Below the pieces are notes generated by a model. The model ran no database searches. It saw only the letters and a program-made list of their open reading frames with translations, and had not been told where the DNA came from. Both the position numbers and the translations under genes were made by a program. A DNA stretch of 64,000 bases from Herbiconiux ginsengi (lineage in GTDB: Bacteria > Actinomycetota > Actinomycetes > Actinomycetales > Microbacteriaceae): assembly GCF_900107435.1 (NCBI RefSeq), contig NZ_FNPZ01000002.1, forward strand, positions 760,979-824,978. Reading direction: 5' to 3'. Below, one piece after another: positions 1-64,000 of this stretch (within the stretch, counting starts at the first letter, position 1; each line of letters opens with the position of its first letter).

Positions 1-21
1 CGGCCGGGCACCAAACACAGC

Positions 22-1017
22 TCACGCCAGACGGATGCCGCTCTGCAAGCGCGGCCGCAGCTCGAACGCCCGATCGATGCTGGCGCGGTCAGCGGTGCCC
101 ACGCCGTTGCGCAGCAGCTGCGGGAGCAGCGATCGGCGCACCACGATCGCGCCGGCCAGCCGCCCGCGTTGCACGACGTGCATCGGTTCGGCGAGGGCCG
201 CATCCGGAACCACCACGACGAGATTCGTGAACTTCACGCCCAGCGAACGACCGAGCGAGCGCGCCCCGCGGCTCAGTTCGTGCAGGGGCTCCTCGTCACG
301 GTGCACGCCGTCACCCACGATCTCGCCCTTGTGCAGACGAACCTCGCCGCCCCAGTCCTCGGACTGGATGGCGAACAGGCCGGCCGGACCGAGCACGACG
401 TGATCGATGGTCTCGGCCACGCCGCCGGCGGTGCGGCCGGTGAGCACGTTGTTCCAGATGGTGTAGCCGATGCCGAGCGTGCCGACGATGCCCGCCGTCG
501 CCTCCTCGGCGATCGCCTTGGCCAGCCAGCCGCGGATCTCCCGCGGTGCCGACCGCACGAGAGCCGGGTCGTAGGGATCGGGGATGCTCGCGCCGCGGCC
601 CACCCATTCGCGCAGCAGCGTGAGGTAGTGCTCGCGTTCCTGCCCGCCCGGATGCCCGTAGCTGCGCGCCCGCACCGAGGAACTCGCGGCGCGGCCGGTG
701 CGGAAACCCGACTGGAAGCCACCGCCGGGCGTCGACGCCGACCCGGATGCGCCCGCCGCGTGCGCCTCGCCGCTCCCGTAGCCGCCGGGCGCCATCGTGC
801 GGGCGCCCTGGCCACGGTCGTAGGCAGCACGGTCTTCGGGCGTGCCGACCCGCTCCCAGGCGTGCTGCAGCTGCACGAAGAGCGCAGCGTCTCCCCCGGT
901 GTCGGGATGCGTCTGCCGCAGCAGCCGCCGGTACGCCCGCTTCAGCTCGTCGTCGCCCGCGGCGGGGTCGACCCCCAGCACCTCGTAGGGGGTGCGGGCG
1001 GCGGGGCTGTCGGACAC
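22..1017 (-). CDS. J-domain protein with C-terminal NERD-like domain
   Basis: The 331-aa product starts with a DnaJ-type J-domain (about residues 10-60) with an intact HPD motif at residues 37-39, so it could stimulate an Hsp70. A Gly/Ser-rich linker follows, and then a NERD (nuclease-related) fold at about 185-290. In NERD proteins the second core strand usually carries an E-x-K pair. Here that strand reads FAIQSEDWGG (215-224), so the acidic/basic pair is replaced by Gln and Glu and nuclease activity is doubtful. I chose the GTG at 1017 because the J-domain begins nine residues later; the open frame continues to 1212, but that part translates the non-coding repeat upstream. The J-NERD combination is seen in other actinobacteria, but its role is unknown to me. 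Confidence 0.8.
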   Translation of the reverse strand: MSDSPAARTPYEVLGVDPAAGDDELKRAYRRLLRQTHPDTGGDAALFVQLQHAWERVGTPEDRAAYDRGQGARTMAPGGYGSGEAHAAGASGSASTPGGGFQSGFRTGRAASSSVRARSYGHPGGQEREHYLTLLREWVGRGASIPDPYDPALVRSAPREIRGWLAKAIAEEATAGIVGTLGIGYTIWNNVLTGRTAGGVAETIDHVVLGPAGLFAIQSEDWGGEVRLHKGEIVGDGVHRDEEPLHELSRGARSLGRSLGVKFTNLVVVVPDAALAEPMHVVQRGRLAGAIVVRRSLLPQLLRNGVGTADRASIDRAFELRPRLQSGIRLA

Positions 1018-1097
1018 CCGACAACGATATCGGGCCAAGACTGGAGCCCTACCCGAGGCCGGCTGGTTATTCGCCCACAGCGCACAAACGAGACGGA

Positions 1098-1250
1098 CAG
1101 CCGCGGGCCGCGCTCGACGACCCAGGGTGAGGAACACGAGATCGAAAGCCGCGGGCCGCGCTCGACGACCCAGGGTGAGGGCGAGGCCGCGACAGCGACC
1201 TCGCCCGAACATGTCGCCTCGCGCCGCAGCAGCGGCGGCGCGAGCAAAAA
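1098..1250. repeat. Dispersed repeat, copy A (tandem units plus hairpin tail)
   Basis: Two tandem units (about 1098-1140 and 1145-1180) share the block GCCGCGGGCCGCGCTCGACG followed by ACCCAGGGTGAGG. The second unit runs into a tail with a perfect 10-bp hairpin (1218-1227 / 1235-1244, CTCGCGCCGC/GCGGCGCGAG) ending in CAAAAA. The same unit and tail recur at 9735-10022 with about 90% identity by eye, in the same orientation and again next to a minus-strand terminator. It has no plausible coding function. Confidence 0.75.
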
Positions 1251-1279
1251 GCGATGCGCGACCGCAGGCCGCGCATCGC
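1246..1279 (-). terminator. Rho-independent terminator of the universal stress protein gene
   Basis: Read on the minus strand, a perfect 10-bp stem (GCGATGCGCG / CGCGCATCGC, 9-nt loop) is followed directly by TTTTTG, five bases after the stop codon of the universal stress protein gene. It has stem and U-tract in the correct order. Confidence 0.85.
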
Positions 1280-1284
1280 GGGAA

Positions 1285-2139
1285 TCACTGCACCCGCAGC
1301 ACGATGACGGGACACGGGGCGTTGAGGAGGACGTCGTGGGAGACCGAGCCGAGCAGGAAGCGGCTGAGGCCGCGACGGCCGTGGCTGCCGATCACCAGCA
1401 GCGACGCCTCCTTCGAGGACTTGATGAGGGCAGCGGCGGGCGCATCCAGTTCGATCCTGGTGTCGATCTCGACGTCGGGATGATCGGGGTCGACCTGCGC
1501 GAGCGTCGTCTCGACACGATGACGCGCCTGCTCCTCGAGCGCGTCGTAGAGCTCCGAGCCGTCGGTGAAGTCGGGCATCGAGAGCGGCGGCACGGTCCAG
1601 GCGCTCACGACGTGCAGCGGTTCGCCGAGCCGCGCGGCTTCGGCGATGGCCGTCTCGAGCACGTGAGCGGCTGCATCCGATCCGTCGATTCCGACGATCA
1701 CCCCCGCGCGATGCACCACCGGCAGATCGGGCACGACGGCCACGGGCACCTTCGCCGCGGCAGCCACCCTGATGCTCACGGCACTCGTGGTGAGCCGCTC
1801 GTAGGCGTCTTTGCGGTAGGTGCCGACCACGAGCAGGTCGGCCCCGATGCGCTCCGCCTCGGCGCAGAGCACGTCGACCGGTTTGCCCGAGAGCACCCGC
1901 GACGTGACCGTCACGTGCGGCGCCTTCGTATCGGCGTTGAACGCGGCCTTGCCGAGCACGAGTTCGCCGTGCTGCTCGAGCAGGGGTCCTGCCGTGAACG
2001 CCTCAGAATCCCACGAGGTGTCGGCGACGTAGATCACGTCGACGTCGTGCTGTGTGGCCTCCGCCCGGCGCAGAGCCCAGTCGAGGGCCACCTTGCCCGA
2101 CGGAGAGCCGTCGTACCCCACCACGATCGTGCCGGTCAT
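1285..2139 (-). CDS. Universal stress protein, tandem UspA domains
   Basis: The 284-aa protein has two UspA domains (about 1-142 and 145-284), the usual actinobacterial double-domain size. The first begins IVVGYDGS; the second carries the nucleotide-binding pattern G-x2-G-x9-G-S around GSHGRRGLSRFLLGSVSH near the C-terminus, so the second domain probably binds ATP. A purine-rich RBS (AAAGAGG) precedes the ATG. A terminator follows directly, so it is the last gene of its transcript. Likely a cytosolic stress/dormancy protein; the exact role is not deducible. Confidence 0.9.
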   Translation of the reverse strand: MTGTIVVGYDGSPSGKVALDWALRRAEATQHDVDVIYVADTSWDSEAFTAGPLLEQHGELVLGKAAFNADTKAPHVTVTSRVLSGKPVDVLCAEAERIGADLLVVGTYRKDAYERLTTSAVSIRVAAAAKVPVAVVPDLPVVHRAGVIVGIDGSDAAAHVLETAIAEAARLGEPLHVVSAWTVPPLSMPDFTDGSELYDALEEQARHRVETTLAQVDPDHPDVEIDTRIELDAPAAALIKSSKEASLLVIGSHGRRGLSRFLLGSVSHDVLLNAPCPVIVLRVQ

Positions 2140-2235
2140 CGTGCCTCTTTCTCTGTGTGCTGTTTCTGTGCGTGCGGCGTGCTTCGTGCTTCGTTCCGCC
2201 GGTCGTGTTTCGAGCGGATGGATGTCGCGGGCCGG

Positions 2236-2565
2236 TCAGCCCGTGATGTCGACCCGCGCGATCCGGTCGCCCTCGAGCGCGAACGCCATCGTCCCGCCCC
2301 CGTTGTAGCCGTTGCCGGTGACTTTGATGGCCACCGCGTAGACGCCGTCGTTCTCCGTGAAGCCCTCCACCTCGAAATGGCTCTGCACACCCATGTTCTC
2401 GTTCTCGTTCCAGGTGGCGATGCCGTCGCGGCCATGGAACGAGCGGCCCCAGTCGTCGAGCACGGCGTCGGCGGAGAACGCCGCCAGGAAGCGCTCCGTG
2501 TCGGACCGGTTCGTGGCGTCGAAGAAGTCGGCGATCGCGGGCGGGAGGTTCTCGAGACCGGGCAT
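2236..2565 (-). CDS. SnoaL/NTF2-like fold protein
   Basis: The 109-aa product has the look of a nuclear-transport-factor-2/SnoaL-like alpha+beta barrel: an N-terminal helix with FFDATNRSD, then the typical 'F...F..DAVLDDWGRSFHGRDGI' segment, then beta strands ending MAFALEGDRIARVDITG. This is the usual length of single-domain members, which bind small ligands or act as isomerases. Start chosen at the ATG at 2565, preceded by GGATGGAGG. The longer open frame upstream is not conserved-looking. It lies 96 bp upstream of the universal stress protein gene on the same strand. Substrate unknown. Confidence 0.75.
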   Translation of the reverse strand: MPGLENLPPAIADFFDATNRSDTERFLAAFSADAVLDDWGRSFHGRDGIATWNENENMGVQSHFEVEGFTENDGVYAVAIKVTGNGYNGGGTMAFALEGDRIARVDITG

Positions 2566-2712
2566 GCCTCCATCCTGACGGTTTCGGCGGCGGCGCACCA
2601 GAGACGCTGGGCGTGTCTTCAGGGTCGGAGCGCGCGGGCCCGACCACGGACGGATGCCGCGCTGACGCGAATGTTCAAGCGCACGCGGGCAGCGCATCCG
2701 TACCCTGGACCC

Positions 2713-3129
2713 ATGAGCGAACACGAGACCATCACCGCCCGTTTCTCGGTCACCGGCTGGGATCCGGCCGAGCTCGCCGGGCTCGCGACCGACGACACGG
2801 CGCCCGCCGATTGGGTGGGCGCCGTCACGATGCGCAAGTCCTACACCGCGGGGCTCGTCGGGTCGAGCGTGGCGCACTTCGTCTCATCGGGTGAGGAGGA
2901 GTCGGGTCGCGGCTACCTCGCCGCCGAGCGGATCACGGGCACCCTCGACGACGGGCGATCCGGCTCGGTCACCGTGCACCACGGCGCCCTGCAGCATCCG
3001 GGCGACCCGTCGGCGTTCGGCTACATCGTGCCGGGCACCGGAACGGGCGACTTCGCCGGTTTCCGGGGCCAGGCACGCATCCTGCACGACGCCGAGGGCC
3101 CCTACTTCGTGTTCACCCTCGAGGCTTGA
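2713..3129 (+). CDS. DUF3224 family protein
   Basis: This 138-aa protein matches the DUF3224 family in length and layout: an N-terminal strand (ITARFSVTGWDP), a central MRKSYTAGLVGSS segment, a GTLDDGRSGSVTVHHG turn and a C-terminal GDFAGFRGQARI...YFVFTLE strand pair. Members are small beta-barrel proteins related to allene-oxide-cyclase-like folds and have no assigned reaction. It starts at the ATG at 2713. It converges with the SDR gene, with a palindrome between them. Confidence 0.8.
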   Translation: MSEHETITARFSVTGWDPAELAGLATDDTAPADWVGAVTMRKSYTAGLVGSSVAHFVSSGEEESGRGYLAAERITGTLDDGRSGSVTVHHGALQHPGDPSAFGYIVPGTGTGDFAGFRGQARILHDAEGPYFVFTLEA

Positions 3130-3145
3130 GTGCCCCCCGACGACG

Positions 3146-3203
3146 CCGAGACGTCACTGTGCGCGCGAAAGGCCTGAACATGGCGCGGAAAGTGACGTCT
3201 CGG
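3146..3203. terminator. Palindrome between convergent genes
   Basis: Perfect 13-bp inverted repeat CCGAGACGTCACT (3146-3158) / AGTGACGTCTCGG (3191-3203) with a 32-nt loop, between the DUF3224 gene and the convergent SDR gene. It lacks a T-tract. By position it could act as a bidirectional terminator; it is also one of a set of long palindromes in the window. Confidence 0.5.
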
Positions 3204-3224
3204 GAGTGAGGCGGAGCGGGCGCG

Positions 3225-3932
3225 TCAGCTCGCGAGCTGGGGGTAGAGGGAGAGGATGGGGGCGGAGAGGCCCTGCTTCACCGAGGCGCTGAGCTCGTCG
3301 GCCAGCACTTCGTACTCTCCCGCCAGGAGGGCGGCATAGGAGTCGCGCACGACCACCGCGGGGTCGTTCTTCGGGTCGCTGGTGTGCGCGGCCATGGGGG
3401 TGTCGATCCAGCCCACGTGCAGTCCCGTGACGAGGGTGCCCTGCGGCGCGAGTTCGAGACGCAGTGAGTTCGTGGCCGACCACAGCGCCGCCTTCGCCGC
3501 GCTGTAGGCGCCGGCGACGCCGATCCAGCTCAGCACGGAGTGCACGTTGAGCAGTGCGCCTCCTCCGTTCGTGGCGAGCACCGGTGCGAACGCGCGCGCC
3601 ACGGCGACGGCGCCGAAGAAGTTGGTGTCGAACATGGCACGGAGCTCGGCGTCCGTGCCGGTGGCGATGCCGGAGCCCCCGCCGATGCCCGCGTTGTTCA
3701 CCACGACCGTCACGTCGTTCGCGGCGGCGGCCGCGGCGGCGATCGACGCGGCGTCGGTGACGTCGAGCTGAAGGGGAACGACACGATCGTCGGCCCACTC
3801 CTTCGGCGTGCGCGCGGTCGCGTAGACCTTGGCGGCGCCCGCCTCGAGGGCCTGACGCACGAACTCGGTGCCCAGACCGCCGTTGGCGCCGGTGACCAGC
3901 ACGACGGCGGAGTCGAACGTGGTGAGTGACAT
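3225..3932 (-). CDS. Short-chain dehydrogenase/reductase
   Basis: A 235-aa classical SDR. It has the Rossmann nucleotide motif TGANGGLG near residue 14, the NNAG motif near residue 80, and the catalytic Ser...Tyr-x-x-x-Lys (HSVLSW, then YSAAK). An Ala-rich run (AAAAAAANDV) sits just before the NNAG strand. A strong RBS AAGGAG precedes the ATG. It is divergent from an HxlR-type regulator across a 68-bp gap holding a perfect inverted repeat, which suggests that this SDR is the regulated target. Substrate unknown; quinone or aldehyde reduction is common for HxlR-linked SDRs. Confidence 0.88.
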   Translation of the reverse strand: MSLTTFDSAVVLVTGANGGLGTEFVRQALEAGAAKVYATARTPKEWADDRVVPLQLDVTDAASIAAAAAAANDVTVVVNNAGIGGGSGIATGTDAELRAMFDTNFFGAVAVARAFAPVLATNGGGALLNVHSVLSWIGVAGAYSAAKAALWSATNSLRLELAPQGTLVTGLHVGWIDTPMAAHTSDPKNDPAVVVRDSYAALLAGEYEVLADELSASVKQGLSAPILSLYPQLAS

Positions 3933-3969
3933 GGATGCTCCTTCTCGGTTGTGAAACCAAACCTAGCAT

Positions 3970-3994
3970 CCTGAGTCCGAACTTCCTACTCAGG
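3970..3994. promoter_or_regulatory. Candidate HxlR operator
   Basis: Perfect inverted repeat CCTGAGT (3970-3976) / ACTCAGG (3988-3994) with an 11-nt spacer in the short divergent gap between the SDR and HxlR genes. HxlR-family dimers bind palindromes of about this span, usually near their own promoter. Confidence 0.55.
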
Positions 3995-4000
3995 GGTAGA

Positions 4001-4471
4001 ATGCCTCACATGACCGCCTTGCTCGGCAAAGACCTCAACTGCTCCATTGCGCGCAGCCTCGAGGTGCTCGGCGAGAAGTGGACGCTGTTGATCGTGCGCG
4101 AAGCCTTCCGGGGCCGCACGCGCTTCTCGGAGTTCACCGATTCGCTCGGCATCGCCCGCGACATCCTCGCCAACCGCCTGGGCACCCTCGTCGAATACGG
4201 CGTGCTGTCCCGCCGGCCCTACCGCGAGGAGGGAGAACGGGAGCGCGAGGAGTACGTGCTCACCCCGGCCGGCCGGGACTTGCTGCCCGTCATGGCCGCC
4301 TTCGCCGCCTGGGGCGACCGGCATCGGCCGAGCGAATCGAGCCCGACCGTGCTCTACGAAAACGCCGGCTCGGGCGAACTCGCCGAACTCCGCTTCACGA
4401 CGGCCGAGGGGCGCATCCTCGACCTGGCGGATGTCGGCACCCGCCCCGGCCCCGGAACCGACCCCGTCTGA
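4001..4471 (+). CDS. HxlR-family winged-helix regulator
   Basis: A 156-aa HxlR/DUF24 winged-helix regulator. It shows the family core 'C-SIARSLEVLGEKWTLLIVRE' (the single Cys sits in LNCSI near residue 12 and is often redox- or electrophile-sensitive), a recognition helix around FSEFTDSLGIARDILANRL and a wing at RRPYREEGEREREEYVLT. The ATG at 4001 follows AGGGGTAG; the ATG nine bases later is an alternative. It probably controls the divergent SDR gene through the inverted repeat at 3970-3994. Confidence 0.87.
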   Translation: MPHMTALLGKDLNCSIARSLEVLGEKWTLLIVREAFRGRTRFSEFTDSLGIARDILANRLGTLVEYGVLSRRPYREEGEREREEYVLTPAGRDLLPVMAAFAAWGDRHRPSESSPTVLYENAGSGELAELRFTTAEGRILDLADVGTRPGPGTDPV

Positions 4472-4614
4472 GGCGCGCTCGGAGCCGCCTGCGCTCGGGC
4501 GCGACTCACGGAATACTGGACCCCATCCCGTCGTCGGCATCGGCGACGACAATTGATGCAAACGCATGAAGCGCGCCGGAACCTCGGCTCGCGGCGACGG
4601 ATGAGGAGCACCCC

Positions 4615-5649
4615 ATGGCACAGCAGCTCGAGCTCGGACTCGACACCTTCGGCGACGTCACGTCCGATGAGAGCGGCACACCACTCCCCCACGCCCAGGT
4701 GCTGCGCAACCTGGTGGAGCAGGGCGTGCTGGCAGACGAGCTCGGCATCGACTTCATCGGCTTCGGCGAGCACCACCGCAACGACTTCGCGGTGACCAGC
4801 CCCGAGGTCGTGCTGGCAGCCGTCGCCGCCCGCACCTCGCGCATCCACCTCGGCTCGGCCGTCACCGTGCTCTCCTCCGACGACCCCGTGCGGGTGTTCC
4901 AGCGGTTCTCGACGCTGGATGCGCTCTCGAACGGGCGCTCGGAGGTCATCCTCGGCCGCGGCTCGTTCACCGAGTCGTTCCCGCTCTTCGGTTACGAGCT
5001 CTCCGACTACGAGGAGCTGTTCGAAGAGAAGCTCAACCTCTTCGCCGAGGTGCGGAAGCAGGAGCCGGTGACCTGGTCGGGTGCCAAGCGGGCGTCGCTG
5101 ACGGCGCAGAGCGTGTATCCGCCGGTCGAGAACGGTCTGCTGAAGACGTGGGTGGGCGTGGGCGGCAGCCCCGAGTCGGTGGTGCGCACGGCGCGCTACG
5201 GGTTCTCGCTGATGCTCGCCATCATCGGCGGCGACCCCGTGCGGTTCGCACCCTACGTCGACCTGTTCCAGCGGGCGCAGGACCAGTTCGAGACCGGGCG
5301 CCAGCCGATCGGCGTGCACTCCCCCGGGCACGTCGCCGACACCGACGAGCAGGCCCGCGAAGAACTGTGGCCGCACTACTCCGCGATGATGAACCGGATC
5401 GGCCGCGAGCGCGGCTGGTCGCCGATGGGGCGGGGTCACTTCGAGCAGGAGGCCGGACCCGAGGGGTCGCTGTACGTCGGCTCGCCCGAGACCGTCGCCC
5501 AGAAGATCGCGAACACGGTGAAGACGCTCGGCATCGACCGCTTCGACCTCAAGTACGGCAACGGCGGCCTCTCGCACGAGAAGCTCCTGCACAGCATCGA
5601 GCTCTACGGCACCGAGGTCGTCCCCCGGGTGCGCGAACTCCTGGCCTAG
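4615..5649 (+). CDS. Luciferase-like (LLM class) flavin-dependent oxidoreductase
   Basis: A 344-aa member of the bacterial luciferase-like monooxygenase superfamily, close in pattern to the small LLM subgroup annotated TIGR03858. Visible features are the TIM-barrel start LGLDTFGDV, IGFGEHHRNDFAVTSPEV, SRIHLGSAVTVLSSDDPVRVFQ, the flavin-binding GRGSFTES/FGYELSDYEELF region and the C-terminal GSPETVAQKI. It is likely an F420- or FMNH2-dependent oxidoreductase. GAGGAG lies 6 nt before the ATG. The 143 bp upstream contain no gene I can support. Convergent with the alkylation-repair ORF across a long palindrome. Confidence 0.87.
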   Translation: MAQQLELGLDTFGDVTSDESGTPLPHAQVLRNLVEQGVLADELGIDFIGFGEHHRNDFAVTSPEVVLAAVAARTSRIHLGSAVTVLSSDDPVRVFQRFSTLDALSNGRSEVILGRGSFTESFPLFGYELSDYEELFEEKLNLFAEVRKQEPVTWSGAKRASLTAQSVYPPVENGLLKTWVGVGGSPESVVRTARYGFSLMLAIIGGDPVRFAPYVDLFQRAQDQFETGRQPIGVHSPGHVADTDEQAREELWPHYSAMMNRIGRERGWSPMGRGHFEQEAGPEGSLYVGSPETVAQKIANTVKTLGIDRFDLKYGNGGLSHEKLLHSIELYGTEVVPRVRELLA

Positions 5650-5677
5650 GAATCCTCTCGCGCGCACTCTTGGCCCG

Positions 5678-5729
5678 ACTCGTCCCAAATCGGCCCACAA
5701 CGCGTCTCTTGGGCCGATTCGGGACGAGT
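5678..5729. terminator. 20-bp palindrome between convergent genes
   Basis: Arms ACTCGTCCCAAATCGGCCCA (5678-5697) and its near-perfect complement at 5710-5729 (one mismatch), 12-nt loop, no T-tract. It lies between the stops of the LLM oxidoreductase and the repair ORF, so a bidirectional terminator role is plausible. Confidence 0.55.
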
Positions 5730-5739
5730 GAGCGGAGGG

Positions 5740-8145
5740 TCAGGCTGCCTCGCGCGCCAGGAGGGAGCGCTTGACCTCGACGCCCCAGGCGAAACCGCCC
5801 ATGGAGCCGTCGCTGCGGAGCACGCGGTGGCACGGCACGAACAAGGCGGGGGCGTTGCGCGCACACGCGCTCGCCGCGGCACGCACCGCACTCGGGCGGT
5901 CGAGGGCCGCCGCGAACTCCTGGTAGGTGAGCGGACTGCCGGGCTCGATCTCGCGGAGCTTCTCCCAGCCGAGCATGTGGAACTCGCCGCCCTTCTGCAC
6001 CACGGCGACGTCGTCGATCGCGTGGATGTCGCCCGCGTAGTAGGCGTGCACCGCCTCGGCCGCGGCGACCGTGCCGGCTTCGAGGGACGTGGGCCGGAGG
6101 CTCGGGGTGAGGCGCGCGACGAGCGCTTCGGGGTCGGCGGTCCAGCCGGAGGAGAGCACGCGCCCTTCCTCGTCGGCGATGATGCCGAACCGGCCGTCGG
6201 GGGTGTCGACGAACTGGATGGTGGCGGTCATGGGGTGGTCTCCTTCGTGAGGGGTCGTCGGGGTGGATGCGCGACGCCGGCGGGGCGGCGCAACGGAGGT
6301 GGTGGGGGTGGGGACGGCGGCCGACGCGGGCTCGGCGGGCGCGGGCTCGGCGCGCTCGGGAGCGACGGAGGCAGCGCCCTGCGGGGCGCCGGCTGCGGCT
6401 CGGGCGCGGAGCGGGGACCGACGGTCGATGGACGCGTCGGCGGCTGCACGGGTGCGGGGCGGGGAGCGGCGGGCCGCGGCGGCATCGGCCGCGGCTCCCC
6501 AGAGGTGGAGGCAGAGATAGGAGCGCCAGGGTGCGTAGTCGGCGGCCCAGGTGGCCAGCTCGCGCGGCGCATCCGGGAATCCGAGCGCCCGGGCACCCGA
6601 CCGCACCGCCACGTCGCCGGTGAGCAGGATGTCGGGGTTGCCGAGCACGCGCATGGCGAGGTAGCCGGCGGTCCAGTCGCCGATGCCGGGCAGAGCCGTG
6701 AGCCGGCGGCGCAGCTCGGCCGCGTCATCGCCCGAGGAGATCTCCAACTCACCGGAGGCGAGGGCTTCGGCCACCGCGACGACGGTCGCGATCTTGGCAC
6801 GCGGGCCGTAGAGCACCGATCCGGCGTGCGCGGCGATCTGGGCCGCGGTCGGGAAGAGCAGCGTGGGAACGCTCGCGGCGCGCGCACCCGCACCCGTCGG
6901 GCGGTCGGCGTCTGCTGCGGCGGTCTCGAGGGGTGTGCCGGCCGCGACGGCGAGCCGGTGCAGCATGGTGCGCGCGGCGGCGACGGTGATCTGCTGCCCG
7001 ATGATGGCGCGGAAGAGCATCTCGTGCGCATCCACCGCACCGGGCAAACGGATGCCGGGCACTGCGGCGACCCGGGCAGCGAGCGCTCCGCGCGCGCCCT
7101 CGAGGTCGCCTGTAGCGATTTCGGGAGGAGCTGCGTGCGACGCTCCTCCTCCCGAATCGGCGCCCGCGGCCGTGCCCGTCGTGTCTTCGGGCGAATGTGC
7201 GCGCGAACGAGCCCGCATACGGGCGTCGTGCGACGCAGGTTCGCCCGAAACGACATCCGCCCTGGCGGCGACGGCCGTCAGGGCCGCGTCGATGGCCACC
7301 GGGTCGGCGTCGAGGTCGAAGAGGCGGCGGATGCGCGCCACCAGCACCGGCAGGTCGCCGAGCGCCGTGAGGTGGGCGTCGAGCAGCAGACGCGATCCGC
7401 GATCCTGCCGCACCGTGAACCAGGCCGGGCCGCCGGGCAGTGCCAGCGACCGCGTGTAGAAATCGGGGCCCGCGATCTCGATGCCCGGGATCGCCCGCGC
7501 CATCAGCCAGGCGAAGACGCCCGCCGCGTCGAAGGGCTCGCGATAGGGCAGGGCGAGCTCGATCGCCCCAGGTGTCGCCGCCCGGGTATGGGCCTGCCGC
7601 GCCCGGATCTCGGTGGGCGTCGACTCGAAGACCTCTCCGACGGTGTCGTTGAACTGCCGGATGCTGGTGAACCCGGCGGCGAAGGCGATGTCGGCCATCG
7701 GCAGATCCGTCGACGTGAGCAGCGTGCGCGCCGTCTGCGCGCGGTGCGCCCGCGAGAGCGCGAGGGGGCCTGCGCCGAGCTCCTGGCTGAGCACACGGGT
7801 GAGGTGCCGCGACGAGTAGCCGAGGCGGCGCGACAGCCCGTCGACCCCTTCGCGCTCGATCACGCCGTCGCCGATCAGTCGCATGGCGCGGGCGGCGAGG
7901 TCGTCGCGCAGGTTCCAGGCCGGGGTGCCGGGCACCGCTTCCGGCAGACAGCGCTTGCAGGCGCGGTAGCCTGCCTCGTGTGCCGCAGCACTGGTCTCGT
8001 AGAAGGTGACGTTGGCCGCCTTCGGCGTGCGGGCCGGGCAGCTCGGGCGGCAGTAGATGCCGGTGGACCGCACCGCCGTGATGAACTGGCCGTCGAATCG
8101 CGGGTCGCGGGAGGCGATGATCCGGTAGCGCTCGTCGAAGTCCAT
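5740..8145 (-). CDS. AdaA-AlkA-Ogt fusion: alkylation repair protein
   Basis: One uninterrupted 801-aa frame holds three repair modules. Residues 1-75 form the Ada methyl-phosphotriester domain with its four zinc Cys (C32, C36, C63, C66). Residues 85-185 are an AraC-type HTH. Residues 195-295 and 345-555 are the AlkA glycosylase with helix-hairpin-helix [11 protein letters not shown] (485-495) and a catalytic Asp candidate in GDVAVR (D511). Residues 639-801 are the O6-methylguanine methyltransferase with active-site PCHRV (C772). In Mycobacterium tuberculosis AdaA-AlkA and Ogt are separate adjacent genes; here no stop separates them and an 85-residue Ala/Pro/Arg linker joins them. An internal RBS could also give free Ogt. 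Linker 299-343 is encoded by two palindromes. Start at the ATG at 8145; no RBS seen, so possibly leaderless. Confidence 0.85.
6231..6245 (-). promoter_or_regulatory. ogt: Internal ribosome binding site and start for stand-alone Ogt
   Basis: On the minus strand AAGGAGA (6239-6245) lies 7 nt before an in-frame ATG (6231) inside the fusion ORF. Initiation here gives a 163-aa protein (5740-6231), the normal length of a free Ogt/MGMT, with its N-terminal strand and PCHRV site intact. This suggests the ancestral gene was separate and may still be translated alone. Confidence 0.6.
7116..7249. repeat. Two palindromes inside the AdaA-AlkA linker
   Basis: Arms TTCGGGAGGAG (7120-7130) / CTCCTCCCGAA (7146-7156), and TTCGGGCGAA (7186-7195) / TTCGCCCGAA (7240-7249). 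Both sit in the sequence coding for the low-complexity linker (residues about 299-343) between the two AlkA segments and keep the frame open. The first shares its TTCGGGAGGA core with intergenic palindromes near 26400 and 58607. Confidence 0.6.
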
Positions 8146-8160
8146 GGGTCGATTGTCACA

Positions 8161-8218
8161 CGGGCCACCGACACCTTCTAGCGGAAATCGGACATCGCGG
8201 TGCGGTGTCGGTGGCCCG
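8161..8218. promoter_or_regulatory. 15-bp inverted repeat in the repair/M4 protease divergent gap
   Basis: Perfect inverted repeat CGGGCCACCGACACC (8161-8175) / GGTGTCGGTGGCCCG (8204-8218), 28-nt spacer. It fills most of the 88-bp divergent gap between the repair ORF and the protease gene. It could be an operator (Ada-type proteins regulate their own promoter) or another member of the palindromic element set. Confidence 0.45.
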
Positions 8219-8233
8219 ACGTATGGTCGAGAC

Positions 8234-9358
8234 ATGCCGACCTCGTCGCGAGCCTTCTCCGCCCTCCCCCAGCCTCTCCGCGCGCGGTCGATCGTGCCGC
8301 CCTACCTGCTCGCGCGCATCGCCCAGGCCGACTCCTTCGGCATGGCGAGAGCGGCCGAGGCGGCACGCCGGTCGCTGCTGGCCGATCCGCCGTTGCGGCT
8401 GGAGCGGGAGCACGCAGCGGATCGCAGCCCCGCCACTCCCCCGTCGGCGTTGGCCGTTCCCGTCACCGCCGCGGTGGTCGACCGCACCGTCTTCGACGCC
8501 GGCAACACGGAGACGTTGCCGGGGCGCGAGGTGCGGCGAGAGGCAGATGCGCCGGTCGACGACGTGGCCGTGAACGAGGCGTTCGACGGGCTCGGCGCGA
8601 CGCACGCGCTGCTGCTCGAGGCGTTCGGCCGCGATTCGGTCGACGGCACGGGTCTGCCGCTGCTGGCCACGGTGCACTACGGGCGCGACTACGACAACGC
8701 CTTCTGGGATGGCGAGCGCATGGTCTTCGGCGACGGCGACGGCGAGGTGTTCGGCCGGTTCACGGCGTCGCTCTCGGTGATCGGGCACGAGTTGGCGCAC
8801 GGCGTCACGCAGTTCACGGCCGGGCTGATCTACGAGGGCCAGTCGGGAGCGCTCAACGAGTCGTTCTCCGATGTCCTGGGTGCGCTCGTCGAGCAGCATC
8901 AGCTCGGGCAGCGAGCGGATGCGGCGAGCTGGCTGATCGGCGAGGGGCTCTTCACCGACGCGGTCGAGGGGCGCGCGCTGCGTTCGATGATCGCGCCCGG
9001 CACCGCGTACGACGACGACGTGCTCGGGAGAGATCCGCAGCCGGCCGACATGGCGGGCTACGTCGACACCCGAGACGACAACGGCGGGGTGCATCTGAAC
9101 TCGGGCATCCCGAACCGGGCCTTCGCCCTCGCGGCGACGGAGCTCGGCGGCTTCGCCTGGGAACGCGCGGGCCAGGTCTGGTACGACACGGTCGTGGGGC
9201 TCGCCGCGCCGCTCGACCCGCGGTCGACCTTCGAGCAGTTCGCGGAGGCCACGATGGGCGCCGCGAGAGCGCGCTTCGGCGAGGAGTCGGCCGAGCTCTC
9301 GGCGATCGACCGGGCATGGCGTACCGTGGGCGTGAGGAGCGATGACACCCCAGGATGA
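8234..9358 (+). CDS. M4 metalloprotease, protealysin-like
   Basis: A 374-aa thermolysin-family zinc protease. The zinc site HELAH is at 185-189, with the third ligand in NESFSD (E209) and the transition-state His in HLNSGIPN (H287). There is no signal peptide. Instead a short propeptide begins [12 protein letters not shown] (19-30), the PPYLL-type protealysin precursor signature, so the enzyme is probably made as a cytoplasmic proenzyme that leaves the cell by a non-Sec route, as for protealysin. The total length fits the protealysin group rather than long secreted thermolysins. Its 3' end overlaps the next gene by 17 bp; that gene looks like the inhibitor emfourin. Confidence 0.88.
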
Positions 9359-9776
9359 CGACACAACCGGCCCCGAGGAAGCGGCCCGGTCTTCCGACAC
9401 GGCCGGCGGCAGCATCCACCCCGCTCACGACAGCGGCGGACAGGAGCTGCGGATCACGGTGGCGCGCTCGGGTGGGATCGCCGGCATCGGTCCGACCTGG
9501 ACGGTGACCGCGTCGGAGGAGTCGGATGTCGACTCCTGGCTGTCGCTCGTGGAGTCCTGCCCCTGGGACCCGCCGGACGCTCTCGACACCGCCCCGATCG
9601 GTGGCGGTGTCGACCGATTCGTCTATACCATCCGCGTCCTCCTCCCGACGGACGAAGAGCGAGACGCGCGAGTCGCCGAGCAGAGCGCCGGCCCATGGCG
9701 CACCCTCATCGACCGAGTCAAGAACGCCGCCCCGAACACCGAAAGCCGCAGGCCGCGCCCAGACACCCCAAACTGA
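9342..9776 (+). CDS. Emfourin-like protealysin inhibitor
   Basis: A 144-aa protein overlapping the protease gene by 17 bp and preceded by GAGGAGCG. Its core (LRITVARSGGIAGIGPTWTV, residues about 36-55) and the VDRFVYTIRV strand match emfourin, the cognate inhibitor co-encoded with protealysin in many bacteria. The N-terminal 30 residues are acidic and disordered. The last 15 or so residues (from NTES onwards) are encoded by the start of dispersed repeat copy B, so the repeat seems to have provided a new C-terminus. Likely forms an operon with the protease and keeps it inactive inside the cell. Confidence 0.8.
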   Translation: MTPQDDDTTGPEEAARSSDTAGGSIHPAHDSGGQELRITVARSGGIAGIGPTWTVTASEESDVDSWLSLVESCPWDPPDALDTAPIGGGVDRFVYTIRVLLPTDEERDARVAEQSAGPWRTLIDRVKNAAPNTESRRPRPDTPN

Positions 9777-10022
9777 GCCCAACACCGCGACCGCGACCGT
9801 ATCAAATACACCGCCCCGAGGACCGAAAGCCGCGGGCCGCGCTCAGACGACCCAGGGTGAGCGCGAGGCCAAGGCCGCGTCCGCGACCCTGTCAAATACA
9901 CCGCCCCGAGGACCGAAAGCCGCGGGCCGCGCTCAGACGACCCAGGGTGAGGGCGAGGCCGCGTCAGCGACCTCACCCGAACATGTCGCCTCGCGCCGCA
10001 GAAGCGGCGGCGCGAGCAAAAA
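9735..10022. repeat. Dispersed repeat, copy B (three units plus hairpin tail)
   Basis: Three units start near 9735, 9820 and 9913; the last two are nearly identical and each contains TATCAAATACACCGCC or GTCAAATACACCGCC, then CCGAGGACCGAAAGCCGCGG. The terminal unit runs into the same tail as copy A, with the perfect CTCGCGCCGC/GCGGCGCGAG hairpin (9990-9999 / 10007-10016). The first, diverged unit encodes the emfourin C-terminus. This explains the 305-bp gap 9777-10081, which has no other gene. Confidence 0.75.
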
Positions 10023-10053
10023 GGGCCCGCCCAGCCGAAGGCCGGGCGAGCCC
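10018..10053 (-). terminator. Rho-independent terminator after pstB
   Basis: On the minus strand a 14-bp stem (GGGCTCGCCCGGCC / GGCTGGGCGGGCCC, two G-U pairs, 3-nt loop) is followed by TTTTTG. It lies 28 nt past the pstB stop and closes the envelope gene cluster. Confidence 0.8.
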
Positions 10054-10081
10054 GAAAAGCGGCGAAGCGGTACGGTCTCCG

Positions 10082-11173
10082 CTACCCGAACACCCCGTTC
10101 ACGTAATCAAACGTGCGCGAATCGATCGGGCTCGAGAACATGGCCTCGGTGCTGCCGTGCTCCACGATGTGCCCCGGCTGTCCCTGAGCGGCGAGGAAGA
10201 ACGCGCACTGCGTCGACACCCGCTGCGCCTGCTGCATGTTGTGCGTGACGATCACGATGGTGACGTCGTCGACGAGCTCGAGCATCGTCTCCTCGATCAC
10301 GCGGGTCGAGGTGGGGTCGAGCGCCGAGCAGGGCTCGTCCATCAGCAGCACCTTCGGCGTCACGGCGAGCGAGCGGGCGATGCACAAGCGTTGCTGCTGG
10401 CCGCCGGAGAGCCCGCCGCCGGGAGCGCGTAGGCGGTCGCGCACCTCTTTCCAGAGCCCCGCCTTGGTGAGGCAGGTCTCGACGAGGTAGTCGCGGCGGT
10501 CGCGGTCGGCGCGAGTTCCGGTGAGCTTCAGCCCGGCCAGCACGTTGTCGTAGATCGACATCGCCGGGAAGGGGTTGGGTTTCTGGAAGACCATGCCGAT
10601 GTGCTTGCGGGCGTCGACGAGCTTCCGCGACGGGTCGTATATGTCCTCCCCGTCGAGCAGCACCTCGCCGGCGAGGCTCGCCGAGGGGATGAGTTCGTGC
10701 ATCCGGTTCAGGATGCGGAGAAAGGTCGACTTGCCGCATCCCGACGGCCCGATCAGCGAGGTGATGACCCCGGCGGGCATGGTGAGGGAGACCCGGTCGA
10801 GCACCTGATGGTCGCCGAACCAGGCCGAGATGTTCTGGGCGTCGAGCTCCGCGAGCGGCGGCCGGTCGTCGACGGCGAGCAGCTGCTGCTCGAAGCTGCG
10901 CGCCGACTCGGCCCCCGAGACCTGCTGCTGCCCCTGGGGCGTGGCGAGAATCGCGCCGCCGTACTGGTCGGCGTTGGCGTACGGGCGAGCGCCCGGTGCA
11001 CCCGGCGCGAGCGGCATCCCCGAATCCGGATGCGTGGCGACCGTCGGCGGCACCCAGTCGCGCGGACCGGCGCCCTTCATGATGCGCCGCTGCTCCCGCC
11101 GGCTGAGCGGAGGCATGACAGTGGTGATGTCCTCGGCCGTTGGAGCAGGCACGTCGGTGGGGCTGTCGCTCAT
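10082..11173 (-). CDS. pstB: Phosphate-type ABC transporter ATPase PstB with N-terminal extension
   Basis: A 363-aa ATPase of the PstB family. Walker [10 protein letters not shown] is at 142-150, the signature LSGGQQQR at 255-262, Walker B VLLMDEP at 275-281 and the H-loop in [10 protein letters not shown]. PstB proteins are normally about 250-260 aa. Here a 110-residue N-terminal extension, rich in Pro/Ala/Gly with a basic patch ([11 protein letters not shown]), precedes the ATPase. The start at 11173 is preceded by AACGGACAATC, and no closer start fits. It is the last gene of the run and lies 20 bp after the pseudo-sortase, far from its PstC/PstA partners. The transported ligand is inferred, not shown. 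Confidence 0.88.
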
Positions 11174-11193
11174 GATTGTCCGTTCCGCTGTCG

Positions 11194-12177
11194 TCACAGC
11201 ATGTTGGGGAGGAGTCGGGTGACCTGATCGGCGATGAGCAGACCGCCGAGCACCATCACCGGCACGAAGACCACCCACATCTTCTGGGCGCCGATGCGCC
11301 GGTACGACCACACCGCGGCGATCTCGGCGATCACGAAGAACTGCAGCGCGAAGACGAGCGCCCACACCGTGCTGGTGTCGGTGGCGAGTTCGAGCGATTG
11401 CGACGGCAGGGTGCGGAAGCTGCTCTGCCGCGCGCCGGCGGGTTCGGTCTCGGAGACGAGGTGGGCATCCACGCGAGCGACACCCGTGGGGATGAACGCG
11501 GCGCCTCGGGCGGTCTCGAGGATCAGCCGACTCTCGCCCGCGATCGGGCTGGGCGGTGCGAGGTCGCCGGCATAGCGCACCCCGATCACCTCGAACTTCT
11601 GCTCGCCCTGGCCGGTCAGCACGGTGAAGGTCTCGCCGGGCGCGAGTTCCTGGATGCGACTGAACGGCCCACCGTAGGCGGCCGCCCGGCCCATGATGAC
11701 GCTGACGCCCTCCTGACCGGGCAGTACGGTGTCACGCCGATGACCCGGGCCGCTCGTGAGCTCACCGCTCGTGGTGCCCTCCACGACGACCTCGTTGACC
11801 CCGATCGCCGGGATCTGGATCAAGGCCACGGGCGCGCCATCCGGCAGCAGGGTGTCGTCGAACGCGCCTTCACTCACCGGCGCCGTTCCCGCCGAGAGCT
11901 GGGCGCGGAACGCGTCGGTCAGTTGCTGCTGCGCAACGAGGTGCTGCAGGTGGCTGAGCACCATCAGGTTCACCGCGAATGCGAGCAGGACGGCGGCGAC
12001 GAGGGCGAGGCAGCTTCGCAGCAGCAGTTGCGACTGGCTGAGCGGCGCCAGCGGCACCATCGACCGCGGCATGCGCTTGGGCATGCGCGGCGGTTTCGGC
12101 GGTGCCGGTGGAGGAGCAACGGATGCGCCGCCGCCGATGAGTGGCGCGGGCGGTGGCGCCTCCGTCGTGCTGGTCAC
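11194..12177 (-). CDS. Sortase-fold protein lacking catalytic His and Cys (pseudo-sortase)
   Basis: The 327-aa protein has a Pro-rich cytosolic N-terminus, a membrane segment (51-72), a sortase barrel (about 115-243) and two C-terminal membrane segments (about 270-292, 300-320). The barrel keeps sortase landmarks: [17 protein letters not shown]-x-x-DTVLPGQ-G and GGPFSRI-x-ELAPG. However, where active sortases have AGH, this one has MGR (R164), and where they have the L-x-T-C box it has LETARG (A223). Arg235 may match the catalytic Arg. With His and Cys both gone, transpeptidation is not expected. GTG start overlaps the stop of the upstream gene (GTGA), so translation is coupled. A structural or adaptor role beside the DUF916/WxL-like proteins is my inference. 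Confidence 0.78.
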
Positions 12178-12932
12178 GCGGTCGACTCCTGCGTCGCAGC
12201 GGCGCCGACTCCGGCGGGCGCGACGGATGCGCTGCCATCACGCACGATCCTCACGATCACGTACGCGACGCCGGCCACCGCCGCGAGGGCCAGCAGGAAC
12301 CACGGCGGCAGGAACACGAAGGTATCGCGTGTCATCGGCTCGAGGGCGACGCCGTCGACCGTTGCCGGCGGGGTGAGGGTGTAGTGCGCCGTCGCGAAGG
12401 TCCACTGGCCGACACCGGTGAGGGTCGACTGCACGACCACCTTCTCGTTCGGTTTGAGGCCGTTCACGGCTACCCCGTCGACGGAACCGAGTTCATTGCC
12501 GAACGGCCCGGTCACCCAGAATCGCGCAGTGCTGTCGATGATGGAGCTCGACACGTTGCGAACGGTGAACTGCGCGCTGAGCTCACCACCGAGCGGATCG
12601 ATCGACGGTCGGTATTCGGTGTTCAGGCCGGAGACGTAGAGGATGCCCCCGATGCTGTATTCGTCGTCACCGAGCGCGGGGGCCGAGACGGGCCCGCTGG
12701 TGACGGTCGAACCGCCCTCGGTCGTCGTGGTGGTGCGGTTGGGCGTGTTCGCAGCCGGCGAGGGGCTGCTCGTCCCCCCGGAACCCGGCACCACGGTGAC
12801 CTGCAGATTGACACCCGTGGGCGGCACGTCGTCGGCCGCGTACGCGGACGAGCCGGTGCCGAGACCGACGGCGACGAGACCGACGAGCGCGAACGCCCCG
12901 AGACCGGCGGCGAGGATTCTCGACGGGCGCAT
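12174..12932 (-). CDS. Short DUF916-like membrane-anchored surface protein
   Basis: A 252-aa exported protein: signal peptide (1-32, ending SSAYA-AD), a Ser/Thr/Pro linker (about 48-85), one immunoglobulin-like domain and a C-terminal membrane anchor (about 207-230) with a short cytosolic tail. The domain copies the C-terminal half of the neighbouring DUF916 protein: both share the order FTV-x-N, G-x-GQW, a Y-x-x-x-P strand, VD-x-x-AL-x-P, RDT-x-x-F and then the PW-x-LL membrane start. It lacks the N-terminal peptidoglycan-facing domain. Its ATG overlaps the upstream stop by one base (TGATG). Probably arose by partial duplication; function inferred as a surface-complex subunit. Confidence 0.72.
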   Translation of the reverse strand: MRPSRILAAGLGAFALVGLVAVGLGTGSSAYAADDVPPTGVNLQVTVVPGSGGTSSPSPAANTPNRTTTTTEGGSTVTSGPVSAPALGDDEYSIGGILYVSGLNTEYRPSIDPLGGELSAQFTVRNVSSSIIDSTARFWVTGPFGNELGSVDGVAVNGLKPNEKVVVQSTLTGVGQWTFATAHYTLTPPATVDGVALEPMTRDTFVFLPPWFLLALAAVAGVAYVIVRIVRDGSASVAPAGVGAAATQESTA

Positions 12933-14023
12933 CACGAGCCGTTCGAGATCGTCGACCGCTGCTCGGCCTGCTCGCGCGCTTTGCGACGGGCCTCCGCCTC
13001 GGTGTAGGCGATCCAGTCCCGCGCGGTCTTCTCGTCGCGTGCCCGACGGAGACGGATGAAGAAATAGACGCCGGCGACGATGACCAGCAGCACCAGCAGC
13101 AGCCAGGGCACCGCGAAGGTGATGGTGTCGCGGCTGACGGTCGGCAGCGGCCCCGGGTCGAGCGCCTCCTCGTCGACGGTGGGCTGCATCATGACGTACG
13201 GATTCAGGTAGCCCCACTGCCCGGTGCCGGGCACCGTCATCGTGATGGTGCGGGTGCTGCCCGGAAGCATCTCCGACAGCTCCTGGCGCACCTGGGCCGC
13301 GACCCCGATGCCGAGGTAGGTGTTCACACCGGCCAGCATGTTCGCGCCGAGCGCGACGTTGCCGGTGTTCTGCACCGTGAAGGTGATGGTGGTCTTGCCG
13401 TCGAGCGGGTTCAGTTCGCCGTGGTAGTCGGCGGCGATGCTCGAGATGGTGAGGGCCGGCTGGAGGTCGCCGGGAACCCGCACGTAGACCCGGGTAGCCA
13501 CGCGGCGGTCGACCAGGATCTGCCCTTCGGCGCCGGTGACCGAGATCACGATTCCCGCCGCGTGGTCGCCGGGAGCGGCGTCGGCCGGAACGTTCAGGGT
13601 GAACGGCACCACCTGGGATGCACCGGGGTCGAGCGGGATGTCCAGCTGCGTCGCCCCGCCGTCGAACGTGAGCCAGGTGCCCGCGTCGGTCGGAACGACA
13701 CCCGTGTCGAGAAGACCGTACGAGCCGTCTTCGGTGTTGTAGGCGTCGGTGGCGAACACCTTCATGGTCTTGGGTGTCGTGCCGGTGTTGCGCACGATGT
13801 AGTTGTCGGTGAGCTGCTGGCCCGGGGCCGCCTGGTAGCTGAAGCGGCTCCGGCCGTCGGCCGATGTCTCGGTGGAGGGTGCACCCGAGATGCCGTCGGT
13901 GTCGTCCGCCTGAGCGGAGGCGGCGGGCGAGGCCGCGAGCAGGCCGCCGGTGAGGGCTGCGGCGATCAGGGCGACGGCGACGACACGTCGAGACAGACGA
14001 TCCAGAGCGGGGATGAGAGGCAC
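12932..14023 (-). CDS. DUF916 (WxL-interacting-type) surface protein
   Basis: A 363-aa protein with signal peptide (1-38, ASA-QA), two immunoglobulin-like domains (about 55-165 and 170-290), a membrane anchor (about 308-330) and a basic coiled cytosolic tail rich in Arg/Glu. The first domain has the DUF916 pattern (FSYQAAPGQQLTDNYIVRNTG, then DPGASQVVPFTLNVP and GDHAAGIVIS). In Firmicutes DUF916 proteins bind WxL-domain proteins and peptidoglycan. GTG start at 14023; the RBS is weak, and the next gene upstream is separated by a strong terminator, so it may be expressed at a lower level. Confidence 0.8.
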   Translation of the reverse strand: MPLIPALDRLSRRVVAVALIAAALTGGLLAASPAASAQADDTDGISGAPSTETSADGRSRFSYQAAPGQQLTDNYIVRNTGTTPKTMKVFATDAYNTEDGSYGLLDTGVVPTDAGTWLTFDGGATQLDIPLDPGASQVVPFTLNVPADAAPGDHAAGIVISVTGAEGQILVDRRVATRVYVRVPGDLQPALTISSIAADYHGELNPLDGKTTITFTVQNTGNVALGANMLAGVNTYLGIGVAAQVRQELSEMLPGSTRTITMTVPGTGQWGYLNPYVMMQPTVDEEALDPGPLPTVSRDTITFAVPWLLLVLLVIVAGVYFFIRLRRARDEKTARDWIAYTEAEARRKAREQAEQRSTISNGS

Positions 14024-14115
14024 AGTTGATTTATCCAGGAGGAGTTGGCGAAGCGGCAGCAGGGAGATGAAGGAGGTGTGAACGAGGAGGTTCGGATCGA
14101 GACATCCGGCACCCC

Positions 14116-14148
14116 AAAAAGGGGGGCCGCGCGGCTGCGCGACCCCCC
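14116..14148 (-). terminator. Strong terminator inside the envelope gene run
   Basis: On the minus strand a 12-bp stem (GGGGGGTCGCGC / GCGCGGCCCCCC, one G-U pair, AGCC loop) is followed by TTTTTGGGG, 8 nt after the stop of the WxL-like gene. It divides the gene run into an upstream part (transporter, binding proteins, WxL-like) and a downstream part (DUF916 proteins, pseudo-sortase, PstB), and could set their ratio by partial read-through. Confidence 0.85.
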
Positions 14149-14156
14149 TCTCGGTG

Positions 14157-15233
14157 CTACTTCGAGGTCAGCGTGAGCGTGAGCTTCGAGTTGTAGGTAC
14201 CGGCCGGCATGTTCGCGGGGGCCACGAACGTGAGGGCGGCGTTGAACTTCGACTCCGGCACCGCGCTCGTGTTGCCCGCCTGGGCGAACACAGCCCCGGT
14301 TCCCCCGTAGTTCGCCGAACCAGCGACCTGCGGGTTGGCGAGCGTGACGAGCGGGTTCAGCGTGAAGTTCGCGGCGGCTGCCGGAGCGAGACCGAGCTGC
14401 GTGTTCGCGATGACCTTGGAAGCGTCAGAAGCGTTCACGAACGGGTCGACCTTGGTGGTCACGGTCCAGCCCGGGTGCGAGACGACGCGGGTGTCCTGCA
14501 CGGTGAACTCGCCGAGGGTACCGGTGGAGGTCGAGAGGCCGCCGACGATGGTCGGGTTCTCGATCTTGGCGGTGCCGACGGTGGGAGCGACCAGGTTGAG
14601 CGTGCCGTCGACGGCGCCGATGGTGGTGGCCTGGAGGTTGATCTCGGCCGAACCGACCGGAGGCTGCTCCGGCACGGTGGTGCTCGGAACCGCGAACTCC
14701 CAGGTCGGGTCGGCGCCGCCGGTGCCCGGGGTGACGGTGATGTTGGTGAAGTACGCACCATCGGCCGACACGTTCAGGTAGTTGTTCTTCATGAACGCGA
14801 AGCCGACCGAGAAGTTGCCACCGGCCTTGACCGCGGTGAGCGACCCGTTGATGTTGTCGTCCAGACGCATCGAGGGGTAGCTGACGTTCTTCGTGCCCTG
14901 GATGAAGTCGTTGGGCGCGTAGGCGAGCCAGGCGCTCGGGTTGGTCTCCTGACCGCGGGGCGAGATGAAGGTCTCCACCCCGGTCGAGTCGTTCGACCCG
15001 ACGAACACGGCCGCGAGGTCGGTGTCGCTGGCGCGGGCGATGACGGCCTGGCTGAACGGCACCGGCGTGGTGACCGGCCAGAGCGAGCCGTCGTTGGCGT
15101 CGGCGATGTAGAGCGGGCCCTTGGAGCCCGTGGTGGGGTCGACCGCGGCGTTGGCCGCGCCGGCCGAGACGGCGATGATCGTGCCGGCGACGACGCCGAC
15201 CATCGCGACGCGGAGAGCGTTCTTCTTGAACAT
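14157..15233 (-). CDS. WxL-like secreted surface protein
   Basis: A 358-aa exported protein with signal peptide (1-29, ANA-AV) and no membrane anchor. The C-terminal part resembles the WxL domain: FTVQDTRV (243-250), then GWTVTTKVDPF (255-265) at the place of the first W-x-L/V motif, and a final AGTYNSKLTLTLTSK strand where WxL proteins end in a TLTWTL-type strand. The second Trp is replaced by Leu. WxL domains attach proteins non-covalently to the cell wall and pair with DUF916 proteins, two of which are the next genes. A strong terminator follows. Confidence is moderate because the similarity is by pattern only. Confidence 0.65.
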   Translation of the reverse strand: MFKKNALRVAMVGVVAGTIIAVSAGAANAAVDPTTGSKGPLYIADANDGSLWPVTTPVPFSQAVIARASDTDLAAVFVGSNDSTGVETFISPRGQETNPSAWLAYAPNDFIQGTKNVSYPSMRLDDNINGSLTAVKAGGNFSVGFAFMKNNYLNVSADGAYFTNITVTPGTGGADPTWEFAVPSTTVPEQPPVGSAEINLQATTIGAVDGTLNLVAPTVGTAKIENPTIVGGLSTSTGTLGEFTVQDTRVVSHPGWTVTTKVDPFVNASDASKVIANTQLGLAPAAAANFTLNPLVTLANPQVAGSANYGGTGAVFAQAGNTSAVPESKFNAALTFVAPANMPAGTYNSKLTLTLTSK

Positions 15234-15265
15234 GTGGTTACGATCCGTTTCTGGTTTTCTCAGCG

Positions 15266-16372
15266 CTACAGGGTGGTGTATGCGCGAATGGGGGTTGCGG
15301 AGGAGGGGGCCAGGAAGCCGAACTTGCGCTTCACGGCGCCGGCGGTGCTGGCGAAGGTTCCGGTGTTGGTGAGGCTGGTCGCGTTGGCCGGGTTGAGCAG
15401 GGCGGCGAGCTTGGGGTCGTAGGCCGGGTCGCTCGAGTTGACTCGCTTGTACTCGACCACCAGGTAGGTGTCGCGGCCGAAGCTCGAGGCGTAGAACGCG
15501 TCGCTCGGAACGAGCGCGTTGCCGGTGCCGGTGTATGCAGCGTTGCCGTTGGGCGCACCGAGCTTGACGTTGGCGTTGGTGATGGTGTTGAGGCCGGTGG
15601 CGCCGTTCGACTGGGCGATCCAGCTGGCGGCCGAGAACGGGATGATCTCGTCGGCGGCGAGCACGCTCGCGTCGTTCTCCGGGGTGGTGCCGTTGGCATC
15701 GGTCACGGTCGAGCCGAGGGTGGTGACACCGATTGCGCTCAGGAAGAAGTTGCGGGTGCCCGAGCCGCTCTGCGGGATGCGCGGCTTGACCGTGGTGCTG
15801 CCGATGACGACGGGAGTGCTCGACTCGTAGATCTGCTTGAGCTGAGCGGTGGTCAGCGCGGCGAGGTCGGAGTTGGAGCCGTTGTAGGCGTACGCCACGG
15901 CGTCACGGGCGTAGGGCACGTAGGAGAGCAGACCGGCCGAGTTCGCGTTCGAACCGGGGCCGCTGGACGAGCGGGCGATGTCGATCTGACCGGTGACGAC
16001 GCGTGCCGGAACGTTGGCGGGGTTGGGGTTGGGAGTGTAGGGGTTGCCGGTGATCGAGGCGCGCAGCGCGGTCACGCCCGCGCCGGAGCCGGCGGGGCGG
16101 CCGAAGTAGGCGCCGTTGGGCTTGGTCTGGATGACCGACGAGCCGAACGCGTCGTAGTTGCCAAGGGTGGCGCCGGCAGCGGTGGTGCGCACGACCGAAC
16201 CGCTGACGTTGGTGCCGTTGGTCAGAGCGTTGATGGAGTCTTGCAGCGTGTCGGAACCGACCAGCACGTAGCTGTTCGAGACCGGCTCGGCGTTGGCCGG
16301 AGCGGCCAACGCGACGCCTGCGAGCGCGACGCCCAGGGCTGCGCCGAGGGCGACTACCTTCTTGATCTTCAC
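15266..16372 (-). CDS. PstS-like exported binding protein (PBP-like fold)
   Basis: A 368-aa secreted protein with signal peptide (1-28, ANA-EP). It resembles periplasmic phosphate-binding-like proteins (PBP_like_2): the opening YVLVGSDTLQDSINAL, IDIARSSSGPG, the AYAYNGSNSDLAALTTAQLKQIYE segment and SGSGTRNFFLSAIG near residue 205, the place where PstS proteins bind an oxyanion with SGT. It has no lipobox or membrane anchor, so it may be released or held by the neighbouring anchored proteins. GTG start preceded by AAAGGATC. It lies 32 bp before the WxL-like gene, so the two are probably co-expressed. Confidence 0.75.
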   Translation of the reverse strand: MKIKKVVALGAALGVALAGVALAAPANAEPVSNSYVLVGSDTLQDSINALTNGTNVSGSVVRTTAAGATLGNYDAFGSSVIQTKPNGAYFGRPAGSGAGVTALRASITGNPYTPNPNPANVPARVVTGQIDIARSSSGPGSNANSAGLLSYVPYARDAVAYAYNGSNSDLAALTTAQLKQIYESSTPVVIGSTTVKPRIPQSGSGTRNFFLSAIGVTTLGSTVTDANGTTPENDASVLAADEIIPFSAASWIAQSNGATGLNTITNANVKLGAPNGNAAYTGTGNALVPSDAFYASSFGRDTYLVVEYKRVNSSDPAYDPKLAALLNPANATSLTNTGTFASTAGAVKRKFGFLAPSSATPIRAYTTL

Positions 16373-16484
16373 GGGAGAGTGATCCTTTCAGGATGTGATT
16401 CCGAGCGTCCGCGGCGCGGCTGCTTCGACTTGGTGCACCGGCGGGGATCTGCCCCGGCGTTGACGGGTCCAAGAATGTGGGGCA

Positions 16485-19034
16485 TCAGAGTCGTCTCCTG
16501 ATGCGGGTGATGAACGGCACGGCGACCGCCGCGAGGAGCCCGGCGAGGATCGCCAGGGGCACGGCACCCGAGATGGCACCGAGCTTCTGATCGGCCGGGG
16601 TCGGCTTGCCGACGAGAGCCGCCGCGGCTCCCCCGGATGCGGACGGGTCGGACACCGGCGCACTCACCGGCGGCGCAGGCGCGGCGGGCACCGGCGGCGC
16701 CGTCACCGTTCGCGGCGTGGTCGCGGCGGGCTTGGCCGGAGTGGTCGGGGGCGTCGTCGACTTGCCGGAGGCGATCACGGCGGCTGCCGAGACGGCCTGG
16801 TCGCTCCACCCTTGCGGAATCGGCGCGTAGCCCGCCGGGAGCTGGCCGAACCCGGTGCCGGGTTCCTGACCGGCGGTGGCGGCGTAGATGATGAAGTTCG
16901 CGTAGTCGGCCCGAAGGGCCGCATCGCTCATCTCCTTGTTCACGGCCGCGTACACCGGAACAGCGAGCGGGTAGGCGTTCTCTGCAGCCTTCGCCTGATC
17001 GGAGCCCGGATCGAATCGATAGACCTGCGACTGGGTGGGGTCGACGGTCATGGCGGCAGCGGCGGCGGCGAGCGAGGTGTCGTCGGGGGCCACGAACTTT
17101 CCGGCGGGATTGCGCAGCTTCGCCTCGAACACCTGGTACTTCGCCGCGGCGCCGGTGTCGGTCAGCCCGATCACCCGCTGCAGACCGGTGAGGCTACGAC
17201 TGGTCTTGGTGTATTTCGGCGGCGCCGCCACCGGGTCCCACGCGCCGAGCACCTGCCCGTCGCCGCGGAGCACCAGATAGGCGCTCGTGGAGAGGTCGTT
17301 GGTGTACGGGCGCCACGTCACGGAGTTGACCGAGGCCGCGCCGTCGGCCGCAACCGGCTGCTCGGTCGGATCGGCCTTCGGGAAGTCGTCTCGAGGGAAG
17401 GTGAGCGGGGCGCCGACTCCGCCCGAGACGGCGTTGTAGACATCCGGGTTGAGCGAACTCCACGGATTGACGGTCATCTTCCAGGGGTCGGGTACGCCGG
17501 AGAGGAAGTCGACGGCATCCTGATCGCTCATCACGTACGACCAGAGCGCCCACGCGGCATCCGAGCGGCCCTGCGGTGCGATCAGATCCGAGAGCGACGG
17601 GGCGTTGATCGACTGATACGCCCATTCTTCGTCGTTGATCGCGAGAAAATCGGGGTCGTAGGTGATGTTGCGCGGGTTGTGTCCGGCGTCGGCCGGGCCT
17701 TTGTAGCCGAGATGCTCCTTCGATGCGCCGGTCGGCAACGAGTCGAGGTAGGAGCTGGTGAGCAGTTTCGCCACGAGGCGAGGCGTGAGGTTCATCGACG
17801 AAAAAGGGAGCCTCGCCCGCGCCTTGGCGTCGTCGGGCACCTCTCCCAGGGCGTTCGGCTCCCGGTCGATGGCGAACGCGACCGAGATGCCGGTCAACGC
17901 GATCGGAGCGTAGGTGAGTTTGTCGGTGACGTCGGGCGTCGAGAGCGCGCGAGATGTCAGCGCGAGAGGCGCCGCCGTGGTGCCGTTCGCCGCGAGCGCG
18001 GCATCCGATTCCGCTCCCGTGATCGTGCTGTAAACCGCGCCGCCCTTGGCGCCGCACAACGTGGGCTGCCACGACGCGATGGCCACCGAGGCGAGCTCGC
18101 TGCCCGAGAGCTGGCGCTCTTTGGCGCCGATGGTGCAGCGGGCTCCATCGGGCAGGAAGTCGAGCTTCACCGCGAGGCGGTGCTTCCAGTTGTCCCAGAG
18201 CAACCCCGACTTGAGCACGTCGTTCTCACCCACGTCGGCTGTGCCGCGGGGAATGATGACGAGCCAGCAGGATGCCCCGGTGATGACGTTGCCGGCACCG
18301 GTGACGGGGGCCCCGCAGCCGAGGCCCGACGCCTGGGTGGCGGTCTGCACCTCGAACTTCACGGAGCCTTCGCCGTTGGATCCGGAGCCCGCCCACGACA
18401 CCTCGTTGGAGGTGAGCCGGGTGAAGAAGGGGTTCGTGTTGACGTCGACGTCGACCTTCTTGCCGTCGACCACCGAGGCGATGGTGACTCCGGTCTTCGA
18501 CTTGAACGGGATCGAGGTGTACGTGGGGTTGATGAAGTCCGAGCCGTAGGCGGTGTACTTCACGTCTTGCTCCGCGACGTTCTTGTCGTCGCTGATGGTG
18601 GAGTCGCGGGTGGCGCCGGGGGTGTTGAAGCCGCCGTACTGGCACGTGGTGCGATCCGGCTGACCCGGGTTCTCGGGGTCGTCGCCCCAGCACTGCATGA
18701 TCTGCAGGAAGTTCTTGCCGCCGGTCTGTCCGCTCGGCACCTCCGACTTCACACCGCCGGTCCAGCTGACCTCGATTCCCTGCGCGAGCAGGTCGCGCGT
18801 CTGGGAGACGGTCACGCTGAGGTCGGGCATGGGTGCCGACTCGAGGTCGAGGTCCTGCTGATTGGCCGAGACGGTGACGACGGACGAGTCGGCCGCGAGA
18901 GCGGGCGTTCCCGGATCGGTCACACCCGTGAGCACGAGCAGTGAGCCCACGGAGAGTCCCGTGACCGCTCCGACGGCCAACGAGACCAACCACTGACGCC
19001 GGGGTTTCCGGCGATGGCGGGCGGCACGAGACAC
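16485..19034 (-). CDS. Large PstS-like, membrane-anchored surface protein
   Basis: An 849-aa protein: basic N-terminus (RRKPRRQW) and signal segment (about 15-45), a long extracellular region, a Pro/Ala/Thr linker (about 735-815) and a C-terminal membrane anchor (about 822-843) ending RIRRRL. Scattered motifs recall substrate-binding proteins (SVAFAIDREPNALGE; PYTNDLSTSAYLVL; YPLAVPVYAAVNKEMSDAALRADYANFIIYAATAGQEPG), and the end resembles PstS tails. I prefer the GTG at 19034, which has GGAG at 6-nt spacing, over the TTG at 19082. At least eight Cys occur in the extracellular part. No exact family recognised; it lies between anchored PstS and the smaller binding protein. Confidence 0.7.
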   Translation of the reverse strand: MSRAARHRRKPRRQWLVSLAVGAVTGLSVGSLLVLTGVTDPGTPALAADSSVVTVSANQQDLDLESAPMPDLSVTVSQTRDLLAQGIEVSWTGGVKSEVPSGQTGGKNFLQIMQCWGDDPENPGQPDRTTCQYGGFNTPGATRDSTISDDKNVAEQDVKYTAYGSDFINPTYTSIPFKSKTGVTIASVVDGKKVDVDVNTNPFFTRLTSNEVSWAGSGSNGEGSVKFEVQTATQASGLGCGAPVTGAGNVITGASCWLVIIPRGTADVGENDVLKSGLLWDNWKHRLAVKLDFLPDGARCTIGAKERQLSGSELASVAIASWQPTLCGAKGGAVYSTITGAESDAALAANGTTAAPLALTSRALSTPDVTDKLTYAPIALTGISVAFAIDREPNALGEVPDDAKARARLPFSSMNLTPRLVAKLLTSSYLDSLPTGASKEHLGYKGPADAGHNPRNITYDPDFLAINDEEWAYQSINAPSLSDLIAPQGRSDAAWALWSYVMSDQDAVDFLSGVPDPWKMTVNPWSSLNPDVYNAVSGGVGAPLTFPRDDFPKADPTEQPVAADGAASVNSVTWRPYTNDLSTSAYLVLRGDGQVLGAWDPVAAPPKYTKTSRSLTGLQRVIGLTDTGAAAKYQVFEAKLRNPAGKFVAPDDTSLAAAAAAMTVDPTQSQVYRFDPGSDQAKAAENAYPLAVPVYAAVNKEMSDAALRADYANFIIYAATAGQEPGTGFGQLPAGYAPIPQGWSDQAVSAAAVIASGKSTTPPTTPAKPAATTPRTVTAPPVPAAPAPPVSAPVSDPSASGGAAAALVGKPTPADQKLGAISGAVPLAILAGLLAAVAVPFITRIRRRL

Positions 19035-19188
19035 AGCAGACTCCAAGCTGAAATCCAGCGGATTTCCTGAGAACGACGCCAAGGTATGGGCGCTCGGTGT
19101 CGATGGGATGAACAGCGCAGGAAGGAGACTTCCCTCCGAGATTTCGCGCTGACGTCGCGGCTCGCCGACGCCCCGCGAACGGGGTACG

Positions 19189-20817
19189 TCAGGAACCGCC
19201 GCCGCCGCGCTTCAGGCGTCGAGAGGCGAGCGGAGGCACGATCACGGCGGCGAGCAGTAGCACTCCGGCGGCCACCATCAGCCACTGCTGCGGCCCCATC
19301 CCCGGGTCGGGGAGGGTGAACGGACTCGACACAGCCGCGCCTGCCACCGCCGAGCCACCGGAGACGAGTGCCCCGTTCTCGTCGTAGACAGCGGCCCCAC
19401 CAGAGCCCCCGGATGCGGCTGCCGCTCCGGCTCCGGCACCAGTGCCGGCGCCGGCAGCGGAAGCGCCCGCGTCGGCAGCTGCGCCACCGGGCGCGGCTCC
19501 GGTCGGATCGGTGTTCTCGGTGGCGCCGCCGGTGCCGGTGGTGCACTGCGAGCCCGATCCCTTCTTGTCGCAGTCCGCCGGCTGCGGCGCCGTGATGGCC
19601 AGCTGGTTGTTGTTCGGCGAGTCACCCGGGCTGAAGGTCGGGTTGTTGCACGAGTTCTCGTCGATACCGGTCGCCCCCGCGCCCGGGATTCGACTGATCT
19701 GCGTCGACCCGGCCAGCACCAGGTTCATGGGCAGTGGCGAGTAGCCGAGCGTGTCGGCCTGCTGTTGACCCTCACAGAGCATGTAGCGCGCGAACGCACC
19801 GAGCGTCTTCCCCTTCTCCTCGGTGAAGATGCCCGCGACCTGAGTGGGAACGATCATGTAGGAGTAGCTCGACAGCGGATACGACCGAGGGTCGCCGTTG
19901 TTGTACACGTTGTCGAGAATCTGGGTGAGATAGTCCGGCGAACTCGGGTTCTCGTCGATCTGGGCTTGCATCAGGGCAACGGCCACGGATGTCGCACGCG
20001 GCTCGACGTAGTAGCCCGCGCTGTTCAGCACCTTGGCCACCGGGAAGCCGGAGTTCTTGGCGTAGGAGTACTCCACGTAGGTGATGGCGCCCTCACCGTA
20101 GCCCTGAGCGACATAGCCTGCGACGCCGAGCGAGCCGTTCTGCGACTTCATGGCCGCCGTTGCGGGGTATTGCGAGGTGAGGCCGGTGCGTCCGGAGAAG
20201 GACGACCACAGGTCGGGGTACTGCTTCGACATCCAGAGGGTGAACTGCGCCGTCGATCCCGAGCCGTCGGAGCGCACCACCGGAACGATCGACTGGTCGG
20301 GCATCGCGAGGCCGGGATTGTCGTCCTGCACGGCCGGGTCGTTCCACTTCGTGATGATGCCGGTGAAGATCTTCGTGATGACGTCGCCCGAGAGGCGCAG
20401 ATTCGTCACCCGCTTGCCGTTGATCTTGAGGTTGTACATGAACGAGGTTCCACCGGCCACGATGGGCATGTAGGCGTAACCCGTCTTCGGAACCTCGGGG
20501 GGTGACCCGTCTTCCGGATTCGGCTGGAACGGGATCTCACTGACCGCGAAGTCGACAGTGCCGTTGATGAAGTCCTGACGGCCCGCCGACGAACCGACGC
20601 CGGAGTAGTTCACGACCATGCCGTAGTTCGCTGCCACGTTCTTACGCCACTGGTCGAGAGCGTTCTGCGACCAGGTGGAGCCGGTGCCCGAGATCTTCTC
20701 GTAGATGTCCGCCGCCTGGGCGGGCGCGGCGGCGATTGTTCCGGTGGCGACGACCGCGAGCAAGGCGGTGGCCAGCAACATGAGCACGGCGCGGGCCGCA
20801 CGGATCTTCGGCGTCAC
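19189..20817 (-). CDS. pstS: Phosphate-binding protein PstS, membrane-anchored form
   Basis: A 542-aa PstS-type protein. After a signal peptide (1-40, QAADI) comes the canonical start ISGTGSTWSQNALDQW, NYSGVGSSAGRQDFI, VDFAVSEIPF, TGIITKWNDPAV and the anion-binding VVRSDGSGSTAQFTLW. In place of a lipobox anchor it has an Ala/Gly-rich linker (about 430-500) and a C-terminal membrane helix (QQWLMVAAGVLLLAAVIVPP) with a basic tail, so it is tethered from its C-terminus. GTG start overlaps the pstA stop (GTGA). Four Cys in the C-terminal part may form disulfides. The ligand is most likely phosphate, but this locus may use the scaffold differently. Confidence 0.85.
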   Translation of the reverse strand: MTPKIRAARAVLMLLATALLAVVATGTIAAAPAQAADIYEKISGTGSTWSQNALDQWRKNVAANYGMVVNYSGVGSSAGRQDFINGTVDFAVSEIPFQPNPEDGSPPEVPKTGYAYMPIVAGGTSFMYNLKINGKRVTNLRLSGDVITKIFTGIITKWNDPAVQDDNPGLAMPDQSIVPVVRSDGSGSTAQFTLWMSKQYPDLWSSFSGRTGLTSQYPATAAMKSQNGSLGVAGYVAQGYGEGAITYVEYSYAKNSGFPVAKVLNSAGYYVEPRATSVAVALMQAQIDENPSSPDYLTQILDNVYNNGDPRSYPLSSYSYMIVPTQVAGIFTEEKGKTLGAFARYMLCEGQQQADTLGYSPLPMNLVLAGSTQISRIPGAGATGIDENSCNNPTFSPGDSPNNNQLAITAPQPADCDKKGSGSQCTTGTGGATENTDPTGAAPGGAAADAGASAAGAGTGAGAGAAAASGGSGGAAVYDENGALVSGGSAVAGAAVSSPFTLPDPGMGPQQWLMVAAGVLLLAAVIVPPLASRRLKRGGGGS

Positions 20818-22178
20818 AGGGAGGTCTCCTCGGGGTCGGAGGGCTTCGGGGCGGTGGAGACGATGTTCTGCGTCGCGCGTGCGGGCGGGTAGTCCCCCGC
20901 GTAGATCCGGTCGTCGAGCATCGTGATGCGCTGCAGGTCGCGCAGCGATTCTGCCTGGGCGTTGCGGCGTTGGCGGTCGGAGAGCTGGCCTGGGCCACGG
21001 CCCCCGATCACGCGGGCGACGATGAACAGGCCGAGCACGAGCAGGATGAGCACCGCCGCGGTGCCGAAGCCGCGAGCGATCATCGTGGGCTCGGGCGAGC
21101 GCACGAAATCGAACACCTGCAACGGCAGCGAGATCATCGGCCCCTCGAAGGGGTTGACGTTCATCACCGCGGTGATGCCCGAGGTGAGCAGCACGGGAGA
21201 GGTCTCGCCGATACCGCGGGCGGTGCCCAGGATGACGGCCGTGACCAGACCCGACCGCGCCGTCGGCAGCACGACGTGCCAGACGGTTCGCCATCGCGTG
21301 GTGCCGAGGGCGTAGGAGGCCTCGCGCAGGTTTCCCGGCACGAGCCGCAGCACCACGTCAGAGGCACGGATCACGATGGGCAGCATCATCACCGTGATCG
21401 CGAGCGCCGCCGCGAATCCCGAGCGCTGATGCGTGAACAGCTGGATGATCGCCGCGTACACGAAGAGACCGGCGACGATCGACGGCAAGGCGGTCATGGC
21501 ATCCGCAATGGTGCGCACGAAGCGGGCGAAGCGTCCGCCCACCTCGTTGAGGAAGACGGCCGTAGCGATGCCGAGCGGCACGGTGATGGCGAGTGCGATC
21601 GAGATCTGGATCAGCGTGCCCACGATCGCGTGCAGGATCCCGCCCGACGAAAGGGGGTCGAGAGGTCCGGTGAGCTCCATCGTCTGGGTGAAGAAGTTGA
21701 CGTACGGCAGCGCTTCCGACCCGCGAATGAGCGTGTAGACGACGATGAAGACGAGGGCGCCGAACAGCATCACTCCGGCGCTCACCATGAGCACGGTCGC
21801 GACGCGATCCTTCACCTCCTGGAAGTCGGACCGCATCGACACGAGCAGCATGTAGAACCCGATGAAGGCCAGGTACGCGACGACGAACCATCCGACGACG
21901 CCCGTCAGCGGGCTGATCCAGCCGAAGAGCAGGGTGGCCAGGGCCATGCCGCCGGCGAGCGAGCCGACGATGTTGAACCGTTCGTCGAGGGTCGCCGAGC
22001 GCACCCCTCGGCGCGGGCCGATCTCGACGCCCTCCGATGACGGGATGCGCGTGGGCGCTTCGCCGCCGAAGTCGGCCTCGTACTCGTCGGTCTCGAAATC
22101 GGCGGCGACGACCGCGGTGACGGCATCGGGCCCGCCGGGGGCGGAGGCGGAACCGGGCGCTTCGTAGGTGGTGGTCAT
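20814..22178 (-). CDS. pstA: ABC transporter permease PstA
   Basis: A 454-aa permease, longer than typical PstA (about 280-300 aa). About 70 acidic cytosolic residues come first, then two or three extra membrane segments (about 70-150), then the PstA core with the EAA-type loop LREASYALGTTRWRTVWHVVLPTARSGLVTAVILG and GIGETSPVLLT. The C-terminal 65 residues are hydrophilic (DRQRRNAQAESLRDLQRI). It begins 4 bp after pstC and overlaps pstS, so the three are translated as one unit. Confidence 0.88.
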   Translation of the reverse strand: MTTTYEAPGSASAPGGPDAVTAVVAADFETDEYEADFGGEAPTRIPSSEGVEIGPRRGVRSATLDERFNIVGSLAGGMALATLLFGWISPLTGVVGWFVVAYLAFIGFYMLLVSMRSDFQEVKDRVATVLMVSAGVMLFGALVFIVVYTLIRGSEALPYVNFFTQTMELTGPLDPLSSGGILHAIVGTLIQISIALAITVPLGIATAVFLNEVGGRFARFVRTIADAMTALPSIVAGLFVYAAIIQLFTHQRSGFAAALAITVMMLPIVIRASDVVLRLVPGNLREASYALGTTRWRTVWHVVLPTARSGLVTAVILGTARGIGETSPVLLTSGITAVMNVNPFEGPMISLPLQVFDFVRSPEPTMIARGFGTAAVLILLVLGLFIVARVIGGRGPGQLSDRQRRNAQAESLRDLQRITMLDDRIYAGDYPPARATQNIVSTAPKPSDPEETSL

Positions 22179-22182
22179 CGGG

Positions 22183-23262
22183 TCACAGGCTCTCTGCGCC
22201 GGAACGCGACCGAGCCACGATCGACGACGCGGTGAAGTTCACGACGAGGGTGATGAGGAAGAGCACGAGGCCCGCGGCCATCAGGGCCGAGAGGCCGAAC
22301 TCGCTGGCCTCGCCGTAGCGCAGGGCGATCAGGGCCGAGACCGAGTTCGTGCCGGTCTTCAGCACCTGCCAGTTGATGCTGAACAGCGGCGAGATGATCA
22401 TGTAGACCGCGATCGTCTCGCCGAGCGCCCGGCCGAGACCGAGCATGGTGCCGCCGATGATGCCGCCGCGGCCGAAGGGCAGCACGACCGTGGCGATCAT
22501 GCCCCACCGCGTCGCTCCCAGCGCGAATGCGCCCTCGCGTTCACCGATCGGCGCCTGCGAGAAGGCCTCGCGCATGACGGATGCCTGTGTCGGCACCACC
22601 ATGAGACCCACGACGATGCCGGCGATGAACGCGCTCGAGGTGAAGGCGCTGGCTTCGGTGAGTCGCGCGCCGTCATCGCCCGTGACGGCGAAGAAGGGGA
22701 TCCAGCCGAAGTAGGTCGAGATCCATTCGGCCACCGGCACGATCGCCGCCTGCAGGAAGAACACTCCCCAGAGGCCGAAGACGATGCTGGGCACCGCGGC
22801 CATCAGGTCGACCAGCGACACCAGGAACGAGCGCACTCGCCCGCGCACGACCTCGGAGAGCAGGAGGGCGGTTCCGAGCGCGAGCGGAAAGCCCACGCAG
22901 AGGGCGATGATGGCGATGGTGACCGTGCCGAAGAGCACGGCAGCGATACCGAAGTGCCCCGTCTCAGGCGACCATTCCTGGGTGAAGAGGAACGAGATCC
23001 CGGCGACCTGCAAGGCCGAGCCGGCACGGATCGAGAGAAACAGACCCACCGCGAGCATGATGCCGACCGTGGTCGCGCCGGCCGCGAACGCGACGGTCTG
23101 GAAGACGGTGTCGGAGCGGGAACGACGCGACTGGAGGGAACGCTTGCGCGGGGCATCCGTGCCGCCGTCGCCCCCGTCGCCTCCGACCGGGGCGAGCAGT
23201 TCTGTGCGCTCGTTCTCCAGGAAGACGTCGTCGATCGTCTGAAAGACGTCCTTCTCGGTCAC
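22183..23262 (-). CDS. pstC: ABC transporter permease PstC
   Basis: A 359-aa permease with a 55-residue hydrophilic N-terminus (including a Gly/Asp run) and the PstC core: GTVTIAIIALCVGFPLALGTALLLSE, DLMAAVPSIVFGLWGVFF, and the cytoplasmic EAA loop EGAFALGATRWGMIATVVLPFGRGGIIGG followed by GRALGETIAVYMI. Six or seven membrane segments. It is 108 bp downstream of the PASTA kinase gene in the same direction. That gap shows no clear PHO-box or promoter to my eye. Confidence 0.9.
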   Translation of the reverse strand: MTEKDVFQTIDDVFLENERTELLAPVGGDGGDGGTDAPRKRSLQSRRSRSDTVFQTVAFAAGATTVGIMLAVGLFLSIRAGSALQVAGISFLFTQEWSPETGHFGIAAVLFGTVTIAIIALCVGFPLALGTALLLSEVVRGRVRSFLVSLVDLMAAVPSIVFGLWGVFFLQAAIVPVAEWISTYFGWIPFFAVTGDDGARLTEASAFTSSAFIAGIVVGLMVVPTQASVMREAFSQAPIGEREGAFALGATRWGMIATVVLPFGRGGIIGGTMLGLGRALGETIAVYMIISPLFSINWQVLKTGTNSVSALIALRYGEASEFGLSALMAAGLVLFLITLVVNFTASSIVARSRSGAESL

Positions 23263-23370
23263 GGGCCACCCACCATGGGCCTGATGTTCGGCGCGGCAGG
23301 TGAACGGCCGGGGGTGTGCTGCTGAAGGGGCCGTAGCCGCGGCGTGGAGAGACGGGCGCGGCAGGCCGGC

Positions 23371-25263
23371 TCACCCCTCGCTCGGGGGGCGCGGTGGGGC
23401 GGTGGAGGTGGGATCGGGCGTGGCGGTGGAGGTCGGGGTGGATGTCGGAGTGCTCGTAGGGGTGCCGGCCGGAGGCCGGGGCGCGGCGACAACGACGCTC
23501 ACCGTGGTGCCCAGACGCGCCACGGTGCCGTCGGACGGTGAGCTGCCGAGCACGGTGCCGGGCGCGGCATCGTCGGCGCGGGTGGTGACGAGGGTCTCGA
23601 ATCCAGCGCTGCGCAGGGTGGCTACCGCGTCGTTCTGCGCCGATCCGGCAACGCGCGGAACCACGTTCGATCCGGACGCCACGACCAGGTTCACCGTGCC
23701 CCCTGCCGCGAGCTCGCTGCCGCTGACGGGGTCGGCCGCGAGCACGGTCTCGGCGGCCAGGGCCGAATTCTCCGGGGTGACGACGCCGACGATCAGGCCC
23801 GCTGCGGCGAGCACGTCGCGGGCGGCCGAGAGCGAGCCGGCGGCGAGTTCGGGAACGCGCACGAGAGGTGCCGCGGAGGTCTGCGGCACTGGCGGCGCGG
23901 AGGTGGCAGGGGCCGAGACCGGCGGCGGATCGGCCGACTCGGGCCCAGCGGCCTGGGTCGGCGGCGGGGTGGTGCCGGAGGCGAGGGCCCAGGCCACGAC
24001 CACGACGCTCGCGGCGAGCCCGAGGATCATCCAGAGCCCGAAGCGGCCTCGGGGGGCTGCCGATGCGCCAACTACCGGTGACCCGGAGCGCAGCACTGCC
24101 GGCCCGTCGGGTGCTCCCGCTCCGCTGTACGCGAGCGAAACGGGGCGGACACCCGCCCGGCGTGTCGACGCGTCGGCCGGCGCTACGGCACTCGTGCGTT
24201 CACGGCTACGGGCGCCGGCGCGCGACAACACGATGGTCTTCGCATCGGCTGCACTCCCGGACCGCGGTGACGGGTCACCATCGGCGGACAGGCCGACACG
24301 GGCATCCGCACCCGCCGGGGGCGACGACGCACCGAGGTGGCGGGCCGCGGTGCGCACGGCGAGCTGCATCTCGTCGGCGCTCTCGAACCGCAGACCGGGG
24401 TCTTTCAGGAGGGCGCGCACCACGATGCGATCCACCGCGCGCGGTGTTCCGTGGCGCGCCACCGACGGCACCGGCGGAGGCGCCTGGACGTGAGCGAGCA
24501 TCACGGCGCGGGGATCGTCGCGCACGAACGGCGGATGACCGACGAGAGCGAAGTACAGCATGGCACCGAGTTGGTAGATGTCACCGCGTTCGTCGACCGG
24601 GTCGCCACGGGCTTGTTCGGGCGAGAGGAAGTTCACGTTGCCGAGCACGCCGCCGGTGGGGGTGTCGGCGGTGCCTGCCCCGGTGACAGATGCCGGAGCA
24701 GGGGTGCGAAGCACATCGGTTCCGACAGCGGCGCGACCCGCGGCGTCCGCGAGCCCGAAGTCGACCAGACGCACGCCCGAGGGGCGCAGGAGGCCCCGCG
24801 GATCGCGAGCCACCATGACATTCGCGGGGGACACATCACGGTGGATGAGCCCGGCAGCGTGCGCGTAGGCCAGGGCCGAGAGCACTCCATCGGCCACGGC
24901 GAGGGCGTCGCCGAACGTGAGCGGGCCCTCGCGATCGACGAGTTCGGCGAGGCTCGTGCCGAGCGCGTGTTCGAGCGCGATCCAGGCCAGGGGGTCGCTG
25001 CCGTATTCGTGCACGCCCACGCCCCGCACGGCGACGATGTTCGGGTGCCGCAGCACCTCGGCCGCTCGCGCCTCGGCGAAGAACGCATCACGCGCGGCAT
25101 CGGATCGCGAGAGGTGCGGATGCAGCACCTTCAGCGCGATGGTCTCCCCCGTTTCGACGTCCAGCGCCTGATACACCGATGCCGACCCGCCCGATCCGAG
25201 CAGCCCGCCGAGCCGGAAGCGCCCCGAGACCAGACCGTCGTTCGCGTGCTCGTCGTCGGTCAT
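23371..25263 (-). CDS. Ser/Thr protein kinase with PASTA repeats (PknB-like)
   Basis: A 630-aa membrane kinase. The kinase domain (about 16-285) has the Gly loop GSGGSASV (23-30), ATP Lys (ALK, K45), HRD (141-143), DFG (168-170) and an LGNVNFLSPEQA activation segment. A juxtamembrane Ser/Arg-rich stretch and a membrane helix (about 405-425) lead to a Pro-rich outer linker and two PASTA repeats (about 465-610), then a Pro/Thr tail. PASTA domains sense peptidoglycan fragments and control cell-wall growth. Its ATG overlaps the stop of the lytic transglycosylase gene (ATGA), so an enzyme that makes such fragments is translationally coupled to the sensor. Confidence 0.92.
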   Translation of the reverse strand: MTDDEHANDGLVSGRFRLGGLLGSGGSASVYQALDVETGETIALKVLHPHLSRSDAARDAFFAEARAAEVLRHPNIVAVRGVGVHEYGSDPLAWIALEHALGTSLAELVDREGPLTFGDALAVADGVLSALAYAHAAGLIHRDVSPANVMVARDPRGLLRPSGVRLVDFGLADAAGRAAVGTDVLRTPAPASVTGAGTADTPTGGVLGNVNFLSPEQARGDPVDERGDIYQLGAMLYFALVGHPPFVRDDPRAVMLAHVQAPPPVPSVARHGTPRAVDRIVVRALLKDPGLRFESADEMQLAVRTAARHLGASSPPAGADARVGLSADGDPSPRSGSAADAKTIVLSRAGARSRERTSAVAPADASTRRAGVRPVSLAYSGAGAPDGPAVLRSGSPVVGASAAPRGRFGLWMILGLAASVVVVAWALASGTTPPPTQAAGPESADPPPVSAPATSAPPVPQTSAAPLVRVPELAAGSLSAARDVLAAAGLIVGVVTPENSALAAETVLAADPVSGSELAAGGTVNLVVASGSNVVPRVAGSAQNDAVATLRSAGFETLVTTRADDAAPGTVLGSSPSDGTVARLGTTVSVVVAAPRPPAGTPTSTPTSTPTSTATPDPTSTAPPRPPSEG

Positions 25264-26282
25264 CCACCGGCCCCCGAGGTCTCGGAGACCGCGGCGGCCT
25301 GCGCGGCGTACTGGTTCGCGGTGGCGGCGACGGAGTCGACGTAGCTCTCCACGTGGTTGTAGGCGAAGACGGCGGTGCGCCAGGTGCCGGCGTCTCCGAG
25401 ATCGCCGTAGTGGCAGAGGTAGCGGGCGGCGGCGAGGCTCGCGTCGTCGATCTGCTGCGGATCGGCCACGCCGTCCCCGCTGCCGTCGGCGCCCCAGGTC
25501 TGCCAGGTCGACGGGATGAACTGCATCGGGCCCACCGCGCGATCGCCATCCGGGTCGCCGTCGAGGGTCCCGGCATCCGTGTCGTCGATCGCGTCGAATT
25601 CGCCGCCGTCGAGAGCGGGGCCCAGGATGCGCGGGGTCGTCACGCCGTCATTCGGGCCGCCCACGCCGATCGCCGAGCCCCCGTGGGTGCCATGGCCGGA
25701 CTCGATCCAGCCGAGTGCGGCGATCGTGTTCCAGCCCACGGAGCACGTGGGTTGTTCGCGCTGCAGGGAGAGTGCGGCACCGGCGTAGCCGATGAGGGCT
25801 CGCTGCGGGATGCCGGTCGCCTGGGCGACACCGGCGGCCCAGACCGGGTCGACTGCGGCAAGCGCGGGGGTGACGGAGGGGGTGCCGGGGTTCGCCGAAG
25901 GGCCCGAGGTGCCCGTCGCGCCCGGGCCGCCGGTCTCGCCCGGGCCGCCCGTCCCGCCCGTCCCGCCCGGGCCGCCCGGGCCGCCCGGGCCGCCCGTCGC
26001 GCCCAGGCCTCCCGTCGCGCCCGTCCCGTCCTGTGCGCCGGTCCCGTTCGGGCCGCCCGCCCCGCCGGTCCCGGATGCGGCGTCGGCGTCGCTCGATCCC
26101 CGGGCACCGGCGCCGGTGCCGCCGCCGGGCACGAGCGGCGCGGCGACGGTTTCGCCCGTGCCTGACCAGGCATCCGCTCCCGCCCGCGGCTCGGCCGCCG
26201 CGCTCACGGCACCGACCAGCAGCCAGCACGCGAGTACCACCAGTGCGGAGATCAGGAGTCCGGAACCCACGCGGGCAGTCAT
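25260..26282 (-). CDS. Secreted lytic transglycosylase with Gly-rich linker
   Basis: A 340-aa exported enzyme: signal segment (1-30), a low-complexity linker of G-G-x and G-x-x triplets (about 60-125, rich in Gly/Pro/Thr), and a C-terminal lytic transglycosylase domain. The likely catalytic Glu is in GWIESGHG; further landmarks are AVGPMQFIPSTWQTWG, a DGSGDGVADPQ calcium-like loop and AARYLC. It cleaves peptidoglycan glycan strands. It is the first gene of the minus-strand run and is coupled by 4-bp overlap to the PASTA kinase. ATG at 26282; the frame extends further upstream but not as a plausible protein. Confidence 0.85.
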   Translation of the reverse strand: MTARVGSGLLISALVVLACWLLVGAVSAAAEPRAGADAWSGTGETVAAPLVPGGGTGAGARGSSDADAASGTGGAGGPNGTGAQDGTGATGGLGATGGPGGPGGPGGTGGTGGPGETGGPGATGTSGPSANPGTPSVTPALAAVDPVWAAGVAQATGIPQRALIGYAGAALSLQREQPTCSVGWNTIAALGWIESGHGTHGGSAIGVGGPNDGVTTPRILGPALDGGEFDAIDDTDAGTLDGDPDGDRAVGPMQFIPSTWQTWGADGSGDGVADPQQIDDASLAAARYLCHYGDLGDAGTWRTAVFAYNHVESYVDSVAATANQYAAQAAAVSETSGAGG

Positions 26283-26368
26283 GCCCGAACTGTCGCGGTC
26301 GCAGGTGTCCGCTGTCCGTCCGTCGGGTGAAGAAGGGGTGTCGAGGTCTTGCCGCCCACACACGTCGA

Positions 26369-26447
26369 TGCTCGGGAGGAATACGGCAGCAGGTCGACCT
26401 TCGGGAGGACGGGGCGTCCTCCCGAACGCGCATCGTCCGCCCGAGCA
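26369..26447. repeat. Nested palindromes in a divergent intergenic gap
   Basis: Inner hairpin TTCGGGAGGACG (26400-26411) / CGTCCTCCCGAA (26415-26426) with a 3-nt loop, flanked by outer arms TGCTCGGG (26369-26376) / CCCGAGCA (26440-26447). It sits in the 210-bp gap between the divergent transglycosylase and ABC genes, so it cannot be a simple terminator for either. The rest of the gap shows nothing I recognise. Confidence 0.6.
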
Positions 26448-26492
26448 CTGACGACGACAGGGGGCCTGCGCGGGGGAGGACAGAATGGGGGG

Positions 26493-27338
26493 ATGAACTC
26501 CATCGCGGACGCCGGTGCCGCCGCCGTGCTCGAGTTGCGCGACGTGCGGTTCGTGCGCAACGGGCGCGTCATCCTCGACGACATCGACTTCGCCGTGCAT
26601 CCCGGTGAGCACTGGGCGCTGATCGGGCCGAACGGCGCCGGCAAGAGCACCATCCTCAGCCTCTGCGGCGCGCTGCAGCACCCGACGGCGGGCGAGGTGT
26701 TCGTGCTCGGCCATCGCATCGGACGGGTGGAGCTGCAGCGGCTTCGGCGGTCGATCGGGCACGTGAACCCGCGGCATCCGCTCACATCGGCGCTCAGCAT
26801 CCGTGACGTCGTGCTCACCGGTGTCACCGGCACCGTCGAACTCGTGCCGCGCTGGGAGCCCACAACCGCCGAGCTCGGTCGGGCGAACGACTACGTGCAC
26901 CTGCTCGGCCTCGACGGCAAGGCCGAAGAGCCGTGGACGACCCTGTCCCAGGGCGAACGCGGCCGCACCCTCATCGCGCGCGCCCTGATGACCGACCCCG
27001 AACTGCTGCTGCTCGACGAGCCGTCCACCGGCCTCGACGTCGCTGCGCGCGAGCAGTTGCTCGACACGGTCGACCGGGTGCGGATCGCCCATCCGGCCCT
27101 CGCGTCAGTGCTCGTGACGCATCACCTCGAGGAGCTCCCCCGCAGCACCACCCACGCGATGCTGCTCGCCGACGGACGCATCACCTCCATCGGCCGTGCG
27201 ACGGATGTGCTCACCACGGCGAACATCACCGCCTGCTTCGCGCATCCGATCGAGATCGAGCACCGCCGCGGCCGCTGGCACGCGCGTTCGACCGCGCACG
27301 ACGCACCCGCGACGTCCCCGGCGCCGGCCGGGCGCTGA
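26493..27338 (+). CDS. Stand-alone ABC ATPase
   Basis: A 281-aa ATP-binding protein with Walker A GPNGAGKST (near residue 50), signature LSQGERGR, Walker B LLLLDEPSTGLD and H-loop LVTHHLEELP. The form resembles YlmA/ModF-like orphan ATPases, which have no linked permease; none is adjacent here. Start at the ATG at 26493 after GGGGGG; the frame is open further upstream but runs through the nested palindromes. Function unknown, possibly with a distant permease or in ribosome or metal metabolism. Confidence 0.82.
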   Translation: MNSIADAGAAAVLELRDVRFVRNGRVILDDIDFAVHPGEHWALIGPNGAGKSTILSLCGALQHPTAGEVFVLGHRIGRVELQRLRRSIGHVNPRHPLTSALSIRDVVLTGVTGTVELVPRWEPTTAELGRANDYVHLLGLDGKAEEPWTTLSQGERGRTLIARALMTDPELLLLDEPSTGLDVAAREQLLDTVDRVRIAHPALASVLVTHHLEELPRSTTHAMLLADGRITSIGRATDVLTTANITACFAHPIEIEHRRGRWHARSTAHDAPATSPAPAGR

Positions 27339-27339
27339 A

Positions 27340-27389
27340 TCGCCAAGACACGCCGCTCCGCACCGAGCCGTTGCGGCGTGTCTTGGCGA
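27340..27389. terminator. 17-bp palindrome between convergent genes
   Basis: Perfect arms TCGCCAAGACACGCCGC (27340-27356) / GCGGCGTGTCTTGGCGA (27373-27389), 16-nt loop, between the stops of the ABC ATPase and DUF2236 genes. Its right arm plus flank (to TCGATGC) recurs at about 60291-60315 with one mismatch. Confidence 0.6.
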
Positions 27390-27412
27390 ATCGATGCGAG
27401 GGCGGTGGCGGG

Positions 27413-28384
27413 TCAGGCGTAGGTGGTGCGGATGCGGGACACGTAGTGCCGCTGCGGCCAGCGCCGGAGGGCGCGGGGCAGCACGCGATACACGGGGGCG
27501 CCGAAGCGCACCACGAGGGCGAACTTCCGGTCGCGGCGCGGCGACCAGGCGAAGCGGTACTCCCGCCGCACCGACTCCGGCAGCAGCGCGACAGTGACCA
27601 GCCGAGCCACGGGCATTGCGGCGCGGATCGGCAGCGGGGCCTTCTCGGCGCGCAACAGCGCATCCGCCACCCCGCGGATCGTGTCGTCGACCCGCAGCGT
27701 CGCCACGGTCTCGGTCCAGTAGGCGCGGAAGGCGGCCCGATCGGCCGGCCACAGCTCGGCGGGCATCTGCAGTGTGGTGCCGAGCCGGGCGTATTCGCGG
27801 TAGACGTGGTCGGCCGACTCGTCGTCGAGCGGGCCGTACACCGTCTGGTACACGGTGAGCGCCGTGTCGTAGAGCGTCGCGGCCACCCAGAGCTGCAGGT
27901 GCGGGTCATAGGCGTCGTAGAGCGGATCGGCCGGATGGGGGTTCTCCGATGCCGGCACTCCCGCCTGTGCGCCGGAGACCGGGTCACCCGGAGGCGCGCC
28001 GCCGCCCATCGCATCGCCGATGTCCATCGCTTCTCCGGCGTCGTTCTTCCCGGGAGGACGAGCGCTCGACGAACCCTCCCCACCCCGGTCATGCGCAACT
28101 GCTCCTCCGGAAACGGAGGAGGGCGACGCGCGCGGCGGGTTGCGCACCCCCGCGTGCGCCCGGTTGACGGCGCGGCGCATCAGGCGCACGTCGTCGTCCG
28201 ATCCGGAGGCGAGAGCGTAGATGTAGCTCAGGGTGGCGTTCAGACGGTCCATCGGGCGGTTCGCGAAGTCGCTGTGGCGGGCGACGCCGTAGCCGATCGC
28301 GGGGTAGGCGATCTGCAGGAGGATGGCACGACCGGCCCCGGCGAGCAGCACGCTCTCGGGTGCGATGTCGGCGAGCCTCAGCAT
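27413..28384 (-). CDS. DUF2236 / MpaB-type oxygenase-like protein with inserted segment
   Basis: A 323-aa protein with DUF2236 landmarks: AGAGRAILLQIAYPAIGYGVARHS, RLNATLSYIYAL, VNRAHAGV, then YDPHLQLWVAATLYDTAL, DRAAFRAYW and a C-terminal basic region. The family includes heme-binding latex-clearing-type and MpaB-like oxygenases, with the His in the VNRAHA and H-x-Q-L-W regions near the cofactor. Between VNRAHAGV and YDPHLQLWV lies an insert of about 70 residues of Gly/Ser/Pro-rich sequence absent from the normal family. Its DNA carries a perfect 8-bp hairpin with a GAAA loop (28102-28121). ATG at 28384. Substrate unknown. Confidence 0.78.
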   Translation of the reverse strand: MLRLADIAPESVLLAGAGRAILLQIAYPAIGYGVARHSDFANRPMDRLNATLSYIYALASGSDDDVRLMRRAVNRAHAGVRNPPRASPSSVSGGAVAHDRGGEGSSSARPPGKNDAGEAMDIGDAMGGGAPPGDPVSGAQAGVPASENPHPADPLYDAYDPHLQLWVAATLYDTALTVYQTVYGPLDDESADHVYREYARLGTTLQMPAELWPADRAAFRAYWTETVATLRVDDTIRGVADALLRAEKAPLPIRAAMPVARLVTVALLPESVRREYRFAWSPRRDRKFALVVRFGAPVYRVLPRALRRWPQRHYVSRIRTTYA

Positions 28385-28433
28385 GCAGCGACCGTAGCAT
28401 CGTGAACTCGGAGAGCGGCGATAGCCTGAACCC

Positions 28434-30347
28434 ATGGCCCGCGATCCCGAGCACCCCGCCCCGGAACCCGCCGGCCCCACCCACCAGCACGCCACCCCGG
28501 ACGACGCCTCGCCCATCCACGGTCAGGCCGCCGCGGAACACGCCGCGCCCACCCTTCAGCGGGTTGCCCCGGACGACGTCGCACCCATCCACGGTCAGGC
28601 CGCCGCGGAACACGCCGCGCCCACCCTTCAGCGGGTTGCCCCACGCAACGTCGCGCCCATCCACCAGCACGCCACCCCGAAGCACCCCGGTCCGGCGGCC
28701 GAACCGGAGAGCGCAGCGGCTCCCGAACCGGTGAATATCGAAGGCGCCGAACCGGCGTCTCGACCGGGGGTCGACCCGGCGCCTGCGCTCGACTGGATCG
28801 ACACCGTGTGGGACGTGCTCGTCGTCGGCGCCGGCCCCGCCGGCTCGACCGCCGCCCGCACCGCGGCCCTCGCCGGCGCCACCGTGCTCCTGCTCGACCG
28901 CGCGCCCTTCCCCCGCTACAAGACCTGCGGCGGCGGGCTCCTCGGCGAGTCGCTGCGGCTGATCCCCGAGCGGGCGCGCGCGACGATCGAGTCCCGTGTC
29001 GCCGACTCGCTCGTCACCTCGCGCTTCCGCCGCCCGTTCCGCCTGCGGCAACCCGAGCCGTACCTCGCCATGGTGCGCCGCATCGAGTTCGACCAGGCCC
29101 TGGTCGAGGCCGCTCAGGATGCCGGAGCCCGGTTCGTCGACGGCATCGCCGTGCGCGAGATCACCCAGCCGGGCGACCCCCTCGCTGCGCCGGCCGGGCC
29201 GCCTCCCGCACCGGGCCGGTCACCGAGGAATGGCCCGGCCGCCGACGACCGCGACCCACCGGATGCGCGGGCCCGATCCGCACAGGGCTCGGCCGACCTC
29301 GTGACCGCCGCTGCCACGGATGCGGGCGCCCCGGCCACACGTGGCCCGGCAGAGGGCGACGCCGCCCGCCCGGCAGATGCGCGCACCGTGCCCGCGGAAT
29401 CCGATCAGCTCGTCACCGTGCGCACCAGCGCCGGCACCGTGCGGGCCCGCGTCGTGATCGGTGCCGACGGCACGGGAGGTCGCATCGGCCGCTACGTCGG
29501 CGTCGTGCCCGGTGGCATCGACCTCGGCCTGGAAGACGAGGTCGCGATGCCCGCCGACGACACCCGGTGGCGCGACACCGTGTATCTCGACTGGGGCGGC
29601 GCATCCGGAAGCTATGCCTGGGTGTTCCCGAAGGGCGACTCGCTGACGGTGGGCGTGATCCAGCGCAAGGGCGCTCCGGATGCGACGCGCGACTACCTCG
29701 CCGCCTGGCGCGCTCACCTGGGGCTGGCCGGGGCGGAGACGCTGCACTCCTCGGGACACCTCACGCAGTGGCGCACCGGCACCTCGCCGCTCCGCCGCGG
29801 GCGGGTGATCGTAGCGGGCGACGCCGCGGGGCTCCTCGAGCCCTGGACGCGCGAGGGCATCTCGTTCGCCCTGCGTTCCGGCGCCTGGGCCGGCCAGGCC
29901 GCCGCGTCCGCTGCGCGCCTCGGCACGTCCACCACGCCCGCGGCAGACTTCCCGCCCACCGCACCCGCCACCCCCACAGCAGCCGCCCCGCGCAGCGCAC
30001 CCGCCACCCCCAATGCGGAGGTTCCGCCCACGGCAGCTGTCACCCCCACGGCACCCGCAACCCCCACCGCAGCCGTCCCGCGCAGCGCATCCGCGACCCC
30101 AACTGCGGCCGCATCCGCCGATCCGCTCGCCGCCTACGGAGCGCGGGTGGATGCCGAGCTCGGGGCCGAGATGCGCGCGGGAGCCGCCGTCCTCGCCGCC
30201 TTCGAACGGCACCGCGGCCTCGTGCACGCGATGCTCCGCTCCCGGCGCGGCGCCCGTTACTTCGTGCGCTTCTGCCGCGGCGAGACGTCGCTCGCCCGCT
30301 TCGCGCGCCACCGCTGGGCGATGCGCATCGTGCGCGCCCTCGGCTGA
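28434..30347 (+). CDS. Geranylgeranyl-reductase-family flavoprotein with repeat-rich insertions
   Basis: A 637-aa FAD-dependent oxidoreductase of the geranylgeranyl reductase group. The FAD site VVGAGPAGSTAAR starts near residue 129, followed by PRYKTCGGG, a GADGTGGRIGR segment and the GDAAGLLEPWTREGISFALRSG motif. Normal members are about 400 aa. The extra length comes from a 115-residue N-terminal extension built on a 24-residue tandem repeat, an Ala/Asp-rich insert (about 247-322) and an Ala/Pro/Thr-rich insert (about 500-560). It probably saturates isoprenoid chains (menaquinone or membrane lipid). The start at 28434 makes the repeat region coding; translation from an internal start cannot be excluded. 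Confidence 0.78.
   Translation: MARDPEHPAPEPAGPTHQHATPDDASPIHGQAAAEHAAPTLQRVAPDDVAPIHGQAAAEHAAPTLQRVAPRNVAPIHQHATPKHPGPAAEPESAAAPEPVNIEGAEPASRPGVDPAPALDWIDTVWDVLVVGAGPAGSTAARTAALAGATVLLLDRAPFPRYKTCGGGLLGESLRLIPERARATIESRVADSLVTSRFRRPFRLRQPEPYLAMVRRIEFDQALVEAAQDAGARFVDGIAVREITQPGDPLAAPAGPPPAPGRSPRNGPAADDRDPPDARARSAQGSADLVTAAATDAGAPATRGPAEGDAARPADARTVPAESDQLVTVRTSAGTVRARVVIGADGTGGRIGRYVGVVPGGIDLGLEDEVAMPADDTRWRDTVYLDWGGASGSYAWVFPKGDSLTVGVIQRKGAPDATRDYLAAWRAHLGLAGAETLHSSGHLTQWRTGTSPLRRGRVIVAGDAAGLLEPWTREGISFALRSGAWAGQAAASAARLGTSTTPAADFPPTAPATPTAAAPRSAPATPNAEVPPTAAVTPTAPATPTAAVPRSASATPTAAASADPLAAYGARVDAELGAEMRAGAAVLAAFERHRGLVHAMLRSRRGARYFVRFCRGETSLARFARHRWAMRIVRALG
28498..28680. repeat. 72-bp in-frame tandem repeat in the reductase gene
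   Basis: Two near-perfect 72-bp units (28498-28569 and 28570-28641) and a partial third, each containing CATCCACGGTCAGGCCGCCG and CACCCTTCAGCGGGTTGCC. They encode 24-residue repeats ending PTLQRVAP. The size keeps the frame open. Confidence 0.85.
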
Positions 30348-30384
30348 CACCCACGCACCCACGCACCCACGCGCAGCCGCACTC

Positions 30385-30437
30385 ATCCGCACGTTTTCGC
30401 GCTATCGAGGGCACGGATTCCGCGAAACCGTGCGGAT
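30385..30437. terminator. 17-bp palindrome between convergent genes
   Basis: Arms ATCCGCACGTTTTCGCG (30385-30401) and CGCGAAACCGTGCGGAT (30421-30437) pair with one mismatch across a 19-nt loop, between the convergent reductase and MFS genes. No T-tract. Confidence 0.55.
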
Positions 30438-30469
30438 CGACGAATCGGGCACACGGGGAAGCGGGCCGG

Positions 30470-31789
30470 TCAGCTCCCCACGATCGCGACGAGCGGGTCC
30501 CGCCGCCGCAGGCTCACCCGCACCCGCAGCCGCGAGCGTCGCGCGATCAGCAGGCCGATCACCGCCGCGGCGAGCGCCGGCACCGCGCCCGAGAGCACCA
30601 TCCCGACGTGCGCGCCGAAGTGCTCCACCACCCAGCCCATGGCCGGTCCGCCGATCGACTGCCCGCCGAGCAGCACGAGCACGTAGAGCGACATCACCCG
30701 TCCGCGGATCGCCGTGTTCGACGACATCTGCACCAGTGCGTTCGCGCAGGTGATGAACATCAGCCACCCGAACCCGACCAGCACGAGGGCCGCACCGAAC
30801 AGGTATTCGCTGGGCATCCATCCGCTCGCCGCCTGCAGCAGCCCGTACACACCGGCGAGCCCGATCACCGTGCGCAGCCGCACCACCCGCCGCCGCGTCG
30901 ACAGCAGCGCGCCGGTCAGGGCGCCGACGGCCACGAGGGTGTTGAACAGGCCGTATCCGCCGGGCCCTGCGTCGAAGACGTCGCTGGCGTAGGCGGCGAG
31001 GATGACCGGCATGTTCTGTGAGAAGACGGCCAGCACCGCGAGCATCACGATGGTCCAGAGGATGGCGGGCTTGCCGCGCACGTAGCGGATGCCCTCGACC
31101 AGCTGCCCCTTCGCCCGCGGAGCCACCGGGGCCGGGAAGAGCTCGCTCACCCGCAGCCTGCTGAGCGCGAACACCACGAGCGCACACGCCACGGCATTGA
31201 TGCCGAACGACCAGCCCGCACCCACCGCCACCAGCAGCGCCCCGCTGACGGCCGGCCCGATCAGCCCGCCGAGCTGGAACATCGAGGAGTTGAGGCTGAT
31301 CGCGTTGCGCAGATACCGCGGGCCCACCAGTTCGTTGGTGAACACCTGCCGCGCCGGGTTGTCGATCACGGTCACGAAGCCGAGCACCACAGCCACGACA
31401 TAGATGTGCCACACCTGCACCGTGCCCGTGAGGGTGAGGATGGCGAGCGTGAGACTGGTGAAGACGGCGGCGGTCTGCGTGATCATGAGCAGCACCCGCT
31501 TCGGATAGCGGTCGACGATCACGCCGCCCACCAGGCCGAACACGAGCATCGGCGCGAACTGCAGCGCCACCGTCACACCCACCGCCGCGACGCTGCCCGA
31601 GAGCTCGAGAACCAGCCAGTCCTGGGCGATCCGCTGCATCCACACCGCGGTCATCGCGACGAGGTTCGTCAGAGCGAAGATGCGGTAGTTGCGCACCGAG
31701 AGGGAGACGAGGGTGTGACGCCACGGGGGCGGAGAACTCTGGACGGAGATCGGTTCGGTCTGGGGGTACTGGTTCAGTGTCGCGGTCAC
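30470..31789 (-). CDS. MFS transporter (enterobactin-exporter/EntS-like)
   Basis: A 439-aa major facilitator with twelve predicted membrane segments. Landmarks are the start YRIFALTNLVAMTAVWMQRIAQDWLVLEL, the cytoplasmic loop GGVIVDRYPKR after TM2, and VIDNPARQVFTNELVGP, which is typical of the DUF894/EntS-like MFS-3 group. Members export siderophores, drugs or other hydrophobic compounds. GTG start at 31789. It is divergent from a LysR gene (96-bp gap), so it is the likely LysR target. The substrate cannot be read from the sequence. Confidence 0.88.
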   Translation of the reverse strand: MTATLNQYPQTEPISVQSSPPPWRHTLVSLSVRNYRIFALTNLVAMTAVWMQRIAQDWLVLELSGSVAAVGVTVALQFAPMLVFGLVGGVIVDRYPKRVLLMITQTAAVFTSLTLAILTLTGTVQVWHIYVVAVVLGFVTVIDNPARQVFTNELVGPRYLRNAISLNSSMFQLGGLIGPAVSGALLVAVGAGWSFGINAVACALVVFALSRLRVSELFPAPVAPRAKGQLVEGIRYVRGKPAILWTIVMLAVLAVFSQNMPVILAAYASDVFDAGPGGYGLFNTLVAVGALTGALLSTRRRVVRLRTVIGLAGVYGLLQAASGWMPSEYLFGAALVLVGFGWLMFITCANALVQMSSNTAIRGRVMSLYVLVLLGGQSIGGPAMGWVVEHFGAHVGMVLSGAVPALAAAVIGLLIARRSRLRVRVSLRRRDPLVAIVGS

Positions 31790-31885
31790 ATCGGTTCCTG
31801 GTAGATAGTTCGCTTTCTACAACGGTAGGGGTGGCAGCAGCATTCCGAGACTAAATTGGAGCTATAAGTCCTATTGGTTTTTCGA

Positions 31886-32779
31886 ATGATGAACGGATGC
31901 GCCGTGTTCGATCCCGCACTCCTCCGCACCTTCCTGGCCGTGGCCGAGACCCACAGTTTCACGAAGGCGGCGGCCCAGCTCGGGTTGAGTCAGCCGACCG
32001 TCAGCCAGCAGGTGCGCAAGCTCGAGACCGCGTCGGGCCGCCTGCTGATCGCGCGCGACACCCGCGTGGTGACGCTCACCGACAACGGCGACGCCATGGC
32101 AGGCTTCGCGCGCACGATCCTCGCGGCGCACGCGTCGGCCGCGAGCTACTTCTCGGGGTCGGCGATGCGCGGGCGCCTGCGCTTCGGCGCCGCCGACGAT
32201 CTCGCCATCACCCAGTTGCCGCGCATCCTGCGCCACTTCCGGCAGCTCTACCCGCAGATCAACCTCGAGCTCACCGTCAACCAGAGCCTGCCGCTCTACC
32301 GCCAGCTGAAGGCCGGCCGCCTCGATCTCATCTTCATCAAGCAGATTCCGGATGCGCCCGACGGCGCCATCCCGGAACTCGGCCGGGTGGTGCGCCGCGA
32401 CACGATGGTGTGGATCGCCGAGGAGAAGACCATCATCGAGCCGGGCGAACCGGTGCCGATGATCGCCTACCAGGCGCCGAGCATCAGCCGGCAGCTCGCG
32501 ATCGACGCACTGGAGGCCGCAGGGCGCACCTGGCGCATCACCTGCAACACCCGCGAAGTGAACGGGGTGCTGGCGGCCGTGCGGGCGGGGATCGGCGTGG
32601 CGGCTTTTCCGCACACGCTCATTCCCGACGACCTGGTGAAGGTGAGCAACAAGTTCGACCTGCCCGACCTCGGCGAGGTCGACTTCACCTTGCTCTCGAA
32701 CCCCACCGCGCCCGCCGAGCCCGTGGAGGCGCTCTCCTCGGCGATTCTCGGCCGCGCCCTCTCCCGCACCGGCGCCTGA
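31886..32779 (+). CDS. LysR-type transcriptional regulator
   Basis: A 297-aa LysR regulator: N-terminal winged HTH (FDPALLRTFLAVAETHSFTKAAAQLGLSQPTVSQQVRKLE) and a C-terminal substrate-binding domain with GRLRFGAADDLA, LDLIFIKQ and GIGVAAFPHTLIP. The start at 31886 has no RBS. A TATAAG box lies 18-23 nt upstream (31863-31868), so the mRNA may be leaderless or nearly so. It likely controls the divergent MFS exporter. The inducer-binding pocket gives no clear ligand. Confidence 0.88.
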   Translation: MMNGCAVFDPALLRTFLAVAETHSFTKAAAQLGLSQPTVSQQVRKLETASGRLLIARDTRVVTLTDNGDAMAGFARTILAAHASAASYFSGSAMRGRLRFGAADDLAITQLPRILRHFRQLYPQINLELTVNQSLPLYRQLKAGRLDLIFIKQIPDAPDGAIPELGRVVRRDTMVWIAEEKTIIEPGEPVPMIAYQAPSISRQLAIDALEAAGRTWRITCNTREVNGVLAAVRAGIGVAAFPHTLIPDDLVKVSNKFDLPDLGEVDFTLLSNPTAPAEPVEALSSAILGRALSRTGA

Positions 32780-32799
32780 AGCGAGGGAGGCGGCTCGCG

Positions 32800-32852
32800 A
32801 GGTAGCGCAAAGTGTGCCCTAGGAGCCCCTCAAGGGCTACTTTGCGCTACCT
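32800..32852. terminator. 14-bp palindrome between convergent genes
   Basis: Perfect arms AGGTAGCGCAAAGT (32800-32813) / ACTTTGCGCTACCT (32839-32852), extended by CTCGC/GCGAG after one mismatch. It lies between the LysR and response regulator stops. Confidence 0.6.
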
Positions 32853-32867
32853 GGCGAGGGCGAGTGC

Positions 32868-33557
32868 TCAGCGCTGGAGCCAGGTGAGCACGGCGAGCAC
32901 ACGGCGGTGGTCGGTGCCGGAGTCGTCGAGGGCGAGTTTCTGGAAGATGGATGTCACGTTCTTCTCCACCGCGCCCACGCCGATCACCAGGCGCGCGGCG
33001 ATCGCGGCGTTCGTGCGGCCCTCGGCCATGAGGGCGAGCACCTCGTGCTCCCGCGGGGTGAGCGTCTCGAGGGGGTCGTGCCGGCGCCCGAGCAGCTGCC
33101 CCACCACTTCGGGGTCGAGCACGGTGCCGCCCGCGGCGATCCGGCGCACCGCGTCGTCGAGTTCGGTGAGCGACGCCACGCGGTCTTTGAGCAGGTAACC
33201 GATGCCGCCGGCTCCGGATGCGAGCAGTTCCTGCGCGTAGGTCACCTCGACGTACTGCGAGAGCAGCAGGATGCCCAGGGCCGGCCGGAGCTCGCGGGCC
33301 CGGATCGCGGCACGCACGCCTTCATCTCGGAAGGTCGGCGGCATCCGCACGTCGAGCACGGCGAGATCGGGCACCGTCTCGTCGAGGGCCGCGAGCAGCG
33401 AGTCGCCGTCGCCGTAGGCGCCCACGACCTCGACCCCGGTCTCGGCCAGCACCCGCACGAGCCCCTCGCGCAGCAGCACGGAGTCGTCGGCGACCACCAC
33501 ACGCAGGGCGCGCTCGTGCACGCTGTCGCCGTCGCCCACCGTCCCCGCCACACTCAT
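32868..33557 (-). CDS. NarL/LuxR-family response regulator
   Basis: A 229-aa response regulator. The receiver domain (about 19-135) has the acidic pair in VVVADDSVLLREG, the phospho-acceptor Asp in LAVLDVRMPP and the Lys in GYLLKDRV. The LuxR HTH (about 160-225) has LTPREHEVLALMAEGRTNAAIA. It is 190 bp downstream of a histidine kinase gene on the same strand and is its probable partner. That 190-bp gap contains no gene I can support, and the start could lie slightly further upstream or at the internal GTG codons near VHERALRVV. Confidence 0.9.
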   Translation of the reverse strand: MSVAGTVGDGDSVHERALRVVVADDSVLLREGLVRVLAETGVEVVGAYGDGDSLLAALDETVPDLAVLDVRMPPTFRDEGVRAAIRARELRPALGILLLSQYVEVTYAQELLASGAGGIGYLLKDRVASLTELDDAVRRIAAGGTVLDPEVVGQLLGRRHDPLETLTPREHEVLALMAEGRTNAAIAARLVIGVGAVEKNVTSIFQKLALDDSGTDHRRVLAVLTWLQR

Positions 33558-33747
33558 CCGCCCAGCCTATGGCCGGCGCCGCCCGCCCGTCCGCGGCCGG
33601 CGCCGGCATCAAGCCGGCCGGGGTCGACGTCGCGCCCCGTCGGGATGGAGTTCCTCGTGCCTGACGGCCGCACACCGCCAGATCCGCCCACGGCCCGAGT
33701 TCCGCGCTCCGTGCTCCGTGCTCACGCGCGACGGATGCGGGTGCGGA

Positions 33748-35400
33748 TCAGATCCGCGGCGCGGCCGGCGAAGGCGCCGACGCCGTGAACGGCAGGTGCG
33801 CCGCGAGCACCGTCGGGCCACCGGCGGGGCTCATCAGCTCCAGTGAGCCGCCGACACCACGCAGGCGCTGCTCGAGTCCGGCCAGGCCGTGACCCTCGAG
33901 CGGCGCCGCACCACCGCGCCCGTCGTCGACCACGGTCACGTCGAGCCACGACGCGACGCCGACGGCGCCCGCGCCCCCGTCGGAACCCGCCCGCCCACCG
34001 GCCTGGGCTCCCGCGCCGGAACCTGAACCGCGGCCGACGGCGCCCGCGCCTCCATCGGAACCCGCCCGCCCACCGGCCCAGGCCCCCGCAGGGCTACCGG
34101 CACCGGCAGCGCCACCCGCAGCGCCCGCACCCCCGCCCCCGGCCCCGCTCGCGGCCGACCGCACCGCGACCCGCACCTCCACCGACCGCGCCTCGGCGTG
34201 CTTCGCCACGTTGGCGAGCGCCTCGCTCGCCACGAAGTAGGCGTTCCGTTCGATCTCCTGCGGCACGCGCAGCCCCGCCGGCAGCGAGCTCACCACCCGG
34301 GTCGGCACCGGACTCCGAACGGCCGCCGACTCCAGCGCGGCCACGAGCCCGCGATCCAACAGGATGGGAGGCGCGAACCCGCGCGAGAGCGAGCGCAGCT
34401 CGTCGAGCGCTTCCCGCGACTGCGACATCGCCTCCTCGAGCAGCTGCCGCGCCCGCTCCGGGTCGGTGTCGATCTGGCGCTCGGCCGCGGCGATGTCCAT
34501 CTGCAGGCGCACGAGGCGCTGCTGCGGTCCGTCGTGGATGTCGCGCTCGAGCCGCCGCAGCGAGTGCCCCTCGGCCGCCACCGCAGCCCCGCGCGACGCC
34601 GAGAGCTCGAGCACTTCGCGACGCAGCGCATCCGAGCGGAACGGGCCGAGCATCCCGCGCGCGATTCCGTAGTGCACCGACACCAGCCCCCGGGTGACGA
34701 ACGGCAGGGTCGCGAGGAACACCACGCCCGCCACGAACATGACGATGTTGTCGCCGAGCCGCTGGTCGATCCCCGTTCCGGCACCGGGCGAGAAGAAGTC
34801 GGCGATCACCTGCAGCAGTCCCCAGCGCCGGTCGCCCTGCGGAATCCAGCGGCTGTAGAACCAGTACGTCGCCCCGCCGAGCCCGGTCGCGACCCAGGTG
34901 ATCGCGATCGACCAGGTCACCACGCCGACGATGAAGTTCACGACGGCCCCGTGCAGCAGTGCGAGCCAGTAGTGCCCGTTGCGGAACACACCGATCGCAC
35001 GCGTGAACCAGCCCCCGCCGGCCACCACGCGCCACTCGGGCGCCGGGATGGCAGGGAACCCCGCGGCTCGCAGTCGCCGCACCTCGAAGGCGCCGAAGCC
35101 GCGGGCCACCCACATCGTGGCCACGAGCAAGAAGAATCCGACCATGATGATCAGGGTGCCGACGCCGGTGCTGAACAGGGTGACGAGGGTCACCATGCCC
35201 GCGATCACGATCGGGAGCGTCGGCAGGAGGAAGCCGAGCTCGCGCGGCACTCCGCGCCAGAGCCGCCCGTAGAGGGTGCCGCGTCGGGTGGGGGGTGGTG
35301 ACGCCATCCGCGAGTCTCCCTGCTCTTGGTGCTCCTCGAATGCGAGTCGCCGCGCCTCGGCGGCGATCCCGACGACCTCGTCGTTTTGCGTGGTGGTCAT
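33748..35400 (-). CDS. Membrane histidine kinase (HisKA_3) with repeat insertion in the ATPase domain
   Basis: A 550-aa sensor kinase. A DUF1707-like cytosolic start is followed by about four or five membrane segments (about 50-270), a HisKA_3 dimerisation helix with the phospho-acceptor His in LERDIHDGPQQR, and an ATPase domain with N-box EALANVAKHAEA and G-box VVDDGRGGAAPLEGHGLAGL. Between these boxes lies a Gly/Ala-rich insert of about 65 residues containing two copies of AGGRAGSDGGAGAVG (the first preceded by W in place of a Gly). This lengthens the ATP-lid region. Partner of the NarL-type regulator downstream. Signal unknown; such kinases often respond to envelope stress. Confidence 0.85.
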   Translation of the reverse strand: MTTTQNDEVVGIAAEARRLAFEEHQEQGDSRMASPPPTRRGTLYGRLWRGVPRELGFLLPTLPIVIAGMVTLVTLFSTGVGTLIIMVGFFLLVATMWVARGFGAFEVRRLRAAGFPAIPAPEWRVVAGGGWFTRAIGVFRNGHYWLALLHGAVVNFIVGVVTWSIAITWVATGLGGATYWFYSRWIPQGDRRWGLLQVIADFFSPGAGTGIDQRLGDNIVMFVAGVVFLATLPFVTRGLVSVHYGIARGMLGPFRSDALRREVLELSASRGAAVAAEGHSLRRLERDIHDGPQQRLVRLQMDIAAAERQIDTDPERARQLLEEAMSQSREALDELRSLSRGFAPPILLDRGLVAALESAAVRSPVPTRVVSSLPAGLRVPQEIERNAYFVASEALANVAKHAEARSVEVRVAVRSAASGAGGGGAGAAGGAAGAGSPAGAWAGGRAGSDGGAGAVGRGSGSGAGAQAGGRAGSDGGAGAVGVASWLDVTVVDDGRGGAAPLEGHGLAGLEQRLRGVGGSLELMSPAGGPTVLAAHLPFTASAPSPAAPRI

Positions 35401-35558
35401 GTCCGGTCCCTTCGATTGTCCCAGCCGCCGGCCCGACCGCAGTCGCGCCGGTGCCGTTCCGGCATCCCCCAGCCTCGCGAAAGCCCCGCTCCGCCCCCAT
35501 CCGGCCCGCTCACCAATCGGGGGTGGGGTTATCCCCCCTTCCCCGTCTCCCCTTCCGA

Positions 35559-35614
35559 CTTCTTGCCCCCAAACGCCCCAAGAACGCCGGTTTGGGGCGC
35601 TTGGGGGCAAGAAG
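35559..35614. repeat. Long palindrome (CTTCTTGCC family), copy 1
   Basis: Arms start CTTCTTGCCCCC (35559) and end GGGGGCAAGAAG (35614), about 23 bp each with one mismatch, 10-nt loop. It lies between the mftF stop and the histidine kinase start, both on minus. The outer arm recurs at 52087-52149, 16.5 kb away. The remainder of the 225-bp gap (35401-35625) is G/C homopolymer-rich and shows nothing else. Confidence 0.65.
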
Positions 35615-35625
35615 TTCGGGGGGGG

Positions 35626-37359
35626 TCAGCGGGTGCGACGGATGTCGGGGAGGAGGGCACCCCAGGAGCGACCTCGGAGGGCACTCACCCAGACGCCGGC
35701 CCCGTAGGCGAGATCGTCGAGGCGGCGGGCCAGCGCGAAGCGGAGCGGATCGAGGCGCACCCGCGTGCGCCGGTGCTCGATCGCGACATCGGCGAGGTGC
35801 GCCACGAGAACGGCGCGACGAAGACGGGCGGAGAAGAGGCATCCGATCGCCACCGCCGGCCACCAGTGCCGGAGCAGCAGCGCCATCGCCTGCACCAGCG
35901 ATGCCAGCAACCCGTTGGCCGTGAGCTCCGCCGCGACCCGCACCGGATGCTCGCTCTTCGAGAGCTTCGACGCCAGCCGCCACACCGTCACGGCGCTGAT
36001 CCCGAGCGCCACCGGCACCGACCACCTGCGTTGCGCCAGCAGCACCGCCACGACCGCCGCGCTCCACGGCGCGAGCACGGCCGGCGCGATGTCGTGCGGA
36101 TGCCGCTGGGCGAGCGGATGCGCCCCGGTTCCGTAGAAGGCCTTGCGCGCCATCCATTTCCCCACCGTCGTGCGGTGCTCGTGCCAGACGGTGGCGGCGG
36201 GTTCGTAGCGCACACGGAGCCCGCGGTCGGCGAGGCGCCAGACCAGGTCGACGTCTTCACCCACGCGCATCTCGGCGCTGAAACCCTCACCGAGAGCGTC
36301 GACACGGGCGAGCAAGAAGGTGCTCGACACCCACGACACGGGGGCACGCTGCCGCACGATCGCGGGATGCTCGCCGAGATCGAGGCTCGATCGGGCGTCT
36401 TCGTAGCGCCCGATCCAGTTGAGTCCGTTCTCGCCCGGCAACCCGAGCACCCGCGGGGCGACGAGGGCCACCTTCGGGTCGGCGAAGTGCCGCAGCAATG
36501 TGTCGACGGCATCCGGATGCGCCACCACGTCGGAGTCGACGAACGCGACGAACGGGGTGGTCACCTGGCGCAGGCCAGCGTTGCGGGCGGCGGCCGGGCC
36601 TCCGTTCTCTTCCAGCTCGAGCACCTCGGCGCCCCACCGCGCGGCGGCGGCGCGTGTGCCGGCCGGATCGACGGAGGCGTCGTCGACCACGATGATGCGT
36701 GGCGCTCGCCTGGGCGAGGCCTTGCGGGTGGCGTCTTCCGCGGGACGGGGGCTCGGAGCGTCGTCTCCCGACGCACCAGACGCTTTCTCGGCAGACCGAC
36801 CCGCTCGTGCCGCCGCGGGGTCCCCGAGCGTCGCGCTCGCCCTCGGTCCCGCCGGCGCGGTCTCCGGCGACGAGAGTGCCGCCAGCAACCGTTCGAGCGC
36901 CACCGGGCGGTCGCGCACGGGGATCACGTAGGTGACCTCGGCGACATCGCCGGGGGGAAGCGAGGCGATGACGGGATCGGCGATGCCCGCCTCGAGCAGC
37001 CGGTCGGCCAGCACTGCGGTGGGGCGGTCGCGGATGCGCAGCTCGCGCCCCTCGAACAGCGCTGCCGCCCGCGCGGTCAGGTAGAGCACGCGGGTCGGCG
37101 CGCCGCCGATGAGCGCGCGCCCGCCGTCCTTCACCCGCACCCGGCGGTTGAGTCGCACGACACTCCCCCACGGCAGCCCGCCGTGCTCGCGCGGCCCGAC
37201 GGTGGGGTCGGCGCCCGGCGCTCCGGCAGCCCCACCCGCGACACCACCCGACTCCCGCAGGGCGCCGGACTCGCGCGACCGAGCGGTGGGGTCGTGGGCG
37301 CCCGCGCCGCCCACCGCCGGCGCACCGCCCTGAGGTTCGCGCGGAGTCACGTCAGCCAC
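35626..37359 (-). CDS. mftF: Mycofactocin glycosyltransferase MftF
   Basis: A 577-aa GT2-family membrane glycosyltransferase. MftF adds beta-1,4-glucose units to premycofactocin. The N-terminal region (from LNRRVRVKDGGRALIGG) and the GT2 core (EVTYVIPVRDRP, IIVVDDAS, the metal-binding FVAFVDSDVVAHPD, MRVGEDVDLVWRL) match the family, followed by membrane segments. It is over 100 residues longer than usual MftF because of a disordered N-terminus and a 50-residue Ala/Ser/Pro insert that splits the GT-A fold between PVALERLLAAL and RIIVVDDAS. It is the last gene of the mycofactocin minus-strand arm, 148 bp after mftE. Confidence 0.9.
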   Translation of the reverse strand: MADVTPREPQGGAPAVGGAGAHDPTARSRESGALRESGGVAGGAAGAPGADPTVGPREHGGLPWGSVVRLNRRVRVKDGGRALIGGAPTRVLYLTARAAALFEGRELRIRDRPTAVLADRLLEAGIADPVIASLPPGDVAEVTYVIPVRDRPVALERLLAALSSPETAPAGPRASATLGDPAAARAGRSAEKASGASGDDAPSPRPAEDATRKASPRRAPRIIVVDDASVDPAGTRAAAARWGAEVLELEENGGPAAARNAGLRQVTTPFVAFVDSDVVAHPDAVDTLLRHFADPKVALVAPRVLGLPGENGLNWIGRYEDARSSLDLGEHPAIVRQRAPVSWVSSTFLLARVDALGEGFSAEMRVGEDVDLVWRLADRGLRVRYEPAATVWHEHRTTVGKWMARKAFYGTGAHPLAQRHPHDIAPAVLAPWSAAVVAVLLAQRRWSVPVALGISAVTVWRLASKLSKSEHPVRVAAELTANGLLASLVQAMALLLRHWWPAVAIGCLFSARLRRAVLVAHLADVAIEHRRTRVRLDPLRFALARRLDDLAYGAGVWVSALRGRSWGALLPDIRRTR

Positions 37360-37507
37360 CCGAGCACGCCGCGGCCCGAGGCTCGCCAGGCATCACCGCC
37401 GCCATCCCCCGATGCGGTGGCCAGACCGCGCCGGGTCTCGCCCGGCATCACCGCAGTCACCCGCTGCGCGTGTCCGGTCACCGTCAGTCGGTGCGGAGTC
37501 TCGGGCG

Positions 37508-38266
37508 TCACCGCAGCATCCCCCGCGCGTCGGGGGCGTCGGCGGCGATGCGGCGGAGCGCATCCGCCACCATCGCGTCGACGAGCGCCGCACCCTCGGC
37601 CGCGTTCGCTCCGGTCGGATCGCCCAAGATACCCGACGGCGACACGGCGGCCACTCCGCCCGCCGCCATGAGCGGCAGCAACTCCGACATCGGTTCCGTG
37701 TTGCCGGGCAACGGCAGCGGCAGCGTCACCGCCGTCGGCGCGAGGTGCAGCATGAGCGAGGTCTCGATGCGCCCGGCGTGCGCGTCGGGTGCGGGGAGAC
37801 CCGACCCGGCACGAGCATCCGCATCGGGCCCAGGAGCAGCGGCGGGCGAGACGGCGCACGGGAGCCACGCGACGCGGTGGTTCTCGGCGCGGAGCTGGGG
37901 CACCGCCGACGCGAGGGTCGGCACGTTTCCGCCGTGACCGTTCACGATGACGGTCCGCGCGGCCCAGCTCGACAGCGACCGCACCAGCTCGATCAGCACG
38001 AACCGCAGCGCTTCGTGCCCGATGGAGATCGTGCCGGCGAACGACTGATGCTCCCCGCTCGCGCCGTAGGCCAGCACCGGCGCGAGCACGACCGCCTCAC
38101 CGGCCGCGAGCATCCGTTCTCCGACCACGCCCGCGACGGAGCGCGCGATCACGGCATCGGTGTCGAAGGGCAGATGCGGCCCGTGCTGCTCGGTCGAGCC
38201 GATCGGCAGAAGAACCGTCGCGCCCGACGGCACGGCCGGCCAGCTCAGCGCGTCGAGTCCGGTCAT
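37508..38266 (-). CDS. mftE: Mycofactocin peptidase MftE (creatininase family)
   Basis: A 252-aa creatininase-fold metallopeptidase. MftE releases the terminal cross-linked Val-Tyr-derived AHDP unit from MftC-processed MftA. Metal ligands are visible in PIGSTEQHGPHLPFDTD (Glu, His, Asp) and in VNGHGGN. Its length matches the family. It is preceded by a palindrome and 178 bp of spacer after mftD. Confidence 0.92.
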   Translation of the reverse strand: MTGLDALSWPAVPSGATVLLPIGSTEQHGPHLPFDTDAVIARSVAGVVGERMLAAGEAVVLAPVLAYGASGEHQSFAGTISIGHEALRFVLIELVRSLSSWAARTVIVNGHGGNVPTLASAVPQLRAENHRVAWLPCAVSPAAAPGPDADARAGSGLPAPDAHAGRIETSLMLHLAPTAVTLPLPLPGNTEPMSELLPLMAAGGVAAVSPSGILGDPTGANAAEGAALVDAMVADALRRIAADAPDARGMLR

Positions 38267-38334
38267 GTCACCACGCTATCCGCTCGCCTTCCCCGCCCGC
38301 CCAGGAAGGTTGCGTGCCTCGACGGACCGGTTTG

Positions 38335-38411
38335 GCGTTCCGATTCGCAAACGTCGTGGCAACCACGCCCCAATGAGCGTCGGTGGGCGCGACGTTTGCG
38401 ATTTCGAACGC
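38335..38411. repeat. Interrupted palindrome between mftD and mftE
   Basis: TCGCAAACGTCG (38345-38356) pairs with CGACGTTTGCGA (38390-38401), and GCGTTC (38335-38340) with GAACGC (38406-38411). It lies within the 178-bp gap of the mft operon, where it could attenuate transcription or stabilise mRNA ends. No T-tract. Confidence 0.5.
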
Positions 38412-38444
38412 GAATTCCTCGAGATGAGGCTTCGCACGCACCAT

Positions 38445-39764
38445 CTACTTCTTCTCGGCCTCGGCCTTCGCCAGCGGCTTCACCGTGCGAGTTCGGGTGG
38501 TCTTCGCCGCCGTGCGGGCGGGTGCAGCGGCCGACGCGGTCGCGACCACAGCCTGGGCGCCCGCAGCGCCACCCGCGCCGCCCGTCGAAGACGACCCGGC
38601 CCCGAGCGTTCGCGTGAACCCCGCGGGGATCACCAGGTCGTCCGGCCCGAGCTCGTGCACCGACGCGTGCCCCGTGCCGAGCACCGCGGAGTCGAGGCCG
38701 CCGCGCAGGATGTCGAGCACGTTTTCCACGCCCGCCTGCCCGTTGGCGGCGAGCCCCCAGAGGTAGGCCCGCCCGATCATCACGGCCCGCGCCCCGAGCG
38801 CCACCGCCTTCGCCACGTCTCCGCCGCGCCGCACCCCGCCGTCGAGCACGACTTCCACTTGCGAACCCACGGCCTCGGCCACCGACGGCAGCATCCGGAT
38901 GGTCGCCGGCGTCGTGTCGAGGTTGTTGCCGCCGTGGTTCGACACCGAGATCGCGGTCACCCCGGCGTCCACGGCGCGCAGCGCGTCGTCGACCCGCGTC
39001 ACACCCTTGAGCATGAACGGCCCGCCCCACTCCTCGCGCAGCCACGCGACATCGTCCCAGGTGGGCGGCGGCGTCTGCATCCACTCGTAGTAGGCGCCGA
39101 AGAAGGTCGGCGCGACGCCGCCGGGCGGCTGCAGGTTGGGCGCCGTGAGATCCGGCAGCTCGCGGCGCTTGAGATAGGCGAGCAGCCAAGCAGGATGCGG
39201 CAGCACGTTCGGCGCGAAGTTCACCATGGTCTTCAGGTCGAGCTTCTCGGGGATCGACGGGCTCCCCCAGTCGCGCCCGTTCGAGAACGACCAGTCGAGC
39301 GTGGCGATCAAGCCCTTCGCCCCCGCCTTACGAGCCCGATCCATCCGCTGGATCATCGCATCCCGCGTTCCCGTCCAGTACATCTGGAACAGCGTGTTCG
39401 GGTTCGCCTCCACGACCTCCTCGACCGGCTTCGACGCGAACGACGACAGCCCCATCGTGATGCCCCGGTTCGCCGCCGCCCGCGACACCGCCACCTCGCC
39501 GTCGGGATGCACGGCCTGCACGCCTGTGGGCGAGATCATCACCGGGAACGACAACGGCAGCCCCATCACCGAGGTCGACAGATCGCGCGCCGGCTTGTGC
39601 CCGGCGACGTGCGGCGCGAACCCGATCTCCGAGAAGGCGCCGATGTTGTCCTCGATCGTGAGCCCGCGCTCCGATCCGGCCACCAGGGCCCCGTACACCG
39701 ATGAGGGCAACCGCTTCTTCGCCCGGCGCTGCGCCTCGGCGACTGTTTCGAACCAGGGATTCAT
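38445..39764 (-). CDS. mftD: Mycofactocin biosynthesis FMN dehydrogenase MftD
   Basis: A 439-aa protein of the alpha-hydroxyacid oxidase/lactate dehydrogenase flavoprotein family. MftD oxidatively deaminates AHDP to premycofactocin. Landmarks are PVMISPTGVQAVHPDGE (FMN pocket), VSNHGGNNLD with catalytic His277, VVLDGGVRRGGDVAKA and GARAVMIGRAYLWG. A 50-residue Ala/Lys-rich tail after GAGSSSTGG is unusual for the family and resembles a flexible, DNA- or ribosome-like tail. It starts 38 bp after the fifth SDR. Confidence 0.92.
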   Translation of the reverse strand: MNPWFETVAEAQRRAKKRLPSSVYGALVAGSERGLTIEDNIGAFSEIGFAPHVAGHKPARDLSTSVMGLPLSFPVMISPTGVQAVHPDGEVAVSRAAANRGITMGLSSFASKPVEEVVEANPNTLFQMYWTGTRDAMIQRMDRARKAGAKGLIATLDWSFSNGRDWGSPSIPEKLDLKTMVNFAPNVLPHPAWLLAYLKRRELPDLTAPNLQPPGGVAPTFFGAYYEWMQTPPPTWDDVAWLREEWGGPFMLKGVTRVDDALRAVDAGVTAISVSNHGGNNLDTTPATIRMLPSVAEAVGSQVEVVLDGGVRRGGDVAKAVALGARAVMIGRAYLWGLAANGQAGVENVLDILRGGLDSAVLGTGHASVHELGPDDLVIPAGFTRTLGAGSSSTGGAGGAAGAQAVVATASAAAPARTAAKTTRTRTVKPLAKAEAEKK

Positions 39765-39802
39765 GATCTCACTCTCTCACTCGTGGAGGGCCGGATGCCG
39801 GC

Positions 39803-40618
39803 CTAGAAGTACTGCGCGCCGGCGTCGATGCTGAGGTGCTCGGCCGTGATGAACTTCGCGTCGTCGGAGGCCAGGAACGCCACCGCATCCGCGATGTCGG
39901 ACGCCTCGACCGACCACACCGGCAGGAACGGCGTGCCCATCGCGGCCAGCGGCGGATTGCTCTCGTTGGTGTGCGTGATCGCGGCGATCATGTCGCCCGA
40001 CCCCATCGGCGTGTTCACGGCGCCCGGATGCACGCTGTTCACCCGGATGTGGTGCTTGCCCAGCTCCGCGGCGAACGCGCGGGTCATGCCGGTGACGGCA
40101 TGCTTCGAGGCCGTGTAGTGCACCATGAACGGCTGCATCTTCTTGCCGGCGTACGAGCTCGTGAGGATGATCGACCCGCCGCCCCGCGCGACGAGGTGCG
40201 GGGCTCCCACCATCACGGTGTTCCAGACCCCGGTCACGTTCGTGTCCATGGTGACCTGGAAGATCTCGGGTGTCGTCTCGTCCCAGGTGGCGGGGATGCA
40301 GATACCCGCGTTCGCCACCACGATGTCGAGTCCGCCGAACTCGCCCACCGCACCGTCGACGAAGGCCTTCATGCCGGGCAGGTCGCGCACGTCGCCCTGC
40401 TGGAAGCTGATGCGCCGGTCGAGCGCCTCGACCTGGCGCACGGTCTCCTCGAGGTCGGCGACCGATGACGAGTCGTAGGGAACCAGCGGGATCTCGCCCG
40501 CGAGGTCGATCGCGATGATGTCGGCGCCCTCGCTCGCGAGCTTGACGGCATGCGCGCGCCCCTGCCCACGGGCCGCCCCCGTGATGAACGCCACTTTTCC
40601 GGTGAGCCTTCCGGCCAT
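39803..40618 (-). CDS. Mycofactocin-coupled SDR oxidoreductase (SDR5)
   Basis: A 271-aa member of the SDR subfamily tied to mycofactocin (TIGR03971 type): VAFITGAARGQGRAHAVKLA, the insert between strands 2 and 3 ending LDRRISFQQGDVRD, VVANAGI, and the catalytic Ser plus YTASK. This group holds its NAD(H) without exchange and passes hydride to mycofactocin. I set the start at the ATG at 40618 (RBS AAGGAG, 6 nt) instead of the GTG at 40660, which lies inside the palindrome. First gene of a possible sub-operon SDR5-mftD-mftE-mftF. Confidence 0.9.
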   Translation of the reverse strand: MAGRLTGKVAFITGAARGQGRAHAVKLASEGADIIAIDLAGEIPLVPYDSSSVADLEETVRQVEALDRRISFQQGDVRDLPGMKAFVDGAVGEFGGLDIVVANAGICIPATWDETTPEIFQVTMDTNVTGVWNTVMVGAPHLVARGGGSIILTSSYAGKKMQPFMVHYTASKHAVTGMTRAFAAELGKHHIRVNSVHPGAVNTPMGSGDMIAAITHTNESNPPLAAMGTPFLPVWSVEASDIADAVAFLASDDAKFITAEHLSIDAGAQYF

Positions 40619-40652
40619 GTCCAACTCCTTCGTCGAATTCCTGAACACACCA

Positions 40653-40671
40653 TATGACACCGAGTGTCATA
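40653..40671. promoter_or_regulatory. Perfect palindrome upstream of SDR5, candidate MftR operator
   Basis: TATGACACCGAGTGTCATA: perfect 8-bp arms around a CGA centre, in the 63-bp gap between the VWA gene and SDR5. The left 12 bases (TGACACCGAGTG) recur exactly in the mftA/mftR gap at 47862-47873. Size and symmetry fit a TetR-family site, and MftR is the TetR regulator of this locus. Confidence 0.65.
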
Positions 40672-40681
40672 AATACAGGGA

Positions 40682-41650
40682 TCAGCTGCGAAACAGTTCC
40701 CCGAGCGCCGGCGCGATGTCGTGGAATGTGCGGATGGCGTGGAATCCGCCCCGCCCGATCCGGGCCAGTTCGCGCCCGAGCTCGACGTCTTTCTCGCCGC
40801 TCGTGTCCAGCAGCACGTCGAGCCTCGGCAGCCGCCCGGCGAACGGCCGCGGGTCGGGTCCGGCGTTGTGCACGCAGTCGGAGAGCAGGATGACGCGCGC
40901 GTTGCGCTCGGGCACCCCGGCGAGCTGCGTGGCGGCCAGCTGCAGCGGGAACGCGATGTTGGTCAGGCCCCGGGCCGGGATGCGGAGCATCTCGTCGAGC
41001 AACTCCATCGGCCGCACCGGGTCGCCGAGCCGGTGGAGCACGGCGGCATCCGACCAGAACGCGATCACCCCGAGCGCGTCCTGACCGGTCTGCCCGAGCT
41101 CGGCCGCCAGCGCCCCCACGGTCGCCGCCGCGGTGCGCACCCGCTCCCCCTTCATCGATCCGGAGACATCGACCGCCAGCACCACCGAGCGGCGGGCGCG
41201 CACGCGCTCGCGCACGATGATGTCCTCGTCATCGGGAACCGGACGCTCCGCGAGCATCTCGAGGGTCTGGTCGAGGTCGATGTCGTCGCTGCCGCCCCGA
41301 TACGGCACGCTCGCGAAATGTCCCGCCCCGCGGTCGCGCGCGGTGTCGACCTTGGGCTTCGGCACCGAGAGCCGGGCCGCGATCTGCGCGGCGCGCGCCC
41401 GCACGACCGGATCGAGTTGCGCATCCTCTTCGTCGAGCGGGATGAGGGCGGCCGGGTCGTCGGTGAACCCCGCGCCCGATCCGGTGGGCCGCCGCTCGCC
41501 CGCCCCCGCCGAGTGCCCCGGCTGCGGCCGCAGCACGAGACCCGCCCCCGACCCGGCGACGTCGAAGACCGTCGGATCGGCGTCGAGCTGCTTCGGCTTG
41601 CGCCGCAAGGGCTGAGCCCCGCGCGGCGCCTCAGAACTCCGCCGCGACAC
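40682..41650 (-). CDS. VWA-domain protein (CoxE/MoxR partner type)
   Basis: A 322-aa protein with a disordered N-terminal half and a C-terminal von Willebrand A domain (about 150-320). The MIDAS metal site is DVSGSMKG, with the later Thr in ARGLTNIAF and Asp in LSDCVHN. It is coupled to the MoxR-type AAA+ gene 24 bp upstream. MoxR/VWA pairs act as chaperones that insert cofactors or mature enzymes (for example CoxD/CoxE for CO dehydrogenase). Its place inside the mycofactocin operon suggests a role in maturing an MFT-linked dehydrogenase or the SDRs. GTG start. Confidence 0.85.
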   Translation of the reverse strand: MSRRSSEAPRGAQPLRRKPKQLDADPTVFDVAGSGAGLVLRPQPGHSAGAGERRPTGSGAGFTDDPAALIPLDEEDAQLDPVVRARAAQIAARLSVPKPKVDTARDRGAGHFASVPYRGGSDDIDLDQTLEMLAERPVPDDEDIIVRERVRARRSVVLAVDVSGSMKGERVRTAAATVGALAAELGQTGQDALGVIAFWSDAAVLHRLGDPVRPMELLDEMLRIPARGLTNIAFPLQLAATQLAGVPERNARVILLSDCVHNAGPDPRPFAGRLPRLDVLLDTSGEKDVELGRELARIGRGGFHAIRTFHDIAPALGELFRS

Positions 41651-41674
41651 CGGTGAATCGGCCTCGACGGCTCT

Positions 41675-42598
41675 TCACCCCGGCTCGGCCCGGGCGGGTT
41701 CCAGGATGAAGTGGTCTTCCCAGATCTCGCGCAGCACCCGCTCCGGAGTGGTCTCGGCGGCCTCGTCGAGGTGGATGCGCCCCGAGAGCGACACGAGCAT
41801 CGCATCGAACAGCGTGGCTTGGTAGATCTCGTCCGAGGGCGCTGCCGTCGACTCGTCGAACCCGCGCAACGCGAACAGCTCGTGCGCCACCAGGGCGCAG
41901 TCGATCGCGCCGCGCACGCTGGAACCCTGTCGCACGTCGGGATGCTCACGGGTCGCCCGCGTCACCGCCACAGCGTCGGGGATGATCCGCACGGCCAGCG
42001 GACCGAGCAAGCCCGTGCGCAGCGCGACGATGCCGCGCTCCGACTCGGCGTCCTGGTAGCCCACGACGATCCGGTTGAGGCGGTCGGCGACGCTCGTGGA
42101 GAGCCGCGTCGTGCCGACGTTGTCGAAGGGATTCATCGACGCGATCACGCGGAAGGTCGGCTGTGCCTCGATCACCCCCACCCGCGGCACCTCGATCGCC
42201 CGGTCGGCCATCGCGGTGAGCAGGGTGTTGAGGGTGTCTTCGGGCGCGCGGTTGAACTCCTCGATGTAGAGGAACCCGCCCTGCCGCATCGCCTGCACGA
42301 GGGGTCCCGCCACGAAGTTGTCGGCGCTGTAGTCCTCGCGCAGCACCCGGGCCGGATTGTGGTGGCCCACGAGCTTCGCCGGCGTCAGGTCGGCGTTGCC
42401 CTCGACGAAGAGCAGCGGAATCCCCCACTCCTCGGTGATCGCCTTGAGCGTCGTGGTCTTGCTCGTTCCGGGAGGCCCCTCGAGCACCAGGTCGCGCCCG
42501 GCGGCGACGGCCGCGAGCGCGAGTTCCAGCTCCCGCTCGCGGCCCACCAGGTGCGCGGCGATCCTGCGACGGGTCTCCGCGACATCCGTCTCACCCAT
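41675..42598 (-). CDS. MoxR-family AAA+ ATPase
   Basis: A 307-aa AAA+ protein with Walker A GPPGTSKTT (near residue 41), Walker B LYIEEFNRA, sensor-1 VIASMNPFDNVGT and the arginine-finger region STSVADRLNRIVVGY. The length and lid domain fit MoxR/CoxD-like ATPases. Its RBS (GAGGAG) overlaps the stop of SDR4 (gap 9 bp). Works with the VWA protein that follows. MoxR pairs are not part of the core mft gene set, so the link here is a specific feature of this locus. Confidence 0.88.
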   Translation of the reverse strand: MGETDVAETRRRIAAHLVGRERELELALAAVAAGRDLVLEGPPGTSKTTTLKAITEEWGIPLLFVEGNADLTPAKLVGHHNPARVLREDYSADNFVAGPLVQAMRQGGFLYIEEFNRAPEDTLNTLLTAMADRAIEVPRVGVIEAQPTFRVIASMNPFDNVGTTRLSTSVADRLNRIVVGYQDAESERGIVALRTGLLGPLAVRIIPDAVAVTRATREHPDVRQGSSVRGAIDCALVAHELFALRGFDESTAAPSDEIYQATLFDAMLVSLSGRIHLDEAAETTPERVLREIWEDHFILEPARAEPG

Positions 42599-42607
42599 TC
42601 AGGCTCC

Positions 42608-43447
42608 TCACTTGATCGTGTACCCGGCGTCGATCTTCAGCTCGGTGCCCGTGACGTAGCGCGCCTCGTCGGAGGCGAGGTAGAGCACGGCGTTCGAGAT
42701 GTCGATGGGTTCGACCCACGGGATGGGCAGGGCGTTGGTGGTGGCGAAGATCTCCGCCGCCGCCTCCTGCGTCGGGTGCTCGACATCCGGCATGAACAGG
42801 CGGAACGTCGCCTCGTTGAGGATCATGTCAGTCGCCACCCCGGTCGGATGCACGGTGTTCACGCGGATGCGATGCGGCGCGAGCTCGAGAGCCAGCGTGC
42901 GCATGATCCCCACCACGGCGTGCTTCGACGCCGTGTAGGCGACCACGTTCGGGGTGCCCTTCAATCCCGCCGTCGACGAGGTGAGGATGATCGACCCGCC
43001 CGTGCCCTGCTCGATGAGATGCGGGATGACCGCCTTGGCGGTGTGCCAGACGCCCTTCGCGTTGATGTCGTTGACCATGTCCCACTCGTCGTCGGTGACC
43101 TGCTGCGACTGCTCGCCGAAGGCGAAGATGCCCGCGTTGGCCGACACGATGTCGACGTGCCCGAGCTCGGCCACCCCTTCGTCGAGCGCGGTCTTCAGCG
43201 CGTCGTAGTCGCGCACGTCGGCCTTGCGGGCCACGATCCGCCGGTCGAGCGCCTCGACCTGGCGCACGGTCTCGGCGAGGTCCTCCTCCGTCGCGCCCTG
43301 GTAGAACCGGTCCATGCCGGGGATCGACTCAGCGATGTCGATCGCGATGATGTCGGCGCCCTCCTGGGCCAGGCGCAACGCGTGGCTGCGCCCCTGCCCA
43401 CGGGCGGCGCCGGTGATGAAGGCGACCTTGCCGTCTACGCGTCCCAT
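42608..43447 (-). CDS. Mycofactocin-coupled SDR oxidoreductase (SDR4)
   Basis: A 279-aa TIGR03971-type SDR: MGRVDGKVAFITGAARGQGR at the start, the family insert ending LDRRIVARKADVRDYDALK, SANAGIFAFGE, catalytic YTASK and the C-terminal ASDEARYVTGTELKIDAG. Start at the ATG at 43447 with GAGG upstream. Four tandem genes of this type (SDR1-4) follow mftC. SDR4 differs most in the 200-235 loop (LNEATFRLFMPDVEHPTQE), which lines the substrate pocket in SDRs. Confidence 0.9.
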   Translation of the reverse strand: MGRVDGKVAFITGAARGQGRSHALRLAQEGADIIAIDIAESIPGMDRFYQGATEEDLAETVRQVEALDRRIVARKADVRDYDALKTALDEGVAELGHVDIVSANAGIFAFGEQSQQVTDDEWDMVNDINAKGVWHTAKAVIPHLIEQGTGGSIILTSSTAGLKGTPNVVAYTASKHAVVGIMRTLALELAPHRIRVNTVHPTGVATDMILNEATFRLFMPDVEHPTQEAAAEIFATTNALPIPWVEPIDISNAVLYLASDEARYVTGTELKIDAGYTIK

Positions 43448-43457
43448 CGCGCCCTCG

Positions 43458-44291
43458 TCACTTGATCGCCGCGCCGGCATCGACCGGCAGGGTCACGCCG
43501 GTGACGTAGCGCGACTCGTCGGAGGCCAGCCAGAGCAGGGCGTTCGAGATGTCGACCGCTTCGACCCACGGAATCGGCAGGGCGTTCATGCCGGTCGCGG
43601 CATCCGCGAAGTCCTGCTTCGTCGGGTTCTCGAGATCGGGTCGGAACAGTCGGTAGATGGCGTCGTTCTGCACCATCGGGGTGTCGACCGTGGTGGGGTG
43701 GATGCTGTTCACCCGGATGAAGTCCGGCGCGAGCTCGAGCGCCAGGGTGCGCATGAGGCCCACCACGCCGTGCTTGGCCGAGACGTAGTGCGAGATGTTC
43801 TCGTAGGGGAACAGCCCCGCATCCGAACTGGTGAGGATGATCGATCCACCGCGTCCGCCGGCCCGGAGGTGCGGGATGGCCGCCTTGGCGGTGCGCCAGA
43901 CGCCGCCGAGGTTGATGTCGATCATGTTCTTCCATTCCGCATCGGGAATGTTCTCCGAGCGGTTGGGCGAGCCCGAGATCCCGGCGTTGGCCGAGACGAT
44001 GTCGAGCCGGCCGAGCTGGGCGACGCCCTCGTCGAGCGCGCCCTTCAGCTGGTCGAAGTTCCGCACGTCGGCTTTCGACGCCACGATGCGCCGATCGAGT
44101 GCTTCGACCTGCCGCACGGTCTCGGCGAGATCTTCCTCGGTCGCCGGGTCGTACGGGTTCTCGGGGATCGCCTCGCAGATGTCGATCGCGATGATGTCGG
44201 CGCCCTCTTGCGCCAGCCGGATCGCGTGCGACCGCCCCTGGCCACGTGCCGCGCCCGTGATGAACGCGACCTTTCCTTCTACACGCCCCAT
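43458..44291 (-). CDS. Mycofactocin-coupled SDR oxidoreductase (SDR3)
   Basis: A 277-aa paralogue: VAFITGAARGQGRSHAIRLA, an insert with LDRRIVASKADVRNFDQLK, SANAGISGSPNRSEN, catalytic YVSAK, and SDESRYVTGVTLPVDAG at the end. The leader up to the start (GGAAGGAGCACGCC) is almost identical to that of SDR2, which supports tandem duplication including the RBS. It ends 10 bp before SDR4. Confidence 0.9.
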   Translation of the reverse strand: MGRVEGKVAFITGAARGQGRSHAIRLAQEGADIIAIDICEAIPENPYDPATEEDLAETVRQVEALDRRIVASKADVRNFDQLKGALDEGVAQLGRLDIVSANAGISGSPNRSENIPDAEWKNMIDINLGGVWRTAKAAIPHLRAGGRGGSIILTSSDAGLFPYENISHYVSAKHGVVGLMRTLALELAPDFIRVNSIHPTTVDTPMVQNDAIYRLFRPDLENPTKQDFADAATGMNALPIPWVEAVDISNALLWLASDESRYVTGVTLPVDAGAAIK

Positions 44292-44329
44292 GGCGTGCTC
44301 CTTCCGTCATGGGCCCGGAGGCCCGGGAA

Positions 44330-45166
44330 CTACTTGATGAGCGAGCCGGCGTCCACCGGCAGAGTGACGCCGGTGACGTACCGCGACTCGTCGGAGGCCA
44401 GCCACAGCACGGCATTCGAGATGTCGACCGGCTCGACCCACTTGATCGGCAGCGCGTTCAGCGTCTGGAACCGTTCGCCGACCACGTCGCGAGTGCGCTC
44501 CTCGAGCGGCAGGTCGCCGGCGAACAGTGCGTAGGTGGCGTCGTTGTGGATCATGTCGGTGTCGACGCTGGTGGGATGCACCGAGTTCACCCGGATGAAG
44601 TCGGGCGCCAGTTCGAGAGCCAGCGTGCGCATCAGCCCCACCACGCCGTGCTTGGCGGCGACGTAGTGCCCGATGTTCGGGATCGCCATCAGCCCGGCCG
44701 TCGACGAGGTCAGGATGATCGACCCGCCGTTGCCACCGGCCTTCAGGTGCGGGATGGCCGCCTTCACGGCGTGCCACACACCCGTGAGGTTGGTGTCGAG
44801 CATGTCGCTCCACTGCTCCTCGGTGAGTTCCTCCATGCTGCCGAAGCTGAAGATGCCCGCGTTGGCGGCGACGATGTCGAGTCGGCCGAGCTGGGCCACG
44901 CCGTCGTCGAGCGCCGCCTTCACGGCCTCGTAGTCGCGCACGTCCGCCTTGGTCGCCACGATGCGCCGGTCGAGCGCCTCGATCTGCCGGACCGTCTCCT
45001 CCATGTCGGCCGGGGTCGACATCGGATACGGCACCGAACCGATCTGGTCTTCGATGTCGACCGCGATGATGTCGGCGCCTTCCTGCGCCAGCCGCAGCGC
45101 GTGGCTGCGCCCCTGTCCGCGTGCCGCACCCGTGACGAATGCGACCTTTCCTTCTACACGCCCCAT
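44330..45166 (-). CDS. Mycofactocin-coupled SDR oxidoreductase (SDR2)
   Basis: A 278-aa paralogue: VAFVTGAARGQGRSHALRLA, an insert with LDRRIVATKADVRDYEAVK, AANAGIFSFGSMEE, catalytic YVAAK, and SDESRYVTGVTLPVDAGSL. Closest to SDR3 by eye, with the same RBS context (GGAAGGAGCACGC). The catalytic pocket loop (NDATYALFAGDLPLEER) is distinct, so substrates probably differ. Confidence 0.9.
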   Translation of the reverse strand: MGRVEGKVAFVTGAARGQGRSHALRLAQEGADIIAVDIEDQIGSVPYPMSTPADMEETVRQIEALDRRIVATKADVRDYEAVKAALDDGVAQLGRLDIVAANAGIFSFGSMEELTEEQWSDMLDTNLTGVWHAVKAAIPHLKAGGNGGSIILTSSTAGLMAIPNIGHYVAAKHGVVGLMRTLALELAPDFIRVNSVHPTSVDTDMIHNDATYALFAGDLPLEERTRDVVGERFQTLNALPIKWVEPVDISNAVLWLASDESRYVTGVTLPVDAGSLIK

Positions 45167-45207
45167 TGCGTGCTCCTTCCTCTCTTGCGAGGCCCGGAGT
45201 GCCCGGG

Positions 45208-46017
45208 TCAGAACTGGGTGTTGCCGGCGTCGACGGTCAGCTCGAGGCTGGTGACGTAGCGCGACTCGTCGGAGGCGAGCCAGAGCACGGCGTTCGACTG
45301 GTCGACGGGTTCGGTGATCTCGATCGGCAGCAGGTTCGCGAGCATCCCGCCGAGCTTCGGATGCGCCTCAAGCAGCGGACCGAAAGCGCCGCCGCCGAGA
45401 GTGCCCATGGGCGTGTTGACGCCCGTGGGGTGGATGGTGTTGACCCGCACGTTGTACTCCGCGAGCTCGGTGGCGTAGGCCCGCATGAGCCCCACCACTC
45501 CGTGCTTCGAGGCGACGTAGGCCGAGAGGAACGGCAGGCCCTTGATGCCCGCGGCCGAACTGGTCATGATGATCGATCCGCCGCCGCCGTCGATGAGGTA
45601 CTGCGCCGTGGTCTGGAGGGTGTTCCAGATGCCGGTGAGGTTGGTGCCGATGGTCTGCTCCCACACCTCCTCGGAGGTGCCCTTCCAATCGGCGATCACG
45701 CAGATGCCGGCGTTGGCCACCACGATGTCGAGCTTGCCGAGCTGGGCGACCCCGTCGTCGACGGCGGCTTTCAGGGCCGCGCGGTCGCGCACGTCCACCT
45801 TCGTGGCGATGATCCGGCGGTCGAGCGCCTCGACCTGTCGTACGGTCTCGGCGAGGTCCTCCTCGGTGGCCGAGGGGTAGTCGATGTTCGGGATGTGGTC
45901 GGCCAGGTCGACCGCGATGATGTCGGCGCCTTCCTGTGCCAACCGGATCGCGTGCGAGCGCCCCTGTCCACGAGCGGCTCCGGTGATGAAAGCGACTTTG
46001 CCTTCGACTCGACCCAT
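45208..46017 (-). CDS. Mycofactocin-coupled SDR oxidoreductase (SDR1)
   Basis: A 269-aa paralogue directly after mftC (64-bp gap): VAFITGAARGQGRSHAIRLA, an insert with LDRRIIATKVDVRDRAALK, VANAGICVIADWKG, catalytic YVASK, and a loop GTLGGGAFGPLLEAHPKLGG unlike the others. RBS GAGAGAGGAAC. The mftC-SDR1 linkage is what one expects for the main client enzyme of the cofactor. Confidence 0.9.
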   Translation of the reverse strand: MGRVEGKVAFITGAARGQGRSHAIRLAQEGADIIAVDLADHIPNIDYPSATEEDLAETVRQVEALDRRIIATKVDVRDRAALKAAVDDGVAQLGKLDIVVANAGICVIADWKGTSEEVWEQTIGTNLTGIWNTLQTTAQYLIDGGGGSIIMTSSAAGIKGLPFLSAYVASKHGVVGLMRAYATELAEYNVRVNTIHPTGVNTPMGTLGGGAFGPLLEAHPKLGGMLANLLPIEITEPVDQSNAVLWLASDESRYVTSLELTVDAGNTQF

Positions 46018-46081
46018 TTTGCCTGTTCCTCTCTCTACACACGCGGGTCGTGGATGCGGCCCGTGGCCTTTGTGCCCGGGG

Positions 46082-47398
46082 TCAGTCTCCCGGGGTGAAT
46101 CCGGCGAGGGGGTTCTCCTCGCACGCGCTGACCGGCGGATGCGCCGGGCGGCTGAGCGACAGCGTCACCGGCACCGGGCGGCGCGTCGTGACTGCGCCGG
46201 CCGTGATCAGACTTGTCGAGCTGGGTTTGCCGTCGCGGCGCGGCCCGCGCACGGTCGAGTGCGAATGGTCGCCATCCGGGCGCGGGATGGAGTCGGCCTC
46301 CTTGCGCTTGGTCAACGCCTCTTCGCCGAAGCCGCGCACGCACTCCGGGTCGGGCCCGTCGAGCGGCAGCCCGGTGAAGAACTTCGCCGCCATGCACCCG
46401 CCCTTGCAGGAGTCGAAGAACGAGCAGCTCGTGCACGCCCCGCCCGACTGCGGCTTCCGCAACCGGGTGAACAGCTCCGAGTTGCGCCAGACGTCCTGGA
46501 ATCCGCCCTCGCTCCGCACATTTCCGGCGAGGAATTCCTCGTGAATGGCAAAGGGACACGCGTAGACGTCGCCCACCGGATCGATCAGGCACACCACCCG
46601 CCCGGCACCGCAGAGGTTCAGGCCCGGCAGGGCCGACCCGTACGCCGAGAGGTGGAAGAAGGAGTCGCCCGTGAGCACGTTCTCGCCGTTGGCGACGAGC
46701 CAGTCGTAGAGCTCCCGCTGCTGCTCGGGCAAGGGGTGCAGCTCGTCCCACACATCCGCGCCGCGACCCGACGGGCGCAGGCGGGTGAGGCGCAGCTGCG
46801 CTCCGTACTCGTCGGCGATGGCCTTGAACTCATCCAGCTGGGGAATGTTCTGCCGGGTGCAGACCACCGAGATCTTGAACCCGGTGAACCCGGCGTCCTT
46901 CATGTTCTGCATCGCCCGCATCGCCGTGGCGTAGGAGCCGGGCCCGCGCACGAAGTCGTTGACCTCGGCCGTCGCCCCGTCGAGCGAGATCTGCACGTCG
47001 ACGTAGTCGCTCGACGCGAGCTTCTGCGCGACCTCGGGAGTGATCTTCACCCCGTTGGTCGAGAACTTCACGCCCACCTTGTGGGCGGTGGCGTAGTCGA
47101 CGAGCTCCCAGAAATCGGAGCGCACGGTGGGCTCACCGCCGCCGATGTTCACGTAGAAGACCTGCATCCGCTCGAGCTCGTCGATGACGGCTTTGCACTC
47201 CTCGGTGCTCAACTCCCGCGGATCCCGCCGGCCCGACGACGAGAGGCAGTGCACGCAGCTGAGGTTGCACGCGTAGGTGAGTTCCCAGGTCAGGCAGATC
47301 GGCGAATCCAAACCGAACTCGAACAGATCGACCAGCCGCCCCGGCTTGGGCGGCGGGGCGGGCTTGGGGGCTTCGGGGCGGGCATCCAGGAGTGTCAT
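46082..47398 (-). CDS. mftC: Mycofactocin radical SAM maturase MftC
   Basis: A 438-aa radical SAM/SPASM enzyme. The [4Fe-4S]-SAM motif C-x3-C-x2-C is at C44, C48 and C51 (TYACNLSCVHC). The SPASM Cys set is in LCGAGRVVCLIDPVGDVYACPF and in GGACTSCSFFDSCKGGC. MftC decarboxylates the MftA C-terminal Tyr and cross-links it to the penultimate Val. Its ATG overlaps the mftB stop (ATGA). The last 60 residues (from SIPRPDGDHS) are longer and lower in complexity than in typical MftC. Confidence 0.95.
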   Translation of the reverse strand: MTLLDARPEAPKPAPPPKPGRLVDLFEFGLDSPICLTWELTYACNLSCVHCLSSSGRRDPRELSTEECKAVIDELERMQVFYVNIGGGEPTVRSDFWELVDYATAHKVGVKFSTNGVKITPEVAQKLASSDYVDVQISLDGATAEVNDFVRGPGSYATAMRAMQNMKDAGFTGFKISVVCTRQNIPQLDEFKAIADEYGAQLRLTRLRPSGRGADVWDELHPLPEQQRELYDWLVANGENVLTGDSFFHLSAYGSALPGLNLCGAGRVVCLIDPVGDVYACPFAIHEEFLAGNVRSEGGFQDVWRNSELFTRLRKPQSGGACTSCSFFDSCKGGCMAAKFFTGLPLDGPDPECVRGFGEEALTKRKEADSIPRPDGDHSHSTVRGPRRDGKPSSTSLITAGAVTTRRPVPVTLSLSRPAHPPVSACEENPLAGFTPGD

Positions 47399-47670
47399 TG
47401 CGACCTTTCGACGACCATCGACGACTGAGCGAGCGTGCCGAGAGCCTGCTGGTAGCGCGGCAGATCGGCGTCGCCGACCCCCGCGGATTCGCAGGCGGCG
47501 CGCACGCTCGACGCGGTTCCGAGCGATTGGACGACCGCCAGCAGAGTGCGGTCTTTGAGGAACGACAGCTTGCGCGTGCCGAAGTGGTAGAGCAGAGCGC
47601 CGAACGGCTCAGGACGGACGGACACTTGCGGATGCAGATCCCACGCCGTGTCCAGATCCAGCGTTACCAT
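47395..47670 (-). CDS. mftB: Mycofactocin peptide chaperone MftB
   Basis: A 91-aa RiPP-recognition protein that binds MftA and presents it to MftC. The start LDLDTAWDLHPQVSVRPEPFGALLYHFGTRKL and the C-terminal helix with LPRYQQALGTLA fit the MftB winged-helix fold and length. It lies 10 bp after mftA and overlaps mftC by 4 bp. Confidence 0.93.
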   Translation of the reverse strand: MVTLDLDTAWDLHPQVSVRPEPFGALLYHFGTRKLSFLKDRTLLAVVQSLGTASSVRAACESAGVGDADLPRYQQALGTLAQSSMVVERSQ

Positions 47671-47680
47671 GGCAGCGGCT

Positions 47681-47797
47681 TTAGTAGACGCCGCACATAC
47701 CGTCGATCGAAACCTCTTCGACCAGCGAATCGGCCTCGATCACCGCCGTGTCGTCTCCGAGGGACTCGGCCGAGGTGGTCTGTTCACGTGCACTCAT
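47681..47797 (-). CDS. mftA: Mycofactocin precursor peptide MftA
   Basis: A 38-residue peptide read directly from the minus strand: it starts MSAREQTTSAES, has an acidic leader (VIEADSLVEEV) and ends with the invariant core IDGMCGVY followed by TAA. The final Val-Tyr is the part converted into the redox cofactor. RBS GAGGAGA lies 6 nt before the ATG. The gene directly precedes mftB-mftC and is divergent from mftR across 97 bp. The exact C-terminal core makes the call essentially certain. Confidence 0.97.
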   Translation of the reverse strand: MSAREQTTSAESLGDDTAVIEADSLVEEVSIDGMCGVY

Positions 47798-47861
47798 GGG
47801 ATTCTCCTCATGGTCGTAATTCGTCTACATCGTCGATTTACTGTGATTGAGACGATACTAA

Positions 47862-47876
47862 TGACACCGAGTGCCG
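47862..47876. promoter_or_regulatory. Candidate MftR operator in the mftA/mftR gap
   Basis: TGACACCGAGTGCCG repeats 12 bases exactly from the perfect palindrome upstream of SDR5; the right half is degenerate (GTGCCG for GTGTCA). It lies 18 bp before the mftR ATG, next to a possible -10 box (GATACT at 47853-47858), a position suited to autorepression. A second small inverted repeat, ATCGTC/GACGAT (47829-47834 / 47851-47856), lies beside it. Confidence 0.6.
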
Positions 47877-47894
47877 AATGGAAGAGGTGACCCG

Positions 47895-48494
47895 ATGACG
47901 ACTCCGACCCGACTCGGTCGCGCCCCGTCCACCTCGCAGGCCGAACTCAGTCACATCGCGCTGCAGTTGTTCGTCGAGCACGGTTTCGACGCCACCACGA
48001 TCGACGAGATCGCGGCGCGCGCGGGCATCGGCCGGCGCACCTTCTTCCGCTACTTCCCGTCGAAGAACGATCTGCCGTGGGGCGATTTCGAGCAGTTGCT
48101 CGACCGGATGCGCCGGTACCTCCACGAACTGCCCGCGTCGCTGCCCCTCGTCGAGGCGCTGCGGGAGGCGGTGATCGAGTTCAACCGGTTCCCCGTCGAA
48201 GAGGTGCCCTATCACCGGCAGCGGATGGAGTTGCTGCTCAACGTGCCGACGCTGGTGGCGCACTCGACGCTGCGGTACGCATCCTGGCGGCAGGTGGTGG
48301 CGGAGTTCGCGGCCGAGCGCCTCGGGGTGCCGGAGGACAGCCTGCAGCCGCAGGCCATCGCCTGGACCTATCTCGCCGTCTCGCTCGCGGCCTACGAGCA
48401 ATGGCTGAAGCACGACGACGCCGACCTCGCCGAGCTGCTCGATTCGGCGATCCGGATGCTCGAGACCACGTTCGACCCCGGTTCGCCGCACTAG
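47895..48494 (+). CDS. mftR: Mycofactocin regulator MftR (TetR family)
   Basis: A 199-aa TetR regulator: HTH region LSHIALQLFVEHGFDATTIDEIAARAGIGRRTFFRYFPSKND (about 19-60) and a C-terminal ligand domain. MftR of mycobacteria represses the mft genes and is released by long-chain acyl-CoA. I chose the ATG at 47895 (RBS GGAAGAGGTG) rather than the in-frame GTG at 47871, which would overlap the operator. Divergent from mftA; followed by mftG after 2 bp. Confidence 0.92.
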   Translation: MTTPTRLGRAPSTSQAELSHIALQLFVEHGFDATTIDEIAARAGIGRRTFFRYFPSKNDLPWGDFEQLLDRMRRYLHELPASLPLVEALREAVIEFNRFPVEEVPYHRQRMELLLNVPTLVAHSTLRYASWRQVVAEFAAERLGVPEDSLQPQAIAWTYLAVSLAAYEQWLKHDDADLAELLDSAIRMLETTFDPGSPH

Positions 48495-48496
48495 AC

Positions 48497-50134
48497 ATGG
48501 CCGGCTCCCCCGGGTCACCGTCAGACCCGCCCCACCACGACGTGATCGTGGTCGGGGCGGGAGGAGCCGGAGCGCCCCTGGCGGCGTCGCTCGCCGAGGC
48601 CGGACGACGGGTGCTGCTGCTCGAAGCGGGGCCGGCCCCGGCCACCGCCGCCGGGATGCCGCGTGAGTTGCTGGATGCGGGCACGATCCAGGGGGCCGAC
48701 CCGGCGCATCCCGACAACTGGGCCTTCGCGGCGCAGCTCACGCCCTCCCGGCCGTACTCGATCGCGCGGGGGCGCATCCTGGGTGGGTCGACGACGATCA
48801 ACGGTGGCTATTTCGTGCGACCGCGCCGCGCCGACTTCGACGACTGGGTGGCGCTCGGCAACCCCGAGTGGAGCTACGAGGCGTGCCTCCCGTTCCTCCG
48901 CGCCCTCGAGTCCGACGCGGATTTCGGCACGGATGCCGCGCTCCACTGCTCGGCGGGCCCCATGCCCGTGACCCGCCCCGCCCTGCACCACCTCGCGTCG
49001 GCCCCCACGACGAGGGGCGCCATGGGATGGGCGGTCGGTGCACATCCGGTGACCGCGGCGTTCACCGCCGCAGCCGCGGGAGCGGGGTACGCGGACGAGA
49101 CCGACAAGAACGGTGAGATGGCGGCCGGGCACGGGCCGCTGCCGATGAACGTGCGCGACGGCGTGCGGTGGAACACTGCGCTGGCCTATCTGCTGCCGCT
49201 CGCCGAGCATCCGAACCTCGAGGTGCGCGGCGGAAGCGTGGTGCGCCGCGTCGTCTTCGACGGCACCCGCGCGGTCGGCGTGGAGATCGAGGGGCGGGTA
49301 GGCGCGACGGGCGGCGGGACGCGCCACGTCGTCCGGGGGCGAGAGGTCGTGCTCGCTGCGGGTGCGATCATGTCGCCCACGCTCCTGCTCCGCTCGGGGG
49401 TGGGTCCGCGGGGCGAGCTCGCGCGACTCGGCATCCCGGTGGTGGCCGACGTGCCGGGCGTCGGTGCGGCGTTCAGCGACCACCCGCAGGTGCAGCTCAC
49501 CTGGCGGCCCCGCCCCGAAGTGGCGAGCATGGAGCCGCATGGCGGGCCCACGATGGAGAGCGTGCTGAACGCCACCCTCGACGACGGCACGGACCTGGAG
49601 GTCCTGCCCCTGCTCAAGCCGATGCACTACCTGCTCACCGGCGAGCCCGCCGCCGTGCCCGAGCTCACGATGCTCGTGGCGGTGCAGAACGCGGAATCGC
49701 GGGGGCGCATCCGTCTCTCGGCGGACGGGCCGGACGCCCCGCCGCGGATCGACTACGACTACCTCGCCTCCCCCGCCGACCGCGCCCGGATGCGTGCCGC
49801 CGTGCGCCGAGCCGCCGCGCTCATCGAGTCGCCGGCCTTCGCCGAGGTCTCCGACGGCCTGACGAACATCGATGCCACCACCTTGGCCGACGACTCCGCG
49901 CTCGACGCGTGGGTGCACGCGAATCTCGGCACGGCCATCCACCTCTCCGGCGGCGCCCGGATGGGCCCGCCGGACGATCCGGGCGCCGTCGTCGAACAGC
50001 ACGGCCGGGTGCGCGGTGTCGAGGGCCTGCGCGTGGCCGACACGTCGATCCTCCCCACCGTCCCTCGCCGTGGCCCCGCTCTCACAGCTGTGCTCCTCGG
50101 CACCCGCATCGCCCACTTCGTCGCCACCGACTGA
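48497..50134 (+). CDS. mftG: Mycofactocin-associated GMC dehydrogenase MftG
   Basis: A 545-aa GMC-family flavoprotein: FAD motif VIVVGAGGAGAPLAASLAEAG near residue 16, the GMC signature ARGRILGGSTTINGGYFVRP, VVLAAGAIMSPTLLLRSGVG, and a C-terminal catalytic region HLSGGARMGPPDDPGAV and PRRGPALTAVLLGTRIA. MftG links reduced mycofactocin to the respiratory chain in mycobacteria. It forms an mftR-mftG operon with a 2-bp gap. Confidence 0.92.
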   Translation: MAGSPGSPSDPPHHDVIVVGAGGAGAPLAASLAEAGRRVLLLEAGPAPATAAGMPRELLDAGTIQGADPAHPDNWAFAAQLTPSRPYSIARGRILGGSTTINGGYFVRPRRADFDDWVALGNPEWSYEACLPFLRALESDADFGTDAALHCSAGPMPVTRPALHHLASAPTTRGAMGWAVGAHPVTAAFTAAAAGAGYADETDKNGEMAAGHGPLPMNVRDGVRWNTALAYLLPLAEHPNLEVRGGSVVRRVVFDGTRAVGVEIEGRVGATGGGTRHVVRGREVVLAAGAIMSPTLLLRSGVGPRGELARLGIPVVADVPGVGAAFSDHPQVQLTWRPRPEVASMEPHGGPTMESVLNATLDDGTDLEVLPLLKPMHYLLTGEPAAVPELTMLVAVQNAESRGRIRLSADGPDAPPRIDYDYLASPADRARMRAAVRRAAALIESPAFAEVSDGLTNIDATTLADDSALDAWVHANLGTAIHLSGGARMGPPDDPGAVVEQHGRVRGVEGLRVADTSILPTVPRRGPALTAVLLGTRIAHFVATD

Positions 50135-50162
50135 GCCGCAGACCGCGAGCGCGGGCCCCTCG

Positions 50163-51005
50163 TCAGCGGAGCGACGACGCACCGATGACGGAGAGCAGCT
50201 GCAGCTTCTCGTAGCCCTCGCTGCCCGGTGACGCCGTGTACACGAGCAGCGCGTGCGACTGATCCGGATCGATGAGCGTCTGGCAACTGAGCTCGAGCGC
50301 GCCGAGTTCGCCGTGCACGAACCGCTTGGTCTCCCGCGGACGGATGCCGACCTCGTGCAGCTCCCAGAGGGTGCGGAACTCCTCGCTCCTCTCCAGCAGC
50401 TCGTCGGCCAGGTGCCCCGCGCGCGACGACCGCCCCCGCCTCGCCGCTATGTCGCGGAGGCTTGAGACCCAGAGCCGGGACAGGAACGGATGCTCGTCGG
50501 GCGCATAGAGCGCACGGCTCGACGGGTCGGTGAACCACCGGTACCCGATGCTCCGCGACGATCCGGTGAAGTGCGTGGTGTCGCCGGTCAGCGCCACGCC
50601 GAGAGGCGTCTGGCGCAGGGTCTCGCCGAGCTCGGTGACGATCTCGGCCGGGGTGTCCTGCAACCGGTCGAAGATGCGCAGCATCCCCGGGCCGATGTAA
50701 TCGCTCGAGACGCCGCGCACCGGAGGATGGTGCCCCGCCAGCCGGAACAGGTGGTCGCGCTCGTCGGGCGTGAGGTGCAGACCCTGCGCGATCGACGCGA
50801 TCATCTGTTCCGAGGGATGCGGACCGGTGCCCCGCTCGAGGCGAGCGTAGTAGTCGGTGGACATGTGGCTGAGCACTGCGACCTCCTCGCGGCGGAGCCC
50901 CGTGGTGCGGCGGCGCTGGCCCCGCCCGAGGCCGACGTCTTCGGGTTGCAGCGCCTCGCGCCGCCGCAGCAGGAACTCCCCCAGCCTGACCCGGTCGATC
51001 TCCAT
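50163..51005 (-). CDS. XRE-type regulator with MmyB-like ligand domain
   Basis: A 280-aa regulator: N-terminal HTH ([13 protein letters not shown]... [24 protein letters not shown]) and a C-terminal MmyB-like PAS-type domain (from [36 protein letters not shown]-type segment; [13 protein letters not shown]-type end), which binds lipid-like ligands in relatives. Start at the ATG at 51005 with RBS AAGGAGG. Divergent from an SDR gene with a short palindrome between; this pairing of MmyB-type regulator and SDR is very common in actinobacteria. Confidence 0.88.
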
Positions 51006-51043
51006 GCGCCCTCCTTCGTCGTGTCTCATTCATACCTGCTCCG

Positions 51044-51072
51044 GGACTCCTCATCAGTGACTCGGCGAGTCC
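51044..51072. promoter_or_regulatory. Possible operator in the XRE/SDR gap
   Basis: GACTC-GGC-GAGTC (51059-51071) is a 13-bp palindrome, with a further GGACTC half-site at 51044-51049 facing GAGTCC at 51067-51072. It lies midway in the 99-bp divergent gap. Weak evidence. Confidence 0.35.
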
Positions 51073-51104
51073 TGGATGACGATCGCCGGAACGAGGAGAG
51101 TCGG

Positions 51105-52079
51105 ATGACGCCCACCAGCCCCAGGAGAAGACCCATGGCACGCACACCCATCGACATCACCGTTCCCGACCTCAGCGACATCCGTGCCGTCGTCACCGGC
51201 GGCAGCGACGGCATTGGCCTCCGGATCGCGACCCGGCTGGCGGCCGCCGGCGCCGAGGTGGTGCTGCCGGTCCGCAACGCCCGCAAGGGTGAGTCTGCCC
51301 TGGCCACCATTCGGCAGTCCGCACCGTCGGCCCGGGTGTCGGTGCGGCAGCTCGACCTGTCGTCTCTCGAGTCGGTGGCGGCTCTCGGTGAGACGCTCCG
51401 CAGCGAGGGCGTGCCCATCCAGGTGCTCGTCAACAACGCCGGCGTCATGACCCCGCCCGAGCGGCAGACCACCGTCGACGGCTTCGAGTCGCAGTTCGGC
51501 ACCAATCACCTCGGCCACGTCGCCCTGGTCGCCGCCCTCCTGCCGCTGCTCCGGGCCGGGCGTGCCCGGGTGACCGCGCAGATCAGCGTCTCCGCGAACC
51601 AGGGTGCCATCAACTGGAACGACCTGAACTGGGAGCACGATTACGACGGCATGCGCGCCTACAGCCAGTCGAAGATCGCCTTCGGGCTGTTCGGCCTCGA
51701 GCTCGACCGGCGCAGCGCGGCTCACGGATGGGGCATCAGCAGCAACCTCTCGCATCCGGGCATCGCACCCACCAGCCTCCTCGCGGCGCGGCCGGAGCTC
51801 GGCCGCTCAGCGGACACCCGGAGCGTGCGGATCATCCGCTGGCTGTCGGCCCGCGGCATCCTCGTCGGAACCCCCGACACGGCGGCCCTCCCCGCCCTCA
51901 TGGCCGCGACCTCGCCGGAGGCGGAGGGAGGGCGCCTTTACGGCCCGAAGGGCCCTGCCCACGTGGGCGGCCGCCCAGCGGAGCAGCCCCTGTTCTCCCG
52001 CCTGCGCAACGCCGACGAGGCGCGCCGTGTCTGGGCCGTCTCCGAAGACCTGACCCGCGCCCCCTTCCCCGTGGCCTGA
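51105..52079 (+). CDS. Short-chain dehydrogenase (retinol-dehydrogenase-like)
   Basis: A 324-aa SDR of the larger 'oxidoreductase' type: [70 protein letters not shown] and catalytic YSQSK. The Rossmann GGSDGIG and Arg after strand 2 favour NADP. RBS GAGGAG 7 nt before the ATG at 51105; an ATG at 51135 is an alternative. It is the likely target of the divergent XRE regulator. Confidence 0.88.
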
Positions 52080-52086
52080 GCCCCGA

Positions 52087-52149
52087 CGAACTTCTTGCCC
52101 CCAAACGTCCCACAATCCCGAATTTGGGACGTGTGGCGGCAAGAAGTTC
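52087..52149. repeat. Long palindrome (CTTCTTGCC family), copy 2
   Basis: Arms CGAACTTCTTGCC... (from 52087) and ...GGCAAGAAGTTCG (to 52149), 26 bp each with two mismatches, 11-nt loop. It lies between two plus-strand genes. The left arm is nearly the same sequence as in the palindrome at 35559-35614. Confidence 0.65.
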
Positions 52150-52182
52150 GGGAGTCGGGACTTCGGGAGGGAGGATGGGAGC

Positions 52183-52935
52183 ATGGCCAGAGACAAGTCG
52201 TTCGCCCTCTCGTTCGGTGGCGAAGCCGCCGCCTACGACAAAGGGCGGCCGGGGTATCCGCTCGACGCGGTGGAGTGGATGCTCACGCGCGCGGCCACCG
52301 ACGACGGGCGGCTGCCCGACGTGGTCGACGTGGGCGCCGGCACGGGGAAGTTCACGGCGAGCCTGGTCGGGCGCGCGGCATCCGTCACCGCGGTCGAACC
52401 GGATGCGCAGATGCGCGCCCGCCTCGCCGCGAACCTCCCCGGGGTGGTCGCCGTGGCCGGCACCGCCGAGGCGATCCCGCTCGGCGACGACTCGGCCGAC
52501 GTGGTGACCGTCGCCCAGGCCTGGCACTGGGTCGACGTCGACGAGGCGTCGCGCGAGGTCGCCCGCATCCTGCGGCCGGGCGGGGTGCTGGCGCTGATCT
52601 GGAACATCCGCGACGATTCGGTCGACTGGGTGGCCCGCCTCGGCGAGATCATGGGCGCCTCCGAGGCCGAGCGCTTCGACAGCATCACGCCGCCCGTCGG
52701 CGAGCCGCTCACCCGTGACGCCCATGCCGAGTTCCACTGGACCAGCCCGCTCAGCCACGACGAGCTGCTCGCCATGGTCACGTCACGCAGCTACGTGATC
52801 GCGCTGCCCGAACCCGAGCGCGCGGCGCTTCTCGAACGGATCGAGGAGCTGCTGCGCACCCATCCCGACCTCGCCGGCCGCGAGCACTACGACCTGCCCT
52901 ACTCGACCCGCGTCACCATCGCACGGGAGTTCTGA
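52183..52935 (+). CDS. Class I SAM-dependent methyltransferase
   Basis: A 250-aa methyltransferase: motif I VVDVGAGTGKFTASL (near residue 48), the acidic end of strand 2 in VTAVEPDAQM, AEAIPLGDDSADVVTVAQAWHWVD (motif III-like) and RPGGVLALIWN. The Methyltransf_11 pattern with a WHW motif is typical of small-molecule (for example trans-aconitate- or UbiE-like) methyltransferases. RBS GGGAGGGAGG. Substrate unknown; adjacent to a DHA2 exporter. Confidence 0.87.
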   Translation: MARDKSFALSFGGEAAAYDKGRPGYPLDAVEWMLTRAATDDGRLPDVVDVGAGTGKFTASLVGRAASVTAVEPDAQMRARLAANLPGVVAVAGTAEAIPLGDDSADVVTVAQAWHWVDVDEASREVARILRPGGVLALIWNIRDDSVDWVARLGEIMGASEAERFDSITPPVGEPLTRDAHAEFHWTSPLSHDELLAMVTSRSYVIALPEPERAALLERIEELLRTHPDLAGREHYDLPYSTRVTIAREF

Positions 52936-52992
52936 GGGGCGCCCCGCCCGGGGTTAGCATCGAGTAATGGCCACACCGCTCGAGGCAACCGC

Positions 52993-54423
52993 ATGACCGT
53001 GGTCGACGGGGTCGGATTCCGCTCGAAACGCGGCCCCATCCTCATCGCCCTCATGGTCACGACGGGGCTCGTGGCGATCGAAGCCACCATCCTCGCCACG
53101 GCCGTGCCGTCGATCGTGAAAGACCTCGGCGGCTTCGCGCAATTTCCCTGGCTGTTCTCGATCTATCTGCTCTCGCAGGCCGTCTCGGTGCCGATCTACG
53201 CGAAACTCTCCGACACGGTCGGTCGGAAGCCCATCATCCTCATCGGCATCGCCTTGTTCATGGTGGGGTCGATCCTCTGCGGTTTCGCCTGGAGCATGCC
53301 CGCCCTCATCGCCTTCCGCGCGCTGCAGGGCCTCGGCGCCGGTGCGGTGCAGCCCATGGCGCTCACCATCGCGGGCGACATCTACACCGTCGCCGAGCGT
53401 GCCAAGACGCAGGGCTACCTGGCGAGCGTGTGGGCGGTGTCGTCGGTGATCGGCCCGACCCTGGGCGGCCTGTTCTCGGAGTTCGTCTCCTGGCGCTGGA
53501 TCTTCTTCGTGAACGTGCCGATCTGCATCCTGGCGGGCTGGATGCTCATCCGCCGCTTCCACGAGACCATCGAGAAACGCCACCACCGCATCGACTACCC
53601 GGGCGCGATCCTGCTCACCGTCGGCATGAGCGCCATCATCCTCGCCTTCCTCGAAGGCGGGCAGGCCTGGGAGTGGGTGTCGCCCGAGAGCATCGGCGCG
53701 TTCGCCCTGGGGGCGATCGCCCTGATCGCGTTCTACTTCGTCGAGAAACGAGCGGCGGAGCCGATCATCCCGATGTGGATCTTCTCGCGCCGCCTGCTCG
53801 TCACCACCACCCTGCTGGGACTCGGGGTCGGTGTCATGCTGATCGGCCTGACCTCCTACATCCCCACCTACCTCGAGGGCTCGATCGGTGCCTCTCCCCT
53901 GGTGTCCGGCCTGGCCTTGGCCGCCCTGACCATCGGCTGGCCGGTCTCGGCCTCCGTGTCGGGCCGGCTCTACTTCCGGATCGGCTTCCGGGGCACCGTG
54001 CTGATCGGTCTCACCCTCGCCGTGCTCGGCACCCTCGCCCTCACCCTCTCGGCGTCGTCGCCGTCGATCCCGCTGGTCGCGGTCTGCTGCTTCGTGATCG
54101 GTTTCGGCTTCGGCTGGGTCGCGGCCCCGAGCCTCATCGCGGCGCAGTCGAGCGTCTCCTGGAGCGACCGCGGGGTCGTCACGGGCACGAGTCTGTTCGC
54201 CCGCTCGATCGGCAGCGCGGTCGGAGTCGCGGTCTTCGGCGCCATCGCGAACGCGATCCTGGCCGGCGCATCTGGTGGCGAGCACGACCCCACGGCCATC
54301 GTCGCGGCATCCGGAGCCGTGTTCACGGCGGTCGCGGTGTGCGCCGTGCTCACCGTGACCGCGGGACTGCTGATGCCGCGCTCCCGTGTCGAAGACGTCG
54401 AACTGGTCGCCACCCGGGAGTAG
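52993..54423 (+). CDS. DHA2-family MFS drug exporter
   Basis: A 476-aa, fourteen-segment MFS transporter of the EmrB/QacA (DHA2) type. Landmarks are MVTTGLVAIEATILATAVPSIVKDLGG, the loop KLSDTVGRKPIILIGI after TM2, motif C-like GPTLGGLFSEFVSWRWIFFVNVP in TM5, and a C-terminal IGSAVGVAVFGAIAN. Probably exports drugs or metabolites by proton antiport. It starts 58 bp after the methyltransferase gene and may be co-transcribed. The RBS is weak (GAGG at 9 nt). Confidence 0.9.
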   Translation: MTVVDGVGFRSKRGPILIALMVTTGLVAIEATILATAVPSIVKDLGGFAQFPWLFSIYLLSQAVSVPIYAKLSDTVGRKPIILIGIALFMVGSILCGFAWSMPALIAFRALQGLGAGAVQPMALTIAGDIYTVAERAKTQGYLASVWAVSSVIGPTLGGLFSEFVSWRWIFFVNVPICILAGWMLIRRFHETIEKRHHRIDYPGAILLTVGMSAIILAFLEGGQAWEWVSPESIGAFALGAIALIAFYFVEKRAAEPIIPMWIFSRRLLVTTTLLGLGVGVMLIGLTSYIPTYLEGSIGASPLVSGLALAALTIGWPVSASVSGRLYFRIGFRGTVLIGLTLAVLGTLALTLSASSPSIPLVAVCCFVIGFGFGWVAAPSLIAAQSSVSWSDRGVVTGTSLFARSIGSAVGVAVFGAIANAILAGASGGEHDPTAIVAASGAVFTAVAVCAVLTVTAGLLMPRSRVEDVELVATRE

Positions 54424-54443
54424 CCCGGCGGTATCTTTGCATC

Positions 54444-55868
54444 ATGTCCGAGACGCTCACCCCGGCCGCTCCCCCGGAACCGGCCCCGGGCCCCGCCTCC
54501 GGGTCGCCCGCTCCGGGCAAGCGTCGACGGACGTTCTCAGTGAACGCCGTGCTCGACAACCTCTTCTTCGTGGTGGCAGGCCTCGCATCGATCTGGCTCG
54601 CCTACCTGGTGCTCACCGACGGCTTCTCGATGGGATGGGCGCAGGTCTGGTTCTACGTGGTGTTCTGGGTGATCGTGGCCTACGTCGCGCTGCCGCGGCT
54701 GCACCGCATCCTCACCAACATCTACGTGCCCAATTACTTCATCGGCCGCACCCGCACGAGCGACGGGTTGCTCGGCGATCCGGTGAACCTCGGCCTCCTC
54801 GGCACCGAGGAACAGGTGCACACCGCCCTGCTCGCCGCTGGCTGGACCCGCGCCGACGACCTCACTCTGCGCAGCGCCACCAAGATCGTGACCTCCACGG
54901 TGCTCCGCCGCAGCTACAACGAGGCGCCGGTGAGCCCCCTCATGCTGTTCGGCCGCAACCAGGACTTCGCCTACCAGCAGGAGGTCAAGGGCAACCCCGC
55001 GAAGCGTCATCACGTGCGCTTCTGGAAGTGCCCGGACGGGTGGCTGCTGCCGGGCGGGCACACCACCGACTGGCTCGCGGCCGGCACCTACGACCGCGCC
55101 GTGGGCTTCTCGCTGTTCACGTTGCAGATCACCCACAAGATCGACGAGAACACCGACGTCGAGCGCGATCACATCGTGACGACGGTTCAGGATGCCGACC
55201 CTGCGGTGACCGTGCGCGTTCTGGAGGACTTCGCCACCGGATACCACTCCCGCAACGGCGGCGGCGACCAGATCGTGACCGACGGCGACCTGCCGATCGT
55301 CGACCTCCGGGCCGTGCTGCCGAGCGCCGAGTCGGTGGCCGAGACGCTCGCGCCGGTGCCGACACCGCACACCTCGGCGAACGCGAGCACGCTGCCCGAG
55401 AAGGCGGTGCGGCGCCCGGCGCAGATCACCTTCGGCGCCGTGGTGGTGGTGCTGCGCGCGCTGACGCCGGTGGTGCTGATCGCGCTGGTGCTGCTCGACT
55501 GGCAGAACCTGCGTGACTCGCTCCGACTCGACCTCGACATGGGACTGCCCGCGTCGCTCGATCCCCGCGACGCCGCGCTCTGGGTGGTGATCGGCGGCAC
55601 GGCCGCATTCGGCCTGGCCGAGGTGCTGTTCGGGCTCTACGTGTTCTTCGGCAGCAACGTCGCCCGCATCGCGGTGATGACGTTCAGCGTCATCAACATC
55701 ATCATCGCGGCGGTCGAACATGTCAGCGGACACCAGGCGATCACGCTCGGAACGAACCTGATCGGGGTGTCGCTCGACATCCTCATCCTGATCGCCCTCT
55801 CCAGCAGCCGGGCCCGCGACTTCGCCCGCCGGCCGCGCGAGAAGAAGGCGTCGCGCGCCGCTGTCTAG
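54444..55868 (+). CDS. LssY-C-terminal-domain membrane protein
   Basis: A 474-aa membrane protein: Pro/Ala-rich N-terminus, two membrane segments (about 33-90), a soluble LssY_C-like domain (about 105-270; GLLGTEEQVHTALLAAGWTRADDL, SPLMLFGRNQDFAYQQEVKGNPAKRHHVRFW, DRAVGFSLFTLQITHKIDENTDVERD), then four more membrane segments. LssY domains occur with PAP2-type lipid phosphatases, but no phosphatase motif is seen here. Its stop shares the CTAG at 55865-55868 with the stop of the convergent lipid-kinase gene. Confidence 0.8.
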   Translation: MSETLTPAAPPEPAPGPASGSPAPGKRRRTFSVNAVLDNLFFVVAGLASIWLAYLVLTDGFSMGWAQVWFYVVFWVIVAYVALPRLHRILTNIYVPNYFIGRTRTSDGLLGDPVNLGLLGTEEQVHTALLAAGWTRADDLTLRSATKIVTSTVLRRSYNEAPVSPLMLFGRNQDFAYQQEVKGNPAKRHHVRFWKCPDGWLLPGGHTTDWLAAGTYDRAVGFSLFTLQITHKIDENTDVERDHIVTTVQDADPAVTVRVLEDFATGYHSRNGGGDQIVTDGDLPIVDLRAVLPSAESVAETLAPVPTPHTSANASTLPEKAVRRPAQITFGAVVVVLRALTPVVLIALVLLDWQNLRDSLRLDLDMGLPASLDPRDAALWVVIGGTAAFGLAEVLFGLYVFFGSNVARIAVMTFSVINIIIAAVEHVSGHQAITLGTNLIGVSLDILILIALSSSRARDFARRPREKKASRAAV

Positions 55869-56839
55869 TCGGCTGCGGCCGGCACCCGGATCAGCACGCC
55901 TCCCGGCGACACCCAGGTCTTCAGCGACACCGCGCGCCCGAAGCCGTCGCCGTCGAGCTCGATCTCTTCGGGCTTGCTCAACCGCAGCACGAGTTCCCGG
56001 CCCTTGAGGTAGTTGAGCGCCCGCACCTCTTTCGTGGCGCCCATCAGTCTGCGGCCCGCCGTGGTGCGGCGCAGCACGCCGTTCTCCCAGAAGATCTTGG
56101 TGATGATCTGCAGCCAGCCGATGAAGCCCTCCGGGCGCAAGATGACGATGTCGAAGATGCCGTCGTCGATCGAGGCCTCCGGGAGCAGCAGGATGTTGGC
56201 CGGCAGCGATCCGCAATTGCCCACCATGATCGAGTTCGCCCGCACCGAGTGGTTGCCGCCCTGGTCGAGGTTGTACCGGATGCGCAGATGGTTCTTGTCG
56301 CCGAGCACCTGCGCGATGGCCTTCGCATAGGCGAGCCAACCCACGCGCTTCTTCAGCTCTTCGTCGGTCGCGGCGAGCATCTTGGCGTCGAGGCCGAGGC
56401 CGGCCATCACCAGGTAGGCGTGCTGCGTCACGGTCTGGTCTTCGTGCCGGATGCGGATGAGACCGAGATCGACCGGCCGGTTCTCGCCCTGGAAGGCGGT
56501 GCGGAGCGAGTTGCCCACGTCGTCGAGCGTGAGGTCGAGGTTGCGGGCGAGCAGGTTGCCCGTGCCGGAGGGCAGCAGGGCGAGCGGAACCTCGGAGGCG
56601 TGCAGCGCTTCGGCCACGGCGCGCACGGTGCCGTCGCCACCGGCCGCGATCACGAGGTCCACTCCCTCTTCGAGCGCCTTCTTCGCCTGACCCTGGCCCG
56701 GATCGTCGACCTCGGTCTCGAGCCACATCGTCTCGGCCCAACCCGCGGCCTGCTCCTCCGCCGTGACGGCCGCTCGCAGCGCTTCGAGGTCGACTTTGGT
56801 GGGGTTGTAGACGAGAGCGGCGCGGCGGGTCGAGGTCAT
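55865..56839 (-). CDS. Diacylglycerol/sphingosine-kinase-like lipid kinase
   Basis: A 324-aa DAGK-catalytic-domain protein: ALVYNPTKVD at the N-terminus, nucleotide-binding VDLVIAAGGDGTVRAVAEAL, PLALLPSGTGNLLARNL, and a C-terminal beta domain with SIDDGIFDIVILRP and VRALNYLKGRELVLRL. Members phosphorylate diacylglycerol or related lipids at the inner membrane face. ATG at 56839. It is convergent with, and overlaps by four bases, the LssY-C gene; both act on membranes, but convergence argues against an operon. Confidence 0.9.
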   Translation of the reverse strand: MTSTRRAALVYNPTKVDLEALRAAVTAEEQAAGWAETMWLETEVDDPGQGQAKKALEEGVDLVIAAGGDGTVRAVAEALHASEVPLALLPSGTGNLLARNLDLTLDDVGNSLRTAFQGENRPVDLGLIRIRHEDQTVTQHAYLVMAGLGLDAKMLAATDEELKKRVGWLAYAKAIAQVLGDKNHLRIRYNLDQGGNHSVRANSIMVGNCGSLPANILLLPEASIDDGIFDIVILRPEGFIGWLQIITKIFWENGVLRRTTAGRRLMGATKEVRALNYLKGRELVLRLSKPEEIELDGDGFGRAVSLKTWVSPGGVLIRVPAAAD

Positions 56840-56910
56840 GCTGGCGACCGTACCAGGGCACGGCTGCGGCCGCGCGGGCGCTGCCGTGCGCTCGTCGCCG
56901 GGTCGCCCTC

Positions 56911-57771
56911 TCAGAGCTCGGGGAAGGCGTCGCCGAACAGCGCGCGCAGGTAGGCCTCCGTCGCATCGAGATCGCCGTCCATGTAGCACCCGATGGCGCC
57001 CCGGGCGCTCGACGCGGCCCGCTCGATCGGGAACTGCGCCTCGATCGCCCGCCCGAGCGTGGCGCAGGCGCGCACCGGCTGGGTCTGGCTCGGGCTCGTG
57101 AGGTCGGGCACCGGGGCGAGGGCGTCGGTGGAGAGGCGTTCCCAGATCCAGCAGAGATCCCAGAGCAGGCTGAACGATCGCTGCTGCAGGGCTTGGCGGA
57201 GCGCGACGGTCTCGAGGTAGTACGACGAGACGGCCACCTCGTGCCGGTGCTTCCAGGCGAGCAGGAGCCGGATGAGCGTGCGCAGCGACCCGTCGTCGTC
57301 GATGCGCGAGAGCAGCACGGTGCGCGCGGCCGGCCGGTGCCGCACCCAACGGTGGCCGGCATCCGGCACCCAGACGGAATCGGCCGTGTCGGCCGGATCG
57401 CCGCTCGCCTCGTAGGCGGGGATGAGCCGCACACCGGCGCCGCCGAGGCGTTCGATGACGAGCGAGTCGTCGCGGACGGCGGCGGCCGAGAGCGCATCGA
57501 CCGGGACCACCGCGTGCAGCATCTCGAGCGAGCGGCCGAGGGACTTGGGTTTGGTGCCGCGCAGCACCACGATCACGTCGAACAGGCTTCCGCCGCGCAC
57601 CGCGGTGCCGTGCTCGAACGAGCCGGTGTCGACCAACCGCAGCACCCGGCTCTCGGTGACCACGGAGTCGGCGATGCGGTTGCGGAGCCGCCGCGACGCG
57701 TCGACGTCGGCGGCCGAAGGGCGTACCGATTCAGCGAATGCCAGGAAAGCGTCGGCGATCTGCTCGGGCAC
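56911..57771 (-). CDS. OAS/CD-NTase-fold nucleotidyltransferase, degenerate metal site
   Basis: A 286-aa protein with the nucleotidyltransferase fold. The GS motif and following strand read TGSFEHGTAVRGGSLFDVIVVL (49-70). In active OAS/CD-NTase enzymes the strand carries S-D-x-D; here it is S-L-F-D, so the first metal-binding Asp is Leu63 and only D65 remains. The helical C-terminal part has WKHRHEVAVSSYYLETVAL, a typical OAS1_C-like pattern. No effector, E1/E2 or other CBASS gene is adjacent. Either it is a non-catalytic relative or the metal site is supplied differently. Confidence 0.7.
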   Translation of the reverse strand: MPEQIADAFLAFAESVRPSAADVDASRRLRNRIADSVVTESRVLRLVDTGSFEHGTAVRGGSLFDVIVVLRGTKPKSLGRSLEMLHAVVPVDALSAAAVRDDSLVIERLGGAGVRLIPAYEASGDPADTADSVWVPDAGHRWVRHRPAARTVLLSRIDDDGSLRTLIRLLLAWKHRHEVAVSSYYLETVALRQALQQRSFSLLWDLCWIWERLSTDALAPVPDLTSPSQTQPVRACATLGRAIEAQFPIERAASSARGAIGCYMDGDLDATEAYLRALFGDAFPEL

Positions 57772-57848
57772 GGTGGTCCTCCGTCTCCGAATCTACTCCC
57801 GAGGGCATTCGCGACGATACCGGCCGTATGGCGCGAGGGCCCGGGCGC

Positions 57849-58496
57849 TCAGCGCACGCCGCCGCGTTTCGGCCTGCGGGCGTAGTTCTGGTCGGCCAAC
57901 TCCCAGAGATCGAACTCGCGCAGGCGGCGCATCCGTTCGTCGCGGTCGCGGAAGTACTCGTCGTCGACCACCACGTTCGACACCCGCTCGACGTCGTCGA
58001 GTCGGTTGGACAGTTCGCGCCCGATGTCGTCCCAGGCGGCCCGGCGGGCGTCTTCGACGATGGTCGCCACCCATTCCGGGTCGTCGGCCGATCGGCGGAG
58101 GTCGCGGGCGACGTCGTGGTAAACCTGGCGCCGCGCCGCCAGCAGTTCGACGTCGCGCGACTTGTAGTCGTGCTCGTGCTGCGCCACCCCACGGTCGCCC
58201 TCGGCATGCTCGATCACCTCGTCGGCATGCTCCTCGTTCAGCTCCTGCTCGAGAGCGACCTCTTCGGCCACGTCGCGCACGATCTCCGCCGCCCGCTCGC
58301 GGTCGAAGCGCTGGTCGTCGCGCAGTGCCGCCACGATGAGGCGGTTCTTCACCGCCATCACCACCGAGAACCGGGCGATGAGGATGCCGTCGACGGTCGC
58401 CGCCTCGACGTCTTTCGGACCGAAGGGCTCCGGTGCTTCGACCGGTTTGCCGGTCGCCAGCCAGCGCGGTGCCCGTTCCCGCCGCCGCCAGCCCAT
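57849..58496 (-). CDS. Conserved hypothetical acidic protein
   Basis: A 215-aa soluble, strongly charged and mostly helical protein. The N-terminus WRRRERAPRWLATG and the segment DGILIARFSVVMAVKNRLIVAALRDD (about 36-62) are followed by Glu/Asp-rich helices (EEVALEQELNEEHADEVIEHAEGD) and a C-terminal FDLWELADQNYARRPKRGG. I recognise no catalytic motif or family. It probably forms coiled coils. The product starts at the ATG at 58496 and lies 77 bp upstream of the nucleotidyltransferase gene on the same strand. Confidence 0.7.
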   Translation of the reverse strand: MGWRRRERAPRWLATGKPVEAPEPFGPKDVEAATVDGILIARFSVVMAVKNRLIVAALRDDQRFDRERAAEIVRDVAEEVALEQELNEEHADEVIEHAEGDRGVAQHEHDYKSRDVELLAARRQVYHDVARDLRRSADDPEWVATIVEDARRAAWDDIGRELSNRLDDVERVSNVVVDDEYFRDRDERMRRLREFDLWELADQNYARRPKRGGVR

Positions 58497-58606
58497 GGTG
58501 CACCCTCCTCGCCCTTCCAGGATACGGGGCGCACCCTCTCCGCGCGGCCCGCGTTCGCCCCGCCGCCTTCACGTCGCCATCGCACGTTCAGAAGGCCGAC
58601 GACGGT

Positions 58607-58661
58607 TCGGGAGGCCGTTGCCGCCTCCCGGCCATCCGCCACGCCGCTCGCGGCCTCCCGA
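58607..58661. repeat. Palindrome with TCGGGAGG core
   Basis: Perfect arms TCGGGAGGCCG (58607-58617) / CGGCCTCCCGA (58651-58661) in the 183-bp gap before a minus-strand gene. The core TCGGGAGG is shared with the palindromes at 7120 and 26400. The rest of the gap shows nothing else. Confidence 0.5.
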
Positions 58662-58679
58662 TTGTCGCAGCGCGGGACG

Positions 58680-59123
58680 TCAGGCGGCGGGCGGGGCCGC
58701 GCAGAGGCGGTGCGCGATCCAGGTCGAGACGTCGCCGAGCGGCAGACGACCGGATGCGACCAGACGCGTGAACTCGATCGCCGCGTCGGTCAGCCGGCCG
58801 TCGGCGGAGTCGGGGTGATCTCGCCCGAGGTGCACCGAGGCCCAGCGCGCCGGAGCCGGTCCGATCCGCGCGGCGACCGCGACGATTCCCGCGAAGTGCC
58901 GGGCCTGGCCGCGTGTGCTGTCGTCGAACTCGGCCGCGAATCCCCGGCCCGGGAGGCGGTTGCGACCCCCGCGTGCCGCGTCGATCAGCCAGAGCGGCCC
59001 GGTGCGCACCCCGGCGGCGGCCCGGCCGAACTCCACCAGGAAGCGGCGCGGCGTGGCGCGCGACGCGATCGCCCGGGCTGCGACCTCGTCGGCGACCGAG
59101 CAGAGCCGCGTGCACGCATCCAT
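58680..59123 (-). CDS. Hypothetical protein
   Basis: A 147-aa Arg/Ala-rich soluble protein with no recognised domain. Its C-terminal half (WASVHLGRDHPDSADGRLTDAAIEFTRLVASGRLPLGDVSTWIAHRL) looks like an ordered helical segment. Start at the ATG at 59123 with GGAGG just upstream; the frame is open to 59153. Codon use is GC-rich like its neighbours. Function unknown. Confidence 0.55.
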   Translation of the reverse strand: MDACTRLCSVADEVAARAIASRATPRRFLVEFGRAAAGVRTGPLWLIDAARGGRNRLPGRGFAAEFDDSTRGQARHFAGIVAVAARIGPAPARWASVHLGRDHPDSADGRLTDAAIEFTRLVASGRLPLGDVSTWIAHRLCAAPPAA

Positions 59124-59169
59124 CCTCCGAGCGTAACGACGCACGCTGGACACCCGCCCGAACGGTGCC

Positions 59170-59222
59170 GGCGGGATCGCACGCCGCGGGATCGCACGCC
59201 GCCGGATTCACGCCGCCGGAGG
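59170..59222. repeat. Short tandem repeat
   Basis: The unit CGGGATCGCACGCCG occurs twice in a row and a shortened copy (CGGATTCACGCCG) follows, in the 136-bp gap between two divergent genes. Confidence 0.7.
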
Positions 59223-59259
59223 CCAGCCGATAGCATCGCGGTGAGAGAAGGGGGCGAAC

Positions 59260-59571
59260 GTGGGCACACTCGTGTACGGACCGCACGGTTCCGAGTTCGA
59301 ATTCGACGACCGCCTGCTCGCCCACCTGCGGGTGGTGATCGTCACGAAGTTCCGGCGGCGCGAATCCTTCACCCTCAGCTGGGAACTGCACCGCGAGAGC
59401 GGGGGCGGGCGGGTGTCGTTGTGGCTCGACCCGGCGATCCCGCTGCAGTTCCACTTCCGGGGCAGCCGGGAGCCGACGCTCAACCGCGAGTGGATCGAGC
59501 AGCTCGCCATCATCGCGGGCACCACCACCGGGCTCGTGCCCCTCGACGAGCCGGGCGCTCCGGCGTCGTAG
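59260..59571 (+). CDS. DUF7882-type small protein (Microbacteriaceae marker)
   Basis: A 103-aa protein with the pattern MGTLVYGPHGSEFEFDDRLLAHLRVVI, KFRRRESFTLSWEL, GGGRVSLWLDPAIPLQFHF and NREWIEQLAIIA. This matches the short proteins found, often in several copies, in Microbacteriaceae and frequently mislabelled 'ATP-dependent DNA ligase'. GTG start with AGAAGGGGG upstream. Function unknown; useful as a taxonomic marker. Confidence 0.8.
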   Translation: MGTLVYGPHGSEFEFDDRLLAHLRVVIVTKFRRRESFTLSWELHRESGGGRVSLWLDPAIPLQFHFRGSREPTLNREWIEQLAIIAGTTTGLVPLDEPGAPAS

Positions 59572-59641
59572 GCATCCGCATCCGCAGCAGGCGCGGCCGG
59601 TCACGGCGACTCCGGCGCCGGAGGCACCCCACCTGCCGGTG

Positions 59642-60220
59642 CTACGCCGGCGGGGTCCAGAACGGATCGCGCCCGATGAAGCCGAGCAGGCGCGTCTGCG
59701 CATCCGATCCGGCGGGCACGGGAACCCTCGGACCGTACTGGCCCGATGATCGGATGATCTCCTCCATCGGCTCCATCCCGCCCAGCAGCGCGGCGCAGAA
59801 GTCGAGGTCGAGCCGGGCGTTCTGACCGGTCGCGGTCGCGAGGTCCCAGGTGTGCATGAAGACATCGGCGGTGTAGAACTGGTCGATCGCCTGCGGGAGC
59901 GGGATGTCGCCCACGTGCCGGTTGTGGAGCATCCGCCCGCTCGTGGCGGGGTCGTCGAGCAGGGCCTGGACCCCGTCGGCCTGGGCGCGCCAGGCGTCGG
60001 CCGGGTCGTCGGCGACGGATGCGCCGCGCGGCAGCACGACGCCGCTCCCGTTCTCGAGGAAGGGCGGAAACCACCCCACGAGGTGACCCACGACGTCGCG
60101 GGCGCTCCACTCGGCGACGGGTGAGGGAACATCCCACTCCCCCGGTTCGACGCCGGCCACTCGCGCGCTGAAGATCGCGGCGACCTCCCGATGCCGCTCG
60201 CCCGGCTCCCTCGCGAACAT
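59642..60220 (-). CDS. TIGR03086/DinB-like metal-binding protein
   Basis: A 192-aa helical-bundle protein of the maleylpyruvate-isomerase/DinB-like group (TIGR03086): SPVAEWSARDVVGHLVGWFPPFL (first metal His in GHLV), TADVFMHTWDLATATGQ (second His region) and a C-terminal LLGFIGRDPFW. Relatives use mycothiol as cofactor, in line with an actinobacterial host. Start at the ATG at 60220. Confidence 0.8.
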   Translation of the reverse strand: MFAREPGERHREVAAIFSARVAGVEPGEWDVPSPVAEWSARDVVGHLVGWFPPFLENGSGVVLPRGASVADDPADAWRAQADGVQALLDDPATSGRMLHNRHVGDIPLPQAIDQFYTADVFMHTWDLATATGQNARLDLDFCAALLGGMEPMEEIIRSSGQYGPRVPVPAGSDAQTRLLGFIGRDPFWTPPA

Positions 60221-60257
60221 GCCCCCACGGTACCGGCAGCGTGCCGCGCCCGTCGAG

Positions 60258-60315
60258 TCGCCAAATTCTGACGGAATGGCGCCGGTCGTAGCGGCGCGTC
60301 TTGGCGAATCGATGC
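60258..60315. repeat. Diverged palindrome sharing its right arm with 27373-27397
   Basis: TCGCCAA (60258-60264) pairs with TTGGCGA (60301-60307). The right-hand block GCGGCGCGTCTTGGCGAATC plus GATGC (60291-60315) matches the block starting at 27373 with one difference in 25 bases. The left arm has diverged and pairs only partly. Confidence 0.6.
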
Positions 60316-60319
60316 CCGC

Positions 60320-60862
60320 TCAGGGCAGTGGCGCGGTGAGCAGGGCGGCGCGCTCGGTGAGGTAGGGCACCAGGGGCGTGAGGCCCGCAGCCCCGGGCTG
60401 CTTGTTCCAGCGCACCATCACGGTGTCGCCCGCGAGCGAGAGCAGACTCCCGCCGGCGCGAAGGCCGTCGGCGTCGACCGCGACCGGTGTCGTGTCGTAG
60501 TTCACGGTGTCGCCGCGCTCGAAAGCACCTTGGTAGGCGGCGCGGCGGTAGTCGCGACGCTCTTCGGCGCGCGGCGACTGGTTCGTGACGCGACCGGGGT
60601 CGACCGCCCGGGTGACCGCACCGACCTCGTGCAACCCGCCGTGCGTATCCAGCAGCAGCACACCGAGACGCCACACACGCCCTTTCGGCACGAGCGCGGA
60701 CCCCCGGCGGATGCCCAGGATGCTCCGCTTCTGCTCGAACGCCCCGAGCGCCTCGGTTCGCGCGCCCGCCGCGGTGAGGTCGCGCACGAGGTCGTCGAGT
60801 GCCGCTCGAAGCGCGGCAACCGCTGCCTCCGCGTCGCCGACCGTCGCGCCGTCACCATCCAT
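60320..60862 (-). CDS. Conserved hypothetical protein
   Basis: A 180-aa soluble protein. An N-terminal helix (AEAAVAALRAALDDLVRDLTAAGA) leads to a beta-rich part with SALVPKGRVWRLGVLLLDTHGGLHEVGAVTRAVD and DTVMVRWNKQ. The same layout occurs in Microbacteriaceae proteins sometimes labelled 'glutaminase' without support. No catalytic motif is visible. ATG at 60862. Confidence 0.65.
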   Translation of the reverse strand: MDGDGATVGDAEAAVAALRAALDDLVRDLTAAGARTEALGAFEQKRSILGIRRGSALVPKGRVWRLGVLLLDTHGGLHEVGAVTRAVDPGRVTNQSPRAEERRDYRRAAYQGAFERGDTVNYDTTPVAVDADGLRAGGSLLSLAGDTVMVRWNKQPGAAGLTPLVPYLTERAALLTAPLP

Positions 60863-60874
60863 GCTCCGACGCTA

Positions 60875-61201
60875 CTATCCGACGACGGATGCCCGCTGCC
60901 GCGTCCACTGTGGTGCCCTGACAGCCCAAGCGAGCCCGAACACCGCACCCGCGATGAGCCCCACCGCAAGTCCGATGGCCGCACCGACACGCGCTCCCAC
61001 CGACGCCGTCATCGCGATCCAGCCGATCGATCCGGTCAGATCCAGGCAGTCCGGCGCGAGCAGCTGCCCCGGAACGGAGTGCATCCGCGCGAACGACACT
61101 CGCACGATGACACCGACCGTCGGGCCACCGACCACCGCGAGTGTCGCGACACCTGCGAGTGGGGCGTGGAGTGACAACCTACGCCGAGGTCGCGGTGGCA
61201 T
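60875..61201 (-). CDS. Small membrane protein
   Basis: A 108-aa protein with two hydrophobic helices (about 12-35 and 55-92, the latter a Gly/Ala-rich GARVGAAIGLAVGLIAGAVFGLAWAV hairpin). The basic N-terminus (PRPRRR) is cytosolic. It begins 3 bp after the next membrane gene's stop and ends 12 bp before the hypothetical gene at 60862. Resembles its upstream neighbour (same W-A-x-R-A-P-Q ending of the helix), so the two may be paralogues. Function unknown. Confidence 0.6.
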   Translation of the reverse strand: MPPRPRRRLSLHAPLAGVATLAVVGGPTVGVIVRVSFARMHSVPGQLLAPDCLDLTGSIGWIAMTASVGARVGAAIGLAVGLIAGAVFGLAWAVRAPQWTRQRASVVG

Positions 61202-61204
61202 CTT

Positions 61205-61726
61205 TCATCGGGCACTATATGAGCGCTTCTCGACTATATCCCAATAGTCGTGCGGTCGAAGCCCGGCCAACCAGGTGAGGAGAATCACCCCCGCCACTCC
61301 CCACGTCGAAGTCCACAACGGGACGAGGAGCGTTGCCGGATCGGAGCCGACAGTCACCATCACGAGGGTGGCGGCCGTTGCCGTCATGGCGCTCGACCCG
61401 ACGACAATGGCGCCCGACTGCGGCGCGCGCATCGCCCATGCCGCCGCCATGGCCGCGCACGTCACGACGCCCACCACGAATCCGTATCCGATTCCGACCG
61501 CCAGGCCGACCATCGCACCGAAGACGCTGAGACCGACCGATCCGGTTCCACCCGCCCAGGCCGGATCGAGCAGGAGGTCCAGAACCGTGTAGAGGAGCGA
61601 ATACTCGACACCCGCGATTGCGCCGACGACCATTCCGCCTGGGATTGCGAGAAGAGCCAGACGAGCGAGCGGTCGACGACGACGTGCCGCCGACCGCCCA
61701 CCCCTCGGGTCAGACGCCTCCGCCAC
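61205..61726 (-). CDS. Membrane protein
   Basis: A protein of about 173 aa with four hydrophobic segments (a Gly-rich LALLAIPGGMVVGAIAGVEY, a glycine hairpin GAMVGLAVGIGYGFVVGVVTCAAMAAAWAMRAP, then two more). The start is uncertain: GTG at 61726 or 61729, overlapping the end of the secreted-protein gene, or further upstream at 61783. It is followed at 3 bp by a shorter paralogue. Together with the secreted protein the three form a likely operon. Confidence 0.6.
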   Translation of the reverse strand: MAEASDPRGGRSAARRRRPLARLALLAIPGGMVVGAIAGVEYSLLYTVLDLLLDPAWAGGTGSVGLSVFGAMVGLAVGIGYGFVVGVVTCAAMAAAWAMRAPQSGAIVVGSSAMTATAATLVMVTVGSDPATLLVPLWTSTWGVAGVILLTWLAGLRPHDYWDIVEKRSYSAR

Positions 61727-62894
61727 CACTGGAGCCGCTCGCGTGGTCAGCGACCCGCTGCCAGTAGAGCAGCCAGTTGGCACCGGCGATGTGGGAGTTC
61801 TGCACGTTCAAGAACACGCCGAGATCGCGCAGGATTTTCGCGTGCACGTAAAGGTGAATGTAACCGCTCGGGTCGTTGTACCAGGAAAAGGTGATCATCG
61901 ACCCCGCCCCATCGAAATGACCGGCCTGCGCCACGAACTGCATGGCACCCTGGTTCGCCGTCTGCATCAACACGGGCGCCGCGGTGAGCTCGAGGGAGAA
62001 TGGACTCGCGTTCAGCAGCAGTACCTGCCCGTCGAACGGGTATGAACGCGGCGCCCCGTTGATCGGGAAGTAGCAGTTGAAGCACGTGTGCAGCAGTCGG
62101 TCGACCGCGGTGTCCGTCGCCTTCGGATACGTCGCGTGGTAGCCCGGGAGCGTCGCCGAGAAGTCGTACGTGTAGTACCAGGTCGGGTCGATCAGCACCG
62201 GATAGGCCGTGTCGGCCGACAGCTCGACGTGCTGGGTGAGGGTCGATCCGCTCCACGAGTACGACGTCGGCAGGGCCCGACCCCGCGCATCCACCGCCCA
62301 CGCCTCGCCGAGCGAGCCGATGTAGTGGTGGGAGGCATCCGACAGGATCGTGTCGCCGCCCGGCAGCGCGGTCGAGTACGTGCCCGCGGGCACGTCGAAG
62401 GTGTACGAGAAGTCCTCGCCGGCGGTCGCATCGGCCAGAGCCGTGAGCATCCGCACGCCGTTCTGCACGGGCTGCAGATAGGCGGCCGAGGAGGCGCCCG
62501 GATCGGCGAAGGCGGTGATGCCCTGCTCGAGCCTGGCCTGCCCGCGGGCGCCGTCGATCGTGACGGCGACGGGCAGCCCCGCCCCCTCGGTCTCGGCGGG
62601 CGAGAGGAGCAGCGGATGCGCCGGGTCGGTGGGCAGATCGGCCCGGAACGGCGCGACGCCCGTCTCGGCCTCGACCGCCGCCGCCTCGGCGGGAGTGGGC
62701 GGGATGCTCGTCTCGGCGAGGATCCCGGGAGCCAGCCGCCCGATCAGGCCGAGCGGATCGGTGATCGAGGGCGGCGCATCCGGCGGCAGGGTCGACGCCC
62801 CGGCCGGAGTGCTGATGAATGCGCTTGCAGCGGTCGCAACCACGGCCAGTGCTGAGGTGAGAAGCCGCAGCTTGAGTCGATGAGAAATGGGCAT
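61710..62894 (-). CDS. Secreted protein with DPTW-type wall-associated domain
   Basis: A 394-aa exported protein: signal peptide (1-33, AGAST), a disordered acidic/Pro region, and a beta domain with FSYTFDVPAGT, WAVDARGRALPTSY and AYPVLIDPTWYY. The last motif is typical of the start of large actinobacterial secreted or RHS-type proteins. Two Cys (LLHTCFNCYFP) may form a disulfide. The C-terminus ends in Ser/Gly and has no anchor. RBS AAAGG. Here the domain stands alone, with no toxin or repeats after it. Its end overlaps the membrane-protein gene, which suggests a coupled secreted/membrane set. Confidence 0.7.
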   Translation of the reverse strand: MPISHRLKLRLLTSALAVVATAASAFISTPAGASTLPPDAPPSITDPLGLIGRLAPGILAETSIPPTPAEAAAVEAETGVAPFRADLPTDPAHPLLLSPAETEGAGLPVAVTIDGARGQARLEQGITAFADPGASSAAYLQPVQNGVRMLTALADATAGEDFSYTFDVPAGTYSTALPGGDTILSDASHHYIGSLGEAWAVDARGRALPTSYSWSGSTLTQHVELSADTAYPVLIDPTWYYTYDFSATLPGYHATYPKATDTAVDRLLHTCFNCYFPINGAPRSYPFDGQVLLLNASPFSLELTAAPVLMQTANQGAMQFVAQAGHFDGAGSMITFSWYNDPSGYIHLYVHAKILRDLGVFLNVQNSHIAGANWLLYWQRVADHASGSSGGGGV

Positions 62895-62990
62895 CGAAAG
62901 GCCTTTCGTGTGACACCACCCCCGAGGCCCTGCCGACGACGACAGCATATACACATGAAGCGTTTAATGCTCATGCGTGTGGGGCATTTC

Positions 62991-64000
62991 TCAGATTCGT
63001 GTCGCGGCCACCCGCGGGGTCGATCCGGTGGACGGAGCGGATGCGGGGCGCCGCCGCCACAGCCAGCCCACCTGGAACACCACGAGCGCCAGCAGCAACG
63101 CCCCCGCCGCCACCTCGGGCACGAGCTCGCCGCCGCCCAGACCGACGGCGGTGGCGCCGAGCGGCGGAGCCAGAGCGATCCCCGCATACATGGCGGTGGA
63201 GAACCACGAGAGCGCGATGCCCGAGGTCGCCGGATCGATCTCGATCAGCCGGTGCTGCAGCGGCAGCGTCGACGCGTTGGCGGATGCCCCCCACAGCGCG
63301 AACAAGACGGCCGTGCCCACCAGACTGCCGGCCACGACAGGCAGAGCCGCGAGGGCGGCGAGCTGCAGGAGCAGGGCGGCGGCCGTCATGATGCGACTGC
63401 CGAACCGATCGACGAGCCGCCCCGCGAGCACGTTGCCGATCACGCCCGAGACCCCGAACACGAGCAGCAGCAGGGCGAGCAACGATCCGGTGTCACCCGT
63501 GGCCTGGCTCGTGACGGCCGAGCTGAAGATGTAGACCGCGTTGAATCCGCAGAACACGAGCAGGGCGGCGGCGAGGGTCAGCAGGATGCGCGGATCGGCG
63601 AGCGTGGCGAAGCGGCGGCGCACCGAGACGGCGTGGCCGACCGGCACGCCGCGCACGAAGAACACGATGGCGATCGACACGAGAACGGCGAGACCCGCGA
63701 GGGCGAACAGCGGCAGCCGCCAGCCGCCGGCGGTCGCGAGGGCGGTGCCGAGCGGGGCGCCGAAGGCGGAGGCCGCCGTGAACCCCACAGCGACGAAGGC
63801 GATGGCGCGACCCCGCCGCTCGACCGGAGCGAGTGCGGCAGCGGCGGCCGTCGCGGCGGGCACGAGCGCGGCCCCGCCGAACGCGGCGACCAAGCGGCCG
63901 GCCGTGAAGACCTCGAGGCCCGGCGCGGCGGCGGCGATCACGGTTCCGACGGCGACGAGCGCGGTTCCGGTGGCCATCAGGGTCGTGCGCGAGAGTCGCG
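62991..64000 (-). CDS. MFS transporter, truncated by the window end
   Basis: The visible 336 or so residues form the C-terminal ten or eleven membrane segments of an MFS transporter of the AraJ/arabinose-efflux type: TAGRLVAAFGGAALVPAATA, PVERRGRAIAFVAVGFTAASAFGAPLG (motif C-like) and GNVLAGRLVDRFGSR. The reading frame is open to the last base of the window (RLSRTTLMATGT upstream), so the N-terminal segment lies outside. No stop or start break is seen. Confidence 0.85.
   Translation of the reverse strand, partial: RLSRTTLMATGTALVAVGTVIAAAAPGLEVFTAGRLVAAFGGAALVPAATAAAAALAPVERRGRAIAFVAVGFTAASAFGAPLGTALATAGGWRLPLFALAGLAVLVSIAIVFFVRGVPVGHAVSVRRRFATLADPRILLTLAAALLVFCGFNAVYIFSSAVTSQATGDTGSLLALLLLVFGVSGVIGNVLAGRLVDRFGSRIMTAAALLLQLAALAALPVVAGSLVGTAVLFALWGASANASTLPLQHRLIEIDPATSGIALSWFSTAMYAGIALAPPLGATAVGLGGGELVPEVAAGALLLALVVFQVGWLWRRRPASAPSTGSTPRVAATRI

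Follow-up and report, generated by a model that had tools for sequence, protein, structure and literature searches.

A conserved actinobacterial gene cluster combining a Pst-type transporter with WxL- and DUF916-type surface proteins

Why do genes of a Pst-type phosphate transporter lie among genes for wall-type surface proteins in an actinobacterium? To our knowledge, it is poorly understood how nutrients pass the thick wall of Gram-positive bacteria to reach an ABC importer without a periplasm. The locus described here ties receptors, wall-type domains, and a pump together genetically across many genera under apparent phosphate control, which makes the question of nutrient passage through the wall directly testable. 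It lies in a window (the whole stretch of DNA analyzed) of 64,000 nt from Herbiconiux ginsengi (GCF_900107435.1, contig NZ_FNPZ01000002.1, positions 760,979 to 824,978 of the forward strand). Judged from sequence, the locus probably encodes a phosphate importer that is accessory and under PhoP control, with receptors that sit at the membrane and wall and are not lipid-anchored.

A conserved unit of transporter and surface genes

Twelve minus-strand genes lie head to tail from the PstB stop at 10082 to the transglycosylase start at 26282 (Table 1), as a sequence-only reading of this DNA had described. Its claim of many 1–4 bp overlaps needs correction. Such overlaps are present at four of the 11 junctions, and the gene coordinates leave gaps of 20 to 133 nt at six others and of 4 nt at one.

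Table 1. Features of the cluster, with coordinates in the window
Feature	Coordinates	Strand	Evidence
Putative lytic transglycosylase, 340 aa, accessory neighbor	25260..26282	-	PF13406 E 9.8e-6
PASTA-domain Ser/Thr kinase, 630 aa, accessory neighbor	23371..25263	-	PF00069 6e-31, PF03793 5.7e-16
PstC permease, 359 aa	22183..23262	-	TIGR02138
PstA permease, 454 aa, with N-terminal extension	20814..22178	-	TIGR00974
PstS1 receptor, 542 aa, signal-like stretch and C-terminal membrane helix 513-531	19189..20817	-	TIGR00975
PstS2L, 865 aa: N-terminal beta-rich part, PstS fold (pocket changed), linker, C-terminal helix	16485..19082	-	
PstS3, PstS-like, 368 aa, probably secreted	15266..16372	-	TIGR02136 3.1e-5
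WxL-like protein, 358 aa, probably secreted	14157..15233	-	PF13731 in relatives
Terminator-like hairpin and T-run, 3' of WxL gene	14116..14148	-	folding energy
PHO-box-like direct repeat, beginning 60 nt ahead of D916a start	14062..14083	-	3/14 mismatches
D916a, 363 aa, WxLIP-type: DUF916 (PGBD) with a membrane helix at the C-terminus	12932..14023	-	PF06030 5.3e-5
D916b, membrane-anchored, homologous to D916a C-terminal half, 252 aa	12174..12932	-	hhalign
SrtL, class-E-like pseudo-sortase, 327 aa, one N-terminal and two C-terminal membrane helices	11194..12177	-	PF04203 1.4e-11
PstB ATPase, 363 aa, with N-terminal extension	10082..11173	-	PF00005 9.4e-33, TIGR00972 4e-98
Terminator-like hairpin past PstB, 14 pairs then TTTTT	10023..10053	-	pattern scan

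The neighborhood was compared in relatives, for which 80 loci were fetched and the 61 with enough room were counted. PstC, PstA, PstS1, PstS3, WxL, SrtL, and PstB are present on the same strand in all 61. Strict colinearity is found in 52; in the remaining nine, the set is enlarged by one more gene, either PstS1-WxL or WxL. A D916 gene was not found with the profiles built here in one of the 61 (L095). Within the genus, the WxL gene and a PstC of the window type (85–93% identity) co-occur in the same seven of 16 genomes. About ten genes, their order kept across many actinobacteria, are a real conserved unit, as had been proposed. A chance meeting of Pst genes with surface genes unrelated to them is refuted by the neighborhood test, in which the two sets stay together on one strand in all 61 loci. 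WxL and the cluster PstC also share their presence pattern across the genus, and with no point found in its favor, this explanation was rejected as extremely improbable. Phosphate pumps and wall-type proteins are both known; as far as searched, their combination is undescribed.

Five variant clusters, termed type B, all come without a WxL or DUF916 gene. PstS3 carries Ig-like Big_3_5 repeats in three of the four tested variant clusters that have no WxL/DUF916 genes; neither a PHO-box-like site nor an Ig repeat was seen in type-B cluster L139.

Pump and receptors

The identities given earlier to the two permeases stand, and PstB is probably of the Pst type. PstC (239.8 bits) and PstA (224.0 bits) pass the curated cut-offs of their families (196.45 and 193.45, respectively), and PstB finds its best family in TIGR00972 at 327.7 bits, under the equivalog cut-off of 343.2. 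PstC aligned to E. coli PstC (9k3s) retains the GLGRALGET segment. With PstA aligned to its E. coli counterpart, channel segments with conserved Arg/Glu are retained in both permeases. The permease segments look transport-competent.

PstS1 passes the TIGR00975 cut-off of 205 with 230.5 bits and, aligned to E. coli PstS, still has an RSDGSG loop with its Arg, Asp, and Ser. In the window protein, a Glu aligns with Asp56 and a Trp with Phe11 of the E. coli phosphate-binding residues. The phosphate-proton site holds Glu instead of Asp in 58 of the 64 sequences with a readable motif (10 of 74 were unread, and one of the six Asp sequences is a canonical PstS included in the set). The usual anchor of PstS in Gram-positive bacteria is a lipid. 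A pattern scan found a lipobox in none of 72 PstS1 sequences and in the canonical PstS of the same genome; hydropathy places a C-terminal membrane helix in 66 of the 72.

PstS2L is a two-lobe PstS fold that matches TIGR00975 in its C-terminal part only (3e-10). According to a weak global profile alignment, which sets the register of the pocket, the position equivalent to Asp56 carries an acid in none of 62 sequences (R 45, L 7, K 4, Y 3, Q 2, F 1). The protein has its own conserved SE, SR, and GRSD motifs. PstS3 matches its family weakly, and hydropathy reveals no membrane anchor beyond the N-terminal hydrophobic stretch.

Because the site is mostly Glu in PstS1 and never an acid in PstS2L, the ligand of these two receptors may not be plain phosphate. 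Another oxyanion or a phosphate ester could be imported or sensed in place of free phosphate, and PhoP control would then reflect a ligand that serves as a phosphorus source. The separate motifs of PstS2L would suit such a ligand, as would another, canonical-type PstC (39–42% identical) already present in 16 of 16 genus genomes and, in the same genome, a purple-acid-phosphatase protein whose C-terminus is of WxL type. This alternative is nevertheless considered unlikely, with PstS1, PstC, and PstA above their Pst cut-offs, the RSDGSG residues kept, and the PstS2L register taken from a weak alignment.

Wall-type proteins and the pseudo-sortase

The WxL protein of the window matches no Pfam family at E ≤ 1. 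Across 50 aligned members, the family matched most often is PF13731, with hits at E ≤ 1 in 11 of them (best 6.5e-7). The W256 and L258 columns of the first Trp-x-Leu motif are each at least 90% conserved (n = 50), and the window sequence reads WTV. The second motif, which in WxL proteins lies near the C-terminus, was not found in the consensus of the 50, which ends LTLTL without Trp.

Two DUF916-type proteins had been proposed. D916a is one: PF06030 is matched by all 48 aligned members (E ≤ 0.1, best 8.4e-13), including that of the window, which scores 23.7 bits and is below the cut-off of 27.3. D916b corresponds to the C-terminal half of D916a and its membrane helix only (columns 186–326, hhalign 99.7%, E 4e-26), and PF06030 is matched by none of 36 members at E ≤ 0.1. 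A C-terminal membrane helix is predicted from hydropathy in 67 of 75 D916a and 47 of 47 D916b sequences. PF11797 (DUF3324/HBD) is absent among the best 25 of 38 families for D916a and 11 for D916b. The DUF916 assignment is upheld by sequence profile, but the structure model of WxL residues 190–358 yields a beta sandwich with no telling match. Elsewhere in the genome, PF06030 is matched at a single locus, where DUF916 is paired with the purple-acid-phosphatase protein; the C-terminus of the latter is recognized by the WxL profile of this analysis and not by PF13731.

SrtL resembles class E sortases (NF033747, 9.8e-14) over the initial portion of the sortase domain, where its 51.7 bits miss the cut-off of 160. 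It differs from them by two additional C-terminal membrane helices and by the loss of the catalytic His and Cys, both missing in 69 of 69 sequences (the His position was located to within one residue via alignment to PDB sortases). The earlier description of a sortase fold without an active site is thereby borne out.

Phosphate control and relation to known systems

A PHO-box-like repeat, GTTCACCnnnnGTTCACC, is present at ≤3 mismatches in the upstream regions of D916a (35 of 71), PstS2L (31 of 82), and PstC (15 of 65); 1.2–1.6% of dinucleotide shuffles of these regions reach that threshold. At the same threshold, no site was found upstream of PstA (0/65), WxL (0/71), the kinase (0/57), or the transglycosylase (0/26). 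Ahead of other ORFs, taken as a control, 29 of 371 regions also reach it, a rate well above that of shuffles, as do 8 of 67 regions ahead of PstS1 when read on the reverse strand. As positive control, the canonical pst locus carries the repeat at ≤2 mismatches in 14 of 15 scanned genus genomes (L043 is the one without; one of the 16 genomes was unscanned). For D916a, 24 of 48 sites (≤4 mismatches) lie exactly 60 nt ahead of the start chosen by profile. In the window, D916a alone has a site at ≤3 mismatches; PstS2L has a four-mismatch site and PstC one half-site. From these sites, the cluster appears to be under phosphate control. The hairpin after WxL, missing from the pattern-scan list, folds with −37.6 kcal/mol (z −4.12 for 14105–14156); on the PstB side, pattern-scan matches in the region are no more numerous than in shuffles. 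The cluster, earlier read as one operon, is probably not one transcript because of this strong hairpin with its T's and the PHO-box-like sites before three different genes in relatives.

Of the 61 related loci, 11 have the transglycosylase near enough to be seen. The PASTA kinase is found in at least 51, 46 times upstream and five times downstream, and was not found by either of two scans in six (L063, L066, L088, L090, L131, L134) nor in the five type-B clusters. Both look accessory, and the idea that they are coordinated parts of the system is not supported. The frequent nearness of the kinase on either side, and a weak likeness of the modeled WxL beta sandwich to pilins, would fit a sensing or surface-remodeling complex, in which the ABC part signals to the kinase and surface proteins are made under phosphate starvation with little import. 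This is rated quite improbable in view of the loci without a kinase, the lack of PHO-box-like sites upstream of it, and the permease segments.

PstS1-WxL fusion genes are present in seven Microbacterium loci. Because of these fusions and the PHO-box-like sites, a phosphate-capture role linked to wall-type domains is supported at the sequence level. In the favored reading, a second, accessory Pst-type phosphate importer would be induced via PhoP under phosphate scarcity. PstS1 and PstS2L would not be lipoproteins but would be held in the membrane by their C-terminal helices, and PstS3 would be secreted. The WxL protein would sit in peptidoglycan, held by the WxLIP-type membrane proteins D916a and D916b, and the receptors would therefore be displayed through the wall beside the PstC-PstA-PstB pump. 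SrtL may act as a non-catalytic membrane scaffold or adaptor. A bolder and rather doubtful version is a wall-spanning nutrient-capture machine, in which a wall-bound WxL/WxLIP scaffold is combined with three different PstS-type receptors, one with its pocket re-tooled for another phosphorus compound, and the ligand is passed from the outer wall to the dedicated ABC pump with the pseudo-sortase as adaptor. If true, it would be a new class and a Gram-positive answer to the periplasm.

WxL and DUF916 proteins occur mainly in Firmicutes and are discussed there for surface binding. If the importer reading is right, they would have a transport role in Actinobacteria, and scaffolding would become a likely function of the sortase that is conserved but inactive. 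The pst region of Mycobacterium tuberculosis (PMC7761784) likewise has several PstS proteins. A gene for a Ser/Thr kinase, pknD, adjoins the Pst genes there as well, and the region is not known to have WxL, DUF916, or sortase-like parts.

Firmicutes WxL clusters, as presented in PMC10599100 and PMC9772566, comprise a small WxL, a large WxL, and a WxLIP protein (DUF916-DUF3324-TM), and more than 91% of 938 WxL sequences come from Firmicutes (PMC9772566). Common to both systems is a WxL-type protein adjoining a DUF916 protein with a C-terminal membrane helix. In contrast, the present cluster is actinobacterial, its WxL domain is very divergent, DUF3324 is unrecognized, and it is joined to an ABC importer; the main texts of the two papers leave phosphate unmentioned.

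Canonical actinobacterial PstSCAB, as described in PMC7866108, shares homologous PstC, PstA, PstB, and PstS1 proteins and apparent PHO-box-type control with the cluster, and the cluster PstC is 40% identical to the canonical PstC of the same genome. Unlike PstSCAB, the cluster has three receptor-like proteins, C-terminal membrane helices in place of the lipobox, and pstB at the far end, with WxL, DUF916-type, and pseudo-sortase genes lying inside.

Gene order and protein features

The sequence-only reading had described twelve minus-strand genes running from a transglycosylase to PstB, and both their existence and their positions were borne out (see table). Overlaps of 1–4 bp occur at four of the 11 junctions. 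In profile searches, PstC, PstA, and the receptor protein PstS1 exceed the curated NCBIfam cut-offs, PstB scores 15.5 bits under its own cut-off, and PstS models cover the large receptor PstS2L and the third receptor, PstS3, only partly. Hydropathy assigns a signal-like N-terminus and a single C-terminal helix to each of PstS1, PstS2L, D916a (a WxLIP-type DUF916 membrane protein), and D916b (a homolog of the C-terminal half of D916a). PstS3 and the WxL-like protein have the signal stretch alone with no further helix, and the pseudo-sortase SrtL has one plus two helices. PstS2L contains six cysteines (119, 135, 244, 260, 304, and 331 in the numbering of the 853-residue form), of which four are invariant and two nearly so across 62 sequences; five precede the PstS part, and disulfides are possible in the N-terminal part.

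In 69 aligned SrtL sequences, including that of the window, the catalytic histidine position is taken by glycine or alanine or, one residue further, by arginine. The cysteine position is alanine in 66 and serine in 3, and alignments to PDB sortases end ahead of the cysteine.

The cluster is adjoined by an M4 (thermolysin-type) peptidase gene, near which lies an Ada-AlkA-methyltransferase fusion (DNA alkylation repair); ORFs with similar starts flank several Herbiconiux copies of the cluster. Between PstB and the peptidase gene, a 90-base unit is repeated in tandem about 2.6 times; a 25-base core is present there in three copies and has no other match in the window at ≤3 mismatches.

Features of the cluster (in transcription order), its surroundings, and related loci; positions refer to the window unless a locus is named
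Feature	Position	Strand	Remark
Transglycosylase gene	26282-25260	minus	first in transcription order
PASTA kinase gene	25263-23371	minus	
PstC gene	23262-22183	minus	
PstA gene	22178-20814	minus	
PstS1 gene	20817-19189	minus	
PstS2L gene	19082-16485	minus	
PstS3 gene	16372-15266	minus	
WxL gene	15233-14157	minus	
D916a gene	14023-12932	minus	
D916b gene	12932-12174	minus	
SrtL gene	12177-11194	minus	
PstB gene	11173-10082	minus	last in transcription order
PHO-box-like site of D916a	14062-14083		at -60, 3 mismatches
Tandem repeat	9727-9960		
M4 peptidase gene	8144-9358	plus	
Ada-AlkA-methyltransferase gene	5740-8235	minus	
Second DUF916 locus	L003:10450-13621		own genome (G000:C2)
Divergent cluster	L053:58-15695		own genome (G000:C11)
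Divergent cluster	L054		relative (G010:C41)
Stand-alone PstS1-WxL fusion	L020:6164-7933		Herbiconiux relative
PstS1-WxL fusions	L074, L075, L098, L107, L112, L122, L123		Microbacterium

Conservation, distribution, and variants

From the 375 relatives that a scan of GTDB contigs yielded, the best 80 were retained. These are mostly Microbacteriaceae (Microbacterium, Cryobacterium, Leifsonia, Agromyces, Subtercola, Frigoribacterium, and others) with some Propionibacteriaceae (Propionicicella, Propionicimonas, and MAGs), and several resemble near-identical pairs. The 80 loci were subjected to six-frame profile searches in which only the strand of the PstS2L match was counted; 61 with >5.2 kb before and >8.5 kb after the match were kept and 19 dropped. 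The proposed joining of Pst and surface genes in one neighborhood holds among these best relatives, as PstC, PstA, PstS1, PstS3, WxL, SrtL, and PstB are present in 61/61 loci; PstS2L is so by construction, since the loci were fetched with it. The profiles called D916a in 58 loci, D916b in 56, and at least one of the two in 60; L095 is the single locus in which they found neither. The full set of ten core genes was recognized in 54/61 loci. Strict colinearity holds for 52 loci, and the remaining nine have an additional gene, either a PstS1-WxL gene following PstB or another WxL gene placed between D916a and D916b. The transglycosylase and the PASTA kinase, which had been counted as parts of the system, look like neighbors instead: the former is present in 11/61 loci, and the latter is a frequent neighbor on either side (upstream in 46, downstream in 5) in at least 51/61, a lower bound because other locus annotation labels kinases that the profile search missed.

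Within Herbiconiux, a WxL homolog is present in 7/16 genomes, and the cluster-type PstC (85–93% identity) in exactly the same seven. A second PstC, 39–42% identical, occurs in 16/16 and sits in a plain pstS-pstC-pstA-pstB set in the own genome. The own genome (L053) and one relative (L054) carry one more cluster, a divergent one with a PstC of 61% identity; this Pst-like cluster has a shuffled order, encodes a pseudo-sortase and a membrane protein with Ig repeats, and adjoins transglycosylase and PASTA kinase genes. The PstS2L profile matches 65/249 family genomes at E ≤ 1e-3, 55 of them strongly (E ≤ 1e-48), and at the order level 8/99 genomes at E ≤ 1e-10, spread over four families.

Eleven additional family loci were examined for variants. 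WxL and D916a are retained in L142, L145, L146, and L147, L149 is similar to the divergent cluster L053, and no cluster gene was called in L143 with the ORF filter used. By these profiles, no WxL or DUF916 gene was found in L139, L140, L141, L144, and L148, which have a long PstS3 instead (693–817 aa as called). Among the four of these tested (L139, L141, L144, and L148), Big_3_5 Ig-like repeats are present in L141, L144, and L148, and the search of the L139 PstS3 gave no match. The ORF filter called no PstS1 in L140, L141, and L147, no PstC in L140 and L148, and no SrtL in L147 and L149; nine pseudo-sortases from variant clusters, inspected by eye, likewise lack the catalytic residues. Because clusters without WxL/DUF916 exist, PstC-PstA-PstS1-PstS2L-PstS3-SrtL-PstB seems to form the steadiest core, and WxL/DUF916 would be a surface module that can be exchanged.

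In seven Microbacterium loci, the gene after PstB encodes PstS1 fused to a C-terminal WxL domain; of three such fusions tested against PF13731, only that of L075 matches, weakly (E 0.011). A stand-alone fusion in a Herbiconiux relative matches PBP_like_2 and WxL (E 1.3e-16). The only other PF06030 protein of the own genome (32.2 bits, above the cut-off) is encoded after a purple-acid-phosphatase/metallophosphoesterase protein of 664 aa, whose C-terminus is matched by the WxL profile of this analysis (1e-29) and not by PF13731. The protein preceding the phosphatase gene looks HupE-like. The fusions and the second DUF916 locus link phosphate-binding or phosphate-releasing domains to a WxL-type end.

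PHO-box-like sites

The Streptomyces PHO-box repeat (14 scored bases), fixed beforehand as the query, was run initially against the canonical pst set and the window. The 14-kb stretch of the own genome's canonical pst contains a single site at ≤3 mismatches, which precedes pstS and has 2 mismatches. At ≤2 mismatches, and at any distance from pstS, a site was found in the canonical stretch of 14/15 genus genomes scanned (G010 left out), the G014 stretch (L043) having none. The window has a site with 3 mismatches for D916a, a perfect half-site for PstC, and a site with 4 mismatches for PstS2L; these prove little alone, because four sites at ≤3 mismatches occur in 24 kb on both strands.

The relatives were scanned over 200 nt upstream at ≤3 mismatches, leaving out five loci that duplicate Herbiconiux contigs, profile coverage <0.8, and upstream stretches <150 nt, and keeping near-identical pairs. 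Sites precede D916a in 35/71, PstS2L in 31/82, and PstC in 15/65 sequences. They are few for PstS1 (1/67), PstS3 (1/67), D916b (1/45), SrtL (3/64), and PstB (2/81), and none precedes PstA (0/65), WxL (0/71), the kinase (0/57), or the transglycosylase (0/26). Dinucleotide shuffles gave 0 to 1.9% and other ORFs 29/371; the reverse strand gave 0–2 matches per gene, but 8/67 upstream of PstS1. For D916a, 24 of the 48 sites at ≤4 mismatches begin exactly at -60. Among eight variant clusters checked at ≤3 mismatches, PstC has sites in L141 (perfect), L144, L145 (where it falls inside the beginning of the called ORF), and L146; L147 has sites by PstS2L and D916a; L139, L142, and L148 (without its PstC region) have none.

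Ligand and relation to known systems

Aligned to PstS from E. coli and others, most PstS1 sequences keep the RSDGSG loop, and glutamate replaces Asp56 in 58 of the 64 sequences (of 74) with the motif read. The evidence is consistent with an accessory Pst importer under PhoP control, whose receptors are held at the membrane and wall. Its components would assemble, in part at the wall, and transport phosphate, and PhoP would bind the PHO-box-like sites.

The combination of Pst with WxL/DUF916 was not found in the literature searched, subscription papers being outside its scope; within the same scope, WxL and PstS appear together in one paper only, where pstS serves as a typing gene. A review (PMC7866108) on phosphate transport in actinobacteria has, in its available text, no mention of WxL, sortase, or Microbacteri-, and the main text of Hassan et al. 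2023 (PMC10599100) none of phosphate, ABC transporter, sortase, or Actinobacteria. The latter describes DUF916-DUF3324-TM proteins as proposed WxL binders, and >91% of WxL sequences come from Firmicutes according to PMC9772566. Pst, WxL, and WxLIP are already known kinds.
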